A stretch of DNA of 64,000 nucleotides from Pseudomonadota bacterium (GTDB lineage Bacteria > Pseudomonadota > Gammaproteobacteria > Burkholderiales > Burkholderiaceae_C): the NCBI GenBank assembly GCA_031119395.1, contig JAVHYA010000005.1:32032-96031 (forward strand), written 5' to 3'. Under the pieces are notes generated by a model. That model was not told the DNA's origin. It saw only the letters and a program-made list of their open reading frames with translations, and did no database searches. This document shows, piece after piece, positions 1 to 64,000 of this stretch (its first letter is position 1; every line of letters begins with the position of its first letter). A program made the translations under genes and the position numbers.

Positions 1-2
1 CG

Positions 3-30
3 GGACGGGCATTTCGGCCCGTTCTTGTTT
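3..30 (+). terminator. Possible intrinsic terminator of a gene left of the window
   Basis: GGACGGGC at 3-10 pairs with GCCCGTTC at 17-24 (one G-T pair) around the loop ATTTCG, and is followed by TTGTTT. It would end a rightward transcript whose gene lies outside the window. Bases 31-277 hold no gene I can support. Confidence 0.45.
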
Positions 31-277
31 GAAACCGGTGCCCATGCCATGGTGCGCCACGCGTTCCCGACACGCTGCCGCTGCGTGCAGCGACGCAGGG
101 CGATGGCGCAGACGGACGTCGGCACCGGCCCGGCTCGCGCACCGACCGCGCGGCGGACCGTTGCACCGATGCGATCGACTGCGCCGACCTGCTGCCCGTC
201 GTGTCCTGCAGCGACCTGCCTCGCGACGCGCCCTGCGACTGTTCGTTCCGAGGCCGGCGCGCGCTCGGCGGCCCCCC

Positions 278-946
278 TCAGCGTCCCGCCGGCGCCAGCA
301 GCACCACCAGCGCCCCCGCGCCACCTTCGGCCGGCTTGGCCTGCACGAAGGCCAGCACCTCCTTCTTCTGGATCAGCCAGCGCTGTGCCTTGGTCTTGAG
401 CACGGGCTGCTTGCCGGGTGACCCCAGGCCCTTGCCGTGCACCACGCGCACGCAGCGCACGCCCTGGCGGTGCGCGGTACGGATGAAGCCGGCCAGCGCC
501 TCGCGCGCCTCGTCGCTGCGCAGGCCGTGCAGGTCGACCTCGCGCTGGATGGACCAGTCGCCGGCGCGCAGCCGGCGCGTCACGTCCGTTCCCACGCCGG
601 GGCGGCGGAAGCTCATCTGGTCGTCGGCGTCGAGCAGGGTGGTGACGTCGAACTCGTCGGACAGCGCTTCGCGCAGCGCCTGCGCCTCGTCGCGCTGGTG
701 CTGCACGGCCACCGGGGCGGGCGGCGTGGGCGCCAGGTGCACGATGGGCTTGCTGCGCAGCGGGCGGGTGGCGCCGGTGTCGGCGCCCACGGCGCGGGCG
801 AAGAGGTTCTGCTCGGCCTGCCGCTGCCTGTCGGCGGCGGCGCGCGCGGCGGCTTCGGCCTGTTCGCGGGCGCGCGTCTCGCTCAGGGCACGCTGCACCT
901 GCTTGAGGTCGGCCAGGCTCTTGAGGGGGGTGTTGGGGCGGGGCAT
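278..946 (-). CDS. Smr-domain protein
   Basis: A 222-residue protein with a C-terminal small MutS-related (Smr) domain: DLHG at 138-141, HGKG at 170-173 and the closing GGAGALVVLL strand at about 208-217. Smr domains bind or nick nucleic acids; stand-alone versions have been tied to branched DNA and to cleavage of mRNA in collided ribosomes, and sequence does not say which applies here. Residues 14-50 form a charged Ala/Arg/Glu/Gln-rich helical stretch, probably a linker. I chose the ATG at 946-944 (MPRPN); the frame stays open further upstream only because it runs across the radC region. It lies 107 bases downstream of radC on the same strand. Confidence 0.85.
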   Translation of the reverse strand: MPRPNTPLKSLADLKQVQRALSETRAREQAEAAARAAADRQRQAEQNLFARAVGADTGATRPLRSKPIVHLAPTPPAPVAVQHQRDEAQALREALSDEFDVTTLLDADDQMSFRRPGVGTDVTRRLRAGDWSIQREVDLHGLRSDEAREALAGFIRTAHRQGVRCVRVVHGKGLGSPGKQPVLKTKAQRWLIQKKEVLAFVQAKPAEGGAGALVVLLAPAGR

Positions 947-1053
947 GGGACGGGCCGGACAGGGGTCGTTGCTGCGGCGCCGCCGGCGGGCAGGCCGGGG
1001 CGCGTTCGCCGGGGCGGCGCGCTGCCGGCCAGCGTAACCCAAGTCGGCGCGGC

Positions 1054-1731
1054 TCACACCAGCCCGCGCTCGGCCATGGACAGGGCTTGGCCGGGGCCGA
1101 CGATGATGTGGTCGAGCACGCGCACATCGACCAGCGCCAGTGCCGCCTTCAGCGTCTGGGTGAGCGCCTCGTCGGCGCGCGAGGGCTCGACGCTGCCGCT
1201 GGGATGGTTGTGCGCCAGCACCACGGCGGCGGCGTGGTGGTGCAGGGCGCGCTGCACCACCTCGCGCGGGTAGACGCTGGTCTGGTTGAGGGTGCCGCGG
1301 AACAGTTCCTCGAGCGCGACGAGTCGGTGCTGGCTGTCGAGGAAGAGGGCGGCGAAGACCTCGTGCGGCCGGCCGGCCAGGTGCAGCTGCAGGTAGCGCT
1401 TGACGGCATCGGGCGCTTCGAAGGCCGCGCGTTCGGCCAGTTGCTCGGCCATGGCGCGGCGGGCCAGCTCCAGCACCGCCACCAGTTGGGCACGCTTGGC
1501 GCTGCCGCCCAGCCCCTTGACGCGCTGGAGATCGTCGGCGCCGGCCTGCAGCAGCCCGGCCAGTCCGCCGAAGGTGTCGAGCAAATGCTGCGCGAGCTGC
1601 AGCACGTTGGTGCCGGCCACGCCGGTGCGCAGCAGCAGCGCCAGCAGCTCGGCGTCGCCCAGCGCGGCGGCCCCGCGCGCCAGCAGCTTCTCGCGCGGAC
1701 GCAGGTCCGCCGGCAGGTCCTTGAATGCCAT
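1054..1731 (-). CDS. radC: RadC family JAMM/MPN-domain protein
   Basis: A 225-residue RadC/YicR protein. The N-terminal part ([17 protein letters not shown]) is the usual helix-hairpin-helix-like region with the [11 protein letters not shown] motif at 73-83. The C-terminal MPN domain carries the JAMM zinc signature: HNHPSGS at 174-180, Asp187, and a candidate upstream Glu124. Family members are commonly annotated as DNA repair proteins, but that role is doubtful and the biochemical activity is not settled. The start is fixed by GGGAGGA ending 4 bases before the ATG (GGGAGGATCACCATG). It is divergent from fkpB across about 100 bases. Confidence 0.92.
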
Positions 1732-1833
1732 GGTGATCCTCCCTGGGAGCACCGTTCCTCGGCCCAAACCCCCTCGGTCGGCCCGGCGGCACCCCTCTTC
1801 TAAAATCACGGACCAGTTTATCGGGGCGATCCC

Positions 1834-2292
1834 TTGTCTTTGAACACCACCGCTGCCGTGGTGCAGCCCGGCTCCTTCCTCACGCTGCACTACCGCCTGG
1901 CCGGCCCGGCCGGCGACATCATCAACACCTTCGCCGACAAGCCGGCCACGCTGTCGCTGGGCACCGGCGAGCTCTCGCCGGCCGTCGAGCAGCGCCTGCT
2001 GGGCCTGGAGGAGGGCACGCACGCCACCTTCGAGCTGCCGGCCGGCGAGGCCTTCGGCGAGCGCAACCCCGAGATGCAGCAGTGGGTGGCACGTGCGCTG
2101 CTGGCGCAGCTGGGCGACCCCGACGAGCAGTACCAGCCCGGCGACGTGGTGCAGTTCCCCACGCCCGACGGCACGGGCAGCTACGCGGGCGCAGTCATGG
2201 AAACGAGCGACACCGCGGTGCGCTTCGACTTCAACCACCCGCTCGCGGGGCAGCCCGTGACCTTCGAGGTGCGCCTCATCGGCGTGCTTTGA
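1834..2292 (+). CDS. fkpB: FKBP-type peptidyl-prolyl isomerase, SlpA/FkpB-like
   Basis: A 152-residue FKBP-fold prolyl cis-trans isomerase/chaperone of the SlpA type. The sequence shows LTLHYRL at 16-22, the [17 protein letters not shown] segment at 42-58 typical of SlpA, and then the inserted-in-flap domain ([12 protein letters not shown] and following). The start is the unusual codon TTG at 1834, which gives MSLNTT; an in-frame TTG at 1840 is the alternative. TAAAAT at 1801-1806 is a reasonable -10. It is probably co-transcribed with ispH, 11 bases downstream; fkpB (slpA) next to ispH is a widely conserved pair in proteobacteria. Confidence 0.9.
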
Positions 2293-2303
2293 CGGCCCCC
2301 TCC

Positions 2304-3269
2304 ATGCAAAACGTCCAGGACATCCTCCTTGCCGAGCCGCGCGGCTTCTGCGCCGGGGTGGACCGCGCGATCGAGATCGTCGAGCGCGCCATCGCCAAGT
2401 TCGGTGCGCCCATCTACGTGCGCCACGAGATCGTGCACAACACCTACGTGGTCGAGACGCTGCGCGCCAAGGGCGCCGTCTTCATCGAGGACCTGGCCGA
2501 GGTGCCGCCCGGCGCCACGCTGGTCTTCAGCGCGCACGGCGTGAGCAAGGCGGTGGAGGCCGAGGCGCACGCGCGCGGCTTCTCGGTGTTCGACGCCACC
2601 TGCCCGCTGGTGACCAAGGTGCACGTCGAGGTGGCCAAGCTCGCGAAGGAGGGCTACGAGTTCATCATGATCGGCCACAAGGGGCACCCCGAGGTCGAGG
2701 GCACGATGGGCCAGCTCGACCACGGCATCCACCTGGTCGAGGACGTGGCCGACGTGGCGCGCGTGCAGCCCGGCCAGACCGAGAAGCTCGCCGTCGTGAC
2801 GCAGACCACGCTCTCGGTCGACGACGCCGCCGAGATCGCCGCCGCGGTGCGCGCGCGCTTTCCGGCCGTGCGAGAACCCAAGCAGCAGGACATCTGCTAC
2901 GCCACGCAGAACCGGCAGGATGCCGTCAAGGTGATGAGCCCGCAGGTCGACCTGGTCATCGTGGTGGGCAGCCCGACCAGTTCCAACAGCAACCGCCTGC
3001 GCGAACTGGCGCAGCGCCTGGGCACGCCGGCCCACATGGTCGATTCGGCGGCCGAGCTCGAGCCCGAGTGGTTCGAGGGCAAGGCCCGCGTGGGCCTCAC
3101 GGCCGGCGCCTCGGCGCCCGAGGTGCTGGTGCGCGAGGTGATCGAACGCATCAAGGCGCTGGGCGCCGTGTCGGTGCGCAGCCTGCAGGGCATCGAGGAG
3201 ACGATCAAGTTCCCGCTGCCCAAGGGGCTGAAGCTCGACGACATCCCGCCGCCGCAGCACATCTCATGA
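2304..3269 (+). CDS. ispH: 4-hydroxy-3-methylbut-2-enyl diphosphate reductase (IspH/LytB)
   Basis: A 321-residue enzyme for the last step of the MEP isoprenoid pathway, reducing HMBPP to IPP and DMAPP with an iron-sulfur cluster. The three cluster cysteines are visible at Cys16 (PRGFCAGV), Cys100 (DATCPLV) and Cys198 ([11 protein letters not shown]). Substrate residues are also present: HEIVHN at 41-46, SAHG at 76-79, GHPEVEGT at 127-134 and TQTTLS at 166-171. The length is normal. The start ATG at 2304 follows the fkpB stop closely. The downstream dehydratase start overlaps its TGA. Confidence 0.97.
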
Positions 3270-4231
3270 ATCGCATGCAAGACATCGACTGGCGCTGCGA
3301 AATCGATAGCGCCTCCCGCAGGCTGGGCGCGCAGTTCGGGCACTTTTTGCGTGAAACACCGCTGTGGCGTCTGCCGGCTTCCGCCGTCGGCGTGGCCGCG
3401 CCCGAGGCCGAGGTCTGGCTCAAGCTGGAGCACCTGCAGGTCAGCGGCAGCTTCAAGGCCCGCGGCATGATGAACCGGCTGCTGGCCAACGAGATTCCGA
3501 CTGCCGGCGTGGTCGTCGCCTCGGGCGGCAACGCCGGCATCGCGACCGCCGCGGCGGCCCAGGCCCTCGGCGTGCGCTGCGAGGTCTACCTCCCCGGCGT
3601 CGCGCCCGAGGCCAAGCGGGCGCGCCTGCGTGCCCTGGGGGCCGACGTGCGCGTGGTCGGCGAGTTCTACCCCGATGCGCTGGCGGCCTGCCTGGCGCGG
3701 CAGCAGGAGACCGGTGCCCTGCTCACGCACGCCTACGACCAGCCCGAAGTGGTGGCCGGTGCCGGCACGCTGGGCGTGGAGATCGAGCGCCAGGGTGGCC
3801 TGCCCGACGCGGTGCTGGTCAGCGTGGGCGGTGGCGGGCTCATCGGCGGCCTGGCGGGCTGGTTCCAGCAGCGCAGCCGCGTGGTGGCGCTGGAGCCCGA
3901 GGCCTGCCCGACGCTGCATGCCGCGCGTGCCGCCGGCGAGCCGGTCGACGTCGTCGTGGGCGGCGTGGCGGCCGACTCGCTGGGTGCCAAGCGCATCGGC
4001 GCCATCGCGTGGGAGATCACGCGGCAGCACGTGCGCGATTCGCTGCTGCTGCCCGACGACGCCATCCGCGCCGCCCAGCGGTGGCTGTGGAAGGAGATGA
4101 AGCTGGCCGTCGAGCCCGCGGCCGCGCTGCCGCTGGCCGCCCTGCAGACCGGTGCCTACGTGCCGCGCGTGGGCGAGAAGGTCTGCCTGATCGTCTGCGG
4201 CGCCAACGTCGACCCCGCGACGCTGGCCTGA
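3266..4231 (+). CDS. PLP-dependent threonine/serine dehydratase-like protein
   Basis: A 321-residue fold-type II PLP enzyme. SFKARG at 62-67 contains the PLP lysine (Lys64), SGGNAG at 86-91 is the substrate/PLP loop (SGGN, as in threonine and serine dehydratases), and GGGG at 187-190 is the phosphate-binding loop. Likely chemistry is beta-elimination of a hydroxyamino acid such as threonine or serine to ammonia and an oxoacid. There is no ACT domain, so the form is short and catabolic-like or a related lyase. The ATG at 3266 overlaps the ispH stop (ATGA). A second ATG at 3275 (MQDIDW) is possible. Confidence 0.8.
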
Positions 4232-4432
4232 CGCGCTGGTGGCGCTGCGGGGCGCCGCGGGGCGCCACTGAGGATGCGCTTCACGAATGCCCGCGCCGTG
4301 TGCATCTGCGGGCTCGGGCGATCTGCTTCGTTGCAAATGCTCGCAATGGCCGGGCTATTGCTGCGCTTTGCGCCTCGCATCTCATCCCGGTCCGCAGCGC
4401 CCCCTTGCCGCGTGATTCGTAAGGAGCATCCT

Positions 4433-5776
<1,344 letters not shown>

Positions 5777-5848
5777 TCTTGCCGACGCGGGCCGGAACCG
5801 GCCCGAAGTCCTGCTAGAATCGCAGGCTTCGACAAATTTGCGTCTTGT

Positions 5849-5939
<91 letters not shown>

Positions 5940-5945
5940 CACAAC

Positions 5946-5990
5946 AAAGCGCCATGCGGGTTCCGACCCCATGGCGCTTTCTTATTCCCT
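5946..5990 (+). terminator. Intrinsic terminator after tRNA-Ser
   Basis: AAAGCGCCAT at 5946-5955 pairs perfectly with ATGGCGCTTT at 5971-5980, with further G-C pairs possible in the loop, and is followed by CTTATTCCCTTTTT. It lies 6 bases after the tRNA. Confidence 0.8.
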
Positions 5991-6375
5991 TTTTGTGCGG
6001 GGCCGGCCGACCTTGGGCGGGCGGCTGAAAAAAGGGGGCGCGGGGCGGCGGTGCGGCGCGGCAGCAATCGCGCACGACAGGCTGCACTATCCAGGAATGC
6101 CCCAGGAAGACGCCGCCGAGGCATCCGCCACACCGTCGGACGGCTTACGCCGACAACGCCAGCTCCCTGAAGGCCCCAGCTGCTTCTGAGTACGAGGACG
6201 AGCGCGTCAGTGCCGATGCCGCCGAGCACCCGGCCGGTTGCTGGCCGAGCCAGGGCGACGTCTGCGCTCGTGATCCGCTTGGCCAGAACATGCGCGGCCA
6301 TGCCAGAGCAACCGGCGCGCTGCGGGCCGCACCCCGGCCCAGGTTGCCAGGTCCCGAGCGCCGAGGGTGATGTGC
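5991..6375. other. Gene-free junction between housekeeping and accessory DNA
   Basis: About 385 bases with no coding region I can support on either strand. Short open frames exist (for example a plus-strand frame reading ADNASSLKAPAASEYEDE near 6148) but have no start, no ribosome site and no family I know; a decayed gene fragment is possible. No copy of the tRNA-Ser 3' end was noticed here. Confidence 0.5.
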
Positions 6376-7326
6376 TCAGGCGTCCAGCACCAATCGCGCC
6401 GTGAGACTGCCGGAGCAGCACACCATGATCGATCGGTTGCTCGCCTTCTCCTCGTTCGAGAGGTAGTCGTCGCGATGGTCGGGCGTGCCTTCCAGTACCG
6501 GGGTGCAGCATGTGCCGCAAACGCCTTGCGAGCAGGAATACTGGACGGGGACGCCGGCATCGAGCAGCGTGTCCAGCAGCGTCCTGCCCGCTTCGACGCG
6601 CAAGGTCTTGCCACTGCGGGCGAGGTGCACCTCGTAGCCACCGGTGGTCGCCGCCTGCTGGCTGGCACTGAAGCGCTCGAGGTGCACGCGCTGTGGCGGC
6701 AGGCCGCTGCAGGCGCTGGCGAATGCGTCCAGCATGCTGCCCGGCCCGCAGCAGTACACGTGCGAACCGGCCGGTGCTTCGCGGACGATCGCGGCGATGT
6801 CCGGCCGCTCCATGTCCTCGCCGGTGCAGTGGAGGTTCACCCCGTCGCCGCTGCCGCCCAGCGCGTTCAATTCCTGCAGGTACGCCGCGCGTTGTCGCGA
6901 GCGGATGGCGTAGTGCAGACGCCAGGTGCGTCCCAGTGCATTGAGACGCGCGGCCATCGACATGAAGGGTGTGATGCCGATCCCGCCCGCGATGAAGATC
7001 GACAGTGGCGCATCCTCGTACAGCGGGAAATCGTTGACCGGCAGGCTGCTCCTGAATCGATCGCCGGGCCGCGGCGTGCTGTGCATCCAGGCTGAGCCGC
7101 CCCGGCTCTCGGCGGCGCGATCGACAGCCACGACGTAGCGGTGGCGTTCCGCCGGATCGTTCACCAGGGAGTAGCTGCGCAGCAGGCCTTCAGGCAATTC
7201 GAGGTCGATGTGTGCACCGGCGGTGAAGGAGGGAAGCGGTGCGTCGGTGGCGGAAACGAACTCGTACGACACGATGCCCTCCGCCTCGCGTCGAAGCTGC
7301 CGCAACACGAGTTGCGGACCGTTCAC
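6376..7326 (-). CDS. Phthalate dioxygenase reductase-type flavin/ferredoxin reductase
   Basis: A 316-residue single-chain reductase that passes electrons from NAD(P)H through flavin to a plant-type 2Fe-2S cluster, and on to the oxygenase encoded just upstream. Order of domains: flavin domain with RSYSLVND at 50-57, nucleotide domain with GGIGITPF at 114-121, and C-terminal ferredoxin domain with Cys265, Cys270, Cys273 and Cys303. This FMN-NAD-FeS order is the phthalate/vanillate reductase type. The start is taken as GTG at 7326, overlapping the oxygenase stop (GTGA); the frame extends upstream but would then overlap the oxygenase by about 60 bases. Confidence 0.9.
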   Translation of the reverse strand: MNGPQLVLRQLRREAEGIVSYEFVSATDAPLPSFTAGAHIDLELPEGLLRSYSLVNDPAERHRYVVAVDRAAESRGGSAWMHSTPRPGDRFRSSLPVNDFPLYEDAPLSIFIAGGIGITPFMSMAARLNALGRTWRLHYAIRSRQRAAYLQELNALGGSGDGVNLHCTGEDMERPDIAAIVREAPAGSHVYCCGPGSMLDAFASACSGLPPQRVHLERFSASQQAATTGGYEVHLARSGKTLRVEAGRTLLDTLLDAGVPVQYSCSQGVCGTCCTPVLEGTPDHRDDYLSNEEKASNRSIMVCCSGSLTARLVLDA

Positions 7327-8639
7327 GGCGTGTAGCCGAAACCGGCATCCAGGCGCGCGGTCATGTGCTCGGCGTGATCCTGCCACTGCACGCCGGCAGG
7401 CAGCGTGAGCGACACCGCGCGCACCATGAATGTCGAAGGGTCGCCGACACCTTGGGGTTGAACGCCGCTGCCGTGCAGGTTGCGAACCGTGTCCAGCAGC
7501 AGGCGCCGTGTCATCGCCACGCCCGTGTCGCTGATGCCGAGGTTTTCCTTGCTGCGATCGTAGATCGCAGCCACGCCTGACTGGCAGGCCGCATCCTGCA
7601 CCCAGAGCCCCGGCAGGCCGGAAAACCAGGTCTTCGTCTGCGCGTCATAGTTGAAGAGATAGCCGTTCTGGCGGGTGTACTTGGTCCAGTACTTGGCAAA
7701 CGGCTCGGTGGCCGGCCGCGGGGCGAAGGCGTCCTTGCTGGCATGCCCGGTCTCACGGCCCGCATGGCCGTTCTCGAACAGCGCGCGCGACTTGTCGTAG
7801 AGCTTCTCCGAGGGGTGATAGGAGAACATGATGCACAGCGTGTTGTAGTCGTCGAGCGGCACCCAGGCATGGCCTGACAGTTCCGGGTACTGCGACTGCG
7901 GTGGCACCAGTGTCCAGAAGGGCAGCAGGAACTGGTTGACCCGCCAGTAGCTCGTCTCGTCGTCCAGTTTGCGGCGCGAGGCGATGCTCATGCCGAAGGA
8001 TTGGCGCTGGCACTGGAACGTGGGGCGCAGGTCACGCTTGGCGATCCAGTCGCTGATGGCGCCTTGCGCATCGATGCGGCCGTGCAGGATGGGCGCGTGC
8101 GCAGAGTCGATTTCTCCCTCCACCGCCTGCAGCCAGTTGCATTCCTGCACGCGGAAGCTGACGTGTACGCGCTCCGCGGGCACGAGGTTCCATTCCATCT
8201 CCGGCAGCGGCGGCGGGTCGTCCTGTTGCGCACCCATGTACGCCCAGGCAATGCCGTTGCGCTCGCGGCAGGCGTAGGCCTTCAGGCGGACCTTGTCCTT
8301 CAGCCGGCTCTCCGGCAGTTCGGCCGGCAGGTCCTGCACGTGTCCGTCGGTGCCGAACTTCCACCCGTGGTAGACGCATCGCAGCCCGCAGTCCTCGTTG
8401 CGCCCGAACACCAGGGGCGCACCCCGGTGCGGGCAGGCATGGTCCACGAGGCCGAGCCTGCCTTCGCTGTCGCGAAAGGCAATGAGGTCCTCGCCCAGCA
8501 GGCGCACCCGCTGCGGCATGCCACCCGCCGTCAAATCGCTCGAAGGAAGGAAGGGAATCCAGTACAGGCGCATCAGGCCGCCCATGGCGGTACCGGGGCC
8601 GACGCGCACAAGGGTTTCGTTGTCTTCAGGAGAGAGCAT
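7323..8639 (-). CDS. Rieske non-heme iron oxygenase, phthalate 4,5-dioxygenase-like large subunit
   Basis: A 438-residue ring-hydroxylating oxygenase alpha subunit. The Rieske centre is Cys69-x-His71 (ACPHRG) and Cys88-x2-His91 (CVYHGW). The catalytic iron site is the segment ECNWLQAVEGEIDSAHAPILH with Asp178, His181 and His186. The arrangement matches the phthalate 4,5-dioxygenase/vanillate demethylase group, whose members hydroxylate or demethylate aromatic and some alicyclic acids using the reductase encoded downstream. No beta-subunit gene is present, which is normal for this group. The operator at 8670-8683 and a TACAAT -10 (8687-8682) precede it. The true substrate is unknown. Confidence 0.9.
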   Translation of the reverse strand: MLSPEDNETLVRVGPGTAMGGLMRLYWIPFLPSSDLTAGGMPQRVRLLGEDLIAFRDSEGRLGLVDHACPHRGAPLVFGRNEDCGLRCVYHGWKFGTDGHVQDLPAELPESRLKDKVRLKAYACRERNGIAWAYMGAQQDDPPPLPEMEWNLVPAERVHVSFRVQECNWLQAVEGEIDSAHAPILHGRIDAQGAISDWIAKRDLRPTFQCQRQSFGMSIASRRKLDDETSYWRVNQFLLPFWTLVPPQSQYPELSGHAWVPLDDYNTLCIMFSYHPSEKLYDKSRALFENGHAGRETGHASKDAFAPRPATEPFAKYWTKYTRQNGYLFNYDAQTKTWFSGLPGLWVQDAACQSGVAAIYDRSKENLGISDTGVAMTRRLLLDTVRNLHGSGVQPQGVGDPSTFMVRAVSLTLPAGVQWQDHAEHMTARLDAGFGYTP

Positions 8640-8669
8640 GAGGGGCTCCGAAAATGTCCACGAAAATCT

Positions 8670-8683
8670 ATTGGTTAAACCAT
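8670..8683. promoter_or_regulatory. GntR/FadR-type operator, site 1 (ATTGGTTAAACCAT)
   Basis: A perfect GGT-N3-ACC dyad with ATT/CAT flanks, 31 bases upstream of the oxygenase ATG. In the leftward direction TACAAT (8687-8682) overlaps it, so bound regulator would cover the -10. Spacer TAA belongs to the western class. Confidence 0.75.
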
Positions 8684-8755
8684 TGTAAATGACCGAGCGC
8701 GTTGGCGAAAGCCTGCGGAGAGGGTTGCACTCGGGGTATTACCGAAGAATGATTG

Positions 8756-8769
8756 ATTGGTCAGTCCAT
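8756..8769. promoter_or_regulatory. Imperfect GntR/FadR-type operator, site 2 (ATTGGTCAGTCCAT)
   Basis: Same dyad with one mismatch in the right half (TCC for ACC), 39 bases upstream of the receptor gene at 8808. It is the weakest of the thirteen and does not fit the spacer pattern of its neighbours. Confidence 0.45.
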
Positions 8770-8807
8770 TATCCTTTCGGTCGATTCGTTTTCCCAGGAG
8801 TTCCGTC

Positions 8808-9806
8808 ATGCCCATGCAAAGCAGCGGCCGCCGCACCGCCCTCGTCCGGATTGCCGCGGGTGCAGGCGCTCTGGCCCTGTCTTCCGGCCGCCTGCTTGCG
8901 CAGGGGACCACCTGGCCCGATAGGCCCATCACCTTGATCACGCCCTTCGGCGGCGCCGTCGACGTGCTGGCGCGACTGATCGCCGCCGACCTGGGCAGCC
9001 GCCTGGGGCAGACGGTGATCGTGGAGCAGAAGATCGGAGGCTCGGGAACCATCGGCATGGCGGCGGTGGCCCGCGCGCGTCCAGACGGCTACACGATCGG
9101 CATGGGCACGACCACGTCGCTGACTTCCGCGCCGCACCTCATCAAGAACCCGGGCTACGACGTCGAGAAATCCTTCACCTATCTCGGTCTGATCCAGACC
9201 TCGCGCCAGGTCCTGACGGTGTCGCCCAAGCTGGGCGTGGACACGTTGCAGGACTTCATCGCTCTCGCCAAGTCCAGGCCCGGCACGCTCAACTTCGGAT
9301 CGAGCGGCGTCGGCAACAGCATTCACCTGGCGGTGGAGCAGTTCAACGCGGCCGTCGGCATCAAGGCGGTGCACGTGCCGTTCAAGACGGGCAACGAGAC
9401 CGACACCGCCATGATTGCCGGTCAAGTGCAGTACACGATCGCGTCGCTCGCCACGTCGCTGCCGCTCATCCAGGCCGGGCGCATCAAGGCGCTGGCGGTG
9501 ACGGGAGAGGGCCGTGATCCGGCGCTGCCGAACGTGCCCAACCTCGGCGAATCCGGCCTGCCGGTGCGGATTCCGGACCAGCTGTTCGGCATGGTCGGGC
9601 CGGCCAGCATGCCGGCGCCGGTGACGTCGAAACTCCTGAAGGCCGTCGCGGACATGCAGGCCGACCCCGCGTTCCAGGAGTCCGTGCGCCGCACCGGCGG
9701 CGTGCCTTCGCTGGTGCATGGAGAGGCCTTCCGCAAGCTGGCGCTGGGCGACAGCCAGACATGGGGCGATCTCATCAAGCGACTGGGCATCACGCTCAGC
9801 AGTTGA
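8808..9806 (+). CDS. Bug/TctC-type periplasmic receptor 1
   Basis: A 332-residue extracytoplasmic receptor of the tripartite tricarboxylate (Bug) family, binding a small carboxylate or similar ligand between two lobes. Residues 1-31 form an export signal with adjacent arginines (GRRTALVRIAAGA) before a hydrophobic core and LLAQ, possibly a Tat signal. Mature-protein hallmarks are WPDRPITLITPFGG-D and ARPDGYT. The loop after Pro-Phe-Gly-Gly has AVD. The ATG at 8808 has CCAGGAG 7 bases upstream. No TctA/TctB membrane partner is near. It leads a three-gene unit with the enone reductase and the TIM-barrel protein. Confidence 0.9.
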   Translation: MPMQSSGRRTALVRIAAGAGALALSSGRLLAQGTTWPDRPITLITPFGGAVDVLARLIAADLGSRLGQTVIVEQKIGGSGTIGMAAVARARPDGYTIGMGTTTSLTSAPHLIKNPGYDVEKSFTYLGLIQTSRQVLTVSPKLGVDTLQDFIALAKSRPGTLNFGSSGVGNSIHLAVEQFNAAVGIKAVHVPFKTGNETDTAMIAGQVQYTIASLATSLPLIQAGRIKALAVTGEGRDPALPNVPNLGESGLPVRIPDQLFGMVGPASMPAPVTSKLLKAVADMQADPAFQESVRRTGGVPSLVHGEAFRKLALGDSQTWGDLIKRLGITLSS

Positions 9807-9816
9807 GGCTGTCCGC

Positions 9817-10872
9817 ATGCAAGAGAAAAAGACCGCGCTGATCGCCGGCGCCAGCGGCATCGTGGGACGCGGCATCGCCGAGCGCCTGGTGGGCGACGGC
9901 TGGCGCGTGCTGTGCGCGAGCCGCTCGGGTGGCGGCAACCTGCCCGGGACGGACGGTGTGGCGGTGGACCTTCTGGACGCCCATGCGTGCGCGAAGGCCG
10001 TGGCGTCGCACACGGGCATCACGCATGTGTTCCATGCGGCCTTCCAGCCGGCACCCAGCCGCGCCGCCGAAGTGGCGCCGAACCTGGCGATGCTGCGCCA
10101 TGTGGTCCAGGCGGTGCAACAGGCCTCGCCCGTGTTGAGCAAGGTGGTGCTCGTCACGGGCGCGAAGTTCTACGGCATCCAGTGGGGCGCGAGCCCGACG
10201 CCCTGCCGCGAGAGCGACCCGAGACAACTGCCGCCGAACTTCTACTACGACCAGGAAGACTGGCTGCGCGAAGCCAGTCGCGGCGCGCGCTGGCGCTGGG
10301 TCAACCTGATTCCGCCTTTCGTGTCCGGCTATGCAGTGGGCAATCCGATGAATCTGGTGCTGGGCCTCGGGCTCTATGCCGCGGTGTGCAAGGAGCTTGG
10401 CATGCCGCTGCGCTTTCCCGGCAGTGCGGGCGCCTACGAGGCCCTGCACCAGATCGCGGACGCGCGGCAAATCGCCGCCGCAGCGGCATGGGCCGCGAAC
10501 GCGCCGGCAGCCGAGGACGAGGCCTTCAACGTCACGAACGGCGACCCGGCGCGCTGGCGTCATACGTGGCCTGTGCTCGCAGACGCACTCGGCATGGCCT
10601 TCGCCGAGCCGAAGACGCTGCCCCTCGCGGACCTGATGCCGGCGCAGCAAGCCGTGTGGGACCGCATTGCGCGCCGGCATGGCCTGCGCACCATCGACAT
10701 CGGCAAGATCGTCGACTGGCGGTGGATGGACTACATGCTGCGCCAGTCGCACGACATCGTGCTGGCGACAGCGAAGATCCGGCGCGCCGGATTCCACGAC
10801 TGCATCGACACCGATGCGACGCTGGTCCAGCGACTGCGCGAACTACAGGCCAGCGAGGTGCTGCCGACATGA
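9817..10872 (+). CDS. PRISE-family SDR (progesterone 5-beta-reductase/iridoid synthase-like enone reductase)
   Basis: A 351-residue extended short-chain dehydrogenase. The NAD(P) loop is GASGIVG at 11-17. Instead of the ordinary YxxxK pair it shows the PRISE signatures TGAKFYG at 114-120 (Lys117) and NFYYDQED at 141-148 (candidate catalytic Tyr144). Members of this family reduce the C=C bond of activated enones, including steroid 4-en-3-ones and monoterpenoid enals. This suggests an alpha,beta-unsaturated carbonyl intermediate in the pathway. It starts 10 bases after the receptor stop and its own stop overlaps the next start. A generic epimerase/dehydratase label would miss this. Assignment is by motif only. 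Confidence 0.8.
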   Translation: MQEKKTALIAGASGIVGRGIAERLVGDGWRVLCASRSGGGNLPGTDGVAVDLLDAHACAKAVASHTGITHVFHAAFQPAPSRAAEVAPNLAMLRHVVQAVQQASPVLSKVVLVTGAKFYGIQWGASPTPCRESDPRQLPPNFYYDQEDWLREASRGARWRWVNLIPPFVSGYAVGNPMNLVLGLGLYAAVCKELGMPLRFPGSAGAYEALHQIADARQIAAAAAWAANAPAAEDEAFNVTNGDPARWRHTWPVLADALGMAFAEPKTLPLADLMPAQQAVWDRIARRHGLRTIDIGKIVDWRWMDYMLRQSHDIVLATAKIRRAGFHDCIDTDATLVQRLRELQASEVLPT

Positions 10873-11705
10873 GCGGCAATCCACGTCGGCGCGAAGTGCG
10901 CGCGCTCACGCTCGGCTTTCTTTCTCTCGGTGCCAACGCGGCACCGCTCGATGTGCTCGCGGCAGCAGCCGAAGCGGGCTTCGGCGCCGCGGGCTTGCGT
11001 GTCAGCGGTCGCAAACTCGGTGACCCGTGGCCCCAGCCGAATGCCGAGGGCGATGGCTTCGAGCAGATCCGCGCTCGCGCCGAGGCGCTCTCGATCCGCA
11101 TCTCCAGCATCGCTGGCTACTACCTGTCGGAGACGACGGGCCTGTCGCACCTGCTCGCCAACGTGGAAGCCGCACGCCGCGTCGGTGCGCCGCTGATCTC
11201 GCAGGGCTGTTTCGATCCTGATCTGTCGCGCGTGACCGAACTGCTGCGTGACTATGCGCGCGCGGCAGCCGATGCCGGCGTGCGCATTGCACTCGAGTTC
11301 ATGCCCATGAGTTCGCTCAAGACGATCGCCGATGCGCAGCGCGTGATCGCCGACAGCGGTGCGCGCAACGTGGGCCTGCTGATCGACTCCCTCCATCTCG
11401 CGCGCTCGGGTGCCGGCAGCGCGGACGTGCGAGCGCTCGACGCCCGATGCATCTATCTGACGCAACTCTGTGATGCGCCCGCCGTGCGAGCGGCTGGAAC
11501 GACCCTGTTCGACGAGGCGATGTCGGGCCGCATGTACCTCGGCGACGGCGGCCTCGATCTGAAAGGGCTGGTGGACGCCCTGTGGCCCGACGCGGAGATC
11601 GAGCTGGAAACCCCCGTCATCGCCGACGCGGCGCTGCCACCCGGCGAGCGCGCGCGACGTGCAGCACAGAAGGCCACGGCCTTCTTCGCATCGCACTTCG
11701 GCTGA
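10869..11705 (+). CDS. Sugar-phosphate isomerase/epimerase-like TIM-barrel protein
   Basis: A 278-residue AP-endonuclease-2/xylose-isomerase-like barrel. Recognisable pieces are the N-terminal strand LTLGFLSLGANAAPLDVLAAAAEAGFGAAGLR, the strand-end acid IALEFMPM and LLIDSLHLARSG, both typical divalent-metal ligand positions of this fold. The actual reaction cannot be told; members isomerise sugars or ketoses, and some dehydrate or decarboxylate cyclic intermediates. The ATG overlaps the previous stop (ATGA), so it is translationally linked to the enone reductase and presumably acts in the same branch. It ends 5 bases from the convergent crotonase stop. Confidence 0.75.
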   Translation: MSGNPRRREVRALTLGFLSLGANAAPLDVLAAAAEAGFGAAGLRVSGRKLGDPWPQPNAEGDGFEQIRARAEALSIRISSIAGYYLSETTGLSHLLANVEAARRVGAPLISQGCFDPDLSRVTELLRDYARAAADAGVRIALEFMPMSSLKTIADAQRVIADSGARNVGLLIDSLHLARSGAGSADVRALDARCIYLTQLCDAPAVRAAGTTLFDEAMSGRMYLGDGGLDLKGLVDALWPDAEIELETPVIADAALPPGERARRAAQKATAFFASHFG

Positions 11706-11710
11706 GGGCC

Positions 11711-12514
11711 TCAGCCTCGCGCGGACTTCAGGCCGCTGAAGGCCGGACGCTGCTTTCCGAGGATCGCTTCGACCTGCGCGGCCGGTTCCGGCGCCGCGAA
11801 GGCGGCGGCCTGGCTCGCAGCTTCCAGCGCGAAGGCACTCTGCCTGTCGCTGTCGAGCGAGGCATTCAGCATGGCCTTGGAAAGCGCGACTGCGGTCGGC
11901 GCGGCGCGGGCCATGCGCTCGGCCATCTCGCGCGCTCGGGCTTCGAGCGCTTCGCTGGCGTGCACTTCCATCACGATGCCGAGTTCCCGGGCTTCGTCGA
12001 CGCTGACATCTCGGGTGGAGAACACCAGTTCCTTCGCCCGCTGGAGGCCCACGACACGCGGCAGAAGATAGAGCGCGCCCAGGTCGGGCACGAGCCCGAG
12101 CCGCAAGTGGGCCATGGCGAATTTCGCGCGCGGACTCGCGATGATCATGTCCGCGCACAGAGCCAGCGCGAAGCCGGCGCCGATGGCGGGGCCGTCGATC
12201 GCGGCGATCACGGGGCAGCCCACGTTCAGCAGATCGTCGGTGAGGCGAAGTCCCGCGTTGATGCGGCGCTGCCAGTAGGCCGGGCCCGCGTGCGCATGCT
12301 CCTGCAATGCATGGAGGTTGCCCCCCGCGCAAAAGGCGCCCGCGCCGCCGGTCAGAACGAGCACGCGCACGGCAGGGTCGTTGCGCACCTGCTCCAGCAC
12401 CGCCATGAGGTCGGTGCGCAGCGGCACATCCAGCGGGTTGTGGATCTCGGGCCGGGTGAGCCGAATCCAGCCGACTGCGCTCTGCACGGAGTAGTCGAGG
12501 GTCTGCATCTGCAC
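11711..12514 (-). CDS. Enoyl-CoA hydratase/isomerase family protein (crotonase 1)
   Basis: A 267-residue crotonase. GAFCAGGNL near 60-68 is the first oxyanion-hole segment, and AIDGPAIGAGFALALCADMIIAS near 106-128 contains the second. At the usual first catalytic Glu position the segment reads MAHLRLGLVPDLGALYLLPR, with His instead of Glu and Asp in the second acid region. The active site is therefore not that of a standard hydratase, and an isomerase or other CoA activity is possible. Last gene of a leftward thiolase-DUF35-crotonase unit. Two Met codons open the frame (12514 and 12508). Confidence 0.85.
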   Translation of the reverse strand: MQMQTLDYSVQSAVGWIRLTRPEIHNPLDVPLRTDLMAVLEQVRNDPAVRVLVLTGGAGAFCAGGNLHALQEHAHAGPAYWQRRINAGLRLTDDLLNVGCPVIAAIDGPAIGAGFALALCADMIIASPRAKFAMAHLRLGLVPDLGALYLLPRVVGLQRAKELVFSTRDVSVDEARELGIVMEVHASEALEARAREMAERMARAAPTAVALSKAMLNASLDSDRQSAFALEAASQAAAFAAPEPAAQVEAILGKQRPAFSGLKSARG

Positions 12515-12519
12515 TGCGC

Positions 12520-12918
12520 TCAGGCCGGCTTGAACATCGGTACCATCGCGCCGCCCTCTGCCGGCTTGAAGGAAACCTGGACGCGCTGCCCGATCTTCAG
12601 GTCGTCGAGATCGCAGTCGACGATGTTGGTGAGCATGGTGATGCCCTCATCGAGTGCGACGTAGGCGATGGCGTAGGGAATGGGGCCGGCGCGGCGCGTG
12701 ACGCTCACGCTGTAGATCGTGCCCAGCCCCGAGAGGCTGCACCACTCGGTTTCGCCCATGCAGAAGGGGCAGAGCGCGCGCGGATACCAGTGGGCCTTTG
12801 CGCAACGGGTGCAGCGCCGCGTGCAGAGAAGGCCTTCCTTGGCCTGTGTCCAGAAATGCTCGGTGGCGGCGTCGACGGTCACGGGTGCCAGAGGGCGATC
12901 GGTGTAGGGAGTGGTCAT
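12520..12918 (-). CDS. DUF35/OB-fold acyl-CoA-associated protein with zinc ribbon
   Basis: A 132-residue DUF35 protein. The N-terminal rubredoxin-like zinc ribbon has CTRC at 36-39 and CPFC at 50-53; the remainder is the OB-fold (GTIYSVSVTRRAGPIPYAIAYVALDEG...). Such proteins are obligate partners of thiolase-fold enzymes, for example in side-chain aldolases of steroid breakdown and in acetyl transferases. It sits 3 bases after the thiolase-like gene, its expected partner, and 5 bases before crotonase 1. Confidence 0.9.
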   Translation of the reverse strand: MTTPYTDRPLAPVTVDAATEHFWTQAKEGLLCTRRCTRCAKAHWYPRALCPFCMGETEWCSLSGLGTIYSVSVTRRAGPIPYAIAYVALDEGITMLTNIVDCDLDDLKIGQRVQVSFKPAEGGAMVPMFKPA

Positions 12919-12921
12919 CGC

Positions 12922-14091
12922 TTATTGCCTTTCCATGATCAGGGTGGCGCTGCCGTGGCGCGAGCCCAGCAGGCCGCCGGTGCCTTGGGCCAGGGCCAGG
13001 GTGCAATCGGGCACCTGAACCTTCGGGTGCGCCTCACCGCGCAACTGGCGGACGGCCTCGATGACCTTCGTGATGCCGCCGCGATTGGCCGGGTGGTTGT
13101 TGCACAGGCCACCGCCATCGGTATTGAAGGGCAGCTTGCCGACGCCCGAGATCAGGTTGCCGTCGGCCACGAAGCGACCGCCATCCCCCTTCTTGCAGAA
13201 GCCGAGGTCTTCCAGCTGCATCAGCACGGTGATGGTGAAGCTGTCGTAGATCGATGCGTACTGGATGTCGGCGGGGCTCACGCCCGCTTCCTCGAACGCG
13301 ATCGGGCCGGAGATCGCCGCGCCGGACCAGGTCAGGTCAACCTGCCCGCCGAGCTGGCCCTTGATGGTCTCGCCCGCGCCCAGAATGTGGATGACCGGGC
13401 GCTTCAGACGCGCAGCGATCTCGGGTCGCACCACCACCAGGGCGCCGCCGCCGTCGCTCACCACGCAGCAGTCCAGCTTGTGCAACGGGTCGGAAATCAT
13501 GGGCGAGGCGAGCACTTCTTCCACCGTGACCGGTTCGCGCAGCATCGCGTTCGGGTTGTGCTGCGCATGGGCAGCGGCTGCCACCTTGATCCATGCGAGT
13601 TGCTCGCTGGTGGTGCCGTACTCGTGCATGTGGCGGGCGGCCGCCAGCGCGTACATGTTGACCGTGACGGGACTGTAGGGCATCTCCCAGGGCACGTCCG
13701 GCGTGTTGGCCGTGACCAGCCGGGGCGCCACGCCGCTCGATCCTTCGCTGCGCGGACGGCCCGCGAGGGTCACCAGCGCGACATCGCACTTGCCGGCCGC
13801 GATGGCCTGTGCGGCATGCGACACATGGATCAGGTAGGCCGAGCCGCCGGTGTCGGTGCTGTCGACATGGCGCAGTCGGGTCAGGCCCAGGTAGTCGGCC
13901 ATGTTGTTGGCACCCAGGCCGGGCGCATCGCCGGCGCAGAAGTAGCCGTCGACATCCTGCAGGGTGAGCCCGGCGTCCGCCAACGCGCCGCGGGCGCATT
14001 CGGCGTGCAGTTGCGCCACGGTCTTGTCGGGGGCCTTGCGGGTCGGGTGCTCGTAGGCGCCTGCGATGCAGGCCTTGCGTCTGATGGTCAT
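12922..14091 (-). CDS. SCP2/Ltp-type thiolase-fold protein lacking the nucleophilic Cys (thiolase-like 1)
   Basis: A 389-residue thiolase-superfamily protein of the lipid-transfer type. In the segment where thiolases carry their nucleophile (NCSTG in SCP-x) this protein reads STDTGGSA at 78-85, with no cysteine. IYDSF near 281-285 keeps the tyrosine found in Ltp2-type retro-aldolases, and DGGGLCNNHPANRGG is the C-terminal loop. Together with the adjacent DUF35 gene this suggests a side-chain aldolase or an acyltransferase of unusual mechanism rather than a classical thiolase. The start ATG is 36 bases from operator 14128-14141. Confidence 0.85.
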   Translation of the reverse strand: MTIRRKACIAGAYEHPTRKAPDKTVAQLHAECARGALADAGLTLQDVDGYFCAGDAPGLGANNMADYLGLTRLRHVDSTDTGGSAYLIHVSHAAQAIAAGKCDVALVTLAGRPRSEGSSGVAPRLVTANTPDVPWEMPYSPVTVNMYALAAARHMHEYGTTSEQLAWIKVAAAAHAQHNPNAMLREPVTVEEVLASPMISDPLHKLDCCVVSDGGGALVVVRPEIAARLKRPVIHILGAGETIKGQLGGQVDLTWSGAAISGPIAFEEAGVSPADIQYASIYDSFTITVLMQLEDLGFCKKGDGGRFVADGNLISGVGKLPFNTDGGGLCNNHPANRGGITKVIEAVRQLRGEAHPKVQVPDCTLALAQGTGGLLGSRHGSATLIMERQ

Positions 14092-14127
14092 GTGTTTGCT
14101 CCAGCCACTGTTCGCAGGTAGGATATC

Positions 14128-14141
14128 ATTGGTTCAACCAT
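14128..14141. promoter_or_regulatory. GntR/FadR-type operator, site 3 (ATTGGTTCAACCAT)
   Basis: A perfect dyad in the 76-base gap between the leftward thiolase-like gene and the rightward SDR gene. TATCAT at 14124-14129 is a possible rightward -10 overlapping it. Spacer TCA is the western class. Confidence 0.8.
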
Positions 14142-14167
14142 CGAACAAGCCAACAAGGAGCATCGAA

Positions 14168-14941
14168 GTGGATCCCATCGTCAGCCTGCAAGGGCGCACC
14201 ATCGTCGTCACCGGGGCCGGCCAGGGCATCGGCAAGGGCGTTGCTGAACTGGCCATCGAACTCGGCGCCAACGTGGTGGCGGTCGACCTCAATGGTCAAA
14301 CGCTCGACGCTGCGGTCTCCGCGCTGCCGCAGACGCGCGTGCTCGCGGTGCAGGGCAGCGTGGCCGACCCGGCCCTGGCCGATCGCGCGGTGAACGAAGC
14401 GGTCGCCAGGTTCGGCGCGGTGCACGGCCTCGTCAACAACGCCGGCATCATCCGCCCCGCCATGATCGACAAGATGACCGACCAGCAATGGCAGGAAGTG
14501 ATCGATGTGCACCTCACCGGTTCCTTCTACTGGATGCGTGCCACGGGTCGCCACATGGTCGAACGGGCCAAGGGCGGCGACAAGACGGGCGGCTCGATCG
14601 TCAACATCTCGTCCGACGCCGGTCGCAAGGGCTCGATCGGCCAGATCAACTACGCGGCAGCCAAGGCCGGCATGCTCGGCATGACGATGACTGCAGCGCG
14701 CGAATGGGGGCGCCACAACATCCGCACCAACTCGATCTGCTTCGGCGTGGTCGAAACGCCGATGACCGAAGTCGTGCGCGGCGAGAAGTTCCGCGACGGC
14801 ATGCTCGCGCAGATTCCGTTGGGCCGCTGGTCCACGCCGGGTGAGGTCGTGAAGAGCGTCTGTTTCCTGCTGTCGGACGGAGCCAGCTACGTCACGGGCC
14901 AGCATCTGGGCGTGAACGGCGGCTTCCACATCAGCCTCTGA
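14168..14941 (+). CDS. Short-chain dehydrogenase/reductase (SDR 1)
   Basis: A 257-residue classical SDR: TGAGQGIG at 15-22 binds the nucleotide, NNAG at 90-93, Ser148/149, Tyr162 and Lys166 (INYAAAKAG) form the catalytic set. Asp at 40 after strand two (VAVDLN) suggests NAD(H). Likely oxidises a hydroxyl, for example a 3-hydroxyacyl-CoA or a ring alcohol. The start is GTG at 14168, decided by AAGGAG at 14155-14160, seven bases upstream. First of four tightly spaced genes (SDR, crotonase, MaoC, phosphatase). Confidence 0.9.
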   Translation: MDPIVSLQGRTIVVTGAGQGIGKGVAELAIELGANVVAVDLNGQTLDAAVSALPQTRVLAVQGSVADPALADRAVNEAVARFGAVHGLVNNAGIIRPAMIDKMTDQQWQEVIDVHLTGSFYWMRATGRHMVERAKGGDKTGGSIVNISSDAGRKGSIGQINYAAAKAGMLGMTMTAAREWGRHNIRTNSICFGVVETPMTEVVRGEKFRDGMLAQIPLGRWSTPGEVVKSVCFLLSDGASYVTGQHLGVNGGFHISL

Positions 14942-14942
14942 C

Positions 14943-15740
14943 ATGGCGGGCGACAGCATCCTGCTGGAGCGCACGGACGGCGTGGCCGTCATCACGCTGA
15001 ACCGGCCGTCGGCCAAGAATGCGATCGACATCCCGACCACGGACGCGCTCGTGGCCGCCTTGCGCGCGCTGCGTGCGGACGACGACATCCGCGCAGTCGT
15101 CCTGACGGGTGCGGGCGGCGACTTCTGCGCGGGCGGCGACGTCAAGGGCATGGCCGATGGCGGCTCGCGCACGGTCGAGCAGCGCCGCACGGGCATGGCA
15201 CGCTATGCCGAACTGGCGCGCGCGCTGGCGTCGCTGGACAAGCCCCTGATCGCCGCGGTCGACGGCGTCGCCTTCGGCGCGGGCCTCAGCATGGCGCTCT
15301 ACGCCGACATCGTCCTGGTGAGCACGCGCGCGCGGCTGGCCATGGTGTTCCATCGCATCGGCCTCGTGCCCGATGTGGGCGCCTGGTACCAATTGCCCCG
15401 TGTGGTGGGATTGCAGCGTGCCAAGGAACTGATCTATTCGGCCCGCGAGTTCGGTGCCGACGAGGCGGTGCGGATCGGCATCGCGCTGGAGGTTCTCGCG
15501 TCGCACGCCCTGATGCCGCGCGCAATGGAACTGGCCCGCAGTCTCGCAGGTGCATCGCCGACGGCATTCAGCCTTTCCAAGCGCGCGCTGGCTGCGACGC
15601 TGCAGAGCGATCTGGACACCATGCTGGACATGGAAGCGTCGTCGCAGGCGATTGCATCGTCCAGCGCGTACTTCCGCGAAGCGATCCGCCGCTTCGCTGC
15701 CAAGGAGCCGGCGCAGTTCCGCTGGCCGAACAAGGATTGA
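14943..15740 (+). CDS. Enoyl-CoA hydratase/isomerase family protein (crotonase 2)
   Basis: A 265-residue crotonase with GDFCAGGDV near 59-67 and AAVDGVAFGAGLSMALYADIVLVS near 103-126. The region of the first catalytic Glu reads MVFHRIGLVPDVGAWYQLPR, as in crotonase 1 (His in place of Glu, Asp in the second acid region), and the VVGLQRAKEL stretch is shared with crotonase 1, so the two look like paralogues flanking the same operator on opposite strands. It begins one base after the SDR stop. Confidence 0.88.
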   Translation: MAGDSILLERTDGVAVITLNRPSAKNAIDIPTTDALVAALRALRADDDIRAVVLTGAGGDFCAGGDVKGMADGGSRTVEQRRTGMARYAELARALASLDKPLIAAVDGVAFGAGLSMALYADIVLVSTRARLAMVFHRIGLVPDVGAWYQLPRVVGLQRAKELIYSAREFGADEAVRIGIALEVLASHALMPRAMELARSLAGASPTAFSLSKRALAATLQSDLDTMLDMEASSQAIASSSAYFREAIRRFAAKEPAQFRWPNKD

Positions 15741-15744
15741 AAGC

Positions 15745-16617
15745 ATGATCGACTACGAGAAGACCAAGGCCTGGCGTTCCGATCCGGTGCGCCATACCTA
15801 CACGGATCGCGAGACCATCCTCTATGCCCTCGGCGTGGGTTTCGCGTCCGATCCGCTGGTGCTGGAGGAACTGCGCTTCGTCTATGAGAAGGAACTCCAG
15901 GCCGTGCCCACGATGGCGGCGGTCCTGGCGTCGCCCGGCTTCTGGATGCGCGATCGCAAGGAACTCGGCATCGACTACCTGAAGCTGGTGCATGGCGAAC
16001 AGGGCGTCACGATCCATTCGCCATTGCCCGCATCCGGCACGTTGGTCGGCGAGAGCCGCGTCACCCGCATCGTCGACAAGGGCGAGGGCAAGGGTGCGAC
16101 GATGCATGTGGAGAAGACCCTCACCGATGAGGCGACCGGCCGGCGGGTCGCTACCTCGGAGATGGTGCTCTTCCTGCGTGGCGATGGCGGCTTCTCGAAG
16201 AACGGCGGCGGCGACGAACCCGCACCCGCCGCGCCTGCAGCACCCGACGCGGCGCCCGAGCTGACGATCGAACTGCCGACCCGTGCGGATGCGGCAGTGC
16301 TGTACCGCCTCTGCGGCGACATCAACCCGCTGCACATCGATCCCGCCGTGGCGGCCAAGGCGGGCTTTCCGCGGCCGATCCTTCACGGGCTCGCAACCTA
16401 TGGGAACGCATGTCGCGGCATCCTGGCGGCCTTCTGCGGCCACGATGCCTCGCGCATGAAGTCGATCCGGGCGCGGCTGACGTCCCCGGTCTATCCCGGC
16501 GAGACGCTCGTGCTCGATTGCTGGCGCCTGGGCTCCGAGGAGGTCGCCTTCCGTGCCAGCGTGAAGGAGCGCGGGGTGCAGGTGCTTGCCAACGGGCGCG
16601 CAGTCCTCGGGGCCTGA
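15745..16617 (+). CDS. MaoC-type (R)-specific enoyl-CoA hydratase, hydratase-2 double hotdog
   Basis: A 290-residue protein with two hotdog halves joined by a Pro/Ala-rich linker near 157-175. The second half carries the hydratase-2 signature CGDINPLHIDPAVAAKAGF with Asp192 and His197, followed by PILHGLATYG. Such enzymes hydrate trans-2-enoyl-CoA, including bulky steroid or bile-acid side-chain and pristanoyl-type substrates in the peroxisomal MFE2 relatives. Placed directly after a crotonase and SDR, it fits the hydration step of a beta-oxidation cycle on a branched acyl-CoA. Confidence 0.88.
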   Translation: MIDYEKTKAWRSDPVRHTYTDRETILYALGVGFASDPLVLEELRFVYEKELQAVPTMAAVLASPGFWMRDRKELGIDYLKLVHGEQGVTIHSPLPASGTLVGESRVTRIVDKGEGKGATMHVEKTLTDEATGRRVATSEMVLFLRGDGGFSKNGGGDEPAPAAPAAPDAAPELTIELPTRADAAVLYRLCGDINPLHIDPAVAAKAGFPRPILHGLATYGNACRGILAAFCGHDASRMKSIRARLTSPVYPGETLVLDCWRLGSEEVAFRASVKERGVQVLANGRAVLGA

Positions 16618-16622
16618 CGGTC

Positions 16623-17342
16623 ATGCCGGCCGCGCACAGCGTGCCGAACCTGCGCGACCTGGGCGGCATCGCCACCGCGTCGGGCCATGTGATTGCACCG
16701 GGCCGACTCTGGCGTTCCAGTCACTTCGGTTCGGTGTCGGACGGCGACCTGGATGCGCTGCGCGCCATCGGACTGCAGTCGGCGATCGATCTGCGCGGCG
16801 CCAACGAGCGGGCGCGCGCGCCGTCGCGCCTGGCGCAATTCGGGATTCGCGAGCTGCATCTGCCGATCGAGCCGCGCGCGATGGGCGCGCTGCGCGAGCT
16901 GCGCGAGGCGGGTGAACCCGACGAGTCCGCGCTGGCCGCCATCATGTTCGAGGTCTATCGGCGCTTCGCGAACGAGCACGCGCCGATCTTCGCCTCGCTC
17001 CTGCGCCTGGTGGCCGACGAGGCGACGGCGCTGCCGCTGGTGATCCACTGCACCGCCGGAAAGGACCGCACCGGCTGGGCTGCGGCATTGCTGCTGCGTG
17101 CGCTCGGGGTGCAGCGCGAAGCCGTGCTCGACGACTTTCTGGAGAGCAACGCCCACTGGTCCATGCAGGGTGTTTCCGCCGACTGGGCACTGCTGGCGAC
17201 GGTGCGCGCCGACTACCTGCAATGCGCGTTCGATGCCATCGACGAGCGCTGGGGCTCGTTCGACGCGTACCTGGAAGGACCGCTCGGCCTCGATCGGCAG
17301 GCGCGCGAGCGCCTCCACGGGCGCCTGCTGATCAGGCGCTGA
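16623..17342 (+). CDS. MptpB/LipA-like tyrosine/lipid phosphatase
   Basis: A 239-residue cysteine phosphatase. NLRDLGG at 9-15, APGRLWRSSH at 25-34, IDLRGANER at 55-63 and the P-loop HCTAGKDRTG at 142-151 (Cys143, Arg149) match the atypical MptpB/LipA class, which removes phosphate from phosphotyrosine and phosphoinositides. DDFLESN follows as in that class. In this operon a small-molecule phosphate ester is as likely a substrate as a protein; two APH-type kinases are encoded in the region. It starts 5 bases after the MaoC stop. Confidence 0.85.
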   Translation: MPAAHSVPNLRDLGGIATASGHVIAPGRLWRSSHFGSVSDGDLDALRAIGLQSAIDLRGANERARAPSRLAQFGIRELHLPIEPRAMGALRELREAGEPDESALAAIMFEVYRRFANEHAPIFASLLRLVADEATALPLVIHCTAGKDRTGWAAALLLRALGVQREAVLDDFLESNAHWSMQGVSADWALLATVRADYLQCAFDAIDERWGSFDAYLEGPLGLDRQARERLHGRLLIRR

Positions 17343-17345
17343 GGA

Positions 17346-18317
17346 CTAGAGCTTCACGCGCCCTGCGTCGACCAGCTTCTGCGTGAGCGCAAGCTGGTCT
17401 TTCATGAAGCGCTGCGTCTTGTCGGCGCCCCATGGTGCCGGGTCGAAGCCCAGCTCCAGCAGTTTCGCGCGCACGTCCGGCATCACCAGGATGCGGCCCA
17501 TCTCCGCGTTGAGCCTGTCGACGATCGCCTTCGGCGTCTTCGCGGGCACGAAGGCAGCGCCCCAGCCGGGCATGTCGACTGCCGGATAGCCGAGCTCAGC
17601 GAAGGTCGGCACGTCGGGATACGCGGGAAAGCGCGTGCCACTGGCGACGGCGAGCGGCCTGATCTTGCCGGGGTAGCGATTCACGCCGCCGACCGACGTC
17701 ACCGCCGCATCGATCTGGCCGCCAATCAGGTCCTGCAGCGCGGGGGTCTCACCCTTGTAGGGCACGTGGACGGTGTCGATGCCGGCCGCCATGTTGAACA
17801 GTTCGCCGACGAAGTGGCCGCCCGAACCCGGGCCATAGGAGCCGTAGGAGAGCTTTCCCGGCCGCGTCTTGGCGAGGGCCACGTACTGCTGGAGCGTGGA
17901 GACCGGCAGGCTGTCGCGGACCCCGAGCGCGATCGGCGTGAGCGCCAGCATGCCCACCGGCTGGAGGTCTTCGAGGCGGTAGCCCGGCTTCGGCATCAGG
18001 ACGGTGTTGCTCAGGAGCGCGCTGTAGCCGATGAGTACCGTGTATCCGTCGGGCGGCGCCTGCGACACCGCAGCCGCGGCGATGGCGCCACTGGCGCCGG
18101 CCCTGGATTCGACGATGCAAGGCTGGCTCCAGGCATCGGTCAGCTTCTGGCCAATGATCCGCATCATGGTGTCGTGCCCCCCGCCCGCCGGCGTGGGGAT
18201 CACGAACTTGATGACCTGCGAAGGGAAGGCCTGCGGCTGCGCCTGTGCGAGCGGCAGGACGCCCGAACCGAGCGAGCCGAGCGCAGCTGCAAGCGTCTGG
18301 CGTCGGGTGAAGTTCAT
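17346..18317 (-). CDS. Bug/TctC-type periplasmic receptor 2
   Basis: A 323-residue receptor. The signal MNFTRRQTLAAALGSLGSG...AQA has a twin arginine. FPSQVIKFVIPTPAGGGHD and APPDGYT mark the ligand-loop strands of the family, and GPGSGGHFVGELF and HVPYKGE the hinge region. Convergent with the phosphatase gene (3 bases between stops). It stands alone as a one-gene unit whose promoter region carries operator 18372-18385. AAGGAGA precedes the ATG by 6 bases. Confidence 0.9.
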   Translation of the reverse strand: MNFTRRQTLAAALGSLGSGVLPLAQAQPQAFPSQVIKFVIPTPAGGGHDTMMRIIGQKLTDAWSQPCIVESRAGASGAIAAAAVSQAPPDGYTVLIGYSALLSNTVLMPKPGYRLEDLQPVGMLALTPIALGVRDSLPVSTLQQYVALAKTRPGKLSYGSYGPGSGGHFVGELFNMAAGIDTVHVPYKGETPALQDLIGGQIDAAVTSVGGVNRYPGKIRPLAVASGTRFPAYPDVPTFAELGYPAVDMPGWGAAFVPAKTPKAIVDRLNAEMGRILVMPDVRAKLLELGFDPAPWGADKTQRFMKDQLALTQKLVDAGRVKL

Positions 18318-18371
18318 TGCGATGTCTCCTTGTGTGATGGATTCGGCTGCTATACGATTCCTCGGCCGATC

Positions 18372-18385
18372 ATTGGTTCAACCAT
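18372..18385. promoter_or_regulatory. GntR/FadR-type operator, site 4 (ATTGGTTCAACCAT)
   Basis: Identical 14 bases to site 3, located between divergent receptor 2 and the kinase gene, 15 bases before the GTG at 18401. Confidence 0.8.
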
Positions 18386-18400
18386 AGATTAAACGACAAA

Positions 18401-19462
18401 GTGAACAATTCATCCACCCCAAGATGCACGGCGGCAAGCAGCTTCGATGGGGCGCAGACGAGCGCGCTCGACGGATTGATCCGCCGCGAGATCGGGGCCT
18501 TCGATGGCGCGCTGCGCGTGCAACAGGTCGAAGGTGGGCAATCGAATCCGACCTTCATCGTCGATGCGGGCGCGCGGCGGCTGGTGCTGCGACGCAAGCC
18601 GCCGGGCGTGCTGCTGCCCTCGGCGCACGCGGTGGAACGGGAGTTCCGCGTGCTGCGCGCGCTTGAGGGTTCGGACGTGCCGGTGCCGCGGGCACGCGTC
18701 CTGTGCGAGGACCCCGAGGTGCTGGGCAGCACCTTCTACCTGATGGACTTCGTGCAGGGGCGCATCCTCACCGATCAGACCCTGCCCGGCATGGCACCCG
18801 CCGAGCGCCGTGCTCACTACGCCGAGATGGCCCGTGTGATGGCGGCGCTGCACGCGGTCGACTGGCGTGCGCGGGGGCTGGCGGACTATGGCCGCGATGG
18901 CCGCTATGTCGAGCGCCAGATCGAGCGCTGGAGCCGCCAGTACCGCGCGAGCGAGACCGCCCGCATCGAGGCGATGGAGCGCCTGATCGATTGGCTGCCC
19001 GCCCATGTGCCGCCGCAGGAAAGCACCTCGCTCGTGCACGGCGACTTCCGGCTCGACAACCTCGTGTTCCATCCGAGCGAGCCGCGCATCGTCGCGGTGC
19101 TCGACTGGGAACTCTCGACGCTGGGCGATCCGCTGGTCGACTTCGCATACCACTGCCTCGCCTGGCGCCTGCAGCTCGGAACCCATCGCACGTTGGCCGG
19201 CCTCGATGCCTTGCCCGAAGGCATTCCGGCCGAGGCGCAGCATGTGGCCGACTACTGCCGCGCAAGCGGGCGCGCCGACGCACGCCTTGCACATTGGCAC
19301 TACCACCTTGCATTCAACATGTTCCGCCTTGCCGCCATTCAGCAGGGCGTGGCCCGTCGCGCGCTGGACGGCAACGCCGCCAACAGCCGCGCGGCCGCCG
19401 TGGCCGCGCGGGTCCAGGCAACCGCTGAAGCCGGCTGGGCGGCAGTGAAGGCGGCCCAATGA
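18401..19462 (+). CDS. APH-family phosphotransferase 1 (ACAD10/LvaA-like small-molecule kinase)
   Basis: A 353-residue aminoglycoside-phosphotransferase-fold kinase. VEGGQSNPTF near 44-53 is the nucleotide loop, LVHGDFRLDNLVF near 212-224 the catalytic Brenner loop, and VLDWELSTLGDPLVD the metal-binding DxD-like region. This branch is the one associated with acyl-CoA dehydrogenases (fused in ACAD10/11, separate as LvaA in levulinate catabolism), where it phosphorylates 4-hydroxyacyl-CoA, so drug resistance is unlikely. The start is GTG at 18401; no clear Shine-Dalgarno. It overlaps the next gene by 4 bases. Confidence 0.85.
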   Translation: MNNSSTPRCTAASSFDGAQTSALDGLIRREIGAFDGALRVQQVEGGQSNPTFIVDAGARRLVLRRKPPGVLLPSAHAVEREFRVLRALEGSDVPVPRARVLCEDPEVLGSTFYLMDFVQGRILTDQTLPGMAPAERRAHYAEMARVMAALHAVDWRARGLADYGRDGRYVERQIERWSRQYRASETARIEAMERLIDWLPAHVPPQESTSLVHGDFRLDNLVFHPSEPRIVAVLDWELSTLGDPLVDFAYHCLAWRLQLGTHRTLAGLDALPEGIPAEAQHVADYCRASGRADARLAHWHYHLAFNMFRLAAIQQGVARRALDGNAANSRAAAVAARVQATAEAGWAAVKAAQ

Positions 19463-20454
19463 CGACCGGCCTGCCAAAGACCATGCGCGCTTGGCGCGTC
19501 GAGGAGATCACCGAGCGCGGCGAGATGCACCTGCGAGACGTGGAGGTCCCGCAACCCGGACCCGACCAATACCTGGTGCGCGTCGAGGCTGCAGGCCTGG
19601 CCTTCGGCGATACGTTGATCGTGCGCGGCAAGTACCAGATCAAGCCGCCGCTGCCCTTCACGCCGGGCTCGGAGGTGCTGGGCACCATCGTGGCGGGCGA
19701 GGGCGGCGACCTGTCCGTGGGTACGCGCATCGCGAGTTCCTCCAGGCAGGGCGGCTTCGCGCAGTACGCCCTGGTGCCGCGCAGCGAGGCCGTCGTGATC
19801 CCGCAGGACATCGACCCGGGCGATGCGCTCGCCCTGCGCAGCAACTACCCCACCTCGCTGTTTGCCTTGCGCATGGCGGGGCGCCTGCAGCATGGCGAGA
19901 CGCTCCTCGTGCACGCCGGGGCGGGTGGCGTCGGGAGCGCCGCGCTGCAGCTGGGCAAGGCGATGGGCGCGCGCGTGATCGCCACCGCGGGCGGTGCGCG
20001 CAAGGTGCAGGCCTGTCTCGACGCAGGCGCGGATGGCGCGCTGGACTACGGCGATCCATCCTGGGTCGATGCCTTCCGCAAGCTCGCCCCCGGCGGCGCC
20101 GATGTGATCTACGACCCCGTGGGGGGAGAGGTCGGCGCGCAGAGCCTGCGCTGCCTGGCCTTCGGCGCGCGCTACCTCGTCATCGGCTTCGCGGCCGGCA
20201 CGCTCACGCAACTGCCGGCCAATCGGCTGCTGCTGCACAACGCCAGTGCGGTGGGCGTGCTGTGGGGCGAGGTGCGCAAGCGCGACCTCGCCCTGGCCGC
20301 GCAGCTGACGCGCGAGGTCTACGCCTGGCATGCGCACGGCCGTGTCCGGCCCCTGCCCGGGCCGTCGTTCGACTTGGAGGACGCGCGCGCAGCCCTCGCA
20401 GCGCTCGAAGGCCGCTCCACGATGGGCAAGGCCTGGCTTCGCGTGCGGCACTAG
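19459..20454 (+). CDS. Zinc-free MDR, NADPH:quinone oxidoreductase-like (MDR 1)
   Basis: A 331-residue medium-chain dehydrogenase/reductase of the quinone-reductase branch. The catalytic domain has no zinc cysteines; the nucleotide site is HAGAGGVGSAALQLGKAMGA near 153-172 and YDPVGG near 215-220 follows. Such enzymes reduce quinones or the double bond of enones/enoyl-thioesters. It is homologous to MDR 2 at 41083. It overlaps the kinase gene (ATGA), ends 80 bases before the ABC operon and is followed by operator 20505-20518. Confidence 0.88.
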   Translation: MTTGLPKTMRAWRVEEITERGEMHLRDVEVPQPGPDQYLVRVEAAGLAFGDTLIVRGKYQIKPPLPFTPGSEVLGTIVAGEGGDLSVGTRIASSSRQGGFAQYALVPRSEAVVIPQDIDPGDALALRSNYPTSLFALRMAGRLQHGETLLVHAGAGGVGSAALQLGKAMGARVIATAGGARKVQACLDAGADGALDYGDPSWVDAFRKLAPGGADVIYDPVGGEVGAQSLRCLAFGARYLVIGFAAGTLTQLPANRLLLHNASAVGVLWGEVRKRDLALAAQLTREVYAWHAHGRVRPLPGPSFDLEDARAALAALEGRSTMGKAWLRVRH

Positions 20455-20504
20455 GCACGGCGCTCGGTACTTTCCCCGATGCGCCAGGGAAGCGCGGGGA
20501 CTTT

Positions 20505-20518
20505 AATGGTAGAACCAT
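20505..20518. promoter_or_regulatory. GntR/FadR-type operator, site 5 (AATGGTAGAACCAT)
   Basis: A dyad within TTAATGGTAGAACCATTAA (20503-20521), directly abutting the AAGGAG ribosome site of the ABC receptor gene. TTTAAT at 20502-20507 could be a -10. Same 14 bases as site 7. Confidence 0.8.
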
Positions 20519-20534
20519 TAAGGAGACATGCATC

Positions 20535-21650
20535 ATGCGCAGAATTCTGTCCTCCGCCGTGCGCGGCCTCGCAGGCGCAGGTGTTGTCGCCGCCCTGCTC
20601 GCGAGCGCGCCCGCGCTTGCGCAGGAGATCAAGATCGGCGTGCTCTATCCGATCAAGACCATGCTCGGCCAGCAGGGTCGCAATGGCGCGGAGATTGCCG
20701 CCGAGATGATCAACGCCGGCGGCGGTGCGTTGAACGGGCGGCCGCTCAAGCTGGTGGTGTACGACGACAACTACCAGCCCGCCGATGCCGTGGCCGCAGC
20801 GCGCAAGCTGTTGAGCGAGGACAAGGTGCCGGTGATCGTGGGCGCGATCAACACCGCCGTCTCACTCGGCGTGACGCAGGTCGCGCAGCAGGGCGGGGCG
20901 ATGTTCCTGGCCGCGGTGACGAAGGCCCCGCAGGTCACCGAGTACGACCGCGCGTTCCGCTTCAATCCGCTGGTGTCCACCGATGGCGAGGTCTTCAACC
21001 AGTACCTCAAGGACAAGGTGAAGCCGCAGCGCATGGCGGTGGTGGTGGAAAACGGCGACTACGGCCGTTCGATCATCGCCAGCATGAAGGGCAGCTTCGG
21101 CAATGCGGTCGTGGCGACCGAGCTGTACGAGATCCTGAAGCAGACCGACTTCAGCACGATCGCCGCACGCGTGAAGGCAGCCAGTCCGGACGTGGTGTGC
21201 ATGGCCTTCTCCGCGCCGGAGCAGGGCGGCAGCCTGCTGCGCACGCTGGCCGAGGCGGGTGTCAAGGCGAAGCGCTGCATCCTGCCCGGATCGGTGACGC
21301 CCGCGTTGCTGCAGGTCGCCGGGCCGGCGGCGGAGGGTGCGTTCACGCTGGACATCTGGGCGCCGACGATGACCACCGAGACCAACCGCAAGTTCGTCGA
21401 TGCCTACCAGGCCAAGTACAAGGCGATGCCCGGCAAGGTGGACTTTCTGGGCTTCGAGAGCATGTGGATCCTCGGCCAGGCGATCCGATCGGCCGGCACC
21501 GTGACCGACACTGCCAAGCTGGCAAGCACCCTGCGCGAAGGCACCTGGGACTCCCCACGCGGCAAGGTTCGCTTCCCGGGCAACCAGGCGACCTCCGACA
21601 AGTGGGTGGTCCTGGAGGTCAAGGACGGAAAGATCGCGGCCGGCGACTGA
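20535..21650 (+). CDS. LivK-type ABC transporter substrate-binding protein
   Basis: A 371-residue type I periplasmic binding protein of the branched-chain amino acid/amide/benzoate-type ABC family. Signal peptide 1-29 (ends ALAQE), then IKIGVLYPIKTMLGQQGRNGAEIAAEMINAGGG and the ligand region VPVIVGAINTAVSLG. In catabolic clusters such receptors often bind aromatic or alicyclic carboxylates rather than amino acids. The ATG at 20535 has AAGGAG about 10 bases upstream. It begins a long rightward unit running to 31160: importer, lactonase-like, ACAD, AttH-like, CoA-transferase, crotonase, lactonase-like. Confidence 0.9.
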   Translation: MRRILSSAVRGLAGAGVVAALLASAPALAQEIKIGVLYPIKTMLGQQGRNGAEIAAEMINAGGGALNGRPLKLVVYDDNYQPADAVAAARKLLSEDKVPVIVGAINTAVSLGVTQVAQQGGAMFLAAVTKAPQVTEYDRAFRFNPLVSTDGEVFNQYLKDKVKPQRMAVVVENGDYGRSIIASMKGSFGNAVVATELYEILKQTDFSTIAARVKAASPDVVCMAFSAPEQGGSLLRTLAEAGVKAKRCILPGSVTPALLQVAGPAAEGAFTLDIWAPTMTTETNRKFVDAYQAKYKAMPGKVDFLGFESMWILGQAIRSAGTVTDTAKLASTLREGTWDSPRGKVRFPGNQATSDKWVVLEVKDGKIAAGD

Positions 21651-21669
21651 TGGAAGCGACGCCGAAGCC

Positions 21670-22536
21670 ATGACCGACGCGCTGCTTCAGCAACTGCTCA
21701 ACGGGCTCTCCATCGGCTTCGGCTACGCGTTGATCGCGCTGGGGCTCACGCTGGCCTTCGGCGTGCTGCACATCATCAACTTCGGCCACGGCGAAGTGGT
21801 GATGCTGGGCGCCCTCACGGTGGTCCTGGCGAACAAGCTGCTGGGACTGCCCTATCTCGCCGCGCTGCCGCTCGCCATGCTGGTGGGTGCCCTCGTCGGC
21901 TGGATCTTCGATGCGCTCGCCGTGTCGCCGCTGCTGCGTCGCGCGGAGGGCCGCACCGACATCCTCCTCACCACCTTCGCCGTGGGCGTGCTGTTCAACC
22001 AGGCCGTCCTGTCGGTGTGGGGGCCGGCGCCGGCGCGCGTCGACGGGTTGCAGGGCCGTATCGAACTGGCCGGCGTGGGGCTCAGTGCGCAGCGCCTGTT
22101 CGTGATCGTGGCCAGCATCGTCGCGCTGGTGCTGCTGGACCTGCTCGCGCGCCGCACCCGCTTCGGCGTGGAGATGCGCGCGCTCGCGCAGAGCGAGCAT
22201 GCCGCGCGCGTGGTGGGGATCGACGTCAAGTCGGTCGGCACGCGCGCCTTCCTGCTGGCAGCCGTGGTCGGCGGCCTCGGCGGCGCGCTGCTGGCGCCGA
22301 TCACCGCCTACTCGCCGATGCTCGGGCAGGCGGTGCTGGTCAAGGCCTTCGTGATCGTGGTGCTCGGCGGGCTCGGCAGCGCCGGCGGCGCGGTGCTGTG
22401 CGCGCTGGCCGTGGGCGTGCTCGAGGCCATGCTGGGCCTGGTGATGGAAGAGGGCCTCGCCGCGGCGACGGTGTATTCGCTGATGCTGGTGGTGCTGCTG
22501 GTGCGCCCACACGGCCTCGCAGGGGCGGCGCGATGA
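21670..22536 (+). CDS. LivH-type ABC permease
   Basis: A 288-residue inner-membrane permease with about eight hydrophobic segments, starting LLQQLLNGLSIGFGYALIALGLTLAFGVLHIINFGHGE, the standard LivH opening including the NFGHGE loop. It pairs with the LivM domain of the next gene to form the channel. The stop overlaps the next start (ATGA). Confidence 0.93.
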   Translation: MTDALLQQLLNGLSIGFGYALIALGLTLAFGVLHIINFGHGEVVMLGALTVVLANKLLGLPYLAALPLAMLVGALVGWIFDALAVSPLLRRAEGRTDILLTTFAVGVLFNQAVLSVWGPAPARVDGLQGRIELAGVGLSAQRLFVIVASIVALVLLDLLARRTRFGVEMRALAQSEHAARVVGIDVKSVGTRAFLLAAVVGGLGGALLAPITAYSPMLGQAVLVKAFVIVVLGGLGSAGGAVLCALAVGVLEAMLGLVMEEGLAAATVYSLMLVVLLVRPHGLAGAAR

Positions 22537-24329
22537 TCCGCAGCTTGCGCGACATGTTGATCGGCATCGCCGCCGCGGCGCTGCTGGCGGGCGTGATCCG
22601 CTCGCCCTATCTGCTGGACGTCGCGGCCTACGCAGGCGTGCTCGCGATCTTCGTGCTCGGCGTGTCGGTCACCTTCGGCCAACTGGGCTATGTGAGCTTC
22701 GGGCACGCGGCCTTCCTGGGCCTGGGTGCGTATACCGTCGGCCTCCTGGTCTCGCGACTCGGGTGGAACTACTGGCTGGCGGTGCCGCTGGGCGTGCTGC
22801 CCGGCCTGCTGCTCGGCGGGCTGGTGGGCATCGTGTCGGCGCGCCTGAGCGGTGCCTACTTCGCCATCGCGACGCTGGTGGTGGCCGAGATCCTCGTGCT
22901 GCTGGTGGTCAACTGGGTGGACCTCACGCGCGGCCCCATGGGGCTGATGGTGACGGCCTCGCCACTGCCGCTCGTGCAGGGCCTGGGGTGGACTGCGCAG
23001 CAGGGCTATCTGTTCGCGGTGGTTGCGGCGCTCGCCGTCGCGCTCGTCCTGCTGCGCAATCTGCGCGGGAGCGCCACCGGGCGCGGCTGGATCGCGATCC
23101 GCGAGGCGCCGGCGCTTGCCGAGTCGCTCGGCATCGCAACCGCTCGCGCGCGGGTGCTGAACGTCGCGCTGTCGGGCGGTCTTGCCGCGCTGGCCGGTGC
23201 GCTGCTCATTCCCAAGGTGTTCGTGCTCTCGCCCTCGCTGCTTGGCGTGAGCTACTCGGCCACCGGCATCCTGGGCGTGATCCTCGGTGGCAAGGCCACG
23301 CTGGTGGGCCCTGTGCTGGGTGGGGCGCTGTTCGCGATCGTTCCCGAAGGGCTGCGCTTTCTGGGCGATCTCAACTTCGCGGCCTTCGCGCTCGTCCTGC
23401 TGCTCGCGGTGCGCTTGCTGCCGGGTGGGCTGGTGGGTTGGATGGCCGCGCGGCCGCCCTTCATGCGATGGCGCACCGCGCGCGCGGCCCGGGTAGCGGA
23501 TGAGGCGCCGCCTGCGCCTCTTGCGGCCCGGCCGCATCGCGAAGGCACGGTGCTCGAGGTCGCGGGCGTGAGTCGTCATTTCAAGGGACTCAGGGCCGTG
23601 CAGGATGTGTCGTTCGACGTGCGCGCGGGCGAAATCCTGGGCCTCATCGGGCCCAACGGTGCCGGCAAGACCACCCTGCTGAGCATGCTGTCGGGCTTCC
23701 TCCCCGTCAGCACCGGCGCGATCCGCGTGCGTGGGCAGGACATCGCGGGCCGGCCCGCCCATCGCGTCGCGCGGCTGGGCGTGGTGCGCAGCTTCCAGCA
23801 CACCGCGCTTTGTGGGGGGCAGACGGTGGCCGCCAACATGGCGATCGCCAGCCACATGTACCGACCCGGTGGATTCTGGGGCGCGCTGCTGCGCGCGCCA
23901 CGCTGGCGCAAGCATGAGCGGGAGCGAACGGCTCATGCACTGGCCTGCTTGGCCGAAGTGGGCTTGCTGGCGCGTCGCGACGACCTGGCGGGCAGCCTGC
24001 CCTACGGCGAACAGAAGTTGCTGGGTGTGGCAATGGCGCTGGCGACACAGCCCGAACTGTTGCTGCTCGACGAGCCGGCTGCCGGCCTCAACCAGGTCGA
24101 GGCGACGCGCCTGGCCCGGGTGCTGCGCGGCCTGCGCGACAAGGGCATGACGCTGATCGTGGTCGACCACAACCTGAAGATGCTGATGTCGTTCGTCGAC
24201 CGGGTGGTGGTGCTGCACCATGGCGTGAAGATCGCCGACGGCGCGCCCGGCGCGGTGACGCGCATGCCGGAGGTGGTGTCGGCCTACCTGGGCAGCACAC
24301 CCGCACCGCTCGAGGAGCTGGCCGCATGA
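22533..24329 (+). CDS. LivM-LivG fusion: ABC permease plus ATPase in one chain
   Basis: A 598-residue protein. Residues 1 to about 310 are a LivM permease (VTFGQLGYVSFGHAAFLGLGAY loop near 47-68, many hydrophobic segments). After a linker (about 311-335) comes a complete LivG ATPase: Walker A GPNGAGKTT near 373-381, the signature LPYGEQK near 489-495 and Walker B LLLLDEPAAGL near 508-518, then a switch His. Usually these are two genes. No stop or frame break lies at the joint, so the fusion appears real. Both neighbours overlap it by 4 bases. Confidence 0.92.
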   Translation: MIRSLRDMLIGIAAAALLAGVIRSPYLLDVAAYAGVLAIFVLGVSVTFGQLGYVSFGHAAFLGLGAYTVGLLVSRLGWNYWLAVPLGVLPGLLLGGLVGIVSARLSGAYFAIATLVVAEILVLLVVNWVDLTRGPMGLMVTASPLPLVQGLGWTAQQGYLFAVVAALAVALVLLRNLRGSATGRGWIAIREAPALAESLGIATARARVLNVALSGGLAALAGALLIPKVFVLSPSLLGVSYSATGILGVILGGKATLVGPVLGGALFAIVPEGLRFLGDLNFAAFALVLLLAVRLLPGGLVGWMAARPPFMRWRTARAARVADEAPPAPLAARPHREGTVLEVAGVSRHFKGLRAVQDVSFDVRAGEILGLIGPNGAGKTTLLSMLSGFLPVSTGAIRVRGQDIAGRPAHRVARLGVVRSFQHTALCGGQTVAANMAIASHMYRPGGFWGALLRAPRWRKHERERTAHALACLAEVGLLARRDDLAGSLPYGEQKLLGVAMALATQPELLLLDEPAAGLNQVEATRLARVLRGLRDKGMTLIVVDHNLKMLMSFVDRVVVLHHGVKIADGAPGAVTRMPEVVSAYLGSTPAPLEELAA

Positions 24330-25039
24330 CGGCGCCGCTGCTGCAGGTCGAGGAACTCGGCGTGCGCTATGGCGAGACGCGGGCCCTCATCGACGTGAAC
24401 CTGACGCTCGGCGCGCGCGAGGTCGTGGCGCTGGTCGGGGCCAACGGCGCGGGCAAGTCCTCGCTGCTCAACGCGCTGCTGGGCCTGGTGCCGCACGCCG
24501 GCGGCGCGGTGGCGCTGTCGGGCAAGCGCATCGAGACGCTGCCCACGCGCCAGCGCATCGCCGCCGGGCTGGCCTTGTCCCCCGAGGGCCGGCGCGTGTT
24601 TCCGGACCTGTCGGTCGAGGAGAACCTGGACCTGGGCGACCTGGGCCGCGATCCGGGTGCGCGGCGCGAACGACGCGAGAGCGTGTGCCGCTGGTTCCCG
24701 CGGCTGCGCGAGCGTCGGCTGCAGATGGCCGGCACGCTGTCTGGTGGCGAACAGCAGATGCTGGCCATCGGCCGTGCCCTGATGGCGCAGCCCCGCGTGC
24801 TGATGCTGGACGAACCCACGCTGGGCCTGGCGCCGCTGATCGTGCAGGAGATCGCCGCCTTCATCCGCCATGTCCGCTCCACGGGCATCTCGGTGCTGCT
24901 GGCCGAGCAGAACGCCGAGATGGCGCTGGCCGTGGCCGACCGCGCCTACGTGCTCCAGAACGGCGAGGTGGTGATGCACGGCAGCGCCCGTGAGTTGGCG
25001 GCGCACCCGGATGTGCGCGCCGCCTACCTGGGCCTGTAG
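24326..25039 (+). CDS. LivF-type ABC ATPase
   Basis: A 237-residue ATPase: Walker A GANGAGKSS at 38-46, signature LSGGEQQ near 136-142, Walker B VLMLDEPTLGL, and LAEQNAEMALAVADRAYVLQNGEVV at the end, all LivF-like. It heterodimerises with the LivG half of the fused protein to power import. The start overlaps the fusion stop. Confidence 0.95.
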   Translation: MTAPLLQVEELGVRYGETRALIDVNLTLGAREVVALVGANGAGKSSLLNALLGLVPHAGGAVALSGKRIETLPTRQRIAAGLALSPEGRRVFPDLSVEENLDLGDLGRDPGARRERRESVCRWFPRLRERRLQMAGTLSGGEQQMLAIGRALMAQPRVLMLDEPTLGLAPLIVQEIAAFIRHVRSTGISVLLAEQNAEMALAVADRAYVLQNGEVVMHGSARELAAHPDVRAAYLGL

Positions 25040-25062
25040 ATGCGCAGCACGAGGAGCCGCCG

Positions 25063-25992
25063 ATGAGGATCGTTGCAGACAACCTGGACTTCCCCGAGGG
25101 GCCCGTGATGCTGGCGGATGGCTCGCTCCTCGTCGTGGAGATCAGGTCGGGATGCCTGACCCGCGTGTTCGCCGACGGCCGGCGCAGCGTGGTCGCGAAG
25201 ACCGGCGGTGGCCCGAATGGTGCCGCGGTGGGTCCGGACGGTGCGTGCTATGTGTGCGACGGTGGCGGCTTCGAATGGCATCGCCATGGAGACGGGACCC
25301 GGACGCCGGGGCTGCAGCCGCCGGACTATGCCGGCGGCCGCATCCAGCGGGTGGACCTGCGCAGCGGCCGGGTCGAGGTCCTCTACACGCACAGCGACAA
25401 GGCGCCGCTCAAGGGCCCCAACGACATCGTCTTCGGCGACGACGGCGGCTTCTGGTTCAGCGACCTGGGCAAGCGCCGCCAGCGCGACATGGACCACGGT
25501 GCGATCTGCTGGGCGCGGCCCGATGGCAGCGAATGCCGGGAGGTGATCTTCCCGATGAACACCCCCAACGGCGTGGGCCTGTCGCCAGACGGCAGGCGGC
25601 TGTATGTGGCGGAAACCGCGCCCGGCCGCCTGTGGGCCTTCGACGTGGTCGAGCCGGGGCGCATCGAGCGCGCGCCGGACTCGCTCGCGCCGCATGGCGG
25701 CACGCTCGTCGCGGGGCTGCCCGGCTACCAGCTCTTCGATTCGCTGGCGGTGGAGGCGGACGGTCGCATCTGCGTGGCCACGCTCTTCAACGGCGGCATC
25801 ACCGTCATTGCGCCCGATGGCAGCACGATCGAACACGTGCCGCTGCCGGACCGCTTCACCACCAACCTGTGCTTCGGCGGGCCCGACATGAAGACTGCGT
25901 ACGTCACGCTGTCGTCCACCGGCCGGCTTGCCGCCCTCGACTGGCCGCGCCCCGGATTGCGGCCGCACTTCTTCGAACGCGATGGACTTTGA
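25063..25992 (+). CDS. SMP-30/gluconolactonase-like protein 1
   Basis: A 309-residue six-bladed beta-propeller. [18 protein letters not shown] at 10-27 provides the metal-ligand Glu, [11 protein letters not shown] near 50-60 and [18 protein letters not shown] near 118-135 the Asn/Asp ligands, [19 protein letters not shown] the next blade. Relatives hydrolyse sugar or other lactones. About half its residues look the same as in the second copy at 30228. It probably opens a lactone intermediate. It precedes the ACAD with a 11-base overlap and carries no signal peptide. Confidence 0.85.
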
Positions 25993-27184
25993 ACACAGCC
26001 CCCGTACCACCGAGCTGCGCGAGCGGCTTGCCGCCTTCATGGATGCGCATGTCTACCCGGCCGAGCGCGTCGTGCAGGAGCTGGCACAGGCTTCGAGCCA
26101 TGCCGGGCTGCCGCCCGTCATCGAGGAACTCAAGGCGAAGGCGAAATCGCAGGGGTTGTGGAACCTCTTCCTGCCGGACAGCGGGCACGGCGCCGGCCTG
26201 AACAACCGGGACTATGCACCGCTGGCGGAGCTGATGGGGCGCTCCCCGATCGGGCCCGAAGTGTTCAACTGCTCCGCGCCGGACAGCGGCAACATGGAGA
26301 TCCTGGCCCGCTACGGGACCGAGGCACAGAAGGCGCGCTGGCTCGTGCCGCTGCTGGAAGGCCGCATCCGCTCGTGCTTCTCGATGACCGAGCCCGCTGT
26401 CGCGTCCTCGGACGCCACCAACATCGAGGCCGAGATCCGGCGTGACGGCGATCACTACGTGGTCAACGGGCGCAAGTGGTGGACCTCCGGCATCACCGAT
26501 CCGCGCTGCGAGCTCATCATCTTCATGGGCAAGACCAACGCGGCGAGCGAGGACAAGCACCGCCAGCAATCCATGCTGCTGATTCCGCGCGATGCGCCGG
26601 GCGTGCGCGTCGTGCGCAACCTGCAGGTCTTCGGCTGGGACGATGCGCCGCACGGCCACTCCGAAGTGGTGTACGACAACGTGCGCGTGCCGCTGGAGAA
26701 CATCCTGCTGGGCGAGGACCGCGGCTTCGAGATCGCCCAGGGCCGGCTCGGCCCGGGGCGCATCCACCACTGCATGCGCCTCGTGGGTCGCGCCGAGCGC
26801 TGCCTCGAGCTCATGTGCGCCCGCTCGAAGGAGCGCGTCGCATTCGGCCGTCCGATCGCGAACCAGACCGTGACCATGGAACGCATCGCGCAGGCACGCG
26901 TGCTGATCGATCAGACCCGCCTGCTGACGCTGCATGCCGCATGGAAGATGGACACGGTGGGCATCAAGGGCGCGCGCAAGGAGATCGCCATGATCAAGGT
27001 CGCCGCGCCCTCCATGGCCTGCCAGGTGATCGACTGGGCCATCCAGGCGCATGGCGCGGCGGGCCTGTCCCAGGACTTCATTCTTGCGCGCTCGTATGCG
27101 CAGGCGCGCGGCCTTCGCATCGCCGACGGACCCGACGAAGTGCATCGCAACCAGATCGCCCGCCTCGAGCTGGCGAGCCATTGA
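25982..27184 (+). CDS. ACAD10/11-type acyl-CoA dehydrogenase (LvaC-like)
   Basis: A 400-residue flavoprotein of the acyl-CoA dehydrogenase fold. [19 protein letters not shown] near 131-149 is the FAD loop and [10 protein letters not shown] follows. The C-terminus reads [10 protein letters not shown] (381-390) where medium-chain enzymes have YEGTSEIQR: the Glu base becomes Asp, and this ADGPDEVH motif is what I recall from ACAD10/11. That branch acts on 4-phosphoacyl-CoA made by APH kinases, and LvaC of levulinate catabolism does likewise. The start ATG at 25982 overlaps the lactonase stop by 11 bases. Simple dehydrogenation remains possible. Confidence 0.82.
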
Positions 27185-27196
27185 AAGGATCCCCTC

Positions 27197-28246
27197 ATGT
27201 ACATGCCGCCCGATACCCGGCTCAAGCTGGACCCACGCGACGAATACACGCACCCGCCCGAGCCGGTGGGCAACTACAACGAGAGCATGTATTTCAATGC
27301 CTTCGATTCCGCGCGGCGCATCGGCGCATGGGTTCGCGTCGGCAACCGGCCCAACGAGGGCCATGCAGAGATGACCTGCTGCGTGTACCTGCCCGACGGC
27401 CGGGTGGGCTTCATGTTTGCCCGCCCCGCCATCACCGGCAACGAACGGATGGAAGCCGCGGGCATGGGCTTCGAGGTGATCGAGCCGTTCAAGCGGCATC
27501 GCGTACGCTACGAAGGCGACCTGCTGGTGATGGACGATCCGCTGGCCATGGCCGATCCGGGCGCCGCGTTCAAGCGCTATCCCAAGCGGCCCGCTTCGAT
27601 TGCGCTGGACTTCGAAGGCGTCTCGCCCATGCACGGTGGCGAGATCGTCGACATGCAGGGGCGACCGATCGAACTCGACCCCGAGCACGCGGTGTATCGC
27701 GGGCATACGGAGCAGAACATGGCGGTGAACGGATACATCACCGTGGACGGCGTGAAGCACGATCTGGTCGGCGGCACCGGCTATCGCGACAAGTCCTGGG
27801 GTCCCCGGCATTGGCACAGCTTCTTTTGGTACAAGTGGCTGCCTGTCACCTTCTCGCGCGACTTCGGCATCCTGCTGTCCATCAAGGGGCGCCCCGAGGG
27901 TGGGCCCCACCGCATCAGCGGCAACGTGCTTCGCGACGGCGTGTACGAGCCGGTGATCGACGGACGCATCGAGACCGAGTACGACGAGGCTTGGATTCCG
28001 AAGGGCCTCACGGCTTGGGTCACGACCGAGCGCAAGACCTACGTGATGAAAGGCCGGATCGTGACCACCGTGCCGCTGCGGCACCGGAAGGTCGGTGCCA
28101 GCGACTTCAAGACCTACACGCGGATCACGGAAAGCATGACGGAGTACACCTGCGAGGGCCACACCGTGCTGGGAATGACGGAGTACTGCGACCTGATGAA
28201 CGATGGCGTGCCGATCTCGGAGCAGCGGGCGGACGCACTGCAATGA
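27197..28246 (+). CDS. AttH/CrtC-like lipocalin-fold protein (DUF7064/DUF7065 type)
   Basis: A 349-residue soluble protein with no signal peptide. GTGYRDKSWGPRHW near 193-206 is the conserved motif of the carotenoid 1,2-hydratase (CrtC)/AttH group of paired lipocalin-like domains; the pairing of an N-terminal MYFNAF-GAWVR-EGHAE region with the C-terminal WVTTERKTYVMKG region fits the DUF7065-DUF7064 arrangement. Function in these clusters is unknown; a hydratase or binding role for an isoprenoid-like chain is a guess. It lies between ACAD and CoA-transferase genes with a 12-base gap and a 4-base overlap. Confidence 0.7.
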   Translation: MYMPPDTRLKLDPRDEYTHPPEPVGNYNESMYFNAFDSARRIGAWVRVGNRPNEGHAEMTCCVYLPDGRVGFMFARPAITGNERMEAAGMGFEVIEPFKRHRVRYEGDLLVMDDPLAMADPGAAFKRYPKRPASIALDFEGVSPMHGGEIVDMQGRPIELDPEHAVYRGHTEQNMAVNGYITVDGVKHDLVGGTGYRDKSWGPRHWHSFFWYKWLPVTFSRDFGILLSIKGRPEGGPHRISGNVLRDGVYEPVIDGRIETEYDEAWIPKGLTAWVTTERKTYVMKGRIVTTVPLRHRKVGASDFKTYTRITESMTEYTCEGHTVLGMTEYCDLMNDGVPISEQRADALQ

Positions 28247-29445
28247 GCGTGTTCAACGGCCTCAGGGTCCTGGACGTCGCGAGTTTCATCGCCGGCCCCG
28301 CGGCGGCAACGATCCTCGCGGACTTCGGCGCCGATGTGATCAAGATCGAGGTGCCCGAGGGCGATGGCTTTCGCAAGATGGTCCTCAATCCGAACCTCGC
28401 ATACTCCGAGCACAACTATCTCTGGATGCAGGGAGCGCGCAGCCGGAGGGCCATCGCGCTGGACCTCAAGAAACCCGAGGGGCAGGCCGTGCTGCATCGC
28501 CTCGTGCGCGAGGCCGACGTGCTCATCACCAACTACCCGCTGCCGGTGCGGGCCCGCCTGGGCCTGGCGTGGGAGGCGATTCGCGAACTCAATCCGCGAC
28601 TCGTGTACGCATCGCTCACCGGCTACGGAGAGGCCGGCCCCGAGGCAGGAAAGCCGGGCTTCGACGCCACCACCTACTGGGCGCGCAGCGGTCTGGCAGA
28701 CCTGACACGGCCCGACCCCGAGGGGCCGCCCGCGAATCCAGCCAATGGGCTGGGCGACCAGCCCACCGCGGTCACCTTGTTCGCGGCGATCGCCACCGGC
28801 CTCTATGCGCGCGAGCGCACCGGCAAGGGCGGCATGGTGAGCACCTCGCTGCTGGCCAACGGCGCGTGGGCCAATGCGATGGCGATCCAGGGCATGCTGG
28901 TCGGCGGACGGCTGGTGTATCGGCAACCGCGCAGTCAGCCGCGCAATGCGCTCACCAACTTCTATCGCTGCCGCGACGGCCGCTGGTTCATCCTCAGCCT
29001 CGTGACCGAGGAGCGCGACTGGGCGGCCTTCCTGCGTGCCATCGAGCGTCCCGCGCTCGCGCAAGACCCGCGCTTCGCCGCGACGCCGGCGCGACGCGAG
29101 AACGCACCGACGCTCGCTGCGCTGCTGGACGAGGTCTTTCTGGAGCGCGACAGCGCGCAGTGGACCTCGCGCTTCGACGACGAAGGGCTCACGGTCGGCG
29201 TGGTCGCGCGAAGCGGGGATGCGCCCGGCGACGAGCAGATGCGCCTTTGCGGCGCACTGGTGCCGGGCGAAGGCATTCCGGGCACCGGGCTGACCGTCAG
29301 CAGCCCCTTCCTGGTCGAGGGTGCGGACAAGACCTATCCCCGCCATGCGCCCGGGATCGGCGAGCACACCGACGAGGTGCTGCGCCAAGCCGGCTATGCG
29401 GATGAAGAGATCGCGCAGCTGCGCACGGGCGGGGCGGTGAAATGA
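28243..29445 (+). CDS. CaiB/BaiF family III CoA-transferase 1
   Basis: A 400-residue family III CoA-transferase. LDVASFIAGPAAATILADFGADVIKIE at 10-36 is the CoA-binding opening, and PGFDATTYW holds the candidate catalytic Asp141. GDQPTAVTLFAAIATGLYARERTGKG near 170-195 follows as usual. It moves CoA from a product thioester to a free acid, conserving the energy of the bond. The start overlaps the previous stop and the stop overlaps the crotonase start. Confidence 0.9.
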   Translation: MSVFNGLRVLDVASFIAGPAAATILADFGADVIKIEVPEGDGFRKMVLNPNLAYSEHNYLWMQGARSRRAIALDLKKPEGQAVLHRLVREADVLITNYPLPVRARLGLAWEAIRELNPRLVYASLTGYGEAGPEAGKPGFDATTYWARSGLADLTRPDPEGPPANPANGLGDQPTAVTLFAAIATGLYARERTGKGGMVSTSLLANGAWANAMAIQGMLVGGRLVYRQPRSQPRNALTNFYRCRDGRWFILSLVTEERDWAAFLRAIERPALAQDPRFAATPARRENAPTLAALLDEVFLERDSAQWTSRFDDEGLTVGVVARSGDAPGDEQMRLCGALVPGEGIPGTGLTVSSPFLVEGADKTYPRHAPGIGEHTDEVLRQAGYADEEIAQLRTGGAVK

Positions 29446-30215
29446 GCGTGGTGCTTCGCGAGGACCACGACGGCGTCGCGCTCATCACGATCAACCGGCC
29501 GCAGGCGCGAAACGCAATCGATGCCGAGGCGTCGCTCGCGCTCGCCGGCATCGTGGCCCGGGTCGAGCGCGACGCTTCGGTGCAGGTGGCGATCCTGACG
29601 GGTGCCGGGGACAAGGCCTTCTGCGCCGGTGCCGATCTCAAGGAACTGGCGAGCGGCTCCGCGCCCGGCGGGCGCGCCACATCCGAAGGCGGCTTCGCCG
29701 GCTTCGTGCATGCCCCGCGCCGGAAGCTGTGGATCGCGGCGGTGAACGGCGCGGCGGTCGCGGGTGGCCTGGAGCTCGTACTGGCCTGCGACTTCGCGAT
29801 CGCATCGGCCGGTGCAGTGTTCGCCCTCCCGGAGGTCAAGCGCGGCCTGGCTGCGACCGCGGGCGGGGTGTGGCGGCTGCCGCGCAGCATGGCGCGAGGC
29901 GCCGCGCTGGAGATGATCGCCACCGGCGAGCCGATCGATGCCGCCGAGGCACTGCGTCTCGGCCTGGTCAATCGCGTGGTGGCGCCCGGGCACCTGATCC
30001 CCGAGGCGATGCGTGTCGCCGCGCTCGCGGCAGCCAATGCGCCGCTGGCGCTGCGCGCGAGCCTGGCGATCGCCCGCCGCGCGTTCGACCTGGACGATGC
30101 CGCGTTGCGGGCCGAGGCCGATGCGGCGGGCCGCCGCGTCATGGCGAGTGCCGACGCGCACGAAGGGCCGCGTGCATTCGCCGAGCACCGGCCAGCGCGC
30201 TGGACCGGCGCATGA
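29442..30215 (+). CDS. Enoyl-CoA hydratase/isomerase family protein (crotonase 3)
   Basis: A 257-residue crotonase with KAFCAGADLKEL near 64-75 and AAVNGAAVAGGLELVLACDFAIAS near 100-123. The first catalytic Glu is kept (FALPEVKRGL), while the second acid position reads ATAGGVWRLPR without Glu. This pattern resembles carnitinyl-CoA dehydratase-like and some isomerase members. It lies between the CoA-transferase and the second lactonase-like gene. Confidence 0.9.
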   Translation: MSVVLREDHDGVALITINRPQARNAIDAEASLALAGIVARVERDASVQVAILTGAGDKAFCAGADLKELASGSAPGGRATSEGGFAGFVHAPRRKLWIAAVNGAAVAGGLELVLACDFAIASAGAVFALPEVKRGLAATAGGVWRLPRSMARGAALEMIATGEPIDAAEALRLGLVNRVVAPGHLIPEAMRVAALAAANAPLALRASLAIARRAFDLDDAALRAEADAAGRRVMASADAHEGPRAFAEHRPARWTGA

Positions 30216-30227
30216 AGGAGCAGGCGC

Positions 30228-31160
30228 ATGGATGAAGAACTGAGGATCCTGGCCACCGGCCTGATGTTTCCAGAAGGGCCGGTGGTCCTCGACGACGGCT
30301 CGGTGCTGTTCGTGGAAATCGCCGCCGGCCGCCTGAGCCGCCTGCGGCCCGACGGCTGCGTGGAGACCGTTGCCACGCCCGGCGGCGGCCCCAACGGCGC
30401 GGCGATCGGGCCGGACGGCGCCTGCTACGTCTGCAACAACGGTGGCATGCAATGGCACACCGATCCCAGCGGTGGCCTCTACCCGCACGGGCGCGCGGCC
30501 GACTACGGCAGCGGACGCATCGAGCGCATCGACCTGGCGAGCGGACGCGTCGAGCGCTTGTACGACCGCACCGCCAACGGCCCGCTGCAAAGCCCCAACG
30601 ACATCGTGTTCGATGCGCACGGCGGCTTCTGGTTCACCGATCTCGGGTCCATGGGACATGACGCGCTGCATCGCGGCCGCGTCTGCTATGCGCGAGCCGA
30701 TGGTTCGTCGATCCGCGAGGTGGTGTTTCCCATGCTCACACCCAACGGCATCGGGTTGTCGCCTGATGGCCGGTGGCTGTATGTCGCAGAGACCGTCACC
30801 GCGCGCGTGTGGCGCTTCGCGGTCAGCGCGCCGGGTGAGCTGGCGCTGCACGGCTGGCCGGCGCTGACGCCGGGTGACATGCTGTTCGCGTCGCCCGTCT
30901 ACTGCATGTTCGATTCGCTCGCGGTGGAGGCGGGCGGCAATGTCTGCGTGGCCACCATCGGTGCACCCGGCATCGCGGGCATCACGGTGATCGACCCGAA
31001 TGGCGCATTTGTCGAGCGGGTGCCGATGCCGGACCGCTCCACCACCAACATCTGCTTCGGCGGAGCCGACCGGCGCGACGCCTACATCACCTTGTCGCGC
31101 TCGGGGCGCCTGGCCGGCAGACGCTGGGCCCGGGAGGGCCTCCTCACTACTCCATCGTGA
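30228..31160 (+). CDS. SMP-30/gluconolactonase-like protein 2
   Basis: A 310-residue propeller paralogous to the gene at 25063: [60 protein letters not shown] and TPNGIGLSPDGRWLYVAET all align. Two related lactonases in one operon may treat different ring-opening products or stereoisomers. Its last 14 bases overlap the convergent receptor 3 gene. It ends the rightward unit that began at 20535. Confidence 0.85.
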   Translation: MDEELRILATGLMFPEGPVVLDDGSVLFVEIAAGRLSRLRPDGCVETVATPGGGPNGAAIGPDGACYVCNNGGMQWHTDPSGGLYPHGRAADYGSGRIERIDLASGRVERLYDRTANGPLQSPNDIVFDAHGGFWFTDLGSMGHDALHRGRVCYARADGSSIREVVFPMLTPNGIGLSPDGRWLYVAETVTARVWRFAVSAPGELALHGWPALTPGDMLFASPVYCMFDSLAVEAGGNVCVATIGAPGIAGITVIDPNGAFVERVPMPDRSTTNICFGGADRRDAYITLSRSGRLAGRRWAREGLLTTPS

Positions 31161-32130
31161 TGCCGGTGGCCTTGATGGCGTCGGTCCAGCGGGCCGTCTC
31201 CGTCTGCACGAAGCGGCGGGCGGCATCGGAGGTGCCGCCTTCGGGCTGGAATCCGTAGGCGAAGATCCGCGCCGATATCTCGGGTGTCTGAACGATGCGC
31301 GTGATCTCGGCCGACAGCCGGTCCACGATCGGCTTGGGCGTGCCCGCGGGGACCGCCATCAACGACCAGCCCGAAAGGCTCACTGCGGGAAAGCCCAGCT
31401 CGCCGAACGTGGGCACGTCCGGAAAGTCCTTCAGCCGGTTGGGCAGCGCGACGGCCAGCAGCTTCATCTGACCCGCCTGTGCCTGTGCGGCGAGGGTGCC
31501 GGCGGCGCCGACCACCACCGCGATCTGTCCGCCGAGGGCCGCCTGCACGGCCGGCGCCTCGCCCTTGAAGGGAACATGGACCATGTCGATGCCGGCCTGC
31601 TGCGCGAACATGCTGCCCAGGATGTTGGCAGAGCTGCCCGGGCCGCTGGTGCCGTAGGCCACGCCGCCCTTGCGGTTGCGGGCCCATGCGATGAACTCGC
31701 GAAGGTTGCTGGCGGGCACATGCCTGGCGACGGCGAAGCTGTTGGGCAGCATCGCCACCAGCGACACCGGGGTGAGTTCCTGGAGCGTGTAGCCCGGCGC
31801 CTTCACCATCAGGCTCGTGAGCACGAGGCTGCTGAGCGTCAGCACCATCGTGTAGCCGTCCGGGGGCGCCTTGGCGACCAGGCCATAGGCGATGGCGCCG
31901 TTGGCGCCGGCACGGTTGTCCACCATGACCGGCTGGCCGAGCGAGGCTGCGAGGCGCTCGGCGACCAGGCGGGCGGTGCCGTCCAGTGCGCCGCCCGGCG
32001 GCGTGGGAATGACGATGCGCAGCGGCCTGTCGGGCCAGCGCGCGCTGTCCTGGGCACTGGCGGCGCCGGCCAATGCGAGCGAGGCGGCGGCCAGGGCACA
32101 CAGGGCCCTGCGTCGGCTGGTATCGGGCAT
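31147..32130 (-). CDS. Bug/TctC-type periplasmic receptor 3
   Basis: A 327-residue receptor. Signal MPDTSRRRALCALAAASLALAGAASAQ (twin arginine). WPDRPLRIVIPTPPGGALD and APPDGYT are family marks, and it ends DAIKATGITME. It is the distal gene of the long leftward operon from 40264. Its final 14 bases lie antisense to the end of the SMP-30 gene. Confidence 0.9.
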   Translation of the reverse strand: MPDTSRRRALCALAAASLALAGAASAQDSARWPDRPLRIVIPTPPGGALDGTARLVAERLAASLGQPVMVDNRAGANGAIAYGLVAKAPPDGYTMVLTLSSLVLTSLMVKAPGYTLQELTPVSLVAMLPNSFAVARHVPASNLREFIAWARNRKGGVAYGTSGPGSSANILGSMFAQQAGIDMVHVPFKGEAPAVQAALGGQIAVVVGAAGTLAAQAQAGQMKLLAVALPNRLKDFPDVPTFGELGFPAVSLSGWSLMAVPAGTPKPIVDRLSAEITRIVQTPEISARIFAYGFQPEGGTSDAARRFVQTETARWTDAIKATGITME

Positions 32131-32148
32131 GCGATGTCTCCTCGGCGT

Positions 32149-32514
32149 TCAGGCGCGATCGGCGGTCCACACGGGGTTGTCGATCGCCAATGCGTCGCGC
32201 AGGCTTTCGCGCAGGTGGCGGACCAGCGCTCCGTCATCGAGGTCGACGGCGCCGGACTCGATGCGCCGTGCGAGTTCCGTGCGCAGCGCCGGCAGGTCGT
32301 CGTCGTCCGTGTCGAGCAGCGCCTGCAGCCGCGCGTGCTCGGCTGCATCGGCCGCATGGCCCAGCGCGAGCTCGCGCGTCAGCAGGCGCAGCACGTTCAC
32401 GATGACGCGGGTACGAAAGCGCGGGAATCCGGCGAGCGCGGGCAGCACGTCGCGCTCCAGGTCGTCGGCTGCGGCCTGCAGCAACGTCGAGGCGGGTGGG
32501 ACGAAGGCGGGCAT
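32149..32514 (-). CDS. DUF6285 protein, probable LvaB-like kinase partner
   Basis: A 121-residue, mostly helical acidic protein (PASTLLQAAADDLERDVLPALAGFPRFRTRVIVNVLRLLTRELALG). This resembles the small DUF6285 proteins encoded beside APH-type kinases. In the Pseudomonas levulinate pathway a small protein of this kind, LvaB, is needed for the kinase LvaA to phosphorylate 4-hydroxyvaleryl-CoA; I believe LvaB belongs to the same family but could not check. It begins 13 bases after the kinase gene stop and very likely acts with it. Confidence 0.7.
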   Translation of the reverse strand: MPAFVPPASTLLQAAADDLERDVLPALAGFPRFRTRVIVNVLRLLTRELALGHAADAAEHARLQALLDTDDDDLPALRTELARRIESGAVDLDDGALVRHLRESLRDALAIDNPVWTADRA

Positions 32515-32527
32515 CGGGTCGTTCTCC

Positions 32528-34515
<1,988 letters not shown>

Positions 34516-35499
34516 TCAATCCAGGCGAATGTCGTTCTCGCGCGCGATCCGGGTCCAGCGCTTCAGGTCGTCCTGGAGGAACTGCGCGAACTCGGTGTTG
34601 GTGTTGGCCACCGGCTCGTAGCCGAGCTGATAGATCTTTGCCTGGACGTCGGGCATGGCCGTGATGCGGCGAATCTCCTGCACGTACTTGTCCACGATCG
34701 GCGCCGGTGTGCCGGCCGGCAGGAACATCGCGCCCCAGCCGGGCAGGTTGATGTCCGGGTAGCCGAGTTCGGCGAAGGTGGGCAGGTCGGGAAAGGTCTT
34801 CAGGCGATTGGGCGAGGCCACCGCGATCAGCTTGACCTTGCCGGTGGTGATCTGATTGGCATAGAAGCCGACCGAGCCATAGGCCAATGCGATCTCGCCG
34901 CTCGCCACGTCGGTGAAGGACGCCGCCTCGCCCTTGTACGCGCCGTGTTTGATGCGAATGCCTGCCGCCTTGTTGAGGCCCTCGCCGATGAGGTGCGCGC
35001 CGGAGCCTACGCCGTAGCTGCCGAAGGTGTACTTCTCAGGGGCCTGCTTGGCGAGGCGGATGACGCCCGCCAGGTCGTTGGCCGGCAGCGCCGCGTTGGC
35101 CGCGAGTGCGATCGGGAAGCTCGCCACCAGGGAGACGGGCGCGAGGTCGCCCATCTTGTACTGCGGGTTTGACTGCAGCACCAGGTTCTGGATGAAGCCG
35201 CTGATCGTGAAGAGCGCGGTGTAGCCGTCGGCGGGCGACTTGGCGACGTGCGACGTTGCGAGGATGGTGTTGGCGCCGGGCTTCGGATCGACGATGACCT
35301 GCTGCCCCCATGCCTCGGTGAGCTTGGCCGCATACAGGCGCGCCAGCGCGTCCATGTTGCCGCCCGGCGCCGTGGGGATCACGATGCGGATCGGCTTGGC
35401 CGGGAAGGGCGCGTTCTGCGCCCCCGCGGGCAACGCCGCACCCAGCGTCAGGATGGCGGCCAGGACCGCGCGTCTTGCGCGCGTGAATTGCTTCTGCAT
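34516..35499 (-). CDS. Bug/TctC-type periplasmic receptor 4
   Basis: A 327-residue receptor with signal peptide 1-27 (ends PAGAQN). FPAKPIRIVIPTAPGGNMD has Asn-Met-Asp in the ligand loop, and SPADGYT is present. The ligand loop differs from the other eight receptors, so ligand preference probably differs. It lies within the leftward operon between the crotonase and the quinone reductase. Confidence 0.9.
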   Translation of the reverse strand: MQKQFTRARRAVLAAILTLGAALPAGAQNAPFPAKPIRIVIPTAPGGNMDALARLYAAKLTEAWGQQVIVDPKPGANTILATSHVAKSPADGYTALFTISGFIQNLVLQSNPQYKMGDLAPVSLVASFPIALAANAALPANDLAGVIRLAKQAPEKYTFGSYGVGSGAHLIGEGLNKAAGIRIKHGAYKGEAASFTDVASGEIALAYGSVGFYANQITTGKVKLIAVASPNRLKTFPDLPTFAELGYPDINLPGWGAMFLPAGTPAPIVDKYVQEIRRITAMPDVQAKIYQLGYEPVANTNTEFAQFLQDDLKRWTRIARENDIRLD

Positions 35500-35527
35500 G
35501 CTTGTCTCCTAGTAGGACCGGGGAAAT

Positions 35528-36406
35528 TCACCAGCTCGGCCGGGCCACGCCGTCGCCGAAAGGCTCGTCGCGCTTGCGCACGGCGGCCTTGAAGCCGAGT
35601 GCTGCGACCTCGGCATCGAAATCCTTCTTGGCGCGAGAGAGGTGTGCGCGTGCATCCATCTCGGCCGCCAGGCGCGGCAGGGTTGCGGCACCCGCCAGCT
35701 CGAGCGCGAGGTTGACGATGCGCTTCTGGGTCGCAAGCAGTTCCGGGTCGACGGTGGCAAGGCGACACGCGAGCGTCGCTACCTCTTCCTCCAGCCGATC
35801 GGCCGGCGCGCTCGCCACCACCAGGCCGATGCGAGCCGCGTCGGCGCCGCTCACCACGTCGCCGGTCAACAGCAGGCGCTTGGCCCACTGCGGGCCGACG
35901 TTGTAGATCCACATGTGATTGGGCGGCGAACCCATGGCGCGCGTCGCGGGAAAGCCGATGCGCGCGTCGTCGGCCGCGATGACCATGTCGCAGTAGAGCG
36001 CGAGGTCCGTCCCGCCGGCCACGCAGTGGCCGTGCACCTTGGCGATCACCGGCTTGTGCACCACGAAGACGGTGCGCAACAGCTCCTGGAAGCGCTCGAG
36101 CTTCCACACGTCGTCGTCGAAGGAGCCGCTGCCGCTGCGGTAGTCGAGCGCGGCATCGCCCTCGGCGGCGTAGCGCGCGTAGGCCGACTTCATGTCGTAG
36201 CCCGCGCAGAAATCCGGGCCTGCACCTTCGAGCACGATCACGCTCACGCTGCGCAGGTCGTCGGCTTCCAGGAGCGCGGCGCGCAGCTCGGAGAGCATTT
36301 CCCACGACAGCGCATTTCGCCGCTCCGGCCGGTTGAGGGTGATCCGCGCGACGCGCTCTCGCACCTCGAGGGTGAGGTGGTCATCGGATTGCAGCCACTT
36401 GCCCAT
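35528..36406 (-). CDS. Enoyl-CoA hydratase/isomerase family protein (crotonase 4)
   Basis: A 292-residue crotonase, longer than the others by a C-terminal extension. GPDFCAGYDMKSAYARYAAEGD near 62-83 is the first oxyanion segment with an insert, and VHGHCVAGGTDLALYCDMVIAADDARIGFPATRAMGSPPNHMW follows. The catalytic Glu position appears substituted (FPATRAMG). This pattern occurs in crotonases of unknown reaction. It sits 10 bases downstream of the CoA ligase stop. Confidence 0.85.
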   Translation of the reverse strand: MGKWLQSDDHLTLEVRERVARITLNRPERRNALSWEMLSELRAALLEADDLRSVSVIVLEGAGPDFCAGYDMKSAYARYAAEGDAALDYRSGSGSFDDDVWKLERFQELLRTVFVVHKPVIAKVHGHCVAGGTDLALYCDMVIAADDARIGFPATRAMGSPPNHMWIYNVGPQWAKRLLLTGDVVSGADAARIGLVVASAPADRLEEEVATLACRLATVDPELLATQKRIVNLALELAGAATLPRLAAEMDARAHLSRAKKDFDAEVAALGFKAAVRKRDEPFGDGVARPSW

Positions 36407-36416
36407 GCGCCGCCCC

Positions 36417-37949
36417 TCAGATCCTGCGCCCAGCGTTCTGCCAGAACGGGTCGCGCAAGCGGCGCTTGAAGATCTTGCCGCTGTCCTCGCGCGGCAGCGA
36501 TTCGTGGAAGTCGATCCGCTTGGGCACCTTGAACGTCGCGAGACGCTCCAGCAGGTAGGCCCGGATCTCCTCCGGCGTGACTTGCGACCCGGGCATGCGT
36601 TCGACGGCGGCGGCGAGCGATTCGCCGAAGTCGTCGTCGGGAATGCCGAACACCGCGCAGTCCTTCACGCCGGGGCACTGCGTCAGCACCATCTCGATCT
36701 CGGCGGGGTAGATGTTGGTGCCGCCGAAGATCACCATGTCGGAGCGGCGGTCGCAGAGGTACAGGCGTCCCTCCTTCATGTAGCCCACATCGCCCAGACT
36801 GATGAGGCCGTCGCGCTCCACGCTCCTTCTCTTCTCTTCGTGGTTGAGGTACGTGAAGTCGGCGTAGGCGGGAACGCGGGCGAAGATTTCGCCGATCTCG
36901 CCTTCGGGCAGACGATTGCCCTCTTCGTCGTAGAAGGCCATGCGCGTGCCGGGGGTGGGCACGCCGACGCAACCGGGATGCTCCAGCCAGTCCTGCGGCG
37001 TGGCGAGCGTGGCCGTGCCCACCTCGGTGCCGCCGTAGGTTTCGTACACCGCCGGGCCCCACCAATCCATCAGGTCCTTCTTCACTTCGCGCGGGCACGG
37101 TGCGCCCGTGTGCGTCACCCAGCGCAGCGAACGCACGTCGTATCGGTTGCGCACCGCCGGCGGCAGCTTGAGCATCCGAATGAACATCGTCGGCACCATC
37201 ACTGCGTTGTCGATGCGGTGCTTCTCGATCAGCGAGAGCGTTTCTTCCGGATCGAACTTGGACTGCAGCACCAGCACGTCGGCCATCATCAGCGCCTGTC
37301 GGCCGTACGCGTTGGGCGAGGCGTGGTAGAGCGGCCCGCTCACCAGCGCACGCACGCCCGGCTTCAGCCCGTACACGCTGGCAAACAACTCGACGTAGGC
37401 CTTGCTTTCCTCCGGCGTCGCGGGTTGGCGCTTCACGCCCTTGGGATGTCCGGTGGTGCCGGAGGTGTAGATCATGGTCGCGCGGGCGCGGCGCGGCGGC
37501 GCCCGCAGCGGCTCGAAGCGTTCGGCCCAGTCGCGCCACACCGTGTCGCCCGGCAAGGGCCGCGCGCGTTCGGCCGGGACGCCGTAGCGCTGCTGGATCT
37601 CCGGCGGGGTCGGCACCACGAAGACGCGGATGCCCGCGGGCACGAGCGCGCGGATCGGCGCGAGCAGATCGGCATGCGCGACCAGCACCTTGGGCTTCGC
37701 GTCTTCGAGCACGTAGATCACTTCTTCCGTGCGGCCGTGCCAGTTGAGCGGCACGCCATAGGCGCCCACCGCGGCGGCCGCCTGCTGCACCTCGAGGAAG
37801 GCGAAGTCGTTGCGCAGCAGCAAGGCGACGGTGTCGCCCTCGCTCACGCCGTGTTGCTCGAACCCGGTGGCTGCCTGCTGCGCCACGCGCAGCACCTCGT
37901 CGCGCGTCACGCCGCGGCCGTCGAGGTAGATCATGGGGGTGATGCTCAT
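36417..37949 (-). CDS. Acyl-CoA synthetase/AMP-dependent CoA ligase 1
   Basis: A 510-residue ANL-superfamily ligase that activates a free acid with ATP and CoA. The phosphate loop is YTSGTTGHPKG at 161-171, YETYGGTEVG near 302-311 is motif A5, and ISLGDVGY-YLCDRRSDMVIFGGTNIYPAEIE near 405-440 is the hinge and core. The C-terminal lysine region reads LPREDSGKIFKR. It lies in the same operon as the ACAD pair and is well placed to be the entry step. The start ATG at 37949 was chosen by fold, as the open frame continues far upstream through the ACAD gene. Confidence 0.9.
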   Translation of the reverse strand: MSITPMIYLDGRGVTRDEVLRVAQQAATGFEQHGVSEGDTVALLLRNDFAFLEVQQAAAAVGAYGVPLNWHGRTEEVIYVLEDAKPKVLVAHADLLAPIRALVPAGIRVFVVPTPPEIQQRYGVPAERARPLPGDTVWRDWAERFEPLRAPPRRARATMIYTSGTTGHPKGVKRQPATPEESKAYVELFASVYGLKPGVRALVSGPLYHASPNAYGRQALMMADVLVLQSKFDPEETLSLIEKHRIDNAVMVPTMFIRMLKLPPAVRNRYDVRSLRWVTHTGAPCPREVKKDLMDWWGPAVYETYGGTEVGTATLATPQDWLEHPGCVGVPTPGTRMAFYDEEGNRLPEGEIGEIFARVPAYADFTYLNHEEKRRSVERDGLISLGDVGYMKEGRLYLCDRRSDMVIFGGTNIYPAEIEMVLTQCPGVKDCAVFGIPDDDFGESLAAAVERMPGSQVTPEEIRAYLLERLATFKVPKRIDFHESLPREDSGKIFKRRLRDPFWQNAGRRI

Positions 37950-37960
37950 CGGTGTAGGTC

Positions 37961-39097
37961 TCAAGGAAGGGCCGCCGCGAGGCGCGCGGCATGAGCGTCG
38001 GCGTCGCCGAACAGCTGGTCCAGCACGTGGATTCGCCGCAGGTAGTGCCCGACGGCGTATTCCTCGGTCATGCCGATGCCGCCGTGGAGCTGGATGGCGC
38101 CGAGCGCCACGCTGCGCGCGTTGCGGGCGACGGAGAGCTTGGCGCGGTGCAGGTCGAGGGCACTGTCTTCCGCGCTGGAGTCGTCGGCCGCGACGGCGGC
38201 GGCCATGGCCATGCTGCGGGTCATCTCGAGGCTGACCAGCATCTCGGACGCGCGATGGCGCAGCGCCTGGTTCTCGCCGATCAGACGGCCGAACTGCTTG
38301 CGCGTGCGCAGGTAGTCCATCGCGAGCTCGAAGGCGGCCTGCGCGGCGCCGCTCATGTCGGCGCACACGGCAGCAATGCCGGCGGCCACGGTGCCTTCGA
38401 TGGCCAGACGCGTGCGGGTCGAGTCTTCGGGTTGGGTCAATGGCTGTGCCGCAGCCTGTGTCAGGACCAGTTCGCCGGCTGCCGTGTCGTCGACCAGGCG
38501 GAATTCGCGCAGCGCCACGCCCGCGTCCTTGGCGTCGACGAGGAACAGCGCACAGCCATTCGCGTCGGCCGGCGTGCCGGTGATGCGCGCACTCACGACG
38601 AAGTACTGCGCCAGGCCGGCGGACAGCACGTTGGCCTTGATGCCGTCGAGCCGCCAGCCGCCGTCCTGGCGCTGCGCGCGCGTCTCGACCCACAGCGGTG
38701 CGTGCCGGCCGGCGGGTTCGTCGTGCGCCCAGGCCGCCACGATCTCGCCGCGGGCCATGCCCGGCAGCAGTCGGGTCTGCATCGCTTCGTCGGCACCGAG
38801 GCGCAGGGCAGCGCCTGCGAGCACCGCACTCGCCAGGAAGGGCTCCATCGAGAGCGCGCGGCCGAAGGCGTGCATCGCGGGCAGCAAGTCGCGCGCACCG
38901 CCGCCGAAGCCGCCGAGCGGCTCGGGCACCGGCAACGCGGTCAGGCCCAACTCCACCAGGCCAGCCCACGTCGTCTCGTCATGCGCTGCGCCGGCGGCAG
39001 CGAGCGCACGACGCTTCTCGAATCCATAGCGATCCGCCAGCAGGCGGGAAAGGCTCTCCGTGAGCGCCGCCTGATCCTCATTCAGTTCGAAATTCAT
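37961..39097 (-). CDS. Acyl-CoA dehydrogenase, probable small/beta subunit of a heteromeric ACAD
   Basis: A 378-residue ACAD-fold protein. The C-terminus (LHGGIGMTEEYAVGHYLRRIHVLDQLFGD) matches the small-subunit type seen in pimeloyl-CoA dehydrogenase PimD and in actinobacterial alpha2beta2 FadE pairs, and the FAD/substrate loop AWAHDEPAGRHAP is atypical. It follows the large-subunit gene by 6 bases. Heteromeric ACADs of this kind oxidise bulky steroid side chains or dicarboxylic and alicyclic acyl-CoAs. Confidence 0.82.
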   Translation of the reverse strand: MNFELNEDQAALTESLSRLLADRYGFEKRRALAAAGAAHDETTWAGLVELGLTALPVPEPLGGFGGGARDLLPAMHAFGRALSMEPFLASAVLAGAALRLGADEAMQTRLLPGMARGEIVAAWAHDEPAGRHAPLWVETRAQRQDGGWRLDGIKANVLSAGLAQYFVVSARITGTPADANGCALFLVDAKDAGVALREFRLVDDTAAGELVLTQAAAQPLTQPEDSTRTRLAIEGTVAAGIAAVCADMSGAAQAAFELAMDYLRTRKQFGRLIGENQALRHRASEMLVSLEMTRSMAMAAAVAADDSSAEDSALDLHRAKLSVARNARSVALGAIQLHGGIGMTEEYAVGHYLRRIHVLDQLFGDADAHAARLAAALP

Positions 39098-39103
39098 GTT
39101 GCC

Positions 39104-40264
39104 TTATCCGACGATGGCCTTGGCCAGGATGTCCTTCTGCACCTCGGTCGTGCCCCCGTAGATGGACGCCGCCCGCGAGTAGAAATAGCGCGGCGTGATC
39201 GGACCGTGCGTGATTTCGTCGGGGCGGCGGCGCTCCAGGCCGCCCGGGCCGGCGATGCGTGCAAGGAGCGCATTGATCTCCTGCTGCAGCTCGGTGCCCT
39301 TGAGCTTGAGCACCGACGCGAAGGCCGGCAGGCGCTTCTGCTCGCTGTCGGTGAGCAGGAAGCGCCAATTGGTGATCTCCAGCGCGCGCGTCTCGGCCTC
39401 GAGCATCGCCATGTCTGCGCGCAGCTTGGGGTCGTCCAGCAGCGGCTTTCCGGCCTGGGTGTAGCGCCCCGCGAGCTCGCGCGCGTAGTCGAGGCGCTCG
39501 CGGCACAGACCGACGTTGGCGATGCCCGTGCGTTCGTTCGACAGCAGGAACTTGGCGCAATCCCAGCCCTTGTTCTCCTGGCCGACGAGATTGGTTGCGG
39601 GCACGCGCACGTCGTCGAAGAAGACTTCGTTGAGGTGGTGCTCTCCGTCGATGGAATGGATGGGCCGGATCGTGATGCCGGGCGTGCGCAGGTCGATCAG
39701 CAGGAAGGAGATGCCTTCCTGCTTGCGCGCTTCGGGATCGGTACGCACGAGGGCGAACACCCAGTCGGCCAGATGCGCGGTGGTGGTCCAGATCTTCTGG
39801 CCGTTGACGATGTAGTGATCGCCCTCGCGGCGCGCCGCGGTGCGCAGCGACGCGAGGTCGGAGCCGGATCCGGGCTCCGAGAAGCCCTGGCAGAACCAGA
39901 TGTCGAGATTGGCCAGTCGCGGCAGGAAGTGGTCGCACTGCGCGGGTGTGCCGAACTTCATCAGCACCGGGCCGAGCATGCCGACGTTGAACACCTGCGG
40001 CAGCGGGGCAGGTGCGCGGTAGGTTTCGTCGAGCAGGATCAGGCGTTCCGTCGGGCCGAGGTCGGCGCCGCCGTAGCGCTTGGGCCAGTGCGGCGCCGCC
40101 CAGCCACGCTCGTTGAGGATGCGCTGCCAGGTCACGGTGTCCTGCTTGCGCGGTGGGTGGCCGGCGCGCAGGCGTTCGCGGATTTCTGCAGGGAGTTTGT
40201 CGCGAATGAAGGTGCGCACCTCGTCACGGAAGGCACGCTGTTCGGGGGTGAGGTCCAGGTCCAT
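39104..40264 (-). CDS. Acyl-CoA dehydrogenase, probable large/alpha subunit of a heteromeric ACAD
   Basis: A 386-residue ACAD. CQGFSEPGSGSDLASLRT near 129-146 is the FAD-binding loop and KIWTTTAHLADW the next strand. The C-terminus is SIYGGTTEVQKDILAKAIVG, where YGGT replaces the YEGT holding the usual base, as in PimC-type large subunits. With the following gene it probably makes an alpha2beta2 enzyme. First gene of the long leftward unit ending at 31147. The ATG is 8 bases from a TAAGAT -10, without a ribosome site. Confidence 0.85.
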   Translation of the reverse strand: MDLDLTPEQRAFRDEVRTFIRDKLPAEIRERLRAGHPPRKQDTVTWQRILNERGWAAPHWPKRYGGADLGPTERLILLDETYRAPAPLPQVFNVGMLGPVLMKFGTPAQCDHFLPRLANLDIWFCQGFSEPGSGSDLASLRTAARREGDHYIVNGQKIWTTTAHLADWVFALVRTDPEARKQEGISFLLIDLRTPGITIRPIHSIDGEHHLNEVFFDDVRVPATNLVGQENKGWDCAKFLLSNERTGIANVGLCRERLDYARELAGRYTQAGKPLLDDPKLRADMAMLEAETRALEITNWRFLLTDSEQKRLPAFASVLKLKGTELQQEINALLARIAGPGGLERRRPDEITHGPITPRYFYSRAASIYGGTTEVQKDILAKAIVG

Positions 40265-40272
40265 GGCGAATC

Positions 40273-40301
40273 ATCTTATGGTTCAACCAATGAATATGCA
40301 A
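40273..40301 (-). promoter_or_regulatory. Leftward promoter of the ACAD-ligase operon
   Basis: Leftward TTGCAT (40301-40296), 17-base spacer, TAAGAT (40278-40273), then 8 bases to the ATG. Operator site 6 fills the spacer. Hexamers are only moderate matches. Confidence 0.45.
40278..40291. promoter_or_regulatory. GntR/FadR-type operator, site 6 (ATGGTTCAACCAAT)
   Basis: A perfect dyad in the 65-base gap between the leftward ACAD operon and the rightward gntR gene, placed to control both, so the regulator is probably autoregulated. Spacer TCA. Confidence 0.8.
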
Positions 40302-40329
40302 TACTGCGGAACCCTTCCAAAGGATCTTC

Positions 40330-41079
40330 ATGACCAACGAATCGCTCTTCCAACCTGTGCGCACCCGGCGCGGCTTCGAGGCCGTGTGCGACCGCATTCG
40401 CGAACAGTTGATGAGCGGCGAGCTCAAGCCGGGCGACCAGCTGCCGGGTGAACGCGAACTGGCCGAGCGTTTCGGCATCGGGCGCGCGGCAGCACGCGAC
40501 GCATTGCGCAGCCTGGAGGTCTCGGGCGTCGTGGAGGCGCGCAAGGGCATCCAGGGCGGCTTCTTCATCAGGAGCGGCGGCAGCGGCGGCCTGGCGCAGA
40601 CGGTGCAGGACATGGTGTCCCTGGCGCAGGCGTCGCTGGAGAACGTGATGGAGGCGCGGACCGAGATCATCTGCGTGGCGATCCGCCTCGCCTGCCCGCG
40701 CGCCACGGACGAGGAGTTCGACGTGATCCAGCGCGACATCGATCTGCATGCCGATCTGTTCCGCCTGGGGCGGGCGTCGCGCAACACGCAGTCGGTGATC
40801 GAGTTCTACCGGCTCATCGCCCAGGCGACGCACAACCCGCTGGTGCTGATGATGGTGGATGCGCTGTCGGAGGTGTACCGGGGCATGCTCGCCACCGTGG
40901 ACCCGCGGCCCAACAAGGACATCATGGTGGTGCGCCAGCGCGTGCTCGACCTGATGCGCGAGCGCAATGCCCAGGCGGCTTCCGACGCCATGGCAGAGCA
41001 CTTGCGGCGGGTGACGGAATACCTCATCAGCGAACGCGACAAGAAACCCAAGCGGTCCTCGGCGCGATCGGCCAAATAG
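40330..41079 (+). CDS. FadR-subfamily GntR regulator 1
   Basis: A 249-residue transcription factor with an N-terminal winged helix-turn-helix (15-80) and a C-terminal helical FCD domain. PGDQLPGERELAERFGIGRAAARDALRSLE shows Arg42, Arg52 and Arg56 at the positions that, in E. coli FadR, contact the GGT of the operator. The FCD metal histidines look incomplete by eye (IEFYRLIAQATHN has Tyr for the first His), so an acyl-CoA or acid effector bound without metal is possible. AAAGGAT precedes the ATG. Candidate regulator of sites 1-7; operator 6 lies in its promoter region. Confidence 0.9.
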   Translation: MTNESLFQPVRTRRGFEAVCDRIREQLMSGELKPGDQLPGERELAERFGIGRAAARDALRSLEVSGVVEARKGIQGGFFIRSGGSGGLAQTVQDMVSLAQASLENVMEARTEIICVAIRLACPRATDEEFDVIQRDIDLHADLFRLGRASRNTQSVIEFYRLIAQATHNPLVLMMVDALSEVYRGMLATVDPRPNKDIMVVRQRVLDLMRERNAQAASDAMAEHLRRVTEYLISERDKKPKRSSARSAK

Positions 41080-41082
41080 CGC

Positions 41083-42075
41083 TCAGCCGGTGACGAGCAC
41101 CACCTTGCCCGTGGTGCCGCGCGAGGTGATGCTGCGCATGGCGTCCACGGCGCGTCGCAGTGGGTAGCTGCCCGAGACGAGCGGGCGCACGCTGCCCTGC
41201 CCGTAGTAGTCCAGCACCTGCTGCAGGTTGGCGCGCGCATCGGGCCAGCTGCCGTCGCGCCACACGTCGTAGCGCACGCCCAGGATGTCGAAGCCCTTGA
41301 CCAGCGGGTAGTTCACCTTGATGTCGGGGATGCGGCCAGAAGTGAAGCCAATCACGAGGTAGCGCCCGTCGAAGGCCATGCAGCGCACCGCCTCGTCGAA
41401 GGCATCGCCTCCCACCGGGTCGTAGGCCACGTCCACGCCGCGGCCCCCGGTGAGCGCCTTGACCTCGTCGCGCCAGCCGGGCCGTGTGTAGTCGATGGCG
41501 TGGTCGGCGCCGTGCTCGAGACACAGGGCGCGCTTCTCGGGCGTGCTGGCAGCGGCGATCACGCGTGCGCCCATCGCCTTGCCGAGCTGCACCGTGGCAA
41601 GGCCGACACCGCCGGCCGCGCCCAGCACCAGAAGCCATTCTCCGGGGGCGAGGCGGCCGCGTTGCTTGAGTGCGTAGAGCGTGGTGCCGTACACGACCGG
41701 CGTCGCCGCCGCTTCCTCGAAGCGCATGGCGGGGGGCAGCCCGAACACGCGCGCCGCGTCGAGCACGATCTGCTCGGCAAAGCCGCCGCCGCGTGCGTCG
41801 GACACGCCCATCACCCGGTCGCCGGCCTTGACCGACCGGACCTCGGCGCCGACCGCCTCGACCACGCCGCCCGTCTCGCTGCCCGGCACCCAGGGCAGCG
41901 GCGGCTTGATCTGGTGCAGGCCTTCGACCTTCAGCGAATCGGGGAAATTGACACCCGCGGCATGCACCCGGACACGCACCTCGTGGGGCAGCAACGGGCG
42001 GGCGGGAATCTCGGCGTAGTCGAGTTGGTCGACGGATCCGAAGTTGCGGCAGACGATCGCTTTCATCACCGACAT
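41083..42075 (-). CDS. Zinc-free MDR, NADPH:quinone oxidoreductase-like (MDR 2)
   Basis: A 330-residue MDR. LGAAGGVGLATVQLGKAMGARVIAAASTPEKR near 151-182 is the nucleotide site and AYDPVGGDAFDEAVRCMAF follows. No zinc cysteines. Reduces quinones or conjugated double bonds. Homologous to MDR 1 at 19459. Two starts are possible, 42075 (MSVMKAIV) and 42066 (MKAIV); most relatives begin at MKAIV. It is convergent with the gntR gene, 3 bases apart, and divergent from the EthD gene across operator 7. Confidence 0.87.
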   Translation of the reverse strand: MSVMKAIVCRNFGSVDQLDYAEIPARPLLPHEVRVRVHAAGVNFPDSLKVEGLHQIKPPLPWVPGSETGGVVEAVGAEVRSVKAGDRVMGVSDARGGGFAEQIVLDAARVFGLPPAMRFEEAAATPVVYGTTLYALKQRGRLAPGEWLLVLGAAGGVGLATVQLGKAMGARVIAAASTPEKRALCLEHGADHAIDYTRPGWRDEVKALTGGRGVDVAYDPVGGDAFDEAVRCMAFDGRYLVIGFTSGRIPDIKVNYPLVKGFDILGVRYDVWRDGSWPDARANLQQVLDYYGQGSVRPLVSGSYPLRRAVDAMRSITSRGTTGKVVLVTG

Positions 42076-42103
42076 TGTGATGTAAATGGTAGAACCATAC
42101 AAT
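42075..42103 (+). promoter_or_regulatory. Rightward promoter of the EthD-flavoprotein operon
   Basis: TTGTGA (42075-42080), 17 bases, TACAAT (42098-42103). Operator site 7 (42085-42098) fills the spacer. Start of transcription would be near 42110, 20 bases before the ATG. Confidence 0.5.
42085..42098. promoter_or_regulatory. GntR/FadR-type operator, site 7 (AATGGTAGAACCAT)
   Basis: Same 14 bases as site 5. It lies between divergent MDR 2 and the EthD gene, inside the rightward promoter. Reverse spacer TCT, western class. Confidence 0.8.
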
Positions 42104-42129
42104 GGTGAGGCCACATCGGAGCGCCGGTC

Positions 42130-42801
42130 ATGTCGACTCACATTCTTTGCCTCGCCGGCGACGCCGCTGTGCGCGCCGCCTTGCCTCTCCTGCCGGGTGC
42201 GCAGGTGCACGTCTACCGCGTGCTGCGGCACATTCCGACCGATTCGGTGACCGAGGACCAGGCGCGACGGCCGATCGTGCCGGACGCCGAGCGCATCCAC
42301 ACCGTCGTCGAATGCAGTTTTGCCGATCCGGCCGCGCAGGCCCGGGCTCAGGCCGGCGAGCAATGGCGTGCTTTCACGGCCGCAGTCGAGGAGTCGGGCG
42401 AGCGCCTGTATGCGTTCGACGTCTTCTCCAACGTTCCGATTGCGCCGGTGCAGGGCGCGGCCGAAGGCGGCTTCCGCCGCTGGATGCTGCTGCGCCGTGC
42501 GGCGGCCGATCCCGAGGCCTTCCGCGATGCCTGGTTCGGGCGGCATGCCGACCTGGTGAAACAACTGCCGGGGGTGGATGGGTATGTCCAGCACCTGGTG
42601 ACGGCACGCTTCGGCGCGGACGGCCGGCCCGCGGATGAAGACAGCCTGCGGGTCGACGGCATCGCCGAGGTCTGCTTCGCCGACGAGCGCGCGATGCTGG
42701 AGTCCTATGCAACCGATGCGCGCTTGCCGCTTCGGGACGATGGCCGTGCGCTGCTGGCCGGCATCGTCACGCTGCTCGTGCACGGAACTCCCGCGTCATG
42801 A
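42130..42801 (+). CDS. EthD-like dimeric alpha+beta-barrel protein
   Basis: A 223-residue protein built of two ferredoxin-like halves. FRRWMLLRRAAADPEAFRDAWFGRHADLVKQLPGVDGYVQHLV near 120-162 is the EthD pattern (a W-x5-H helix followed by a strand). EthD proteins were named from ether-degradation clusters and some cyclise or dehydrate aromatic intermediates; a direct function here is unknown. The N-terminal half looks like a diverged repeat. It overlaps the KstD-like gene by 4 bases. Confidence 0.7.
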   Translation: MSTHILCLAGDAAVRAALPLLPGAQVHVYRVLRHIPTDSVTEDQARRPIVPDAERIHTVVECSFADPAAQARAQAGEQWRAFTAAVEESGERLYAFDVFSNVPIAPVQGAAEGGFRRWMLLRRAAADPEAFRDAWFGRHADLVKQLPGVDGYVQHLVTARFGADGRPADEDSLRVDGIAEVCFADERAMLESYATDARLPLRDDGRALLAGIVTLLVHGTPAS

Positions 42802-44549
42802 GTGAGCAACTGGACGAAGTGGACGTGGTGGTTGTCGGCAGTGGTGCCGGTGGCTTGGCCGCAGCCGTGGCTGCAAAGAAGCTCGGGCTGGAGGTGCTGG
42901 TCGTCGAGAAGGAGCCCTACTACGGCGGCACCACGGCGCGGTCCGGCGGTGTGCTGTGGATTCCGAACAACCCGATCTCCACCTTCAGGCCGGAGCCGGA
43001 TTCGCCGGAGGACGCGCGCACGTACCTGCGTCACGAGTGCGGATCGCACTACGACGCCGCACGCATCGAGGCCTTCCTGGCGCACGGCCCGCGCATGGTG
43101 GACTTCTTCGTGCGCCACACCGACGTGCACCTGGTTCCGCTGCCCGACTACCCGGACTACCACGCCGAGAGCCCGGGCGGCCGCACGGCGGGGCGCTCGA
43201 TCATGGCGGCACCGATGGACGGCCGGGAGTTGGGCGATCGCGTCCGGCAGCTGCGTCCGCCGCTGCGCGAGATCACGTTCGTCGGGATGATGTTCAACTC
43301 CAGCGCGGAGATCTCGCACTTCTTCAACGTGACCCGTTCGCTGCACTCGGCTGCGTACGTGGCCCGGCGCCTGCTCACGCATGCGAAGGAGATGCTGGTG
43401 CATGGCCGCGCGATGCGGCTCACCAATGGCAACGCGCTCGTGGCCCGTCTGGCGAAGAGCGCGTTTGCGCTGGACGTCCCGCTGTGGCTGCAATCGCCCG
43501 CCGTCGCGTTGCTTCGTGACGGCGAGCGCGTCAGCGGCGTGATGGTGGGCCGCCGCGACGGACAGCCGGTGCGGGTGCGTGCGCGCCGTGGCGTCGTGCT
43601 CGCGGCCGGCGGTTTTCCGCAAGACGTGGCGCGCCGTGCCGAGTTGTTCCCGCACGCGCCCACCGGCCACGAGCATCATTCCCCCGCACCGCCTGGCAAC
43701 ACCGGCGATGGCTTGCGGCTGGCCGAATCGGTCGGCGGACAGGTCGCGACGGACCTGCCGAATGCAGGGGCGTGGATTCCGGTTTCGCGGGTGCCGCACG
43801 GCAATGGCAGCACGGGCGTGTTCCCGCACCTCATCGATCGCTACAAGCCGGGCGTGATCGCGGTCAACCGCCGTGGCCAGCGCTTCGTCAACGAGGCCGA
43901 CTCGTACCATGACGTGGGCGTACAGATGCAAAAGGCCTGCGCGGACAAGGCCGAGGTCCAGGCGTGGCTGATTGCGGATCACCGCACCATCCGCCGGTAT
44001 GGGCTGGGCTTCGTGAAGCCTTTCCCGCTGCCGCTTGGAGGGCATCTGCGCTCGGGATATCTGATTCGCGGCGCCACGCTGGCCGAACTGGCTGCAAAGG
44101 CGGGCATCGATCCCGCGCAGTTGCGCGAGACGGTGGACACCTACAACGCCGGTGCCGTCGACGGCAAGGACCTGCAATTCCGCCGCGGCTGGCGGGTCTA
44201 CAACCGTTTCCTCGGCGACCGCACGCGCGAGCCCAATCCTTGCGTGGCGCCAGTCGTGCAGGGACCGTTCTATGCCGTGAAGATCGTGATGGGCGACCTT
44301 GGCACCTTCGCCGGCATCCGCACCGACATGCATGCGCGGGTGCTCGACGGTCAGGGCCGGCCGATCGAGGGCCTGTTCGCCGCGGGCAACGACAGCGCGA
44401 GCGTGATGGGCGGCGGCTACCCCGGCGGCGGCATCACACTCGGTCCCGCGATGACCTTCGGCTTCGTCGCCGCCGAATTCATGGCGGGACGCGCCAGCGC
44501 ATCGACCGCAGCGGCGCCGGCCGAGGCTGCGGTGCTCAGTCCATCGTGA
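42798..44549 (+). CDS. KstD-like FAD-dependent dehydrogenase (fumarate reductase/3-ketosteroid delta-1-dehydrogenase family)
   Basis: A 583-residue flavoprotein. GSGAGG at 14-19 binds the FAD ADP part, YYGGTTARSGGVLWIP near 41-56 is the flavin loop found in 3-ketosteroid dehydrogenases, and AAGGFPQD plus NDSASVMGGGYPGGGITLGPAMTFGFVAAEFM near the end close the site. The family introduces or removes a C=C bond next to a ketone in steroids and cyclohexanone-like rings. Together with the enone reductase at 9817 it suggests a cyclic ketone intermediate. Its last 14 bases overlap receptor 5. Confidence 0.85.
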   Translation: MSEQLDEVDVVVVGSGAGGLAAAVAAKKLGLEVLVVEKEPYYGGTTARSGGVLWIPNNPISTFRPEPDSPEDARTYLRHECGSHYDAARIEAFLAHGPRMVDFFVRHTDVHLVPLPDYPDYHAESPGGRTAGRSIMAAPMDGRELGDRVRQLRPPLREITFVGMMFNSSAEISHFFNVTRSLHSAAYVARRLLTHAKEMLVHGRAMRLTNGNALVARLAKSAFALDVPLWLQSPAVALLRDGERVSGVMVGRRDGQPVRVRARRGVVLAAGGFPQDVARRAELFPHAPTGHEHHSPAPPGNTGDGLRLAESVGGQVATDLPNAGAWIPVSRVPHGNGSTGVFPHLIDRYKPGVIAVNRRGQRFVNEADSYHDVGVQMQKACADKAEVQAWLIADHRTIRRYGLGFVKPFPLPLGGHLRSGYLIRGATLAELAAKAGIDPAQLRETVDTYNAGAVDGKDLQFRRGWRVYNRFLGDRTREPNPCVAPVVQGPFYAVKIVMGDLGTFAGIRTDMHARVLDGQGRPIEGLFAAGNDSASVMGGGYPGGGITLGPAMTFGFVAAEFMAGRASASTAAAPAEAAVLSPS

Positions 44550-45504
44550 TGTTGTTGTCCTTCACCACCTTGGCCCACAGGGCGTGGTCGGACATGATGA
44601 TGTCGCCCAGCGCCTTCGTGCCGCTCTTCGGGACCACGTAGACCTCGCGGAACTTCTGCTGGATGTCCGGCTGCGCGAGCACCCTGGCGATCGCGTCGGC
44701 CATCTTCGAGATCACTTGCGGGGGTGTGCCGGTGCGCGCGACAAGGCCGAACCAGGTCTGCGTGTCGTAGCCTGGAACCACTTCCGAAATGCTGGGCACA
44801 TCGGGCAGCAGCGGACTGCGCTGGGCGGTCGACACGCCCAGGATGCGCATCTTCCCGTCCCGGACGAACCCGGCGGTCACGGACGACGGCGTCGAGAGCA
44901 TGTACTTCGTCTGCCCGGCCAGCAGCGCCTGGGCGGACGGCCCCGCGCCGGGGTAGGGCACCATCACCATCTTGTGGATGCCGGCTGCATCGTGGAAGGC
45001 TTCCATGGCAAGCTGGCCGACGCCGCCGAGTGCGGCGGCGCCCCACTCGAGCGAGCCCGGGTTGGCACGAGCCTGCTGCACGAACTTCGCCAGCGTGTCG
45101 GGCATCGATGGATTCGTCATCAGCACCATCGGCGAGGTGCCGAGCAGCGTGACCGGTACGAAGTCCTTCACCGCATCGTAGCTGGGCTTGCGCTGCACGA
45201 GCGGGACCGTCACGAGGCCGCTGCCGTGCAGGAGGAAGGTGTAGCCGTCGGCCGGCTGCTGTGCGACATACTGCGAGGCGATCGCGCCGCCGGCGCCGGG
45301 CTTGTATTCGATCACCACGGGTTGGCCGAGCATCTTCTGCAGGGGCTCCTGGATGTAGCGGCCGAGCACGTCGTTGGTGCCGCCCGCAGCGGCGGGCACG
45401 ATGAATTTGAGCGGGCGATCGGGCCAGCGGTCCTGGGCCAGTGCGGGGGCGCTTGCGGCCATGGCGGCGAGCAGGGCGCCCGCGATGAGGGTTCGGCGAT
45501 ACAT
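44536..45504 (-). CDS. Bug/TctC-type periplasmic receptor 5
   Basis: A 322-residue receptor, signal MYRRTLIAGALLAAMAASAPALAQ. WPDRPLKFIVPAAAGGTND in the ligand loop and QPADGYT are family marks. It ends AKVVKDNNITMD. AAGGAGA precedes its ATG. Stand-alone gene, divergent from the 99-residue protein gene across operator 8. Confidence 0.9.
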   Translation of the reverse strand: MYRRTLIAGALLAAMAASAPALAQDRWPDRPLKFIVPAAAGGTNDVLGRYIQEPLQKMLGQPVVIEYKPGAGGAIASQYVAQQPADGYTFLLHGSGLVTVPLVQRKPSYDAVKDFVPVTLLGTSPMVLMTNPSMPDTLAKFVQQARANPGSLEWGAAALGGVGQLAMEAFHDAAGIHKMVMVPYPGAGPSAQALLAGQTKYMLSTPSSVTAGFVRDGKMRILGVSTAQRSPLLPDVPSISEVVPGYDTQTWFGLVARTGTPPQVISKMADAIARVLAQPDIQQKFREVYVVPKSGTKALGDIIMSDHALWAKVVKDNNITMD

Positions 45505-45557
45505 GTCTCTTGTCTCCTTGTGGCGCAGGATGATCGTTCGAATTGGCCTAAATGTCT

Positions 45558-45571
45558 ATCGGTCTTACCAA
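45558..45571. promoter_or_regulatory. GntR/FadR-type operator, site 8 (ATCGGTCTTACCAA)
   Basis: GGTCTTACC core with weaker flanks, between receptor 5 and the rightward racemase operon. It overlaps the -35 of the promoter at 45565. First site of the eastern class (GGTC half). Confidence 0.65.
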
Positions 45572-45593
45572 AAGACCAGGGCAGGCGTATGAT
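45565..45593 (+). promoter_or_regulatory. Promoter of the racemase operon
   Basis: TTACCA (45565-45570), 17 bases, TATGAT (45588-45593), then 8 bases to the ATG at 45602. The -35 is part of operator 8. The message would be leaderless or nearly so. Confidence 0.5.
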
Positions 45594-45601
45594 CCTCCCC
45601 G

Positions 45602-45901
45602 ATGAATACGACCCCAGCCACCCGCACCGTGGCCGAGCGCCAGTTTGATGTCGAGGACGCGCGCGGCCGGACCTACCGCGTCACCCGCTACGTGTGGGAG
45701 GAAGAGCGCGACGGCGCCTGGGTCGAGCTGTGGGACATGCTGCTCACCGCGACCGGCGGCCTCCTGGACGCGCTGCCCGGCGGCGGCTATCGCGTGGACG
45801 GCACGGGCACTTTCGTGCGCGAAGTGCCGGGCAGCACCCGCACCCGCGCGTCGCGGCAGATGGAGACCATCGTGCCGGCCGGCGCCACCGGGGTGCATTG
45901 A
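45602..45901 (+). CDS. Small protein of unknown function (99 residues)
   Basis: I do not recognise the family. It is short, acidic in its N-terminal half and rich in aromatic residues (TYRVTRYVWEEERDGAWVELWDMLL near 24-48), with no signal, no membrane segment and no cysteine. The composition and codon use fit a real gene, and its stop overlaps the racemase start by one base, so it is co-expressed. It may be a small partner or a hotdog/cystatin-like binding protein, which is only a guess. Confidence 0.6.
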   Translation: MNTTPATRTVAERQFDVEDARGRTYRVTRYVWEEERDGAWVELWDMLLTATGGLLDALPGGGYRVDGTGTFVREVPGSTRTRASRQMETIVPAGATGVH

Positions 45902-47049
45902 TGGCGGCCGCGCGACAGGGTCCGCTGGCAGGCTTGCGGGTCGTGGAAATGGCGGGCCTCGCGCCCGGCCCCTTCGCCGCCATGATGCTGGCCGACATGG
46001 GCGCCGAGGTGCTGCGCATCGATCGGCCCCACCCGGCCGCCCGTCCCATGCCGCAGCAGTACTGGTTCACCGATCGCAACCGGCGCTCGATCGCGCTGAA
46101 CCTCAAGACCCAGGAGGGGGCGAGCCTGGCGCGCCGGCTGATCGGCGAAGCGGATGCGCTGATCGAAGGCTTTCGCCCCGGCGTGATGGAGCGGCTGGGG
46201 CTGGGCCCCGACGAATGCCTGGCACTCAATCCGCGCCTGGTCTACGGCCGCATGACCGGATGGGGGCAGGAGGGCCCGCTCGCGCAAGCGCCGGGCCATG
46301 ACATCAACTACATCGCACTGGCCGGCGTGCTCGGTGCCATCGGCCCTGCCGATGGCCCGCCCGTCCTGCCGCTCAACCTCGCGGGTGACTTCGGCGGCGG
46401 GGGCATGTACCTCGCCTTCGGCATCGCCTGCGGACTGATCGAAGCCGCGCGATCGGGCAAGGGGCAGGTCGTCGATGCCGCGATGGTCGATGGTGCCGCT
46501 TCGCTGATGACCTACTTCTACGGCTACATGGCCGGCGGCAAGTGGCCGGGCCGCGGGCGCTCCACCCTCGGCGGCGCCGCGCCGCACTACGGTGTGTACG
46601 AGACGAAGGACGGCAAGTACGTCTCCGTCGGGTCGGCCGAGCCCAAGTTCTACGCGGAACTGTTGCGCCTCACCGGCCTGGATCGCGACCCGCTGCCGGA
46701 CCGCGCGGATCCTGCGAACTGGCCCGAGTTGCGCGAGCGCTTGGCCGCCATCTTCCGGGCCCGCACGCGCGACGAGTGGAGCGCGCTGCTCGAATCGGCC
46801 GAAGTCTGCTATGCGCCCGTGCTGGATCTGCGCGAGGCGGCGGCGCATCCGCACAACGTGGCGCGCCGAACCTTCATCGAGATCGATGGCCACGTGCAGC
46901 CCGCGCCCGCTCCACGCTTCTCGCGCACGCCCAGCGCGACGCCGGAGGCCGGCGTCGCGCCAGGGGTGGACGCCGCGGCTGCGCTGCAGGGATGGGGCCT
47001 GCCGTCGGAAGAGCTCGATGCGCTCGTCGCGCGCGGCGTGATTGCCTGA
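45901..47049 (+). CDS. Alpha-methylacyl-CoA racemase-like CaiB/BaiF protein
   Basis: A 382-residue family III fold protein. PGHDINYIALAGVLG near 131-145 gives His133, and LNLAGDFGGG near 158-167 gives Asp163; these equal the His126 and Asp156 pair of mycobacterial alpha-methylacyl-CoA racemase, at the same spacing. It should interconvert 2R- and 2S-methylacyl-CoA, a step needed before beta-oxidation of methyl-branched isoprenoid or steroid side chains. Transferases of this fold lack the GHDINY motif. Good evidence that the substrate chain carries an alpha-methyl branch. Confidence 0.88.
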   Translation: MAAARQGPLAGLRVVEMAGLAPGPFAAMMLADMGAEVLRIDRPHPAARPMPQQYWFTDRNRRSIALNLKTQEGASLARRLIGEADALIEGFRPGVMERLGLGPDECLALNPRLVYGRMTGWGQEGPLAQAPGHDINYIALAGVLGAIGPADGPPVLPLNLAGDFGGGGMYLAFGIACGLIEAARSGKGQVVDAAMVDGAASLMTYFYGYMAGGKWPGRGRSTLGGAAPHYGVYETKDGKYVSVGSAEPKFYAELLRLTGLDRDPLPDRADPANWPELRERLAAIFRARTRDEWSALLESAEVCYAPVLDLREAAAHPHNVARRTFIEIDGHVQPAPAPRFSRTPSATPEAGVAPGVDAAAALQGWGLPSEELDALVARGVIA

Positions 47050-47057
47050 GGCGCGCC

Positions 47058-47576
47058 TCAGTCCGTGTCGAGCCAATCAGGCGTTGCTTGACGTTGGCCC
47101 TTCAGCGCCGGCGCCTGTGAGGCATCGACGGGGTCGATGCGCAGCCGGGTGAGACGCAGGAAGCTGATCTTCCATTCGCCGTCCACCTCGCGGTACTCCT
47201 CTTCGTAGTGGCCATAGCCCCGAAACCCGCGGCTGCCCGGCGCCTCCTTCACGGTGCTGCCGTCGGTCCAGTCGACGTAGTCCTCCATCGCCCAGATCAC
47301 CCGCGCATGGGCGGGGCCCAGCAAGCGGATCTCCGGCATGTGGCAGTGATGCACGGAGATCGTGTTCCCGAGCCGCGTCGACACGCCCTGCACGAATGTC
47401 GCCACGTCCGCGCCGGCGGGCGCCGAGCCGAGTCCCTCGAAGCGGCAGTCGGGCATAAACAGCGAGGCGAGGCGCGACCACTGCTTGGTATCGATGTATC
47501 GGCAATAGCGCGCCTTGGTCTGCGCAATGGCCTGCGCGGCCATCAGGCTTGCAAGCGACGGATCGGTCTCTGGCAT
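47058..47576 (-). CDS. SnoaL/NTF2-like protein 1
   Basis: A 172-residue cone-fold protein. AIAQTKARYCRYIDTKQWSRLASLFMPDCRFEG near 16-48 is the SnoaL helix-turn opening with Tyr/Asp and Asp at the pocket, and the strand set HHCHMPEI-WAMEDYVDW follows. Members are cyclases, isomerases or ring-hydroxylase-type beta subunits, or have no known activity. Start ATG at 47576 selected because the frame further upstream runs through operator 9 and the opposite promoter. Confidence 0.75.
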   Translation of the reverse strand: MPETDPSLASLMAAQAIAQTKARYCRYIDTKQWSRLASLFMPDCRFEGLGSAPAGADVATFVQGVSTRLGNTISVHHCHMPEIRLLGPAHARVIWAMEDYVDWTDGSTVKEAPGSRGFRGYGHYEEEYREVDGEWKISFLRLTRLRIDPVDASQAPALKGQRQATPDWLDTD

Positions 47577-47598
47577 GCGTGTTCCTTCGGGGATTGCA

Positions 47599-47628
47599 TT
47601 GACGCATTCGGAATTGCCTAAGTATAAT
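47599..47628 (+). promoter_or_regulatory. Strong sigma-70 promoter of CoA-transferase 2
   Basis: TTGACG (47599-47604), 18 bases, TATAAT (47623-47628). Best promoter in the window. Operator 9 begins in the last bases of the -10, so repressor binding would block it. The start would be near 47635, leaving a 27-base leader. Confidence 0.8.
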
Positions 47629-47639
47629 GGTAAGACCAA
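47626..47639. promoter_or_regulatory. GntR/FadR-type operator, site 9 (AATGGTAAGACCAA)
   Basis: Dyad with core GGTAAGACC (reverse GGTCTTACC, as in site 8), overlapping the TATAAT of the promoter at 47599, between the SnoaL gene and CoA-transferase 2. Confidence 0.8.
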
Positions 47640-47661
47640 TGAACTTCTAGGGCCGCCCTTC

Positions 47662-48969
47662 ATGTTCGAACGCCTCGAAAACGACTTCCCGGTGCACACG
47701 CCGCGCCCTGCCGATGCGCCCGTGGCGCTGGAGGGCATCCGCGTCATCGACTTCAGCCACTTCCTTGCCGGCCCCTTCGCCACCATGATCCTCGGGGACA
47801 TGGGCGCGGACGTGATCAAGGTCGAAACACCCGGGCGCGGCGATGAATTCCGCCACTACCCGCCAGTGCCCGCCGAGGCGCCGGCGCAAGGTGCGCCCTA
47901 CGCATGGGGCAACCGCAACAAGCGCAGCGTGGCGCTGAATCTCAAGAGCCCGGACGGCGTCGCGGTCGTGAAGGAGCTGATCGCGCAGGCCGACGTGCTG
48001 TGCGAGAACTTCTCCACGGGTGTGATGGAGCGCTTCGGGCTCGACTACGAGAGCGTGAAGAAGATCAATCCGCAGATCATCTATTGCTCGGTCTCGGCAT
48101 ATGGCCGCGAGGGGGCCTTCAGCGATCGGCTGGGATTCGATCCGATCGCGCAGGCGGAGAGCGGCTTCATCTCGATGAACGGCTATCCCGATCGTCAGGG
48201 GGTTCGCACGCTGTCGCCGGTGGTGGACATCAGCACCGCCATGATGGCGTGCAACGCCATCCTGGGTGCGCTGCTGGCCCGTGGGCGCACGGGGCAGGGG
48301 CAGAAGATCGAGGTCGCGCTGTTCGACAACGCGGTGCTGATGACGGGCTACGCCGCCCTGCAGCATCTCTACACCGGCGCGCATCCCCAGCGGCATGGCA
48401 ACACCAGTCCGGACACCTGCCCGTCCGGCGTGTTCATGAGCCAGGACAAGCCCTTCTACATCAACTGCGGCAACGACAAGATCTTCCATCGCCTCGCTGG
48501 GCAGGTGCTCGAGCGGCCCGACCTGGCGAACGATCCGGTCTACTCCGATCGCAATGGCCGCATGAGCAGGCGCGACGAGATCTTCAAGCTGCTGGAGGAG
48601 CTGTTCGTGCAGCATCCCTGGTCCTACTGGCAGCCGCGCATGCGAGCCGCGCAGATTCCGTGCGGCGAGGTGCGCAGCGTCGGCGACGCGCTGCGCTCGC
48701 CTGAAGCGAAGGCGCGCGGTCTCGTCTCTCGCGTCGAGCATCCGACGCTGGGGTGGATTCCCAACGTGCGCCTGCCGATTCTCTACTCGGGCACCCCCCT
48801 GGCGGACCCGAAGGCTGCACCCGCGGTCGGCCAGCACACGAACGAGGTGCTGACCGAGGTGCTGGGCTACGACGACGCGCGCATCGCAGCGCTGCAGGCC
48901 AGCGGCGCGTTGGAGCTCGCAGCAGTGCGCCGGCCCGCCCCGGCAGCTGCGGAGGCGACGGTGGGATGA
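47662..48969 (+). CDS. CaiB/BaiF family III CoA-transferase 2
   Basis: A 435-residue CoA-transferase. IRVIDFSHFLAGPFATMILGDMGADVIKVE near 26-55 is the CoA site; LGFDPIAQAESGF near 157-169 carries the catalytic Asp160. GRTGQGQKIEVALFDNAVLMTGYAALQ is the usual dimer segment. It likely transfers CoA to a free acid in the pathway. The first 15 residues are a short extension. Followed by a DUF2889 gene overlapping by 4 bases. Confidence 0.9.
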   Translation: MFERLENDFPVHTPRPADAPVALEGIRVIDFSHFLAGPFATMILGDMGADVIKVETPGRGDEFRHYPPVPAEAPAQGAPYAWGNRNKRSVALNLKSPDGVAVVKELIAQADVLCENFSTGVMERFGLDYESVKKINPQIIYCSVSAYGREGAFSDRLGFDPIAQAESGFISMNGYPDRQGVRTLSPVVDISTAMMACNAILGALLARGRTGQGQKIEVALFDNAVLMTGYAALQHLYTGAHPQRHGNTSPDTCPSGVFMSQDKPFYINCGNDKIFHRLAGQVLERPDLANDPVYSDRNGRMSRRDEIFKLLEELFVQHPWSYWQPRMRAAQIPCGEVRSVGDALRSPEAKARGLVSRVEHPTLGWIPNVRLPILYSGTPLADPKAAPAVGQHTNEVLTEVLGYDDARIAALQASGALELAAVRRPAPAAAEATVG

Positions 48970-49529
48970 AGCAGCTCTCGCCTGCGGCGCCACGCGCACT
49001 GCTGCATACGCGGCGGGTGGAATGCACGGGGTGGGAGCGCGAGGATGGCCTCTTCGACATCGAGGGCCGGCTGTCGGACGTGCGCGCGTTCGACCTGGAC
49101 GGCTCGCGCGGCAATGCGCCGCGCAAGGCGGGCGATCCGGTGCACCTCATGTCGCTGCGCATCACGCTGGACGAGCGCTTCACCATCATGGCGGCAGAAG
49201 CCTGCTCGCACCAGATTCCGTATGCGGACTGCAGCGGCATCAACGATGCCTACCAACAACTGGTGGGCCTGCAGATCAAGGGCGGGTTCACCCGGGCAGT
49301 GAAGGACCGCTTCTCGGGCGAGCAGGGCTGCACGCACCTGACCGAGCTGCTCGGACCCATGGCAACGACCGCCTTCCAGGCGATCAGCCCTGCTCTCGAA
49401 CGCCGGCGCGCGCGGCGAGGCGAAGCGATCGATGACCCGAAATCCGCGGAGCGGCTGCTGGGCAGCTGCCACGGCCTGCGCCGAGGCGGCGAACCCGCGA
49501 TCATTCGCTGGGGCCAGCGCGGCGCCTGA
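48966..49529 (+). CDS. DUF2889 protein
   Basis: A 187-residue protein matching the DUF2889 pattern: WEREDGLFDIEGRLSD near 23-38, DPVHLMSLRITLDERFTIMAAEA near 57-79, and GEQGCTHLTELLGPMATTAFQA near 117-138, with the conserved Cys-Thr-His triplet. Its role is unknown; it often occurs next to CoA-transferases and acyl-CoA genes. Translationally linked to CoA-transferase 2, so a part in handling its product is likely. Confidence 0.85.
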   Translation: MKQLSPAAPRALLHTRRVECTGWEREDGLFDIEGRLSDVRAFDLDGSRGNAPRKAGDPVHLMSLRITLDERFTIMAAEACSHQIPYADCSGINDAYQQLVGLQIKGGFTRAVKDRFSGEQGCTHLTELLGPMATTAFQAISPALERRRARRGEAIDDPKSAERLLGSCHGLRRGGEPAIIRWGQRGA

Positions 49530-49536
49530 GCGCCGC
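49519..49536. terminator. Hairpin between convergent genes
   Basis: GCGGCGC (49519-49525) pairs with GCGCCGC (49530-49536) over the loop CTGA, spanning the DUF2889 stop. There is no T-run, so it is at most a weak bidirectional terminator. Confidence 0.3.
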
Positions 49537-49548
49537 GGGCCGGGGGCC

Positions 49549-50529
49549 TCATTCCGGCTGGATGCCCTTGGCTTGCAGCAACGCCCCGAAGCGCGCCCCT
49601 TCCTTGTCGACCAGCGCGCGAAACTGCTGCGGCGAGCTGAACTTCGGCTCGTTCCCCGAGCGTTGCAGGGCTTCGCGGACCACGGGGTCCTCCAGCGCCT
49701 TGCCCATCGTCTCGTTGAGCTTCATGACCACCGCGTGCGGCGTTCCGGGTGCCGCCACGAGGCCGAAGAACACCTCCGTCGTCATTCCGGGGTAGCCCTG
49801 CTCGGCCATGGTCGGCACTTCGGGCAGTTCCTTCTCGCGCTGGGGCCCGGTCACCGCGAGGGCCTTGAGCTTGCCGGAGCGCACGAGGGGAATGTTCGAC
49901 GACAGCGCGTCGAACAGGAACTGGATGTTGCCGCCCAGGATGGCACTCGCCGATTCCGCGCCGCCCTTGTAGGGCACATGCAGCGCCTCGAAGCCGGCCT
50001 CGCTCTTGAGCAGCTCTGCCAGCAGGTGCAGGCTGCCGTTGACGCCGTTGGAGCCGAAGCTCAGTTGCCCGGGATGCGCCTTGCCGTAGGCCACCAGTTC
50101 CTTGACGCTGTTGACGCCGAGCGTCGGCGACGCGACCAGGATGAAGCCCGAGGTGGTGGCCTGTCCGACGGTGATCAGCGTCTTCACGTCGTAGCCCGGG
50201 TTCTTGTAGAGATAGGGCGAGATCGCCATCACGCTGTTGCCGACCCATACCAGCGTGTAGCCGTCGGCCGGCGCGCGCACCGCTTGCGCCACCGAGACCG
50301 TGCCGGAGGCGCCTGGCTTGTTGTCGATCACCACGGGTTGGCCGAGCAGCTTGCTCATCTTGTCGCCCACGAGGCGCGCGGTGATGTCCGTCGTGCCGCC
50401 CGCGCCGGCGCCCACCAGGATCTTGATGGGGCGCGATGGGAACGGCTCCTGCGCCGCCCAGAGCGGCTGGGCGGCGATGGCGGCGCCGGCGGCAAGCAGT
50501 GTGCGGCGGCGCAAGCGGCATTCGGTCAT
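49549..50529 (-). CDS. Bug/TctC-type periplasmic receptor 6
   Basis: A 326-residue receptor, signal MTECRLRRRTLLAAGAAIAAQPLWAAQ (arginine-rich). FPSRPIKILVGAGAGGTTD shows Val-Gly-Ala in place of the usual Ile-Val-Pro, and APADGYT follows. Stand-alone leftward gene facing the nitroreductase operon across operator 10. Confidence 0.9.
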   Translation of the reverse strand: MTECRLRRRTLLAAGAAIAAQPLWAAQEPFPSRPIKILVGAGAGGTTDITARLVGDKMSKLLGQPVVIDNKPGASGTVSVAQAVRAPADGYTLVWVGNSVMAISPYLYKNPGYDVKTLITVGQATTSGFILVASPTLGVNSVKELVAYGKAHPGQLSFGSNGVNGSLHLLAELLKSEAGFEALHVPYKGGAESASAILGGNIQFLFDALSSNIPLVRSGKLKALAVTGPQREKELPEVPTMAEQGYPGMTTEVFFGLVAAPGTPHAVVMKLNETMGKALEDPVVREALQRSGNEPKFSSPQQFRALVDKEGARFGALLQAKGIQPE

Positions 50530-50591
50530 GGGTGTCTCCTTCGTTGAACAGGGGACCGAATCCGCCGATCACGTCGGCCGGCCCGGCTGGT

Positions 50592-50620
50592 TTGACTCGG
50601 CATCGAAATGTCATTATATT
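50592..50620 (+). promoter_or_regulatory. Promoter of the nitroreductase-thiolase operon
   Basis: TTGACT (50592-50597), 17 bases, TATATT (50615-50620). Operator 10 begins inside the -10, the same layout as the promoter at 47599. The leader before the ATG at 50638 would be about 11 bases. Confidence 0.7.
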
Positions 50621-50631
50621 GGTCCTACCAT
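50618..50631. promoter_or_regulatory. GntR/FadR-type operator, site 10 (ATTGGTCCTACCAT)
   Basis: A perfect dyad overlapping the -10 of the nitroreductase operon, opposite receptor 6. GGTC half, eastern class. Confidence 0.8.
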
Positions 50632-50637
50632 TTAAAT

Positions 50638-51345
50638 ATGCAACCAATAATCGATCCCACGATGACTTCCGCTGCGGCACAAGTGCTGGATTCGCTGCTC
50701 GCACAGCGTCACAGCTGTCGCGCCTTCCTGGACAAGCCTGTGGAGCGCGCCACCATCGAATCGGTCCTGCGCACCGCGCAGCGCGCGGCCTCCTGGTGCA
50801 ACTCGCAGCCCTGGCAGGTCAGCGTGACCTCGGGTGATGCGACCGAGCGCTTGCGAGCCAGGCTGATCGCGGCAGCGCGTGCGGGCGAGGGCGGTGGCAC
50901 CGACTTTCCCTTTCCGCTGGAATACCGCGGCGTCTATCTGGAGCGCCGGCGCGAGTGCGGCTTCCAGCTTTACAACGCGGTCGGCGTGGAGCGCGGAGAC
51001 CGGGAAGGCTATGCGCGCCAGACGCTCGAGAACTTCCGCCTTTTCGGTGCGCCGCACGTCGCCATCCTGACCAGCGATCCGGGTCTTGGCGTCTACGGTG
51101 CCGTCGATGTGGGCGGCTACGTGCAGGTGGTGTTGCTCGCCATGCAGGCGCACGGCCTCGGTGCCATTCCGCAGGCGGCGCTGGCACATCACAGTGACCT
51201 GATCAAGCAGGAGCTTGGGATTCCCAAGGAGCGCCTGATGGTGTGCGGCGTCTCCTTCGGCTACGAAGACACCGCGCATCCCGCCAACAGCTATCGCACC
51301 TCGCGCGCACCGGTCGAGCAGGCGATCCAGTTCGTGGACGCTTGA
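50638..51345 (+). CDS. Nitroreductase-family flavoprotein
   Basis: A 235-residue FMN oxidoreductase of the nitroreductase fold. RHSCRAFLDKPVERATIESVLRTAQRAASWCNSQPWQV near 25-62 holds the FMN phosphate arginines and the NSQPW motif, and GAIPQAALAHHSDLIKQELGIPKE near 185-208 the C-terminal FMN loop. Members reduce nitro groups, enones or quinones with NAD(P)H. Beside a thiolase-like gene a role as enone reductase is plausible. The ATG at 50638 (MQPII) follows the promoter closely; an ATG at 50662 (MTSAA) is also possible. Confidence 0.85.
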   Translation: MQPIIDPTMTSAAAQVLDSLLAQRHSCRAFLDKPVERATIESVLRTAQRAASWCNSQPWQVSVTSGDATERLRARLIAAARAGEGGGTDFPFPLEYRGVYLERRRECGFQLYNAVGVERGDREGYARQTLENFRLFGAPHVAILTSDPGLGVYGAVDVGGYVQVVLLAMQAHGLGAIPQAALAHHSDLIKQELGIPKERLMVCGVSFGYEDTAHPANSYRTSRAPVEQAIQFVDA

Positions 51346-51349
51346 CGGC

Positions 51350-52531
51350 ATGAAGTCCCTCGCAGACCGCAGCATCGCGATCGTCGGCTATGCGGAGACC
51401 AAGCTGGTGCGCCGCAGTGGACGCACCGCGCTCTCGTTGGCCGGAGAGGCCGTCGATCGGCTGATCGCCCAAACCGGCATCGAGCGCACGGGCATCGATG
51501 GCTTCGCCACCACGCTGGCCATGAGCGAAGGCGGCAACCCGTTCTACAGCAACCTGCTGGCCGAAGGGTTGGGCCTGTCGGTCACCTGGTGCCAGGCGAC
51601 GGAGATCGGCGGCGCATCTTCGGGCGGCAACATCGCGCGCGCGGCGGCCGCCATCCAGGCGGGCCTGTGCGACATCGTGCTGTGCCTGGCCTCGGATGCC
51701 GTGTCGACCGTCGACCGATCGGTCCAGTCGGGGCATCGCACCGAGTATTGCGACCCGGCGGGCTACGCGGGGCCCCTGTCGGCCTTTGCACTGCTGTCGA
51801 GCGTGTACGACCAGCGCTACGGACTGCCGCACGAGGCGTTGGCGAGACTGGCAGTGACACAGCGCGAGGGCGCGCTGCTCAACGAGAACGCGTGCGACGT
51901 GCTGCGTCGTCCGCTGACGGAAAGGGAATACCTCGACTCCAAGGTCGTGTCGGACCCGCTGCGGATTCTCGACTGCGTGATGCGCTGCGACGGCGCGAGC
52001 GCAGTGCTGGTGATGTCCACGCGCCGTGCGCGAGCGATGGGATTTCAGAAGCTGGTGCATCCGATTGCCTATGCGGAGCGCATCAACTTCGATCCGACCG
52101 AAGCGTCCGGCGACATGCTGCAGACCGGCTTCACAGACGTCGCGCCGCGCGCCTTCAGTGCCGTGGGTTGGAAGCCCGGCGACGTGAAGATGCTGCACTG
52201 GTACGACGACTTCCTGATCGCGCTGATCCTGCAGCTGGAACAGACCGGCTTCTGCGGCCCGGGCGAGGGCGGTGCCTTCGTCAAGGCGCACGACATGAGC
52301 TGGCGCGGCCAACTTCCGCTGAACACGGGCGGCGGCCAGATCTCCGCGGGGCAGCCAGGCCTGGCTGGCGGCGGGGTCAACCTCGTCGAGTGCCTGCGCC
52401 AGATGTTCGGCGAGGCTGGCGCGCGGCAGGTCCGCGATGCCGGCAACGCGATGCTCTCGGGCATCGGCGTCATCCAGTACGCCCGCACCTGGGGGACCAG
52501 CACGGTGATGCTTCTGGAGCGAAGCCAATGA
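51350..52531 (+). CDS. SCP2/Ltp-type thiolase-fold protein lacking the nucleophilic Cys (thiolase-like 2)
   Basis: A 393-residue thiolase-superfamily protein. The nucleophile segment reads EIGGASSGGNI near 85-95, with no cysteine at the expected point. LHWYDDFLI keeps a Tyr as in IYDSF of thiolase-like 1. DSKVVSDPLRILDCVMRCDGASA matches lipid-transfer-type members. It overlaps the DUF35 gene (ATGA), so the pair should form one complex. Likely a retro-aldolase or acyl-transferase acting on a bulky CoA ester. Confidence 0.85.
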   Translation: MKSLADRSIAIVGYAETKLVRRSGRTALSLAGEAVDRLIAQTGIERTGIDGFATTLAMSEGGNPFYSNLLAEGLGLSVTWCQATEIGGASSGGNIARAAAAIQAGLCDIVLCLASDAVSTVDRSVQSGHRTEYCDPAGYAGPLSAFALLSSVYDQRYGLPHEALARLAVTQREGALLNENACDVLRRPLTEREYLDSKVVSDPLRILDCVMRCDGASAVLVMSTRRARAMGFQKLVHPIAYAERINFDPTEASGDMLQTGFTDVAPRAFSAVGWKPGDVKMLHWYDDFLIALILQLEQTGFCGPGEGGAFVKAHDMSWRGQLPLNTGGGQISAGQPGLAGGGVNLVECLRQMFGEAGARQVRDAGNAMLSGIGVIQYARTWGTSTVMLLERSQ

Positions 52532-52917
52532 GCACGACGCCCGATCTGCCCGACGTGGGCGCTCCGTTCATCGAAGGGCTGCGCGATGGCCGCCTGATGC
52601 TGCAGTTCGACCGCATCAACGGACGCGCGCAGTTCTATCCGCGTCCCCAGAGCCTCTGGAGCGAGTCCGGCACGCAATGGCGCGAGGCGAGTGGCCATGG
52701 CGCGATCGTCGCGCTCACGCTCAGCCGCGTCGGACCGGCGCATCTGGCCGACGCCGTGCCGTACCCGCTGGCGCTGGTGCAGCTGGCCGAAGGCCCGCGC
52801 ATGCTCGCCCGCATCCAAGCGCGCTACGAGGACCTGGCCATCGGCCAGGCGGTGGAGGTGGACTGGAGCCACCCCGATTCGCGGCGCGCCTTCCCGGTGT
52901 TCAGGCCATCGAGCTGA
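52528..52917 (+). CDS. DUF35-like OB-fold protein without zinc ribbon cysteines
   Basis: A 129-residue DUF35-type partner of thiolase-like 2. The order fits (helix, LMLQFDRINGRAQFYPRPQSLW at 23-44, then OB-fold GAIVALTLSRVG) but the protein contains no cysteine at all, so the zinc ribbon that DUF35 proteins normally carry has been lost. A structural rather than metal-dependent role is implied. Confidence 0.78.
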   Translation: MSTTPDLPDVGAPFIEGLRDGRLMLQFDRINGRAQFYPRPQSLWSESGTQWREASGHGAIVALTLSRVGPAHLADAVPYPLALVQLAEGPRMLARIQARYEDLAIGQAVEVDWSHPDSRRAFPVFRPSS

Positions 52918-52968
52918 CCGGTGTACTGCCTTCGCGTTTCTTCACTACACGATGCCAGGAGACAACCC

Positions 52969-53943
52969 ATGATGTTCCGACGCCAATGGCTGGCGATGTC
53001 GGCGCTCGCGCTTTCCGCGCTTGCGCTGGGCAGTGCGCAGGCCGACACCTTTCCGAGCCGGCCGATCAAGATCATCGTGCCCTTCGCCGCGGGCGGTACC
53101 GGTGACGTGCTGATCCGCACGCTGCAGGAGCCGCTGCAGCGGCGCCTCGGACAGCCGATCATCGTGGAGAACCGCCTGGGCGCGAGCGGCTCGATGGGCA
53201 CGGTGTTCGTCAAGAATTCGCCGGCCGATGGCTACACGCTGCTGCAGGTGGGCAACTCGACCGTGACCACGCCGATGCTGCAGAAGACGGCCAACTACGA
53301 CTCGCAGAAGGACCTTGCGCCGGTGGGCCTGATCGCCACCACGCCGATGGTGTTCCTGCTCAATCCGGTGGTGCCGGCCACCAGCATCAAGCAGCTGATC
53401 GACTACGCGAAGGCCAATCCCGGCAAGCTGGAGTTCTCGTCGGCGGGGCGCGGATCACTGGCGCATCTGGCGACCGAATCCTTCAACCAGGCGGCTGGCC
53501 TGAAGATGGTCTTCGTGCCCTACCAGGGCGCGTCGCAGGCGGTCAACGCGGTCCTTGCCGGCGACGTCAAGGTGGCGCTGACCACGCCCTCCGACGCGAT
53601 CAACGCCTTCGTCAGTGCGGGCCGCGTGCGCATGCTCGCGGTGTCCAGCGAAAAGCGCAGCCCACTGCTGCCCGATGTGCCTGCCATCGCCGAGACGCTT
53701 CCCAACTTTGCGGTCAACGCCTTCTTCGGCCTGTCGGCACCGGCGGGCACGCCTCCCGCGATCGTCGCGAAGCTCAACGACGCACTGAACAAGTCCATCG
53801 CCGAGCCGGCAGTGCAGGAGAGGCTCAAGGTGCTGGGCATGTTCCCGCACCCCAACGACGCCAAGAGCTTCGGCGACATGATGACGCGCGACCATGCGCT
53901 GTGGACCGGTGTGATCGCCAGGGCCGGTATCGAGGCGGAATGA
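52969..53943 (+). CDS. Bug/TctC-type periplasmic receptor 7
   Basis: A 324-residue receptor, signal MMFRRQWLAMSALALSALALGSAQA. FPSRPIKIIVPFAAGGTGD and SPADGYT are present. Start ATG at 52969 with CCAGGAGA 6 bases upstream; a GTG at 52921 would add 16 residues without reason. Embedded in an operon, 51 bases after DUF35, and overlapping the SnoaL gene. Three periplasmic or catabolic genes follow in tight order. Confidence 0.9.
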   Translation: MMFRRQWLAMSALALSALALGSAQADTFPSRPIKIIVPFAAGGTGDVLIRTLQEPLQRRLGQPIIVENRLGASGSMGTVFVKNSPADGYTLLQVGNSTVTTPMLQKTANYDSQKDLAPVGLIATTPMVFLLNPVVPATSIKQLIDYAKANPGKLEFSSAGRGSLAHLATESFNQAAGLKMVFVPYQGASQAVNAVLAGDVKVALTTPSDAINAFVSAGRVRMLAVSSEKRSPLLPDVPAIAETLPNFAVNAFFGLSAPAGTPPAIVAKLNDALNKSIAEPAVQERLKVLGMFPHPNDAKSFGDMMTRDHALWTGVIARAGIEAE

Positions 53944-54536
53944 CGATGAGCAGCGCCCTCGACGACTACTCGCCCGAGCGCATCGCCGATCGCATGCAGA
54001 TCCATGACTGCATGTACCGCTGGTGCCGCGCGGTGGACCGGCTCGACTTCAGTGGCATTCGCGATGTCTTTCATGACGATGCGATCGACATGCACGGCGC
54101 CTACGACGGCCCGGTGGATGGCTTGATCGACTGGATCCGAAGGCGCCATGCCGACATACCCTTCTCGATGCACGCGGTGAGCAACCTGCTGATCGAGTTC
54201 GCCGGCCCCGACCTCGCGTTGGTGGAGACCTACGTTCGCACCACGCAGCGCTACCCGGCCGAGGCGCGCGCGGCGCTCGACCAGCTTGCCGGCGGCAAGG
54301 CGGGCGCCGACGGCGGCGGCATGGACCTCATGACCTGCTCGCGCTATGTCGACCGCTTCGAGCGGCGCGAGGAGCGTCGCTGGAAGATCGCGCGACGGAC
54401 GCTGGTCGCCGACTGGAAGCAGTTCGTGCCGGTGCCCGCCGACCTGCCGGATCCGCCGGCTTCGCAGCAGACCGGACGCCGCAACCAGGACGACTTGATC
54501 TTCCAGGAACGCCGGGCGTTGGGGATTCGAGCATGA
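53940..54536 (+). CDS. SnoaL/NTF2-like protein 2
   Basis: A 198-residue cone-fold protein: RIADRMQIHDCMYRWCRAVDRLDFSGIRDVFHDDAIDMHG near 13-52 shows the Tyr/His/Asp pocket of SnoaL-type proteins, followed by SMHAVSNLLIEFAG and a C-terminal tail of about 40 polar residues. Similar in design to the gene at 47058, so the region has two copies. It may be an isomerase or dehydratase. The ATG overlaps the receptor 7 stop and the stop overlaps receptor 8. Confidence 0.78.
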   Translation: MTMSSALDDYSPERIADRMQIHDCMYRWCRAVDRLDFSGIRDVFHDDAIDMHGAYDGPVDGLIDWIRRRHADIPFSMHAVSNLLIEFAGPDLALVETYVRTTQRYPAEARAALDQLAGGKAGADGGGMDLMTCSRYVDRFERREERRWKIARRTLVADWKQFVPVPADLPDPPASQQTGRRNQDDLIFQERRALGIRA

Positions 54537-55504
54537 ACCGAAAGCAGTTCCTTCGCGGCACGCTCGGCGCGCTGGCTGCAGGCGCCGCATGGCCCGCGCT
54601 GGCCGCCTATCCGGACAAGCCGGTCATGTTGGTCGTTCCCTATCCGCCGGGAGGCATGGGCAGTACCTTCGGCAACATCGTCAGCGAGGCGCTCACGCCC
54701 AAGCTGGGCCAGAACGTCGTGGTCGACTACAAGGCCGGCGCCAACGGCGCGCTCGGGGCGGCCTACGTGGCCAAGGCGCAGCCGGATGGCTACACGCTGT
54801 TGATGGCGGTCAACAGCACCATGGCCATCAACCCGCACCTGTACTCGAAGCTGCCTTTCGATCCGGTCAAGGACTTCACACCGGTGTCGATGATCTTCAC
54901 CAACGCGAACGTGCTGGTGGTCAATGCGTCGAGCCCGGTGCGCTCGGTGAAGGACCTGATCGCCTACGCCAAGGCCCATCCTGGCAGGGTGAACTACGGA
55001 TCGGCGGGCAATGGGTCCACGCCGCACCTGTCCGGCGAGATGTTCCGCCAACTCACGGGCGCGCCCGTGGTGCATGTGCCGTACAAGGGCAGTGGCCCGG
55101 CCATCGTGGATCTGCTCGGCGGTCAGATCGACTTCCTGTTCGTCGACACCTCGGTGCTGCCGCAGGTGCGCAGCGGCAGGCTGCGGGCGCTGGCCGTCAC
55201 CGGGCGCACCCACCTCGGCGCCGCCCCCGAGTTGCGAACGATGGAGGAGGAAGGCGTGAAAGGCTTCGTGGTCGACACCTGGTACAGCATCTGCGCGCCT
55301 GCCGGCACGCCGCCCGATGCGGTGAAGCGTCTCAACACGGAAATCGCGAAGATGCTGGCTGACCCCGGGGTACGCCAGCGCATGCGCGACGTGGGCGTGG
55401 ACCCGGCCGAAGACACGAGCGCGGCGTACTTGCACAAGACCATCCAGGCCGACAGCGCGCGCTGGAAGACTTTCATCAAGTCGACCGACATCCACCTCGA
55501 CTGA
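54533..55504 (+). CDS. Bug/TctC-type periplasmic receptor 8
   Basis: A 323-residue receptor, signal MNRKQFLRGTLGALAAGAAWPALA (Lys/Arg pair, possibly Tat). YPDKPVMLVVPYPPGGMGS lacks the Asp usually found at the end of the ligand loop (Ser-Thr instead), and QPDGYT follows. The missing Asp suggests a changed ligand. It ends the rightward operon, 15 bases from the stop of the tandem CoA-transferase. Confidence 0.88.
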   Translation: MNRKQFLRGTLGALAAGAAWPALAAYPDKPVMLVVPYPPGGMGSTFGNIVSEALTPKLGQNVVVDYKAGANGALGAAYVAKAQPDGYTLLMAVNSTMAINPHLYSKLPFDPVKDFTPVSMIFTNANVLVVNASSPVRSVKDLIAYAKAHPGRVNYGSAGNGSTPHLSGEMFRQLTGAPVVHVPYKGSGPAIVDLLGGQIDFLFVDTSVLPQVRSGRLRALAVTGRTHLGAAPELRTMEEEGVKGFVVDTWYSICAPAGTPPDAVKRLNTEIAKMLADPGVRQRMRDVGVDPAEDTSAAYLHKTIQADSARWKTFIKSTDIHLD

Positions 55505-55519
55505 GGCCGACGCCGGCAT

Positions 55520-58069
55520 TCAGATCACGCCGTCGCGTTCAAGGGCACGGATCTGCGCGTTCGCATAGCCGAGCAACTCACCGAGAACGTACTCGTTGTC
55601 CTCACCATAGACGGGCGCGCCGCGCTGCGGCAGCCCGCCGACATGGCTTGGGGTCCGCGACAGCCTCGCAGGCAGCTCGGTGATCGGCCAGGTGCCGATG
55701 CGTGGCGCGGTCACCTCGGTCATCCACTGCTGCTGCGCGAGCTGCGGATCGAACTCGCAGCGGTCCTGCGCGTTCTGGCACACGCCTGCGGCGACGCCCT
55801 GCGATTGCAGCAGGGCCATGCAGGCGTAGCGCTCCTGGGTGCGGGTCCAGGCCTCGACCGCTTCGTCCAGCGTGTCCTGGTGCGCGATCCGCGAAGCGAG
55901 CGTGGCGAAGCGCGGATCGCGCAGGGCGTCGGGCTCGCCGGCGGCCCGCAGCAGCGCTTGCCAGTCCCGCTCGTCGAAGCAGGCGATCGCGATCCAGCGG
56001 TCGTCGCCCGCGCAGCGATACGCCCCGTGCGGCGCCGCAGGCACATAGGGCGATCGGTTGCCGGTGCGCGTGAAGGCCTTTCGCTGCAGTGCCCACTCCA
56101 GGCACTGCACCCCGGTGAGCATCAATCCGGACTCGCATTGCGAGGCATCGATCCACTGGCCCTCGCCGGTGCGCTCGCGGTGCAGCAGGCCGGCGAGGAT
56201 GGCCTGCGCAAAGCCGTAGGCGCCCATCCAGTCGAGGTACGAATAGCCCCAGCCGGCCGGCGGTGCGGGCTCGGGCAGCCCGGACATCTCGCTGATGCCG
56301 GTGAACGCCGCGGCAATCGGCCCGACGGTGCGCATGCGGCCGTAGCGCCCGTGCGCGCCCATGCCCGACTGCTGCACGTAGATGATGTCCTTGCGGATGC
56401 GCTTCATCGCCTCGTAGCCCAGGCCCCAGCGGTCCATGACGCCCGGGGAAAAGCCCTCGGCCACGACGTCGCTGATGGCGACCAGCCTCCGCGCGATCTC
56501 CAGGCCGCGCGGGTCGCGGATGTTGAGAGACAGGCCGCGCTTGCCGGCGTTCTTGTGGTTGTAGTGGCCGCCCATCGCCGGGTCGTCGATCCCCTGCAAG
56601 GGACCGGTGGCGTGCCGGCGCGCCTCGCGGCCGCCTGCCGGGGCCATTGCGCCCAGGCGGCTGTCGAGGTGGTCCTTCCACTCGACCTTGATGCATTCCG
56701 CGCCGAGCGCGGCCACCATGCGCGTGCCGCCGGCGGAGGCGAGGAACCAGGAGAAGTCGAGGATGCGGATGCCTTGCAGCGCAAAGGGCCTGCCGCGCCC
56801 GGAGTGCGCGATCGCCGCGCCGCGCGACTTTTCTTTCGCAGCTGGCGCTTCGCCGGCGTGTGCCGCTGACTGCGGCCGCCGCTCGCCGGGTTGCGGCGCG
56901 GCGCGCTCGGCCACCCATGCGGTGGTCGAGCCGATCCATTTGCTCCGGGGATAGGGCAGCCCGTCGATCCATGCATAGGTGCCACGGGCGGCCCAGTGCG
57001 GGTCGTCGAGGTTCTCGTGCGGCTTGCGCAGCGGTGCCCACATCAGGCCGTGCGCCTGCGCCTCTTCCCACGGCAGGTCGCGAAACCGGAAGCTGCGCAC
57101 GAAGCGTTGCACCACCTCGAAGACGTGGGCCTTGTGTTCGTCGAAGGCCGTGGCCCCGGGCACGTCGCGCCTGTTGGGGTCGCGCAGAGGGTCGGGGCCG
57201 GTGAGGTCGTAGGCCATGCCGCGGGACGCCAGGAACTCGACGACCTTCTTCTCATCCGCCGCGGTCACCATCCAGCCGAGGTTCCAGCGTCCGTCCTTGG
57301 TCTGCGCGAGCGGCGTCGTGATGTTGAGCAATTCTGCGGAGTGCCGGCAGGTCTGGCGCTGCTGCGTCGCCGCGCGCATCACCCACGACATCAGGTCCAT
57401 CTCGGTGGAGACGGACACCGCGGTGTGGATCGCGCAGCTCACGTCCTGACCCTCTCCGGTGCGTTCGCGGTGCATCAGTGCACCGAGGATGCCGACCAGC
57501 GCCTGCTCGCACGCGATATGGCCGGCGTGGAAGGCCTGCGGCGCGATCGGGGGCAAGTCGGGACGTCCTTGGGGATCGGGGTCGTAGCCCGTGTTCATCA
57601 TCACCCCGCCCAGCGCCAGGTGTACCAGGTCGCTGCCGCGAAAGTCCTTCCATGGGCCCTCGTCGCCGAACGGCGTGATGCGCGCGGTGACCAGGCGGGG
57701 AAAGCGATTGGCGAGTTCCGACAGTGCAAGACCGGTGAAGGATTCCACCTGCGCCAGGCTGCCGCACAGGAACACGTCGGCCTCTTCCAGAAGCGCCAGC
57801 AGCGACGCACGCGCGGGCGCGCTCGGCAGGTCCAGCAGCACCGAGTCCTTGTCGCGGTTGTAAGCCTGGAAATAGAGCGAACGCCCGTCCTGCGAAAGCG
57901 GCGGCATGCGCCGCGATGCAGCACCCGCGAGCGGCTCGACCTTGGTGACGCGGGCGCCGAGGCCTGCGAGCAGCAGGCCGCAGTACTCGGCCTGCTCATC
58001 GCACATCTCGACCACGCGCAAACCGTGCAGGAGACCGACGTCGCCAGAATGATTGAATGGTTGGACCAT
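55520..58069 (-). CDS. Tandem-fused CaiB/BaiF CoA-transferase (two domains in one chain)
   Basis: An 849-residue protein with two CaiB-fold domains, about 14-400 and 440-849, joined by an Ala/Glu/Lys-rich linker (AAHAGEAPAAKEKSRGAA). The first domain keeps the candidate catalytic Asp147 (FRGSDLVHL). At the equivalent place the second domain reads RTVGPIAAAFTG, with no Asp, so probably one half is catalytic and the other structural or CoA-binding. Normal family III enzymes are interlaced homodimers; this fusion would mimic that. The ATG at 58069 lies within operator 11, seven bases after a TATAAT. Confidence 0.88.
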   Translation of the reverse strand: MVQPFNHSGDVGLLHGLRVVEMCDEQAEYCGLLLAGLGARVTKVEPLAGAASRRMPPLSQDGRSLYFQAYNRDKDSVLLDLPSAPARASLLALLEEADVFLCGSLAQVESFTGLALSELANRFPRLVTARITPFGDEGPWKDFRGSDLVHLALGGVMMNTGYDPDPQGRPDLPPIAPQAFHAGHIACEQALVGILGALMHRERTGEGQDVSCAIHTAVSVSTEMDLMSWVMRAATQQRQTCRHSAELLNITTPLAQTKDGRWNLGWMVTAADEKKVVEFLASRGMAYDLTGPDPLRDPNRRDVPGATAFDEHKAHVFEVVQRFVRSFRFRDLPWEEAQAHGLMWAPLRKPHENLDDPHWAARGTYAWIDGLPYPRSKWIGSTTAWVAERAAPQPGERRPQSAAHAGEAPAAKEKSRGAAIAHSGRGRPFALQGIRILDFSWFLASAGGTRMVAALGAECIKVEWKDHLDSRLGAMAPAGGREARRHATGPLQGIDDPAMGGHYNHKNAGKRGLSLNIRDPRGLEIARRLVAISDVVAEGFSPGVMDRWGLGYEAMKRIRKDIIYVQQSGMGAHGRYGRMRTVGPIAAAFTGISEMSGLPEPAPPAGWGYSYLDWMGAYGFAQAILAGLLHRERTGEGQWIDASQCESGLMLTGVQCLEWALQRKAFTRTGNRSPYVPAAPHGAYRCAGDDRWIAIACFDERDWQALLRAAGEPDALRDPRFATLASRIAHQDTLDEAVEAWTRTQERYACMALLQSQGVAAGVCQNAQDRCEFDPQLAQQQWMTEVTAPRIGTWPITELPARLSRTPSHVGGLPQRGAPVYGEDNEYVLGELLGYANAQIRALERDGVI
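58056..58069. promoter_or_regulatory. GntR/FadR-type operator, site 11 (AATGGTTGGACCAT)
   Basis: Dyad between the tandem CoA-transferase and receptor 9. The reverse core is GGTCCAACC, identical to site 13. It includes the start codon of the leftward gene. Confidence 0.75.
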
Positions 58070-58076
58070 TTGTTCT

Positions 58077-58082
58077 ATTATA
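58077..58082 (-). promoter_or_regulatory. -10 element (TATAAT) of the tandem CoA-transferase
   Basis: A perfect leftward TATAAT (58082-58077) seven bases before the ATG at 58069. Transcription would start on the start codon. No good -35 is seen. Confidence 0.5.
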
Positions 58083-58128
58083 GGGACGCTTGCGCCTCTC
58101 GCCAGACAGAACCCCAGGAGACATACCC

Positions 58129-59103
58129 ATGAAGACAGCCCGCTTGCTCGCCGCCGCCGCGATGCTCGTGGCCGCCGCGACCTCGTTCGCGCAGGGCCCC
58201 GACACTTTTCCCTCCAAGCCCGTGACGATCATCGTGCCGTTCTCAGCGGGCGGCGCCACGGACCTGTCCGCACGCATGATCGCGACGCTCCTGTCCAAGC
58301 AGCTCGGGCAGCCGTTCGTGGTGGAGAACCGCGCCGGCGCCGGCGGCATGATCGGCATGGGCACCGTGGCGCGTGCCCAGCCGGACGGCTACACCTTGGG
58401 CTGGGGCGGCAACAGCCCGATGAGCGTCACGCCTCACGTCACGAGGAACCCACCCTACGACCCACGCAAGGCCTTCGCACCGGTGAGCCTGGCGGCGATC
58501 TCGTCGTGGACGCTGACATCGAGGGCCGACCTGCCGGCCAAGGACTTCGGCGAACTGGTCAAGCTCGCCAAGGCCTCGCCGGGCAAGATCAGCATCGCCT
58601 CTTCCGGCAACGGCAGCGCGCCGCACCTGCTGGCCGAGATGCTCAAGCAGTCCGCGGGGATCGATCTTCTCCATGTGCCCTACAAGGGCGAGATCGAAGG
58701 CGTCAATGCGCAGCTCGGCGGGCAGGTCGACCTGATGTTCACTTCCACCTCGGCGGCCACGCCGCAGGTGAAGGCGGGCAAGCTCAAGGGCTACGCAGTC
58801 ACCACGCCCAGGCGCGAGCCGGCGCTGCCGCAGTTCCCGACGATGGCGGAGGTCGGGCAACCGGACCTCACGATCGAGATCTTCTTCGGCCTCGTCGCGC
58901 CGGCCGGCACGCCCAAGCCGATCCTGGAGAAGCTCGCGGCAGCGATGAAGGTCGCCGTGGCCGATGCGAACTATCGCGAGTCCATGGAGAAGGCCGGCGT
59001 CACCGCGACCAGCAGCACGCCCGAGGAATTCGCGGCCCTGCTGGCCCGCCACAACGAGCGCTGGCTCGCCGTCATCAAGCGCAACAACATCACGCCCGAA
59101 TGA
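58129..59103 (+). CDS. Bug/TctC-type periplasmic receptor 9
   Basis: A 324-residue receptor, signal MKTARLLAAAAMLVAAATSFAQG. FPSKPVTIIVPFSAGGATD and QPDGYT mark the fold. ATG at 58129 with CCAGGAG 8 bases upstream; a TTG at 58090 would lengthen the chain without reason. Its stop overlaps the ligase start, which ties an uptake receptor directly to an acid-activating enzyme and suggests that both handle the same acid. Confidence 0.9.
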   Translation: MKTARLLAAAAMLVAAATSFAQGPDTFPSKPVTIIVPFSAGGATDLSARMIATLLSKQLGQPFVVENRAGAGGMIGMGTVARAQPDGYTLGWGGNSPMSVTPHVTRNPPYDPRKAFAPVSLAAISSWTLTSRADLPAKDFGELVKLAKASPGKISIASSGNGSAPHLLAEMLKQSAGIDLLHVPYKGEIEGVNAQLGGQVDLMFTSTSAATPQVKAGKLKGYAVTTPRREPALPQFPTMAEVGQPDLTIEIFFGLVAPAGTPKPILEKLAAAMKVAVADANYRESMEKAGVTATSSTPEEFAALLARHNERWLAVIKRNNITPE

Positions 59104-60773
59104 GGCCCAACACCGCTGGCGTGGAGCCGAACGCCGTTACCGCCGACACCTACGCCCTGCGCGAGCTGACCTTTCCGAAAGTGCTTGCGAGGTTCGCCGA
59201 GCGATCGCGCGACAAGGTGTTGCTCACCGAGACGGCCACCGGCCGCACCTTCACCTATGGCGAGATCGATGCATGGACCGATCGGGTCGCGCATGCGTTG
59301 CAGGGCTTCGGCGTGGGGCGCGGCGGGCACACCGGGCTGCTCATGGGCAACTCGGCGGAGCATCTGGCGGTGTTCCTCGGCATCGCCAAGATCGGCGCGG
59401 TGTCGGTGCCGGTCAACACGGCCGCCCGCGGCGAACTGCTGCGCTACTACCTTGCCCAGTCCGACTGCGAAACGGTGCTGGTCGATGCGGCGCTCGCTTC
59501 GCGGCTCCACGAGGTGCTGCCGGAACTGCCGCTTCTCAGGCGGGTGATCGTGGTGCGCACGGGCGAGGAAGGCGAGAGCGCGGTCGAATGGGCTGGCGCA
59601 TTGGAGGTCGCCGACTTCCATGCACTGGTCGAGCGTGCCGCCGCCACGCCCTTCGTTCCGGCCGTCGAGCCGCGCTTCTGCGACCTGGTGCTGATCGCCT
59701 ACACCTCCGGGACCACCGGTCCATCGAAGGGCAGCATGCTGTCCCAGGCTGCGGCGCTCACCTACGGCACCAGTGCGGCGGAGGCGCAGGGCTACCGCGC
59801 GTCGGACATCTTCTATGTGTGCCTGCCGCTCTTCCACAACAACGCGCTGCTGGCAGCCACCGGTGCTGCACTGGTCTGCGGTGCCTCGGTGGTGATGTCG
59901 CGGCGCTTCTCGGTGTCGAGGTTCTGGGACGAGATCCGCGAATCGAGGGCGACCATCACCAACTTCCTCGGCGCGATGTCCAGCTTCTTGTGGAGCCAGC
60001 CACCGTCGCCTGCCGATGCCGACAACTGTCTGCGGCTGGTGAGCATGGCGCCCACGCCGAAGTACGCGGCCGAATTCGAGGAGCGTTTCGGCCTGCGCGC
60101 GATGAACAACTACGGCCTGTCGGACTACGGCATGGTCACGTCCTTCACCCAGTGGGACCCGCGCGACAAGCTCGGCTCCATCGGACGGCCGCGACGCGGC
60201 GTGCAGGTCCGCATCGTCGACGATGACGATCTCGAGCTTCCGCCGGGCGAGCCGGGCGAGATGGTCCTGCGCTTCGACGAGCCTTGGCGCGGCACCATGG
60301 GCTACTACAAGATGCCCGAGGCCACGCTGGCGTCGCGCCGCAACCTGTGGTTCCACACCGGGGACCGGGGCATGTGCGACGCCGACGGCTACCTCTACTT
60401 CGTGGACCGCAAGAAGGACTGCATCCGTCGCCGCGGCGAGAACATCTCGGCCTTCGAGGTCGAGCAGATCATCGCCACGCACCCCGGCGTGGCCGATGCC
60501 GCCGTGTTCCCGGTGGCGACTGCGACCAACGACGAGGAGGTGGCCGCGGTGGTCGTCGCGAAGCCCGGCGTGCGCCTCGACGAGCTGCAACTGGTCGCGC
60601 ACTGCCAGCGCAACATGGCCTACTTCATGGTGCCGCGCTACATCCAGTTCCGCGAGGCGCTGCCCACCACCATGAGCCAGAAGGTGGAGAAGTTCAGGCT
60701 GCGCCGGGAGCTGGAGGCCGCGCTTTCGCAGGCCTGGGACCGCGAGGCGGCCGGGGTGGTGCTGCAGCGGTAG
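59100..60773 (+). CDS. AMP-dependent CoA ligase 2 (CaiC-like)
   Basis: A 557-residue ANL ligase. YTSGTTGPSKG at 201-211 is the phosphate loop, AMNNYGLSDYG near 337-347 the A5 region, FHTGDRGMCDADGYLYFVDRKKDCIRRRGENISAFEVE near 418-455 the hinge and Arg/Lys core. MSQKVEKFRLR replaces the usual LPRTxxGKxxR lysine motif, with Lys in a similar place. Activates a carboxylic acid captured by receptor 9. Its last 80 bases overlap the convergent GntR gene. Confidence 0.9.
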   Translation: MRPNTAGVEPNAVTADTYALRELTFPKVLARFAERSRDKVLLTETATGRTFTYGEIDAWTDRVAHALQGFGVGRGGHTGLLMGNSAEHLAVFLGIAKIGAVSVPVNTAARGELLRYYLAQSDCETVLVDAALASRLHEVLPELPLLRRVIVVRTGEEGESAVEWAGALEVADFHALVERAAATPFVPAVEPRFCDLVLIAYTSGTTGPSKGSMLSQAAALTYGTSAAEAQGYRASDIFYVCLPLFHNNALLAATGAALVCGASVVMSRRFSVSRFWDEIRESRATITNFLGAMSSFLWSQPPSPADADNCLRLVSMAPTPKYAAEFEERFGLRAMNNYGLSDYGMVTSFTQWDPRDKLGSIGRPRRGVQVRIVDDDDLELPPGEPGEMVLRFDEPWRGTMGYYKMPEATLASRRNLWFHTGDRGMCDADGYLYFVDRKKDCIRRRGENISAFEVEQIIATHPGVADAAVFPVATATNDEEVAAVVVAKPGVRLDELQLVAHCQRNMAYFMVPRYIQFREALPTTMSQKVEKFRLRRELEAALSQAWDREAAGVVLQR

Positions 60774-61512
60774 CGCCCGGCGCCTCGGCATTCACCATGT
60801 AGCCGCGATGCAGCTTGGTGAGTGCCGAGCTCATCTCGGCCACAGCCTTCTCCGCGTCGCGCGCATGCAGGTGCTTGAGCAGCCGCTTGCGCGAAGGAGA
60901 CGTGTAGTCCTGCTGGTCGGTCGGGCCGATCGCCTTCACGAACTGGCGGGTGATCTCCATGATCCCCTCGGTCGTCGCGATGAGGACCGGGTTGTGCGTG
61001 GTCCGTGCCAGCATCACGTGGAAGGCCTGGTGGTGCCGGGTGCGCTCCTCGAAGTCGCCAGCCTGCTTGGCCTTCGCGGCGGCTGCGACATTGGCCTCCA
61101 GCGCATCGATCTCCTCGTCGGTGATGTGCTCGCAGGCCACGCGGATCACCGCGGCGCTGACCGCGATGCGCGCCTCGGTCAGGTGCTGCGGCGTGATCGC
61201 GCCGAGGAAGTAGAGATCGCGCATGCCCGCGACCACGGCGTTCGAGCTGCCCGGCAGCACGAAGGCGCCACCGGTCGCGCCCAGCCGCAGTTCGATCAGT
61301 CCGCTGAGCTCCAGTGCGCGCAGGGCTTCGCGCATGGTGTTGCGGCTGACGCCGAAGCGCTTGGCCAGTTCGCGCTCCGGAGGAAGCTTGTCGCCGGGCC
61401 GCAGTTTCCCTTCCGAGATCAGGCGCCGCAACTGGTTGGCCACTTCCTGGAAGATGCGCTGCGGATTGATGGGGACGACGTCGAAGCCGTCGTGGTCGCG
61501 TGGACTGAGCAT
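60694..61512 (-). CDS. FadR-subfamily GntR regulator 2
   Basis: A 272-residue regulator: winged HTH at 20-85 and FCD domain at 98-235. PGDKLPPERELAKRFGVSRNTMREALRALE places Arg48, Arg57 and Arg61 at the FadR operator-contact positions. The FCD keeps the His of HQAFHVMLARTTHNP but lacks the usual middle and last histidines by eye. A Pro/Ala/Arg-rich tail of about 35 residues lies antisense to the end of the ligase gene; the overlap of 80 bases is unusual. Operator 12 lies 46 bases upstream, so it is probably autoregulated. Candidate regulator of sites 8-13. Confidence 0.88.
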   Translation of the reverse strand: MLSPRDHDGFDVVPINPQRIFQEVANQLRRLISEGKLRPGDKLPPERELAKRFGVSRNTMREALRALELSGLIELRLGATGGAFVLPGSSNAVVAGMRDLYFLGAITPQHLTEARIAVSAAVIRVACEHITDEEIDALEANVAAAAKAKQAGDFEERTRHHQAFHVMLARTTHNPVLIATTEGIMEITRQFVKAIGPTDQQDYTSPSRKRLLKHLHARDAEKAVAEMSSALTKLHRGYMVNAEAPGATAAAPPRPPRGPRPAKARPPAPGAA

Positions 61513-61550
61513 GGGCGGATCGTAGCGGCACCGCGCATGTCTGCGTCACA

Positions 61551-61580
61551 TTGACCCAATGGTCCGACCACTAATATGAT
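61551..61580 (+). promoter_or_regulatory. Promoter of SDR 2, leaderless geometry
   Basis: TTGACC (61551-61556), 18 bases, TATGAT (61575-61580), then 6 bases to the ATG at 61587. Operator 12 sits in the spacer. No ribosome site is present before the ATG. Confidence 0.7.
61558..61571. promoter_or_regulatory. GntR/FadR-type operator, site 12 (AATGGTCCGACCAC)
   Basis: Dyad with core GGTCCGACC between gntR 2 and SDR 2, inside the SDR 2 promoter. GGTC half in both orientations, eastern class. Confidence 0.75.
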
Positions 61581-61586
61581 GGTTCG

Positions 61587-62411
61587 ATGAGCAAGGCCAC
61601 GACATCGACACTGCAGGGCCAGGTGGCCATCGTGACCGGCGCGGCGCGCGGCCTAGGCCGCGCATATGCGCTGCGGCTCGCGCAACTCGGCGCCGATGTG
61701 GTGGTCGCCGATATCGACCTCGCATCGGCACGCGAGTTCGGGGAGTCGCTGACCGCGCCTGGCGTGCCCGAGGAGATCCGCGCCCTGGGCCGCCGCAGTC
61801 TGGGCGTCGAGGGCGACCTGCGTCGGCGCGCTGGCGCGCGCGCACTCGTGCAAAGGACGCTGGCGGAGCTTGGCCGCATCGACATCCTGGTCAACAACGC
61901 GGGCGGGGCGTTCACCCCCGTCGAGCGGAGCCTGGCGTCGCAGATGCCGGACGAGGACACCGACGCGATGCTGGACGTGAACTACCGCAGTGCGCTCTTC
62001 TGCAGCCAGGAAGTGCTGCCCACGATGCGCGCGCAGGGTGGGGGCGTGATCGTGAACATCGCCACCCTGGCCGCGCTCGACCCGTCGCGCGCCGCTGGTC
62101 GGCTCGCGCCGTATGCCATCGCGAAGGGGGCGGTCACCACGCTGACACGGTACCTCGCACAGGAGTTGGGGCCGCAGGGCATTCGCGTCAATTGCATCGC
62201 GCCGGGGTCGATGATGACCGAGCGCATCCGCAAGCAGGCGGCGGAACGCGGCATGCAGAACGAGAAGGAACTCAAGCGCATTCCCCTGCGCCGCTTCGGC
62301 GAAGTCGAGGACTGTGCGAACGTGCTCGAATTCCTGGTCACGCCGTTGTCGGGCTATGTGACGGGGCAATGCATCTCGGTGTGCGGCGGGCAGGTGCTGA
62401 CGCCGTCGTGA
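61587..62411 (+). CDS. Short-chain dehydrogenase/reductase (SDR 2)
   Basis: A 274-residue SDR: TGAARGLG at 17-24, VVADID near 38-43 (NAD type), NNAG near 105-108, catalytic YAIAK near 172-176. The serine position reads NIATLAAL (Thr), a known variant that may reduce or alter activity. Single-gene unit divergent from gntR 2. Likely oxidises a hydroxyacyl-CoA or ring alcohol. Confidence 0.88.
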   Translation: MSKATTSTLQGQVAIVTGAARGLGRAYALRLAQLGADVVVADIDLASAREFGESLTAPGVPEEIRALGRRSLGVEGDLRRRAGARALVQRTLAELGRIDILVNNAGGAFTPVERSLASQMPDEDTDAMLDVNYRSALFCSQEVLPTMRAQGGGVIVNIATLAALDPSRAAGRLAPYAIAKGAVTTLTRYLAQELGPQGIRVNCIAPGSMMTERIRKQAAERGMQNEKELKRIPLRRFGEVEDCANVLEFLVTPLSGYVTGQCISVCGGQVLTPS

Positions 62412-62429
62412 GCTCGCTCGTGAGCGGCG

Positions 62430-63185
62430 TCAGCCCATGAACACGCCGCCGTTCACATCGACGCAGGTGCCGGTGACGTAGGACGCCTGTTCGCTCGCGA
62501 GGAAGAGCACGGCCGCCGCGACCTCGTCGGTGTCCCCCAGGCGGCGCATCGGAATCGCGCGTGTGGCGGCGGCGATCACTTCCGGACTGGACAGCGAGGA
62601 CAGTGCAGTTTCGATCCGCCCCGGTGCGACGCAGTTGACGGTGATGCCGTCCGGCGCATAGGTGCCCGCCAGGTGCCGCGTCAGGCCGATCAGCGCCGCC
62701 TTGGAGGCCGCATAGTCGGCCCCGGCCGGCGCGACGAAGGTGCGTCCGGCACGCGAGGCGATGTTGACGATGCGCCCGAATCCGCGCTGGCGCATGCCCG
62801 GGATCAGCTCGCGCGAGAGCAGGAAGGGCGCGGTGAGGTTCACGCGCAGCACGCGCTCCCAGTCGGCCATCGTCACCTCGGTGGGCGGAACCGGCTGGCC
62901 GTTGCGCTTGCTCGACATGCCGGCGCAGTTGACCAGGATGTCGCAGCCGCCGAACAGTTCGCCCGCGCGCCTGGCGACGCCCAGCACCTGCGCTTCGTCG
63001 CCAATGTCCGCCACCTGGGCATGCACCGGCGCGTCGGGCGTGGACAGCCTGTCGGCGACAGCACGAACGGATTCGCTCACGTCGGCCAACAGCACGCGGT
63101 GGCCCAGGGCGACGAAGCCGCGAGCGATGGCCAGGCCGATGCCGGCTGCGCCGCCGGTGACGAGCACTGATCTCTGGGTCGGCAT
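62430..63185 (-). CDS. Short-chain dehydrogenase/reductase (SDR 3)
   Basis: A 251-residue SDR: TGGAAGIG at 10-17, LADVSE (Asp, NAD type), NCAG, IASRAG and YAASK as the catalytic Ser/Tyr/Lys set, ending VTGTCVDVNGGVFMG. FabG-like in design. Start ATG at 63185 with AAGGAG 10 bases upstream. Convergent with SDR 2 (18 bases apart) and divergent from thiolase-like 3. Confidence 0.9.
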   Translation of the reverse strand: MPTQRSVLVTGGAAGIGLAIARGFVALGHRVLLADVSESVRAVADRLSTPDAPVHAQVADIGDEAQVLGVARRAGELFGGCDILVNCAGMSSKRNGQPVPPTEVTMADWERVLRVNLTAPFLLSRELIPGMRQRGFGRIVNIASRAGRTFVAPAGADYAASKAALIGLTRHLAGTYAPDGITVNCVAPGRIETALSSLSSPEVIAAATRAIPMRRLGDTDEVAAAVLFLASEQASYVTGTCVDVNGGVFMG

Positions 63186-63229
63186 GGCTTGACGGCTCCT
63201 TCTTTGAACGGGTGGATGGGGAGCGCGCA

Positions 63230-63259
63230 AGTATAGGCACCGTGGTAGCATTGGTCCAA
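63230..63259 (-). promoter_or_regulatory. Leftward promoter of SDR 3
   Basis: Leftward TTGGAC (63259-63254), 18 bases, TATACT (63235-63230). The -35 is formed by the centre of operator 13. Leader of about 40 bases with a good ribosome site. Confidence 0.6.
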
Positions 63260-63263
63260 CCAT
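63250..63263. promoter_or_regulatory. GntR/FadR-type operator, site 13 (ATTGGTCCAACCAT)
   Basis: A perfect dyad between SDR 3 and the thiolase-like 3 gene, overlapping the leftward -35. Core identical to site 11 read in reverse. Confidence 0.8.
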
Positions 63264-63285
63264 TTGCAATGTGGATGTTTCGAGC

Positions 63286-64000
63286 ATGAACAACCGGACA
63301 CTGCGCGGTCGCGTCGCCATCGTGGGCATCGGCGAGACGACCTATTACCGTCACGGCCAGTCGCCCGATGCGGAGTTCAAGCTGGCGCTCAAGGCGATCC
63401 TTGCCGCCTGCCGGGATGCGGGGATCGACGTGCGCGACATCGATGGCTTCGCCTCGTACAGCAACGACCGCAACGATCCCTCGCGCCTGGCTGCGGCGCT
63501 GGGGATGCGGCAGCTGCGTTCGACCACCATGCAGTGGGGCGGCGGTGGCGGCGGCAATTGCGCGGCGGTAGCCAACGGCGCGGCCGCGGTGGCCTCGGGT
63601 CTGTCGGATTGCTTGGTCGCGTTCCGTGCGTTGGCGCAGGGGCAGTTCGGCCGCTTCGGGCAGGCACCCACCGGGCCGACGATCTCCGGCGACATGGCGT
63701 GGCAGGCGCCCTATGGCGTGCTGTCGCCCGGACAGAAGTTCGCGATGAAGGCGCGTCGCTTCATGCACGACCACGGTGTGAAGCAGGAGGCGCTGCGCGC
63801 GATCGCCATGGCCTCCTATGCGCATGCCCAGCGCAACCCGCGTGCAGTGATGCACGGCAAGCCGTTGACCGAGGCGCAGTACGACGATTCGCGCTGGATC
63901 GTCGAGCCCTTCCACCTCTTCGACTGCTGCATGGAGAACGACGGGGCGGCCGCCGTGATCCTCGTGCCCGCGGAGCGGGCCAAGGACTTTCCCAACAAGC
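63286..64000 (+). CDS. SCP2/Ltp-type thiolase-fold protein (thiolase-like 3), cut by the window edge
   Basis: The first 238 residues are present; the rest lies beyond 64000. It begins MNNRTLRGRVAIVGIGETTYYRHG, as in lipid-transfer-type thiolases. The nucleophile segment reads TTMQWGGGGGGNCAAVANG near 82-100: Gly where the Cys is expected, though a Cys lies a few residues further on, so this one needs an alignment. SRWIVEPFHLFDCCMENDGAAAVIL is typical of the group. A DUF35 gene probably follows outside the window. Confidence 0.82.
   Translation, partial: MNNRTLRGRVAIVGIGETTYYRHGQSPDAEFKLALKAILAACRDAGIDVRDIDGFASYSNDRNDPSRLAAALGMRQLRSTTMQWGGGGGGNCAAVANGAAAVASGLSDCLVAFRALAQGQFGRFGQAPTGPTISGDMAWQAPYGVLSPGQKFAMKARRFMHDHGVKQEALRAIAMASYAHAQRNPRAVMHGKPLTEAQYDDSRWIVEPFHLFDCCMENDGAAAVILVPAERAKDFPNK

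Follow-up and report, generated by a model that had tools for sequence, protein, structure and literature searches.

The closest described systems are the regulons of the FadR subfamily of GntR-type regulators. The consensus of the subfamily consists of TKGT and ACMA boxes whose GT and AC are 3 nt apart (PMC4494728). The regulons described by Suvorova et al. 2015 (PMC4494728) have in common with the locus reported here a TKGT-N3-ACMA operator with A/T flanks, a protein combining FCD and GntR domains, and a single operator near the middle of the divergon that serves both sides. Unlike them, the island analyzed here, an accessory breakdown-pathway region of a betaproteobacterium, has four regulator paralogues and 15-16 putative operators over ~69 kb, its genes are of alicyclic/steroid-like catabolic type, and its operator letters differ by sub-clade. 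The regulons of PdhR, LldR, GlcC, and FadR (PMC5343134; spacing from PMC4494728) share the operator architecture with 3-nt spacing, whereas the island contains TctC, CoA-transferases, thiolase/ChsH2 and KstD-like flavoproteins. Genes for pyruvate, lactate or glycolate were not found under the sites, as judged from the Pfam content of island genes. One flavoprotein (42798-44549) passed only the generic FAD-oxidoreductase subfamily cut-off and fell below the ketosteroid-dehydrogenase cut-offs, its best PDB match being a 3-oxosteroid 1-dehydrogenase (7p18). Corynebacterium glutamicum GntR1 and GntR2 have been described as two functionally redundant GntR-type regulators of gluconate and glucose genes (PMC2230225), whereas the island has four paralogues. 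The reductase of the Acinetobacter 4-HPA hydroxylase, AbHpaC (PMC10816480), resembles an island protein (E) in being a flavin reductase whose C-terminal domain belongs to a transcription-factor family, MarR in the former and FCD in the latter. No description of such a regulon or of a flavin reductase with FCD was recognized among the open-licence PMC papers listed for these themes.

All 13 dyads listed in the original prediction exist in the window (the whole stretch of DNA analyzed, 64,000 nt), and the observation is even stronger than it was claimed to be (Table 1). Compared with ATTGGT-N3-ACCAT on either strand, seven sites were exact (8670, 14128, 18372, 40278, 47626, 50618, and 63250), five carried one mismatch (8756, 20505, 42085, 58056, and 61558) and only 45558 carried two. 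At up to two mismatches on both strands the window gave 24 matches (shuffle mean 3.9, maximum 12), and the exact TGGT-N3-ACCA core, TGGTNNNACCA, occurred 11 times (shuffle mean 0.28, maximum 2); further matches with two mismatches inside genes, at 19293, 43203, and 48395, look like chance. With these 11 exact cores, and eight exact A/T-flanked sites in the island, the dyad fits the TKGT-N3-ACMA form of the FadR subfamily.

Table 1. Dyads and FCD-type GntR regulators of the window (window positions).
Feature	Position	Strand	Context
Dyad ATTGGTTAAACCATT	8670..8684	.	between Rieske oxygenase (-) and TctC (+)
Variant dyad ATTGGTCAGTCCATT, TGGT-N3-TCCA form	8756..8770	.	
Dyad	14128..14142	.	between thiolase (-) and SDR (+)
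Dyad	18372..18386	.	between TctC (-) and APH-like (+)
Dyad	20505..20519	.	80-bp co-directional gap before LIV-type ABC transporter genes
Dyad TATGGTTCAACCAAT	40277..40291 (also given as 40278)	.	between acyl-CoA dehydrogenase (-) and GntR-B (+)
GntR-B, FCD-type GntR regulator, 249 aa	40330..41079	+	dyad in own promoter
Dyad	42085..42099	.	between zinc dehydrogenase (-) and EthD (+); in predicted spacer of TTGTGA-17-TACAAT
Weak dyad ATCGGTCTTACCAAA	45558..45572	.	between TctC (-) and 99-aa ORF (+)
Dyad	47626..47640	.	between SnoaL-like (-) and CoA-transferase (+); over predicted -10 of TTGACG-18-TATAAT
Dyad	50618..50632	.	between TctC (-) and nitroreductase (+); over predicted -10 of TTGACT-17-TATATT
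Dyad	58056..58070	.	between two-domain CoA-transferase (-) and TctC (+); in predicted spacer of TTGAAT-17-TATTAT
GntR-A, FCD-type GntR regulator, 272 aa	60694..61512	-	61% identical to GntR-D
Dyad	61558..61572	.	between GntR-A (-) and SDR (+); in predicted spacer of TTGACC-18-TATGAT
Dyad	63250..63264	.	between SDR (-) and thiolase-like (+)

The site-bearing region extends 12.7 kb beyond the window, where three extra sites to the right of 63263 (C68:101204, 102102, and 108737) bring the island total to 16. The statement that the dyad marks every operon start held for this larger region: a site was present in all 13 divergent gene pairs and in 2 of the 49 co-directional pairs, these two being the only ones with gaps of at least 80 bp, and with all 16 sites placed in such gaps none was left for the 13 convergent pairs. 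Twelve of the 13 divergent gaps carried a single site and one carried two; as in FadR-subfamily regulons, a single putative operator generally lies towards the middle of the divergon. Genes were called with our own codon-usage script and corrected by hand after Pfam at 41083-42783 and 60994-61554; the 58056 site overlaps the predicted start of the left gene.

A genome scan, as called for with the original prediction, showed the dyad to be largely confined to the island and not equally common in unrelated intergenic DNA. All eight exact genome sites of the extended pattern AWTGGTNNNACCAWT, and 15 of the 19 within one mismatch, fell inside C68:40701-108751, a segment that makes up 1.3% of the genome and whose ends are defined by the sites themselves. 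Exact cores numbered 32 in the whole genome, 13 of them in C68:40703-108749; among the remaining 19, C68:29650 lies within a called gene, and the other 18, located elsewhere, comprise 11 inside called genes, 2 upstream of genes (C23, C32) and 5 that carry no gene-context assignment (C48, C62, C93, C147, and C138). The 3' end of tRNA-Ser was also considered as the source of an integration repeat and rejected, since its last 15-30 bases matched only the tRNA itself within C68:12032-125302.

Two regulators had been expected from the window, and two are indeed encoded there (GntR-A and GntR-B), but the region as a whole has four, with GntR-C and GntR-D just right of the window, plus an FCD fusion. 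GntR-A to D all passed the Pfam cut-offs for GntR and FCD, thus combining a winged HTH with an FCD domain; 25 FCD matches were found in the whole genome. The fifth FCD domain of the region, that of E, forms the C-terminal part of a flavin reductase fusion in which no GntR HTH was matched. Against known structures GntR-B matched NanR best (4e-14), PdhR (5e-9) and FadR (1.5e-6) being distant. At the FCD pocket positions that we take to be metal ligands, the His set was incomplete in A-E as compared with one reference row, so that the full metal-type pocket of a metal-dependent sensor was not found in these five proteins: the first His is kept in A and D and replaced by Tyr/Phe in B, C, and E, the second is Arg in all five, and the last is kept in B. 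A second HTH Arg, presumably a DNA contact as in FadR, was present in 38 of 38 clade rows by our own position mapping. The HTH Arg that has been tied to the operator G (PMC4494728) occurred, by the same mapping, as ER in 36 of these 38 rows, including all of A-D, and was replaced by EK in the B-type rows of L049 and G177. Both residues are also present in most control FCD-GntRs; the 38 rows were chosen from an alignment of 69, in which 12 controls, four other GntRs, one E protein and duplicates of two genomes were included as well.

Variovorax and Xenophilus loci retained the dyads at the corresponding promoters. Five promoters were aligned (6-9 sequences, window included), only loci with a site already found being taken; all eight core columns were invariant in four alignments and seven of eight in the fifth, as compared with only 35-50 of the 90 flanking columns. 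After addition of L048, L049, and L044, invariant core columns were 7/8 in 11 rows at 40278 and 8/8 in 7 rows at 42085. The 40277 dyad was present in 10 of 10 related loci, with one core letter changed in L048, the 45558 promoter carried ATAGGTCTTACCAAA in seven relatives, and L050, with three of the five sites, lacked the genes that belong to the remaining two promoters. The 817 kb around the sister FCD-type GntR clade in other genomes contained 98 sites with up to one mismatch, of which 94 lay outside called genes (the terminal 30 bp at either end of a gene being counted as outside), and the reversed pattern gave no match in the same 817 kb; the only 'inside' site of G000, at 42085, was due to a misjudged gene and was omitted in the later tally. 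A control with 12 other FCD-GntRs from this host family gave a single site at up to one mismatch in the surrounding 231 kb; it is narrow because 10 of the 12 regulators look like one subfamily. Some clade clusters had few or no sites (0-1 within one mismatch in G055a, G055b, and G382; none in G532b). The motif also occurs beyond the GntR clade, the exact AWTGGTNNNACCAWT site being found in 39 of 150 family genomes, 3 of which had a B-type match at 1e-20; exact extended-site counts per genome, tried as a regulon marker, were not discriminating because other genomes have 1-4 sites. The attribution of the dyad to a FadR-type regulator is supported, since the dyad accompanies these GntRs in other genomes as well and varies in step with them.

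Predicted promoters, scored with a sigma-70 matrix of textbook values, overlapped the dyad at half of the sites: at 8 of 16 the overlapping promoter outscored 198 or more of 200 flank shuffles, and 9 of 16 reached 5/200 or better. The other seven (8670, 8756, 14128, 18372, 20505, 40277, and C68:101204, which is GntR-C's own) were matched by 18-117 of 200 shuffles. Summed over the 16 dyads, promoter scores reached 149, vs. a flank-shuffle mean of 80 and a maximum of 101.

Judging from the sequence, the dyad is very likely the operator of an FCD-type GntR repressor clade encoded in the same accessory catabolic region. Since it is located at virtually every operon start and tracks the sister repressors, the island very probably constitutes a repressor-controlled network of known type, and in the best reading the regulon is served by the four paralogues. 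We infer binding, and repression rather than activation: regulator dimers would occupy the dyad within each divergent intergenic region, covering the -10 element or the spacer between -35 and -10, and would block both promoters until an intermediate of the pathway, possibly a CoA ester, bound the FCD domain as effector and released the repressor. A further proposal, which we regard as tentative, is that four sister repressors with diverged effector domains and overlapping operator variants integrate several intermediates at ~15 promoter regions over 68 kb, and that a fifth copy of the sensor domain was transferred to a flavin reductase, so that such intermediates would control the enzyme directly in addition to its gene.

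The dyads might instead belong to a FadR-type regulator of core metabolism, like PdhR, LldR or GlcC, whose gene lies elsewhere in the genome, the local GntRs then recognizing something else. These three are listed as belonging to the subfamily and having sites with 3-nt spacing (PMC4494728), the 25 FCD matches of the genome would offer candidates, and 36 of the 39 family genomes with the exact AWTGGTNNNACCAWT site lack a B-type match at 1e-20. We nevertheless consider this explanation improbable in view of the island confinement of the extended sites, the co-variation of operator letters with local GntR clades, and two observations in relatives: the same-genus genome G071 lacked exact extended sites and gave no matches to either B (at 1e-20) or D (at 1e-25), and genomes with a single D match at 1e-25 (G097, G115, G192, and G105, the tree position of the latter being unsure) still carried dyads near that match. 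An origin of the dyads by chance or from base composition, or a role as promoter-shape features without a dedicated regulator, is extremely unlikely; the sites lie in AT-rich promoter DNA, and such letters are more frequent there than in coding DNA, but the shuffles, the genome confinement, the lack of reversed matches in 817 kb and the conservation of the core above its flanks all argue against it.

Within the preferred reading, that of an operator for the local repressor clade, site forms differed with the regulators present. The TGGT-N3-TCCA form accounted for 7 of 9 sites in C-only clusters vs. 5 of 89 in clusters without C, and AGC/ACT spacers for 6 of 7 sites in C3 clusters vs. 4 of 118, the Fisher tests of site forms counting the sites of one cluster as independent. 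The 8756 site had been taken as an imperfect copy; its TCCA form recurs at the promoter of GntR-C itself and in clusters with only the C clade, which counters this. Strict sub-regulons, with B reading TGGT-TCW-ACCA on the left (8.6-42 kb), A and D reading C-containing spacers (45-109 kb) and C reading TGGT-N3-TCCA, are conceivable, if rather doubtful. The six spacers with A/T at both ends (8670, 14128, 18372, 20505, 40278, and 42085) are all left of 42.1 kb, with 8756 as the sole site of another kind among them, and in the family sample A/T-ended spacers appeared at 43 of 78 sites in B-containing clusters vs. 1 of 16 in B-less ones, besides the C-linked TCCA form. The strict assignment of A/T-ended spacers to GntR-B held in that sample but failed with order-level clusters, those without B (G690, G499, G769, and G633) also having TCA or AGA spacers, and is kept only as a rival. 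In addition, the spacer of the 42085 promoter is AGA in some relatives and AAG or CAA in others, and C-module promoters of this genome carry ordinary ACCA dyads. Regulator-to-site assignment is ambiguous because the four paralogues have similar HTHs. The view of the region as one coordinated system is supported in part; the presence of four regulators and several operator sub-types points to linked sub-regulons, which may overlap.

A large catabolic region common to Variovorax and relatives thereby gains a defined putative operator and candidate regulators. Sister repressor clades whose operators are 1-2 letters apart form a natural series for studying how FadR-type repressors pick near-identical sites. 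The substrate of the region also becomes findable, since the intermediates of the pathway could be traced through the compounds that make GntR-A to D leave the dyad.

All thirteen ATTGGT-N3-ACCAT dyads listed by the original prediction were present on direct reading, seven being exact on one strand, five carrying one mismatch and the one at 45558 carrying two. The core TGGTNNNACCA occurred 11 times in the 64 kb as against 0.28 in shuffles. Across all 5.14 Mb of the genome there were 32 copies of the core and 107 of its reversed control, a difference that may reflect either avoidance of the dyad elsewhere in the genome or codon use. Thirteen of these 32 cores lay in C68:40703-108749 (C68 being the contig under study), a further one at C68:29650 inside a called gene, and 18 elsewhere (of the 13 of these that could be placed, 11 within called genes and 2 upstream of genes). 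Scanned across the genome, the A/T-flanked form AWTGGTNNNACCAWT was mostly confined to the island, with sites also past the window: 8/8 exact sites and 15/19 with at most one mismatch fell within C68:40703-108749 (binomial estimate for the latter 2.5e-25, with segment ends defined by the sites themselves). Two of the four sites outside were within called genes (C37:115871 and C116:16913), and another, on C32, stood between a DAO-type gene and a LysR gene. The fourth (C23:19606-19620, locus L004) precedes genes for a TctC protein and a two-domain CoA-transferase; since these families recur in the island, it may be a remote target.

The island begins after serS and a tRNA-Ser and ends 12.7 kb beyond the window, where MFS, MarR and outer-membrane efflux genes follow. 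No repeat of the 3' end of the tRNA was found in the rest of C68:12032-125302. That a dyad marks every operon start was borne out: from 7 to 80 kb, numbered as in the window and onward to its right, it was present in 13/13 divergent gene pairs and in 2/49 co-directional pairs, exactly those two with gaps of at least 80 bp, as counted on our own gene calls with two hand corrections.

Features of the island and its left edge (window coordinates unless a contig or locus is named; L002 is a locus piece right of the window)
Feature	Coordinates	Remark
tRNA-Ser(CGA)	5849-5939	adjoins serS, left edge of the island
TctC receptor	8808-9806	Pfam
TctC receptor	17346-18317	Pfam
TctC receptor	31147-32130	Pfam
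TctC receptor	34516-35499	Pfam
TctC receptor	44536-45504	Pfam
TctC receptor	49549-50529	Pfam
TctC receptor	52969-53943	Pfam
TctC receptor	54533-55504	Pfam
TctC receptor	58129-59103	Pfam
GntR-B	40330-41079	Pfam GntR + FCD
GntR-A	60694-61512	Pfam GntR + FCD
GntR-C	L002:5268-6005	Pfam GntR + FCD
GntR-D	L002:9926-10639	Pfam GntR + FCD
E	L002:12740-13699 (C68:108771-109730)	flavin reductase domain in place of GntR HTH, + FCD

By Pfam, the island encodes family III CoA-transferases, thiolases with ChsH2-type OB proteins, acyl-CoA dehydrogenases, enoyl-CoA hydratases, AMP ligases, a Rieske oxygenase with reductase, a LIV-type ABC transporter and KstD-like flavoproteins. Such content suggests that the island may break down an alicyclic or steroid-like acid via CoA esters, but the KstD-like flavoprotein falls below ketosteroid-dehydrogenase cut-offs. 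No TctA or TctB membrane partners of the nine TctC receptors were found among the window genes scanned. In the LIV-type gene group, one 598-aa protein (22533-24329) combines ABC permease and ATPase domains.

The genome has 25 FCD matches, five of them in the island, and no other regulator family was found among the island genes scanned at Pfam E 1e-5. The two FCD-type GntR genes predicted in the window (A and B) were thus only part of the set, as the island holds four together with the flavin reductase-FCD fusion E. Identity was 61% between A and D, 43% between B and C, and 45% over 142 residues between the FCD domains of E and C. In a tree of 69 proteins the B, C, C2, C3 and A/D groups were distinct, with some long branches.

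B has orthologues of 62-97% identity in Variovorax spp. and Xenophilus, where dyads precede the matching genes. In five aligned promoters, taken only from loci already seen to have the site, the 8 core columns were invariant in four and 7/8 in the fifth, with flanks at 35-50/90. When left-out loci were added, each of the 11 rows had the 40278 site, which differed at a single core letter in L048, a metagenome contig; at 42085 the core was intact in 7/7; L050 lacked the site where its genes differ. Among same-genus genomes, G320 carries A to E and dyads, and D was not matched in G071 or G378 at E 1e-25, so the island is accessory. Some divergent gaps in relatives hold several dyads, either paired 97 bp apart (L105:14268 and 14365; L108:2507 and 2604) or as a trio (L110:19206, 19230 and 19312).

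Eighteen clusters with these regulators (16 genomes, 817 kb) contained 98 sites with no more than one mismatch, 94 of them outside called genes though such DNA makes up 15% of the total; the reversed pattern had no match there. Around 12 further FCD-GntRs of this host family, a narrow control in which ten resemble one subfamily, there was one site in 231 kb. More than one GntR group likely reads the operator, since single-regulator clusters from different groups also carry dyads. The operator is probably not exclusive to this clade: the exact extended site occurred in 39/150 family genomes, 36 of which had no B-type match at 1e-20, so regulators elsewhere probably use the same letters.

Operator letters changed with the clade. 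TGGT-N3-TCCA, the form of the 8756 site and of the site before GntR-C, was found at 7/9 sites where the C clade was the only GntR found vs. 5/89 in clusters without C, and AGC or ACT spacers at 6/7 sites in C3 clusters vs. 4/118 elsewhere (nominal p = 1.9e-6 and 3.0e-7, respectively, for within-cluster sites that are not independent and classes chosen post hoc). A spacer split of B against A/C/D, first seen, was not upheld by wider sampling.

Full-length relatives of E (47-90% identity) occurred in 11/399 family genomes including the present one, at 12 loci; other matching rows cover the reductase half only. In three rows the stretch is given with one TGA; the gene calls there are single full-length ORFs. 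At least two gene contexts were seen: E grouped with a C-clade regulator and closely preceded by a dyad (G000, the genome under study, G320, G255 and G318), and E in another gene group that includes acyl-CoA dehydrogenases (G175, G069, G097, G177 and the second of two copies in G318). No dyad lay within about 1.5 kb at 7/11 E loci scanned. The closest precedent for E is AbHpaC, in which a MarR domain is reported to lift self-inhibition on substrate binding (PMC10816480).

The FadR subfamily is described in PMC4494728 as binding a TKGT-N3-ACMA palindrome, a single site acting on both arms of a divergon. At 8/16 sites (45558, 47626, 50618, 58056, 61558, 63250 and two beyond the window's right end) the dyad overlapped the -10, the -35 or the spacer of the best predicted promoter at no more than 2/200 shuffles; overlap at 42085 reached 5/200, and the other seven were weaker. 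TTGAC and the -10 were both invariant across aligned relatives at 47626 and 50618. Because of this overlap and invariance, the most likely mode of action is steric repression, in which the dyad-bound regulator would block the promoter until an effector releases it. The FCD pockets, as aligned, lack most of the usual metal-ligand histidines and might therefore accommodate a bulkier organic effector, for instance a CoA ester. The observation of dyads at the operon starts is confirmed and extended, and its interpretation as one coordinated FadR-type system is partly supported. Judged from sequence, the dyad network would be a regulon of known kind, newly seen here, in which unusually many sister regulators share one operator family.
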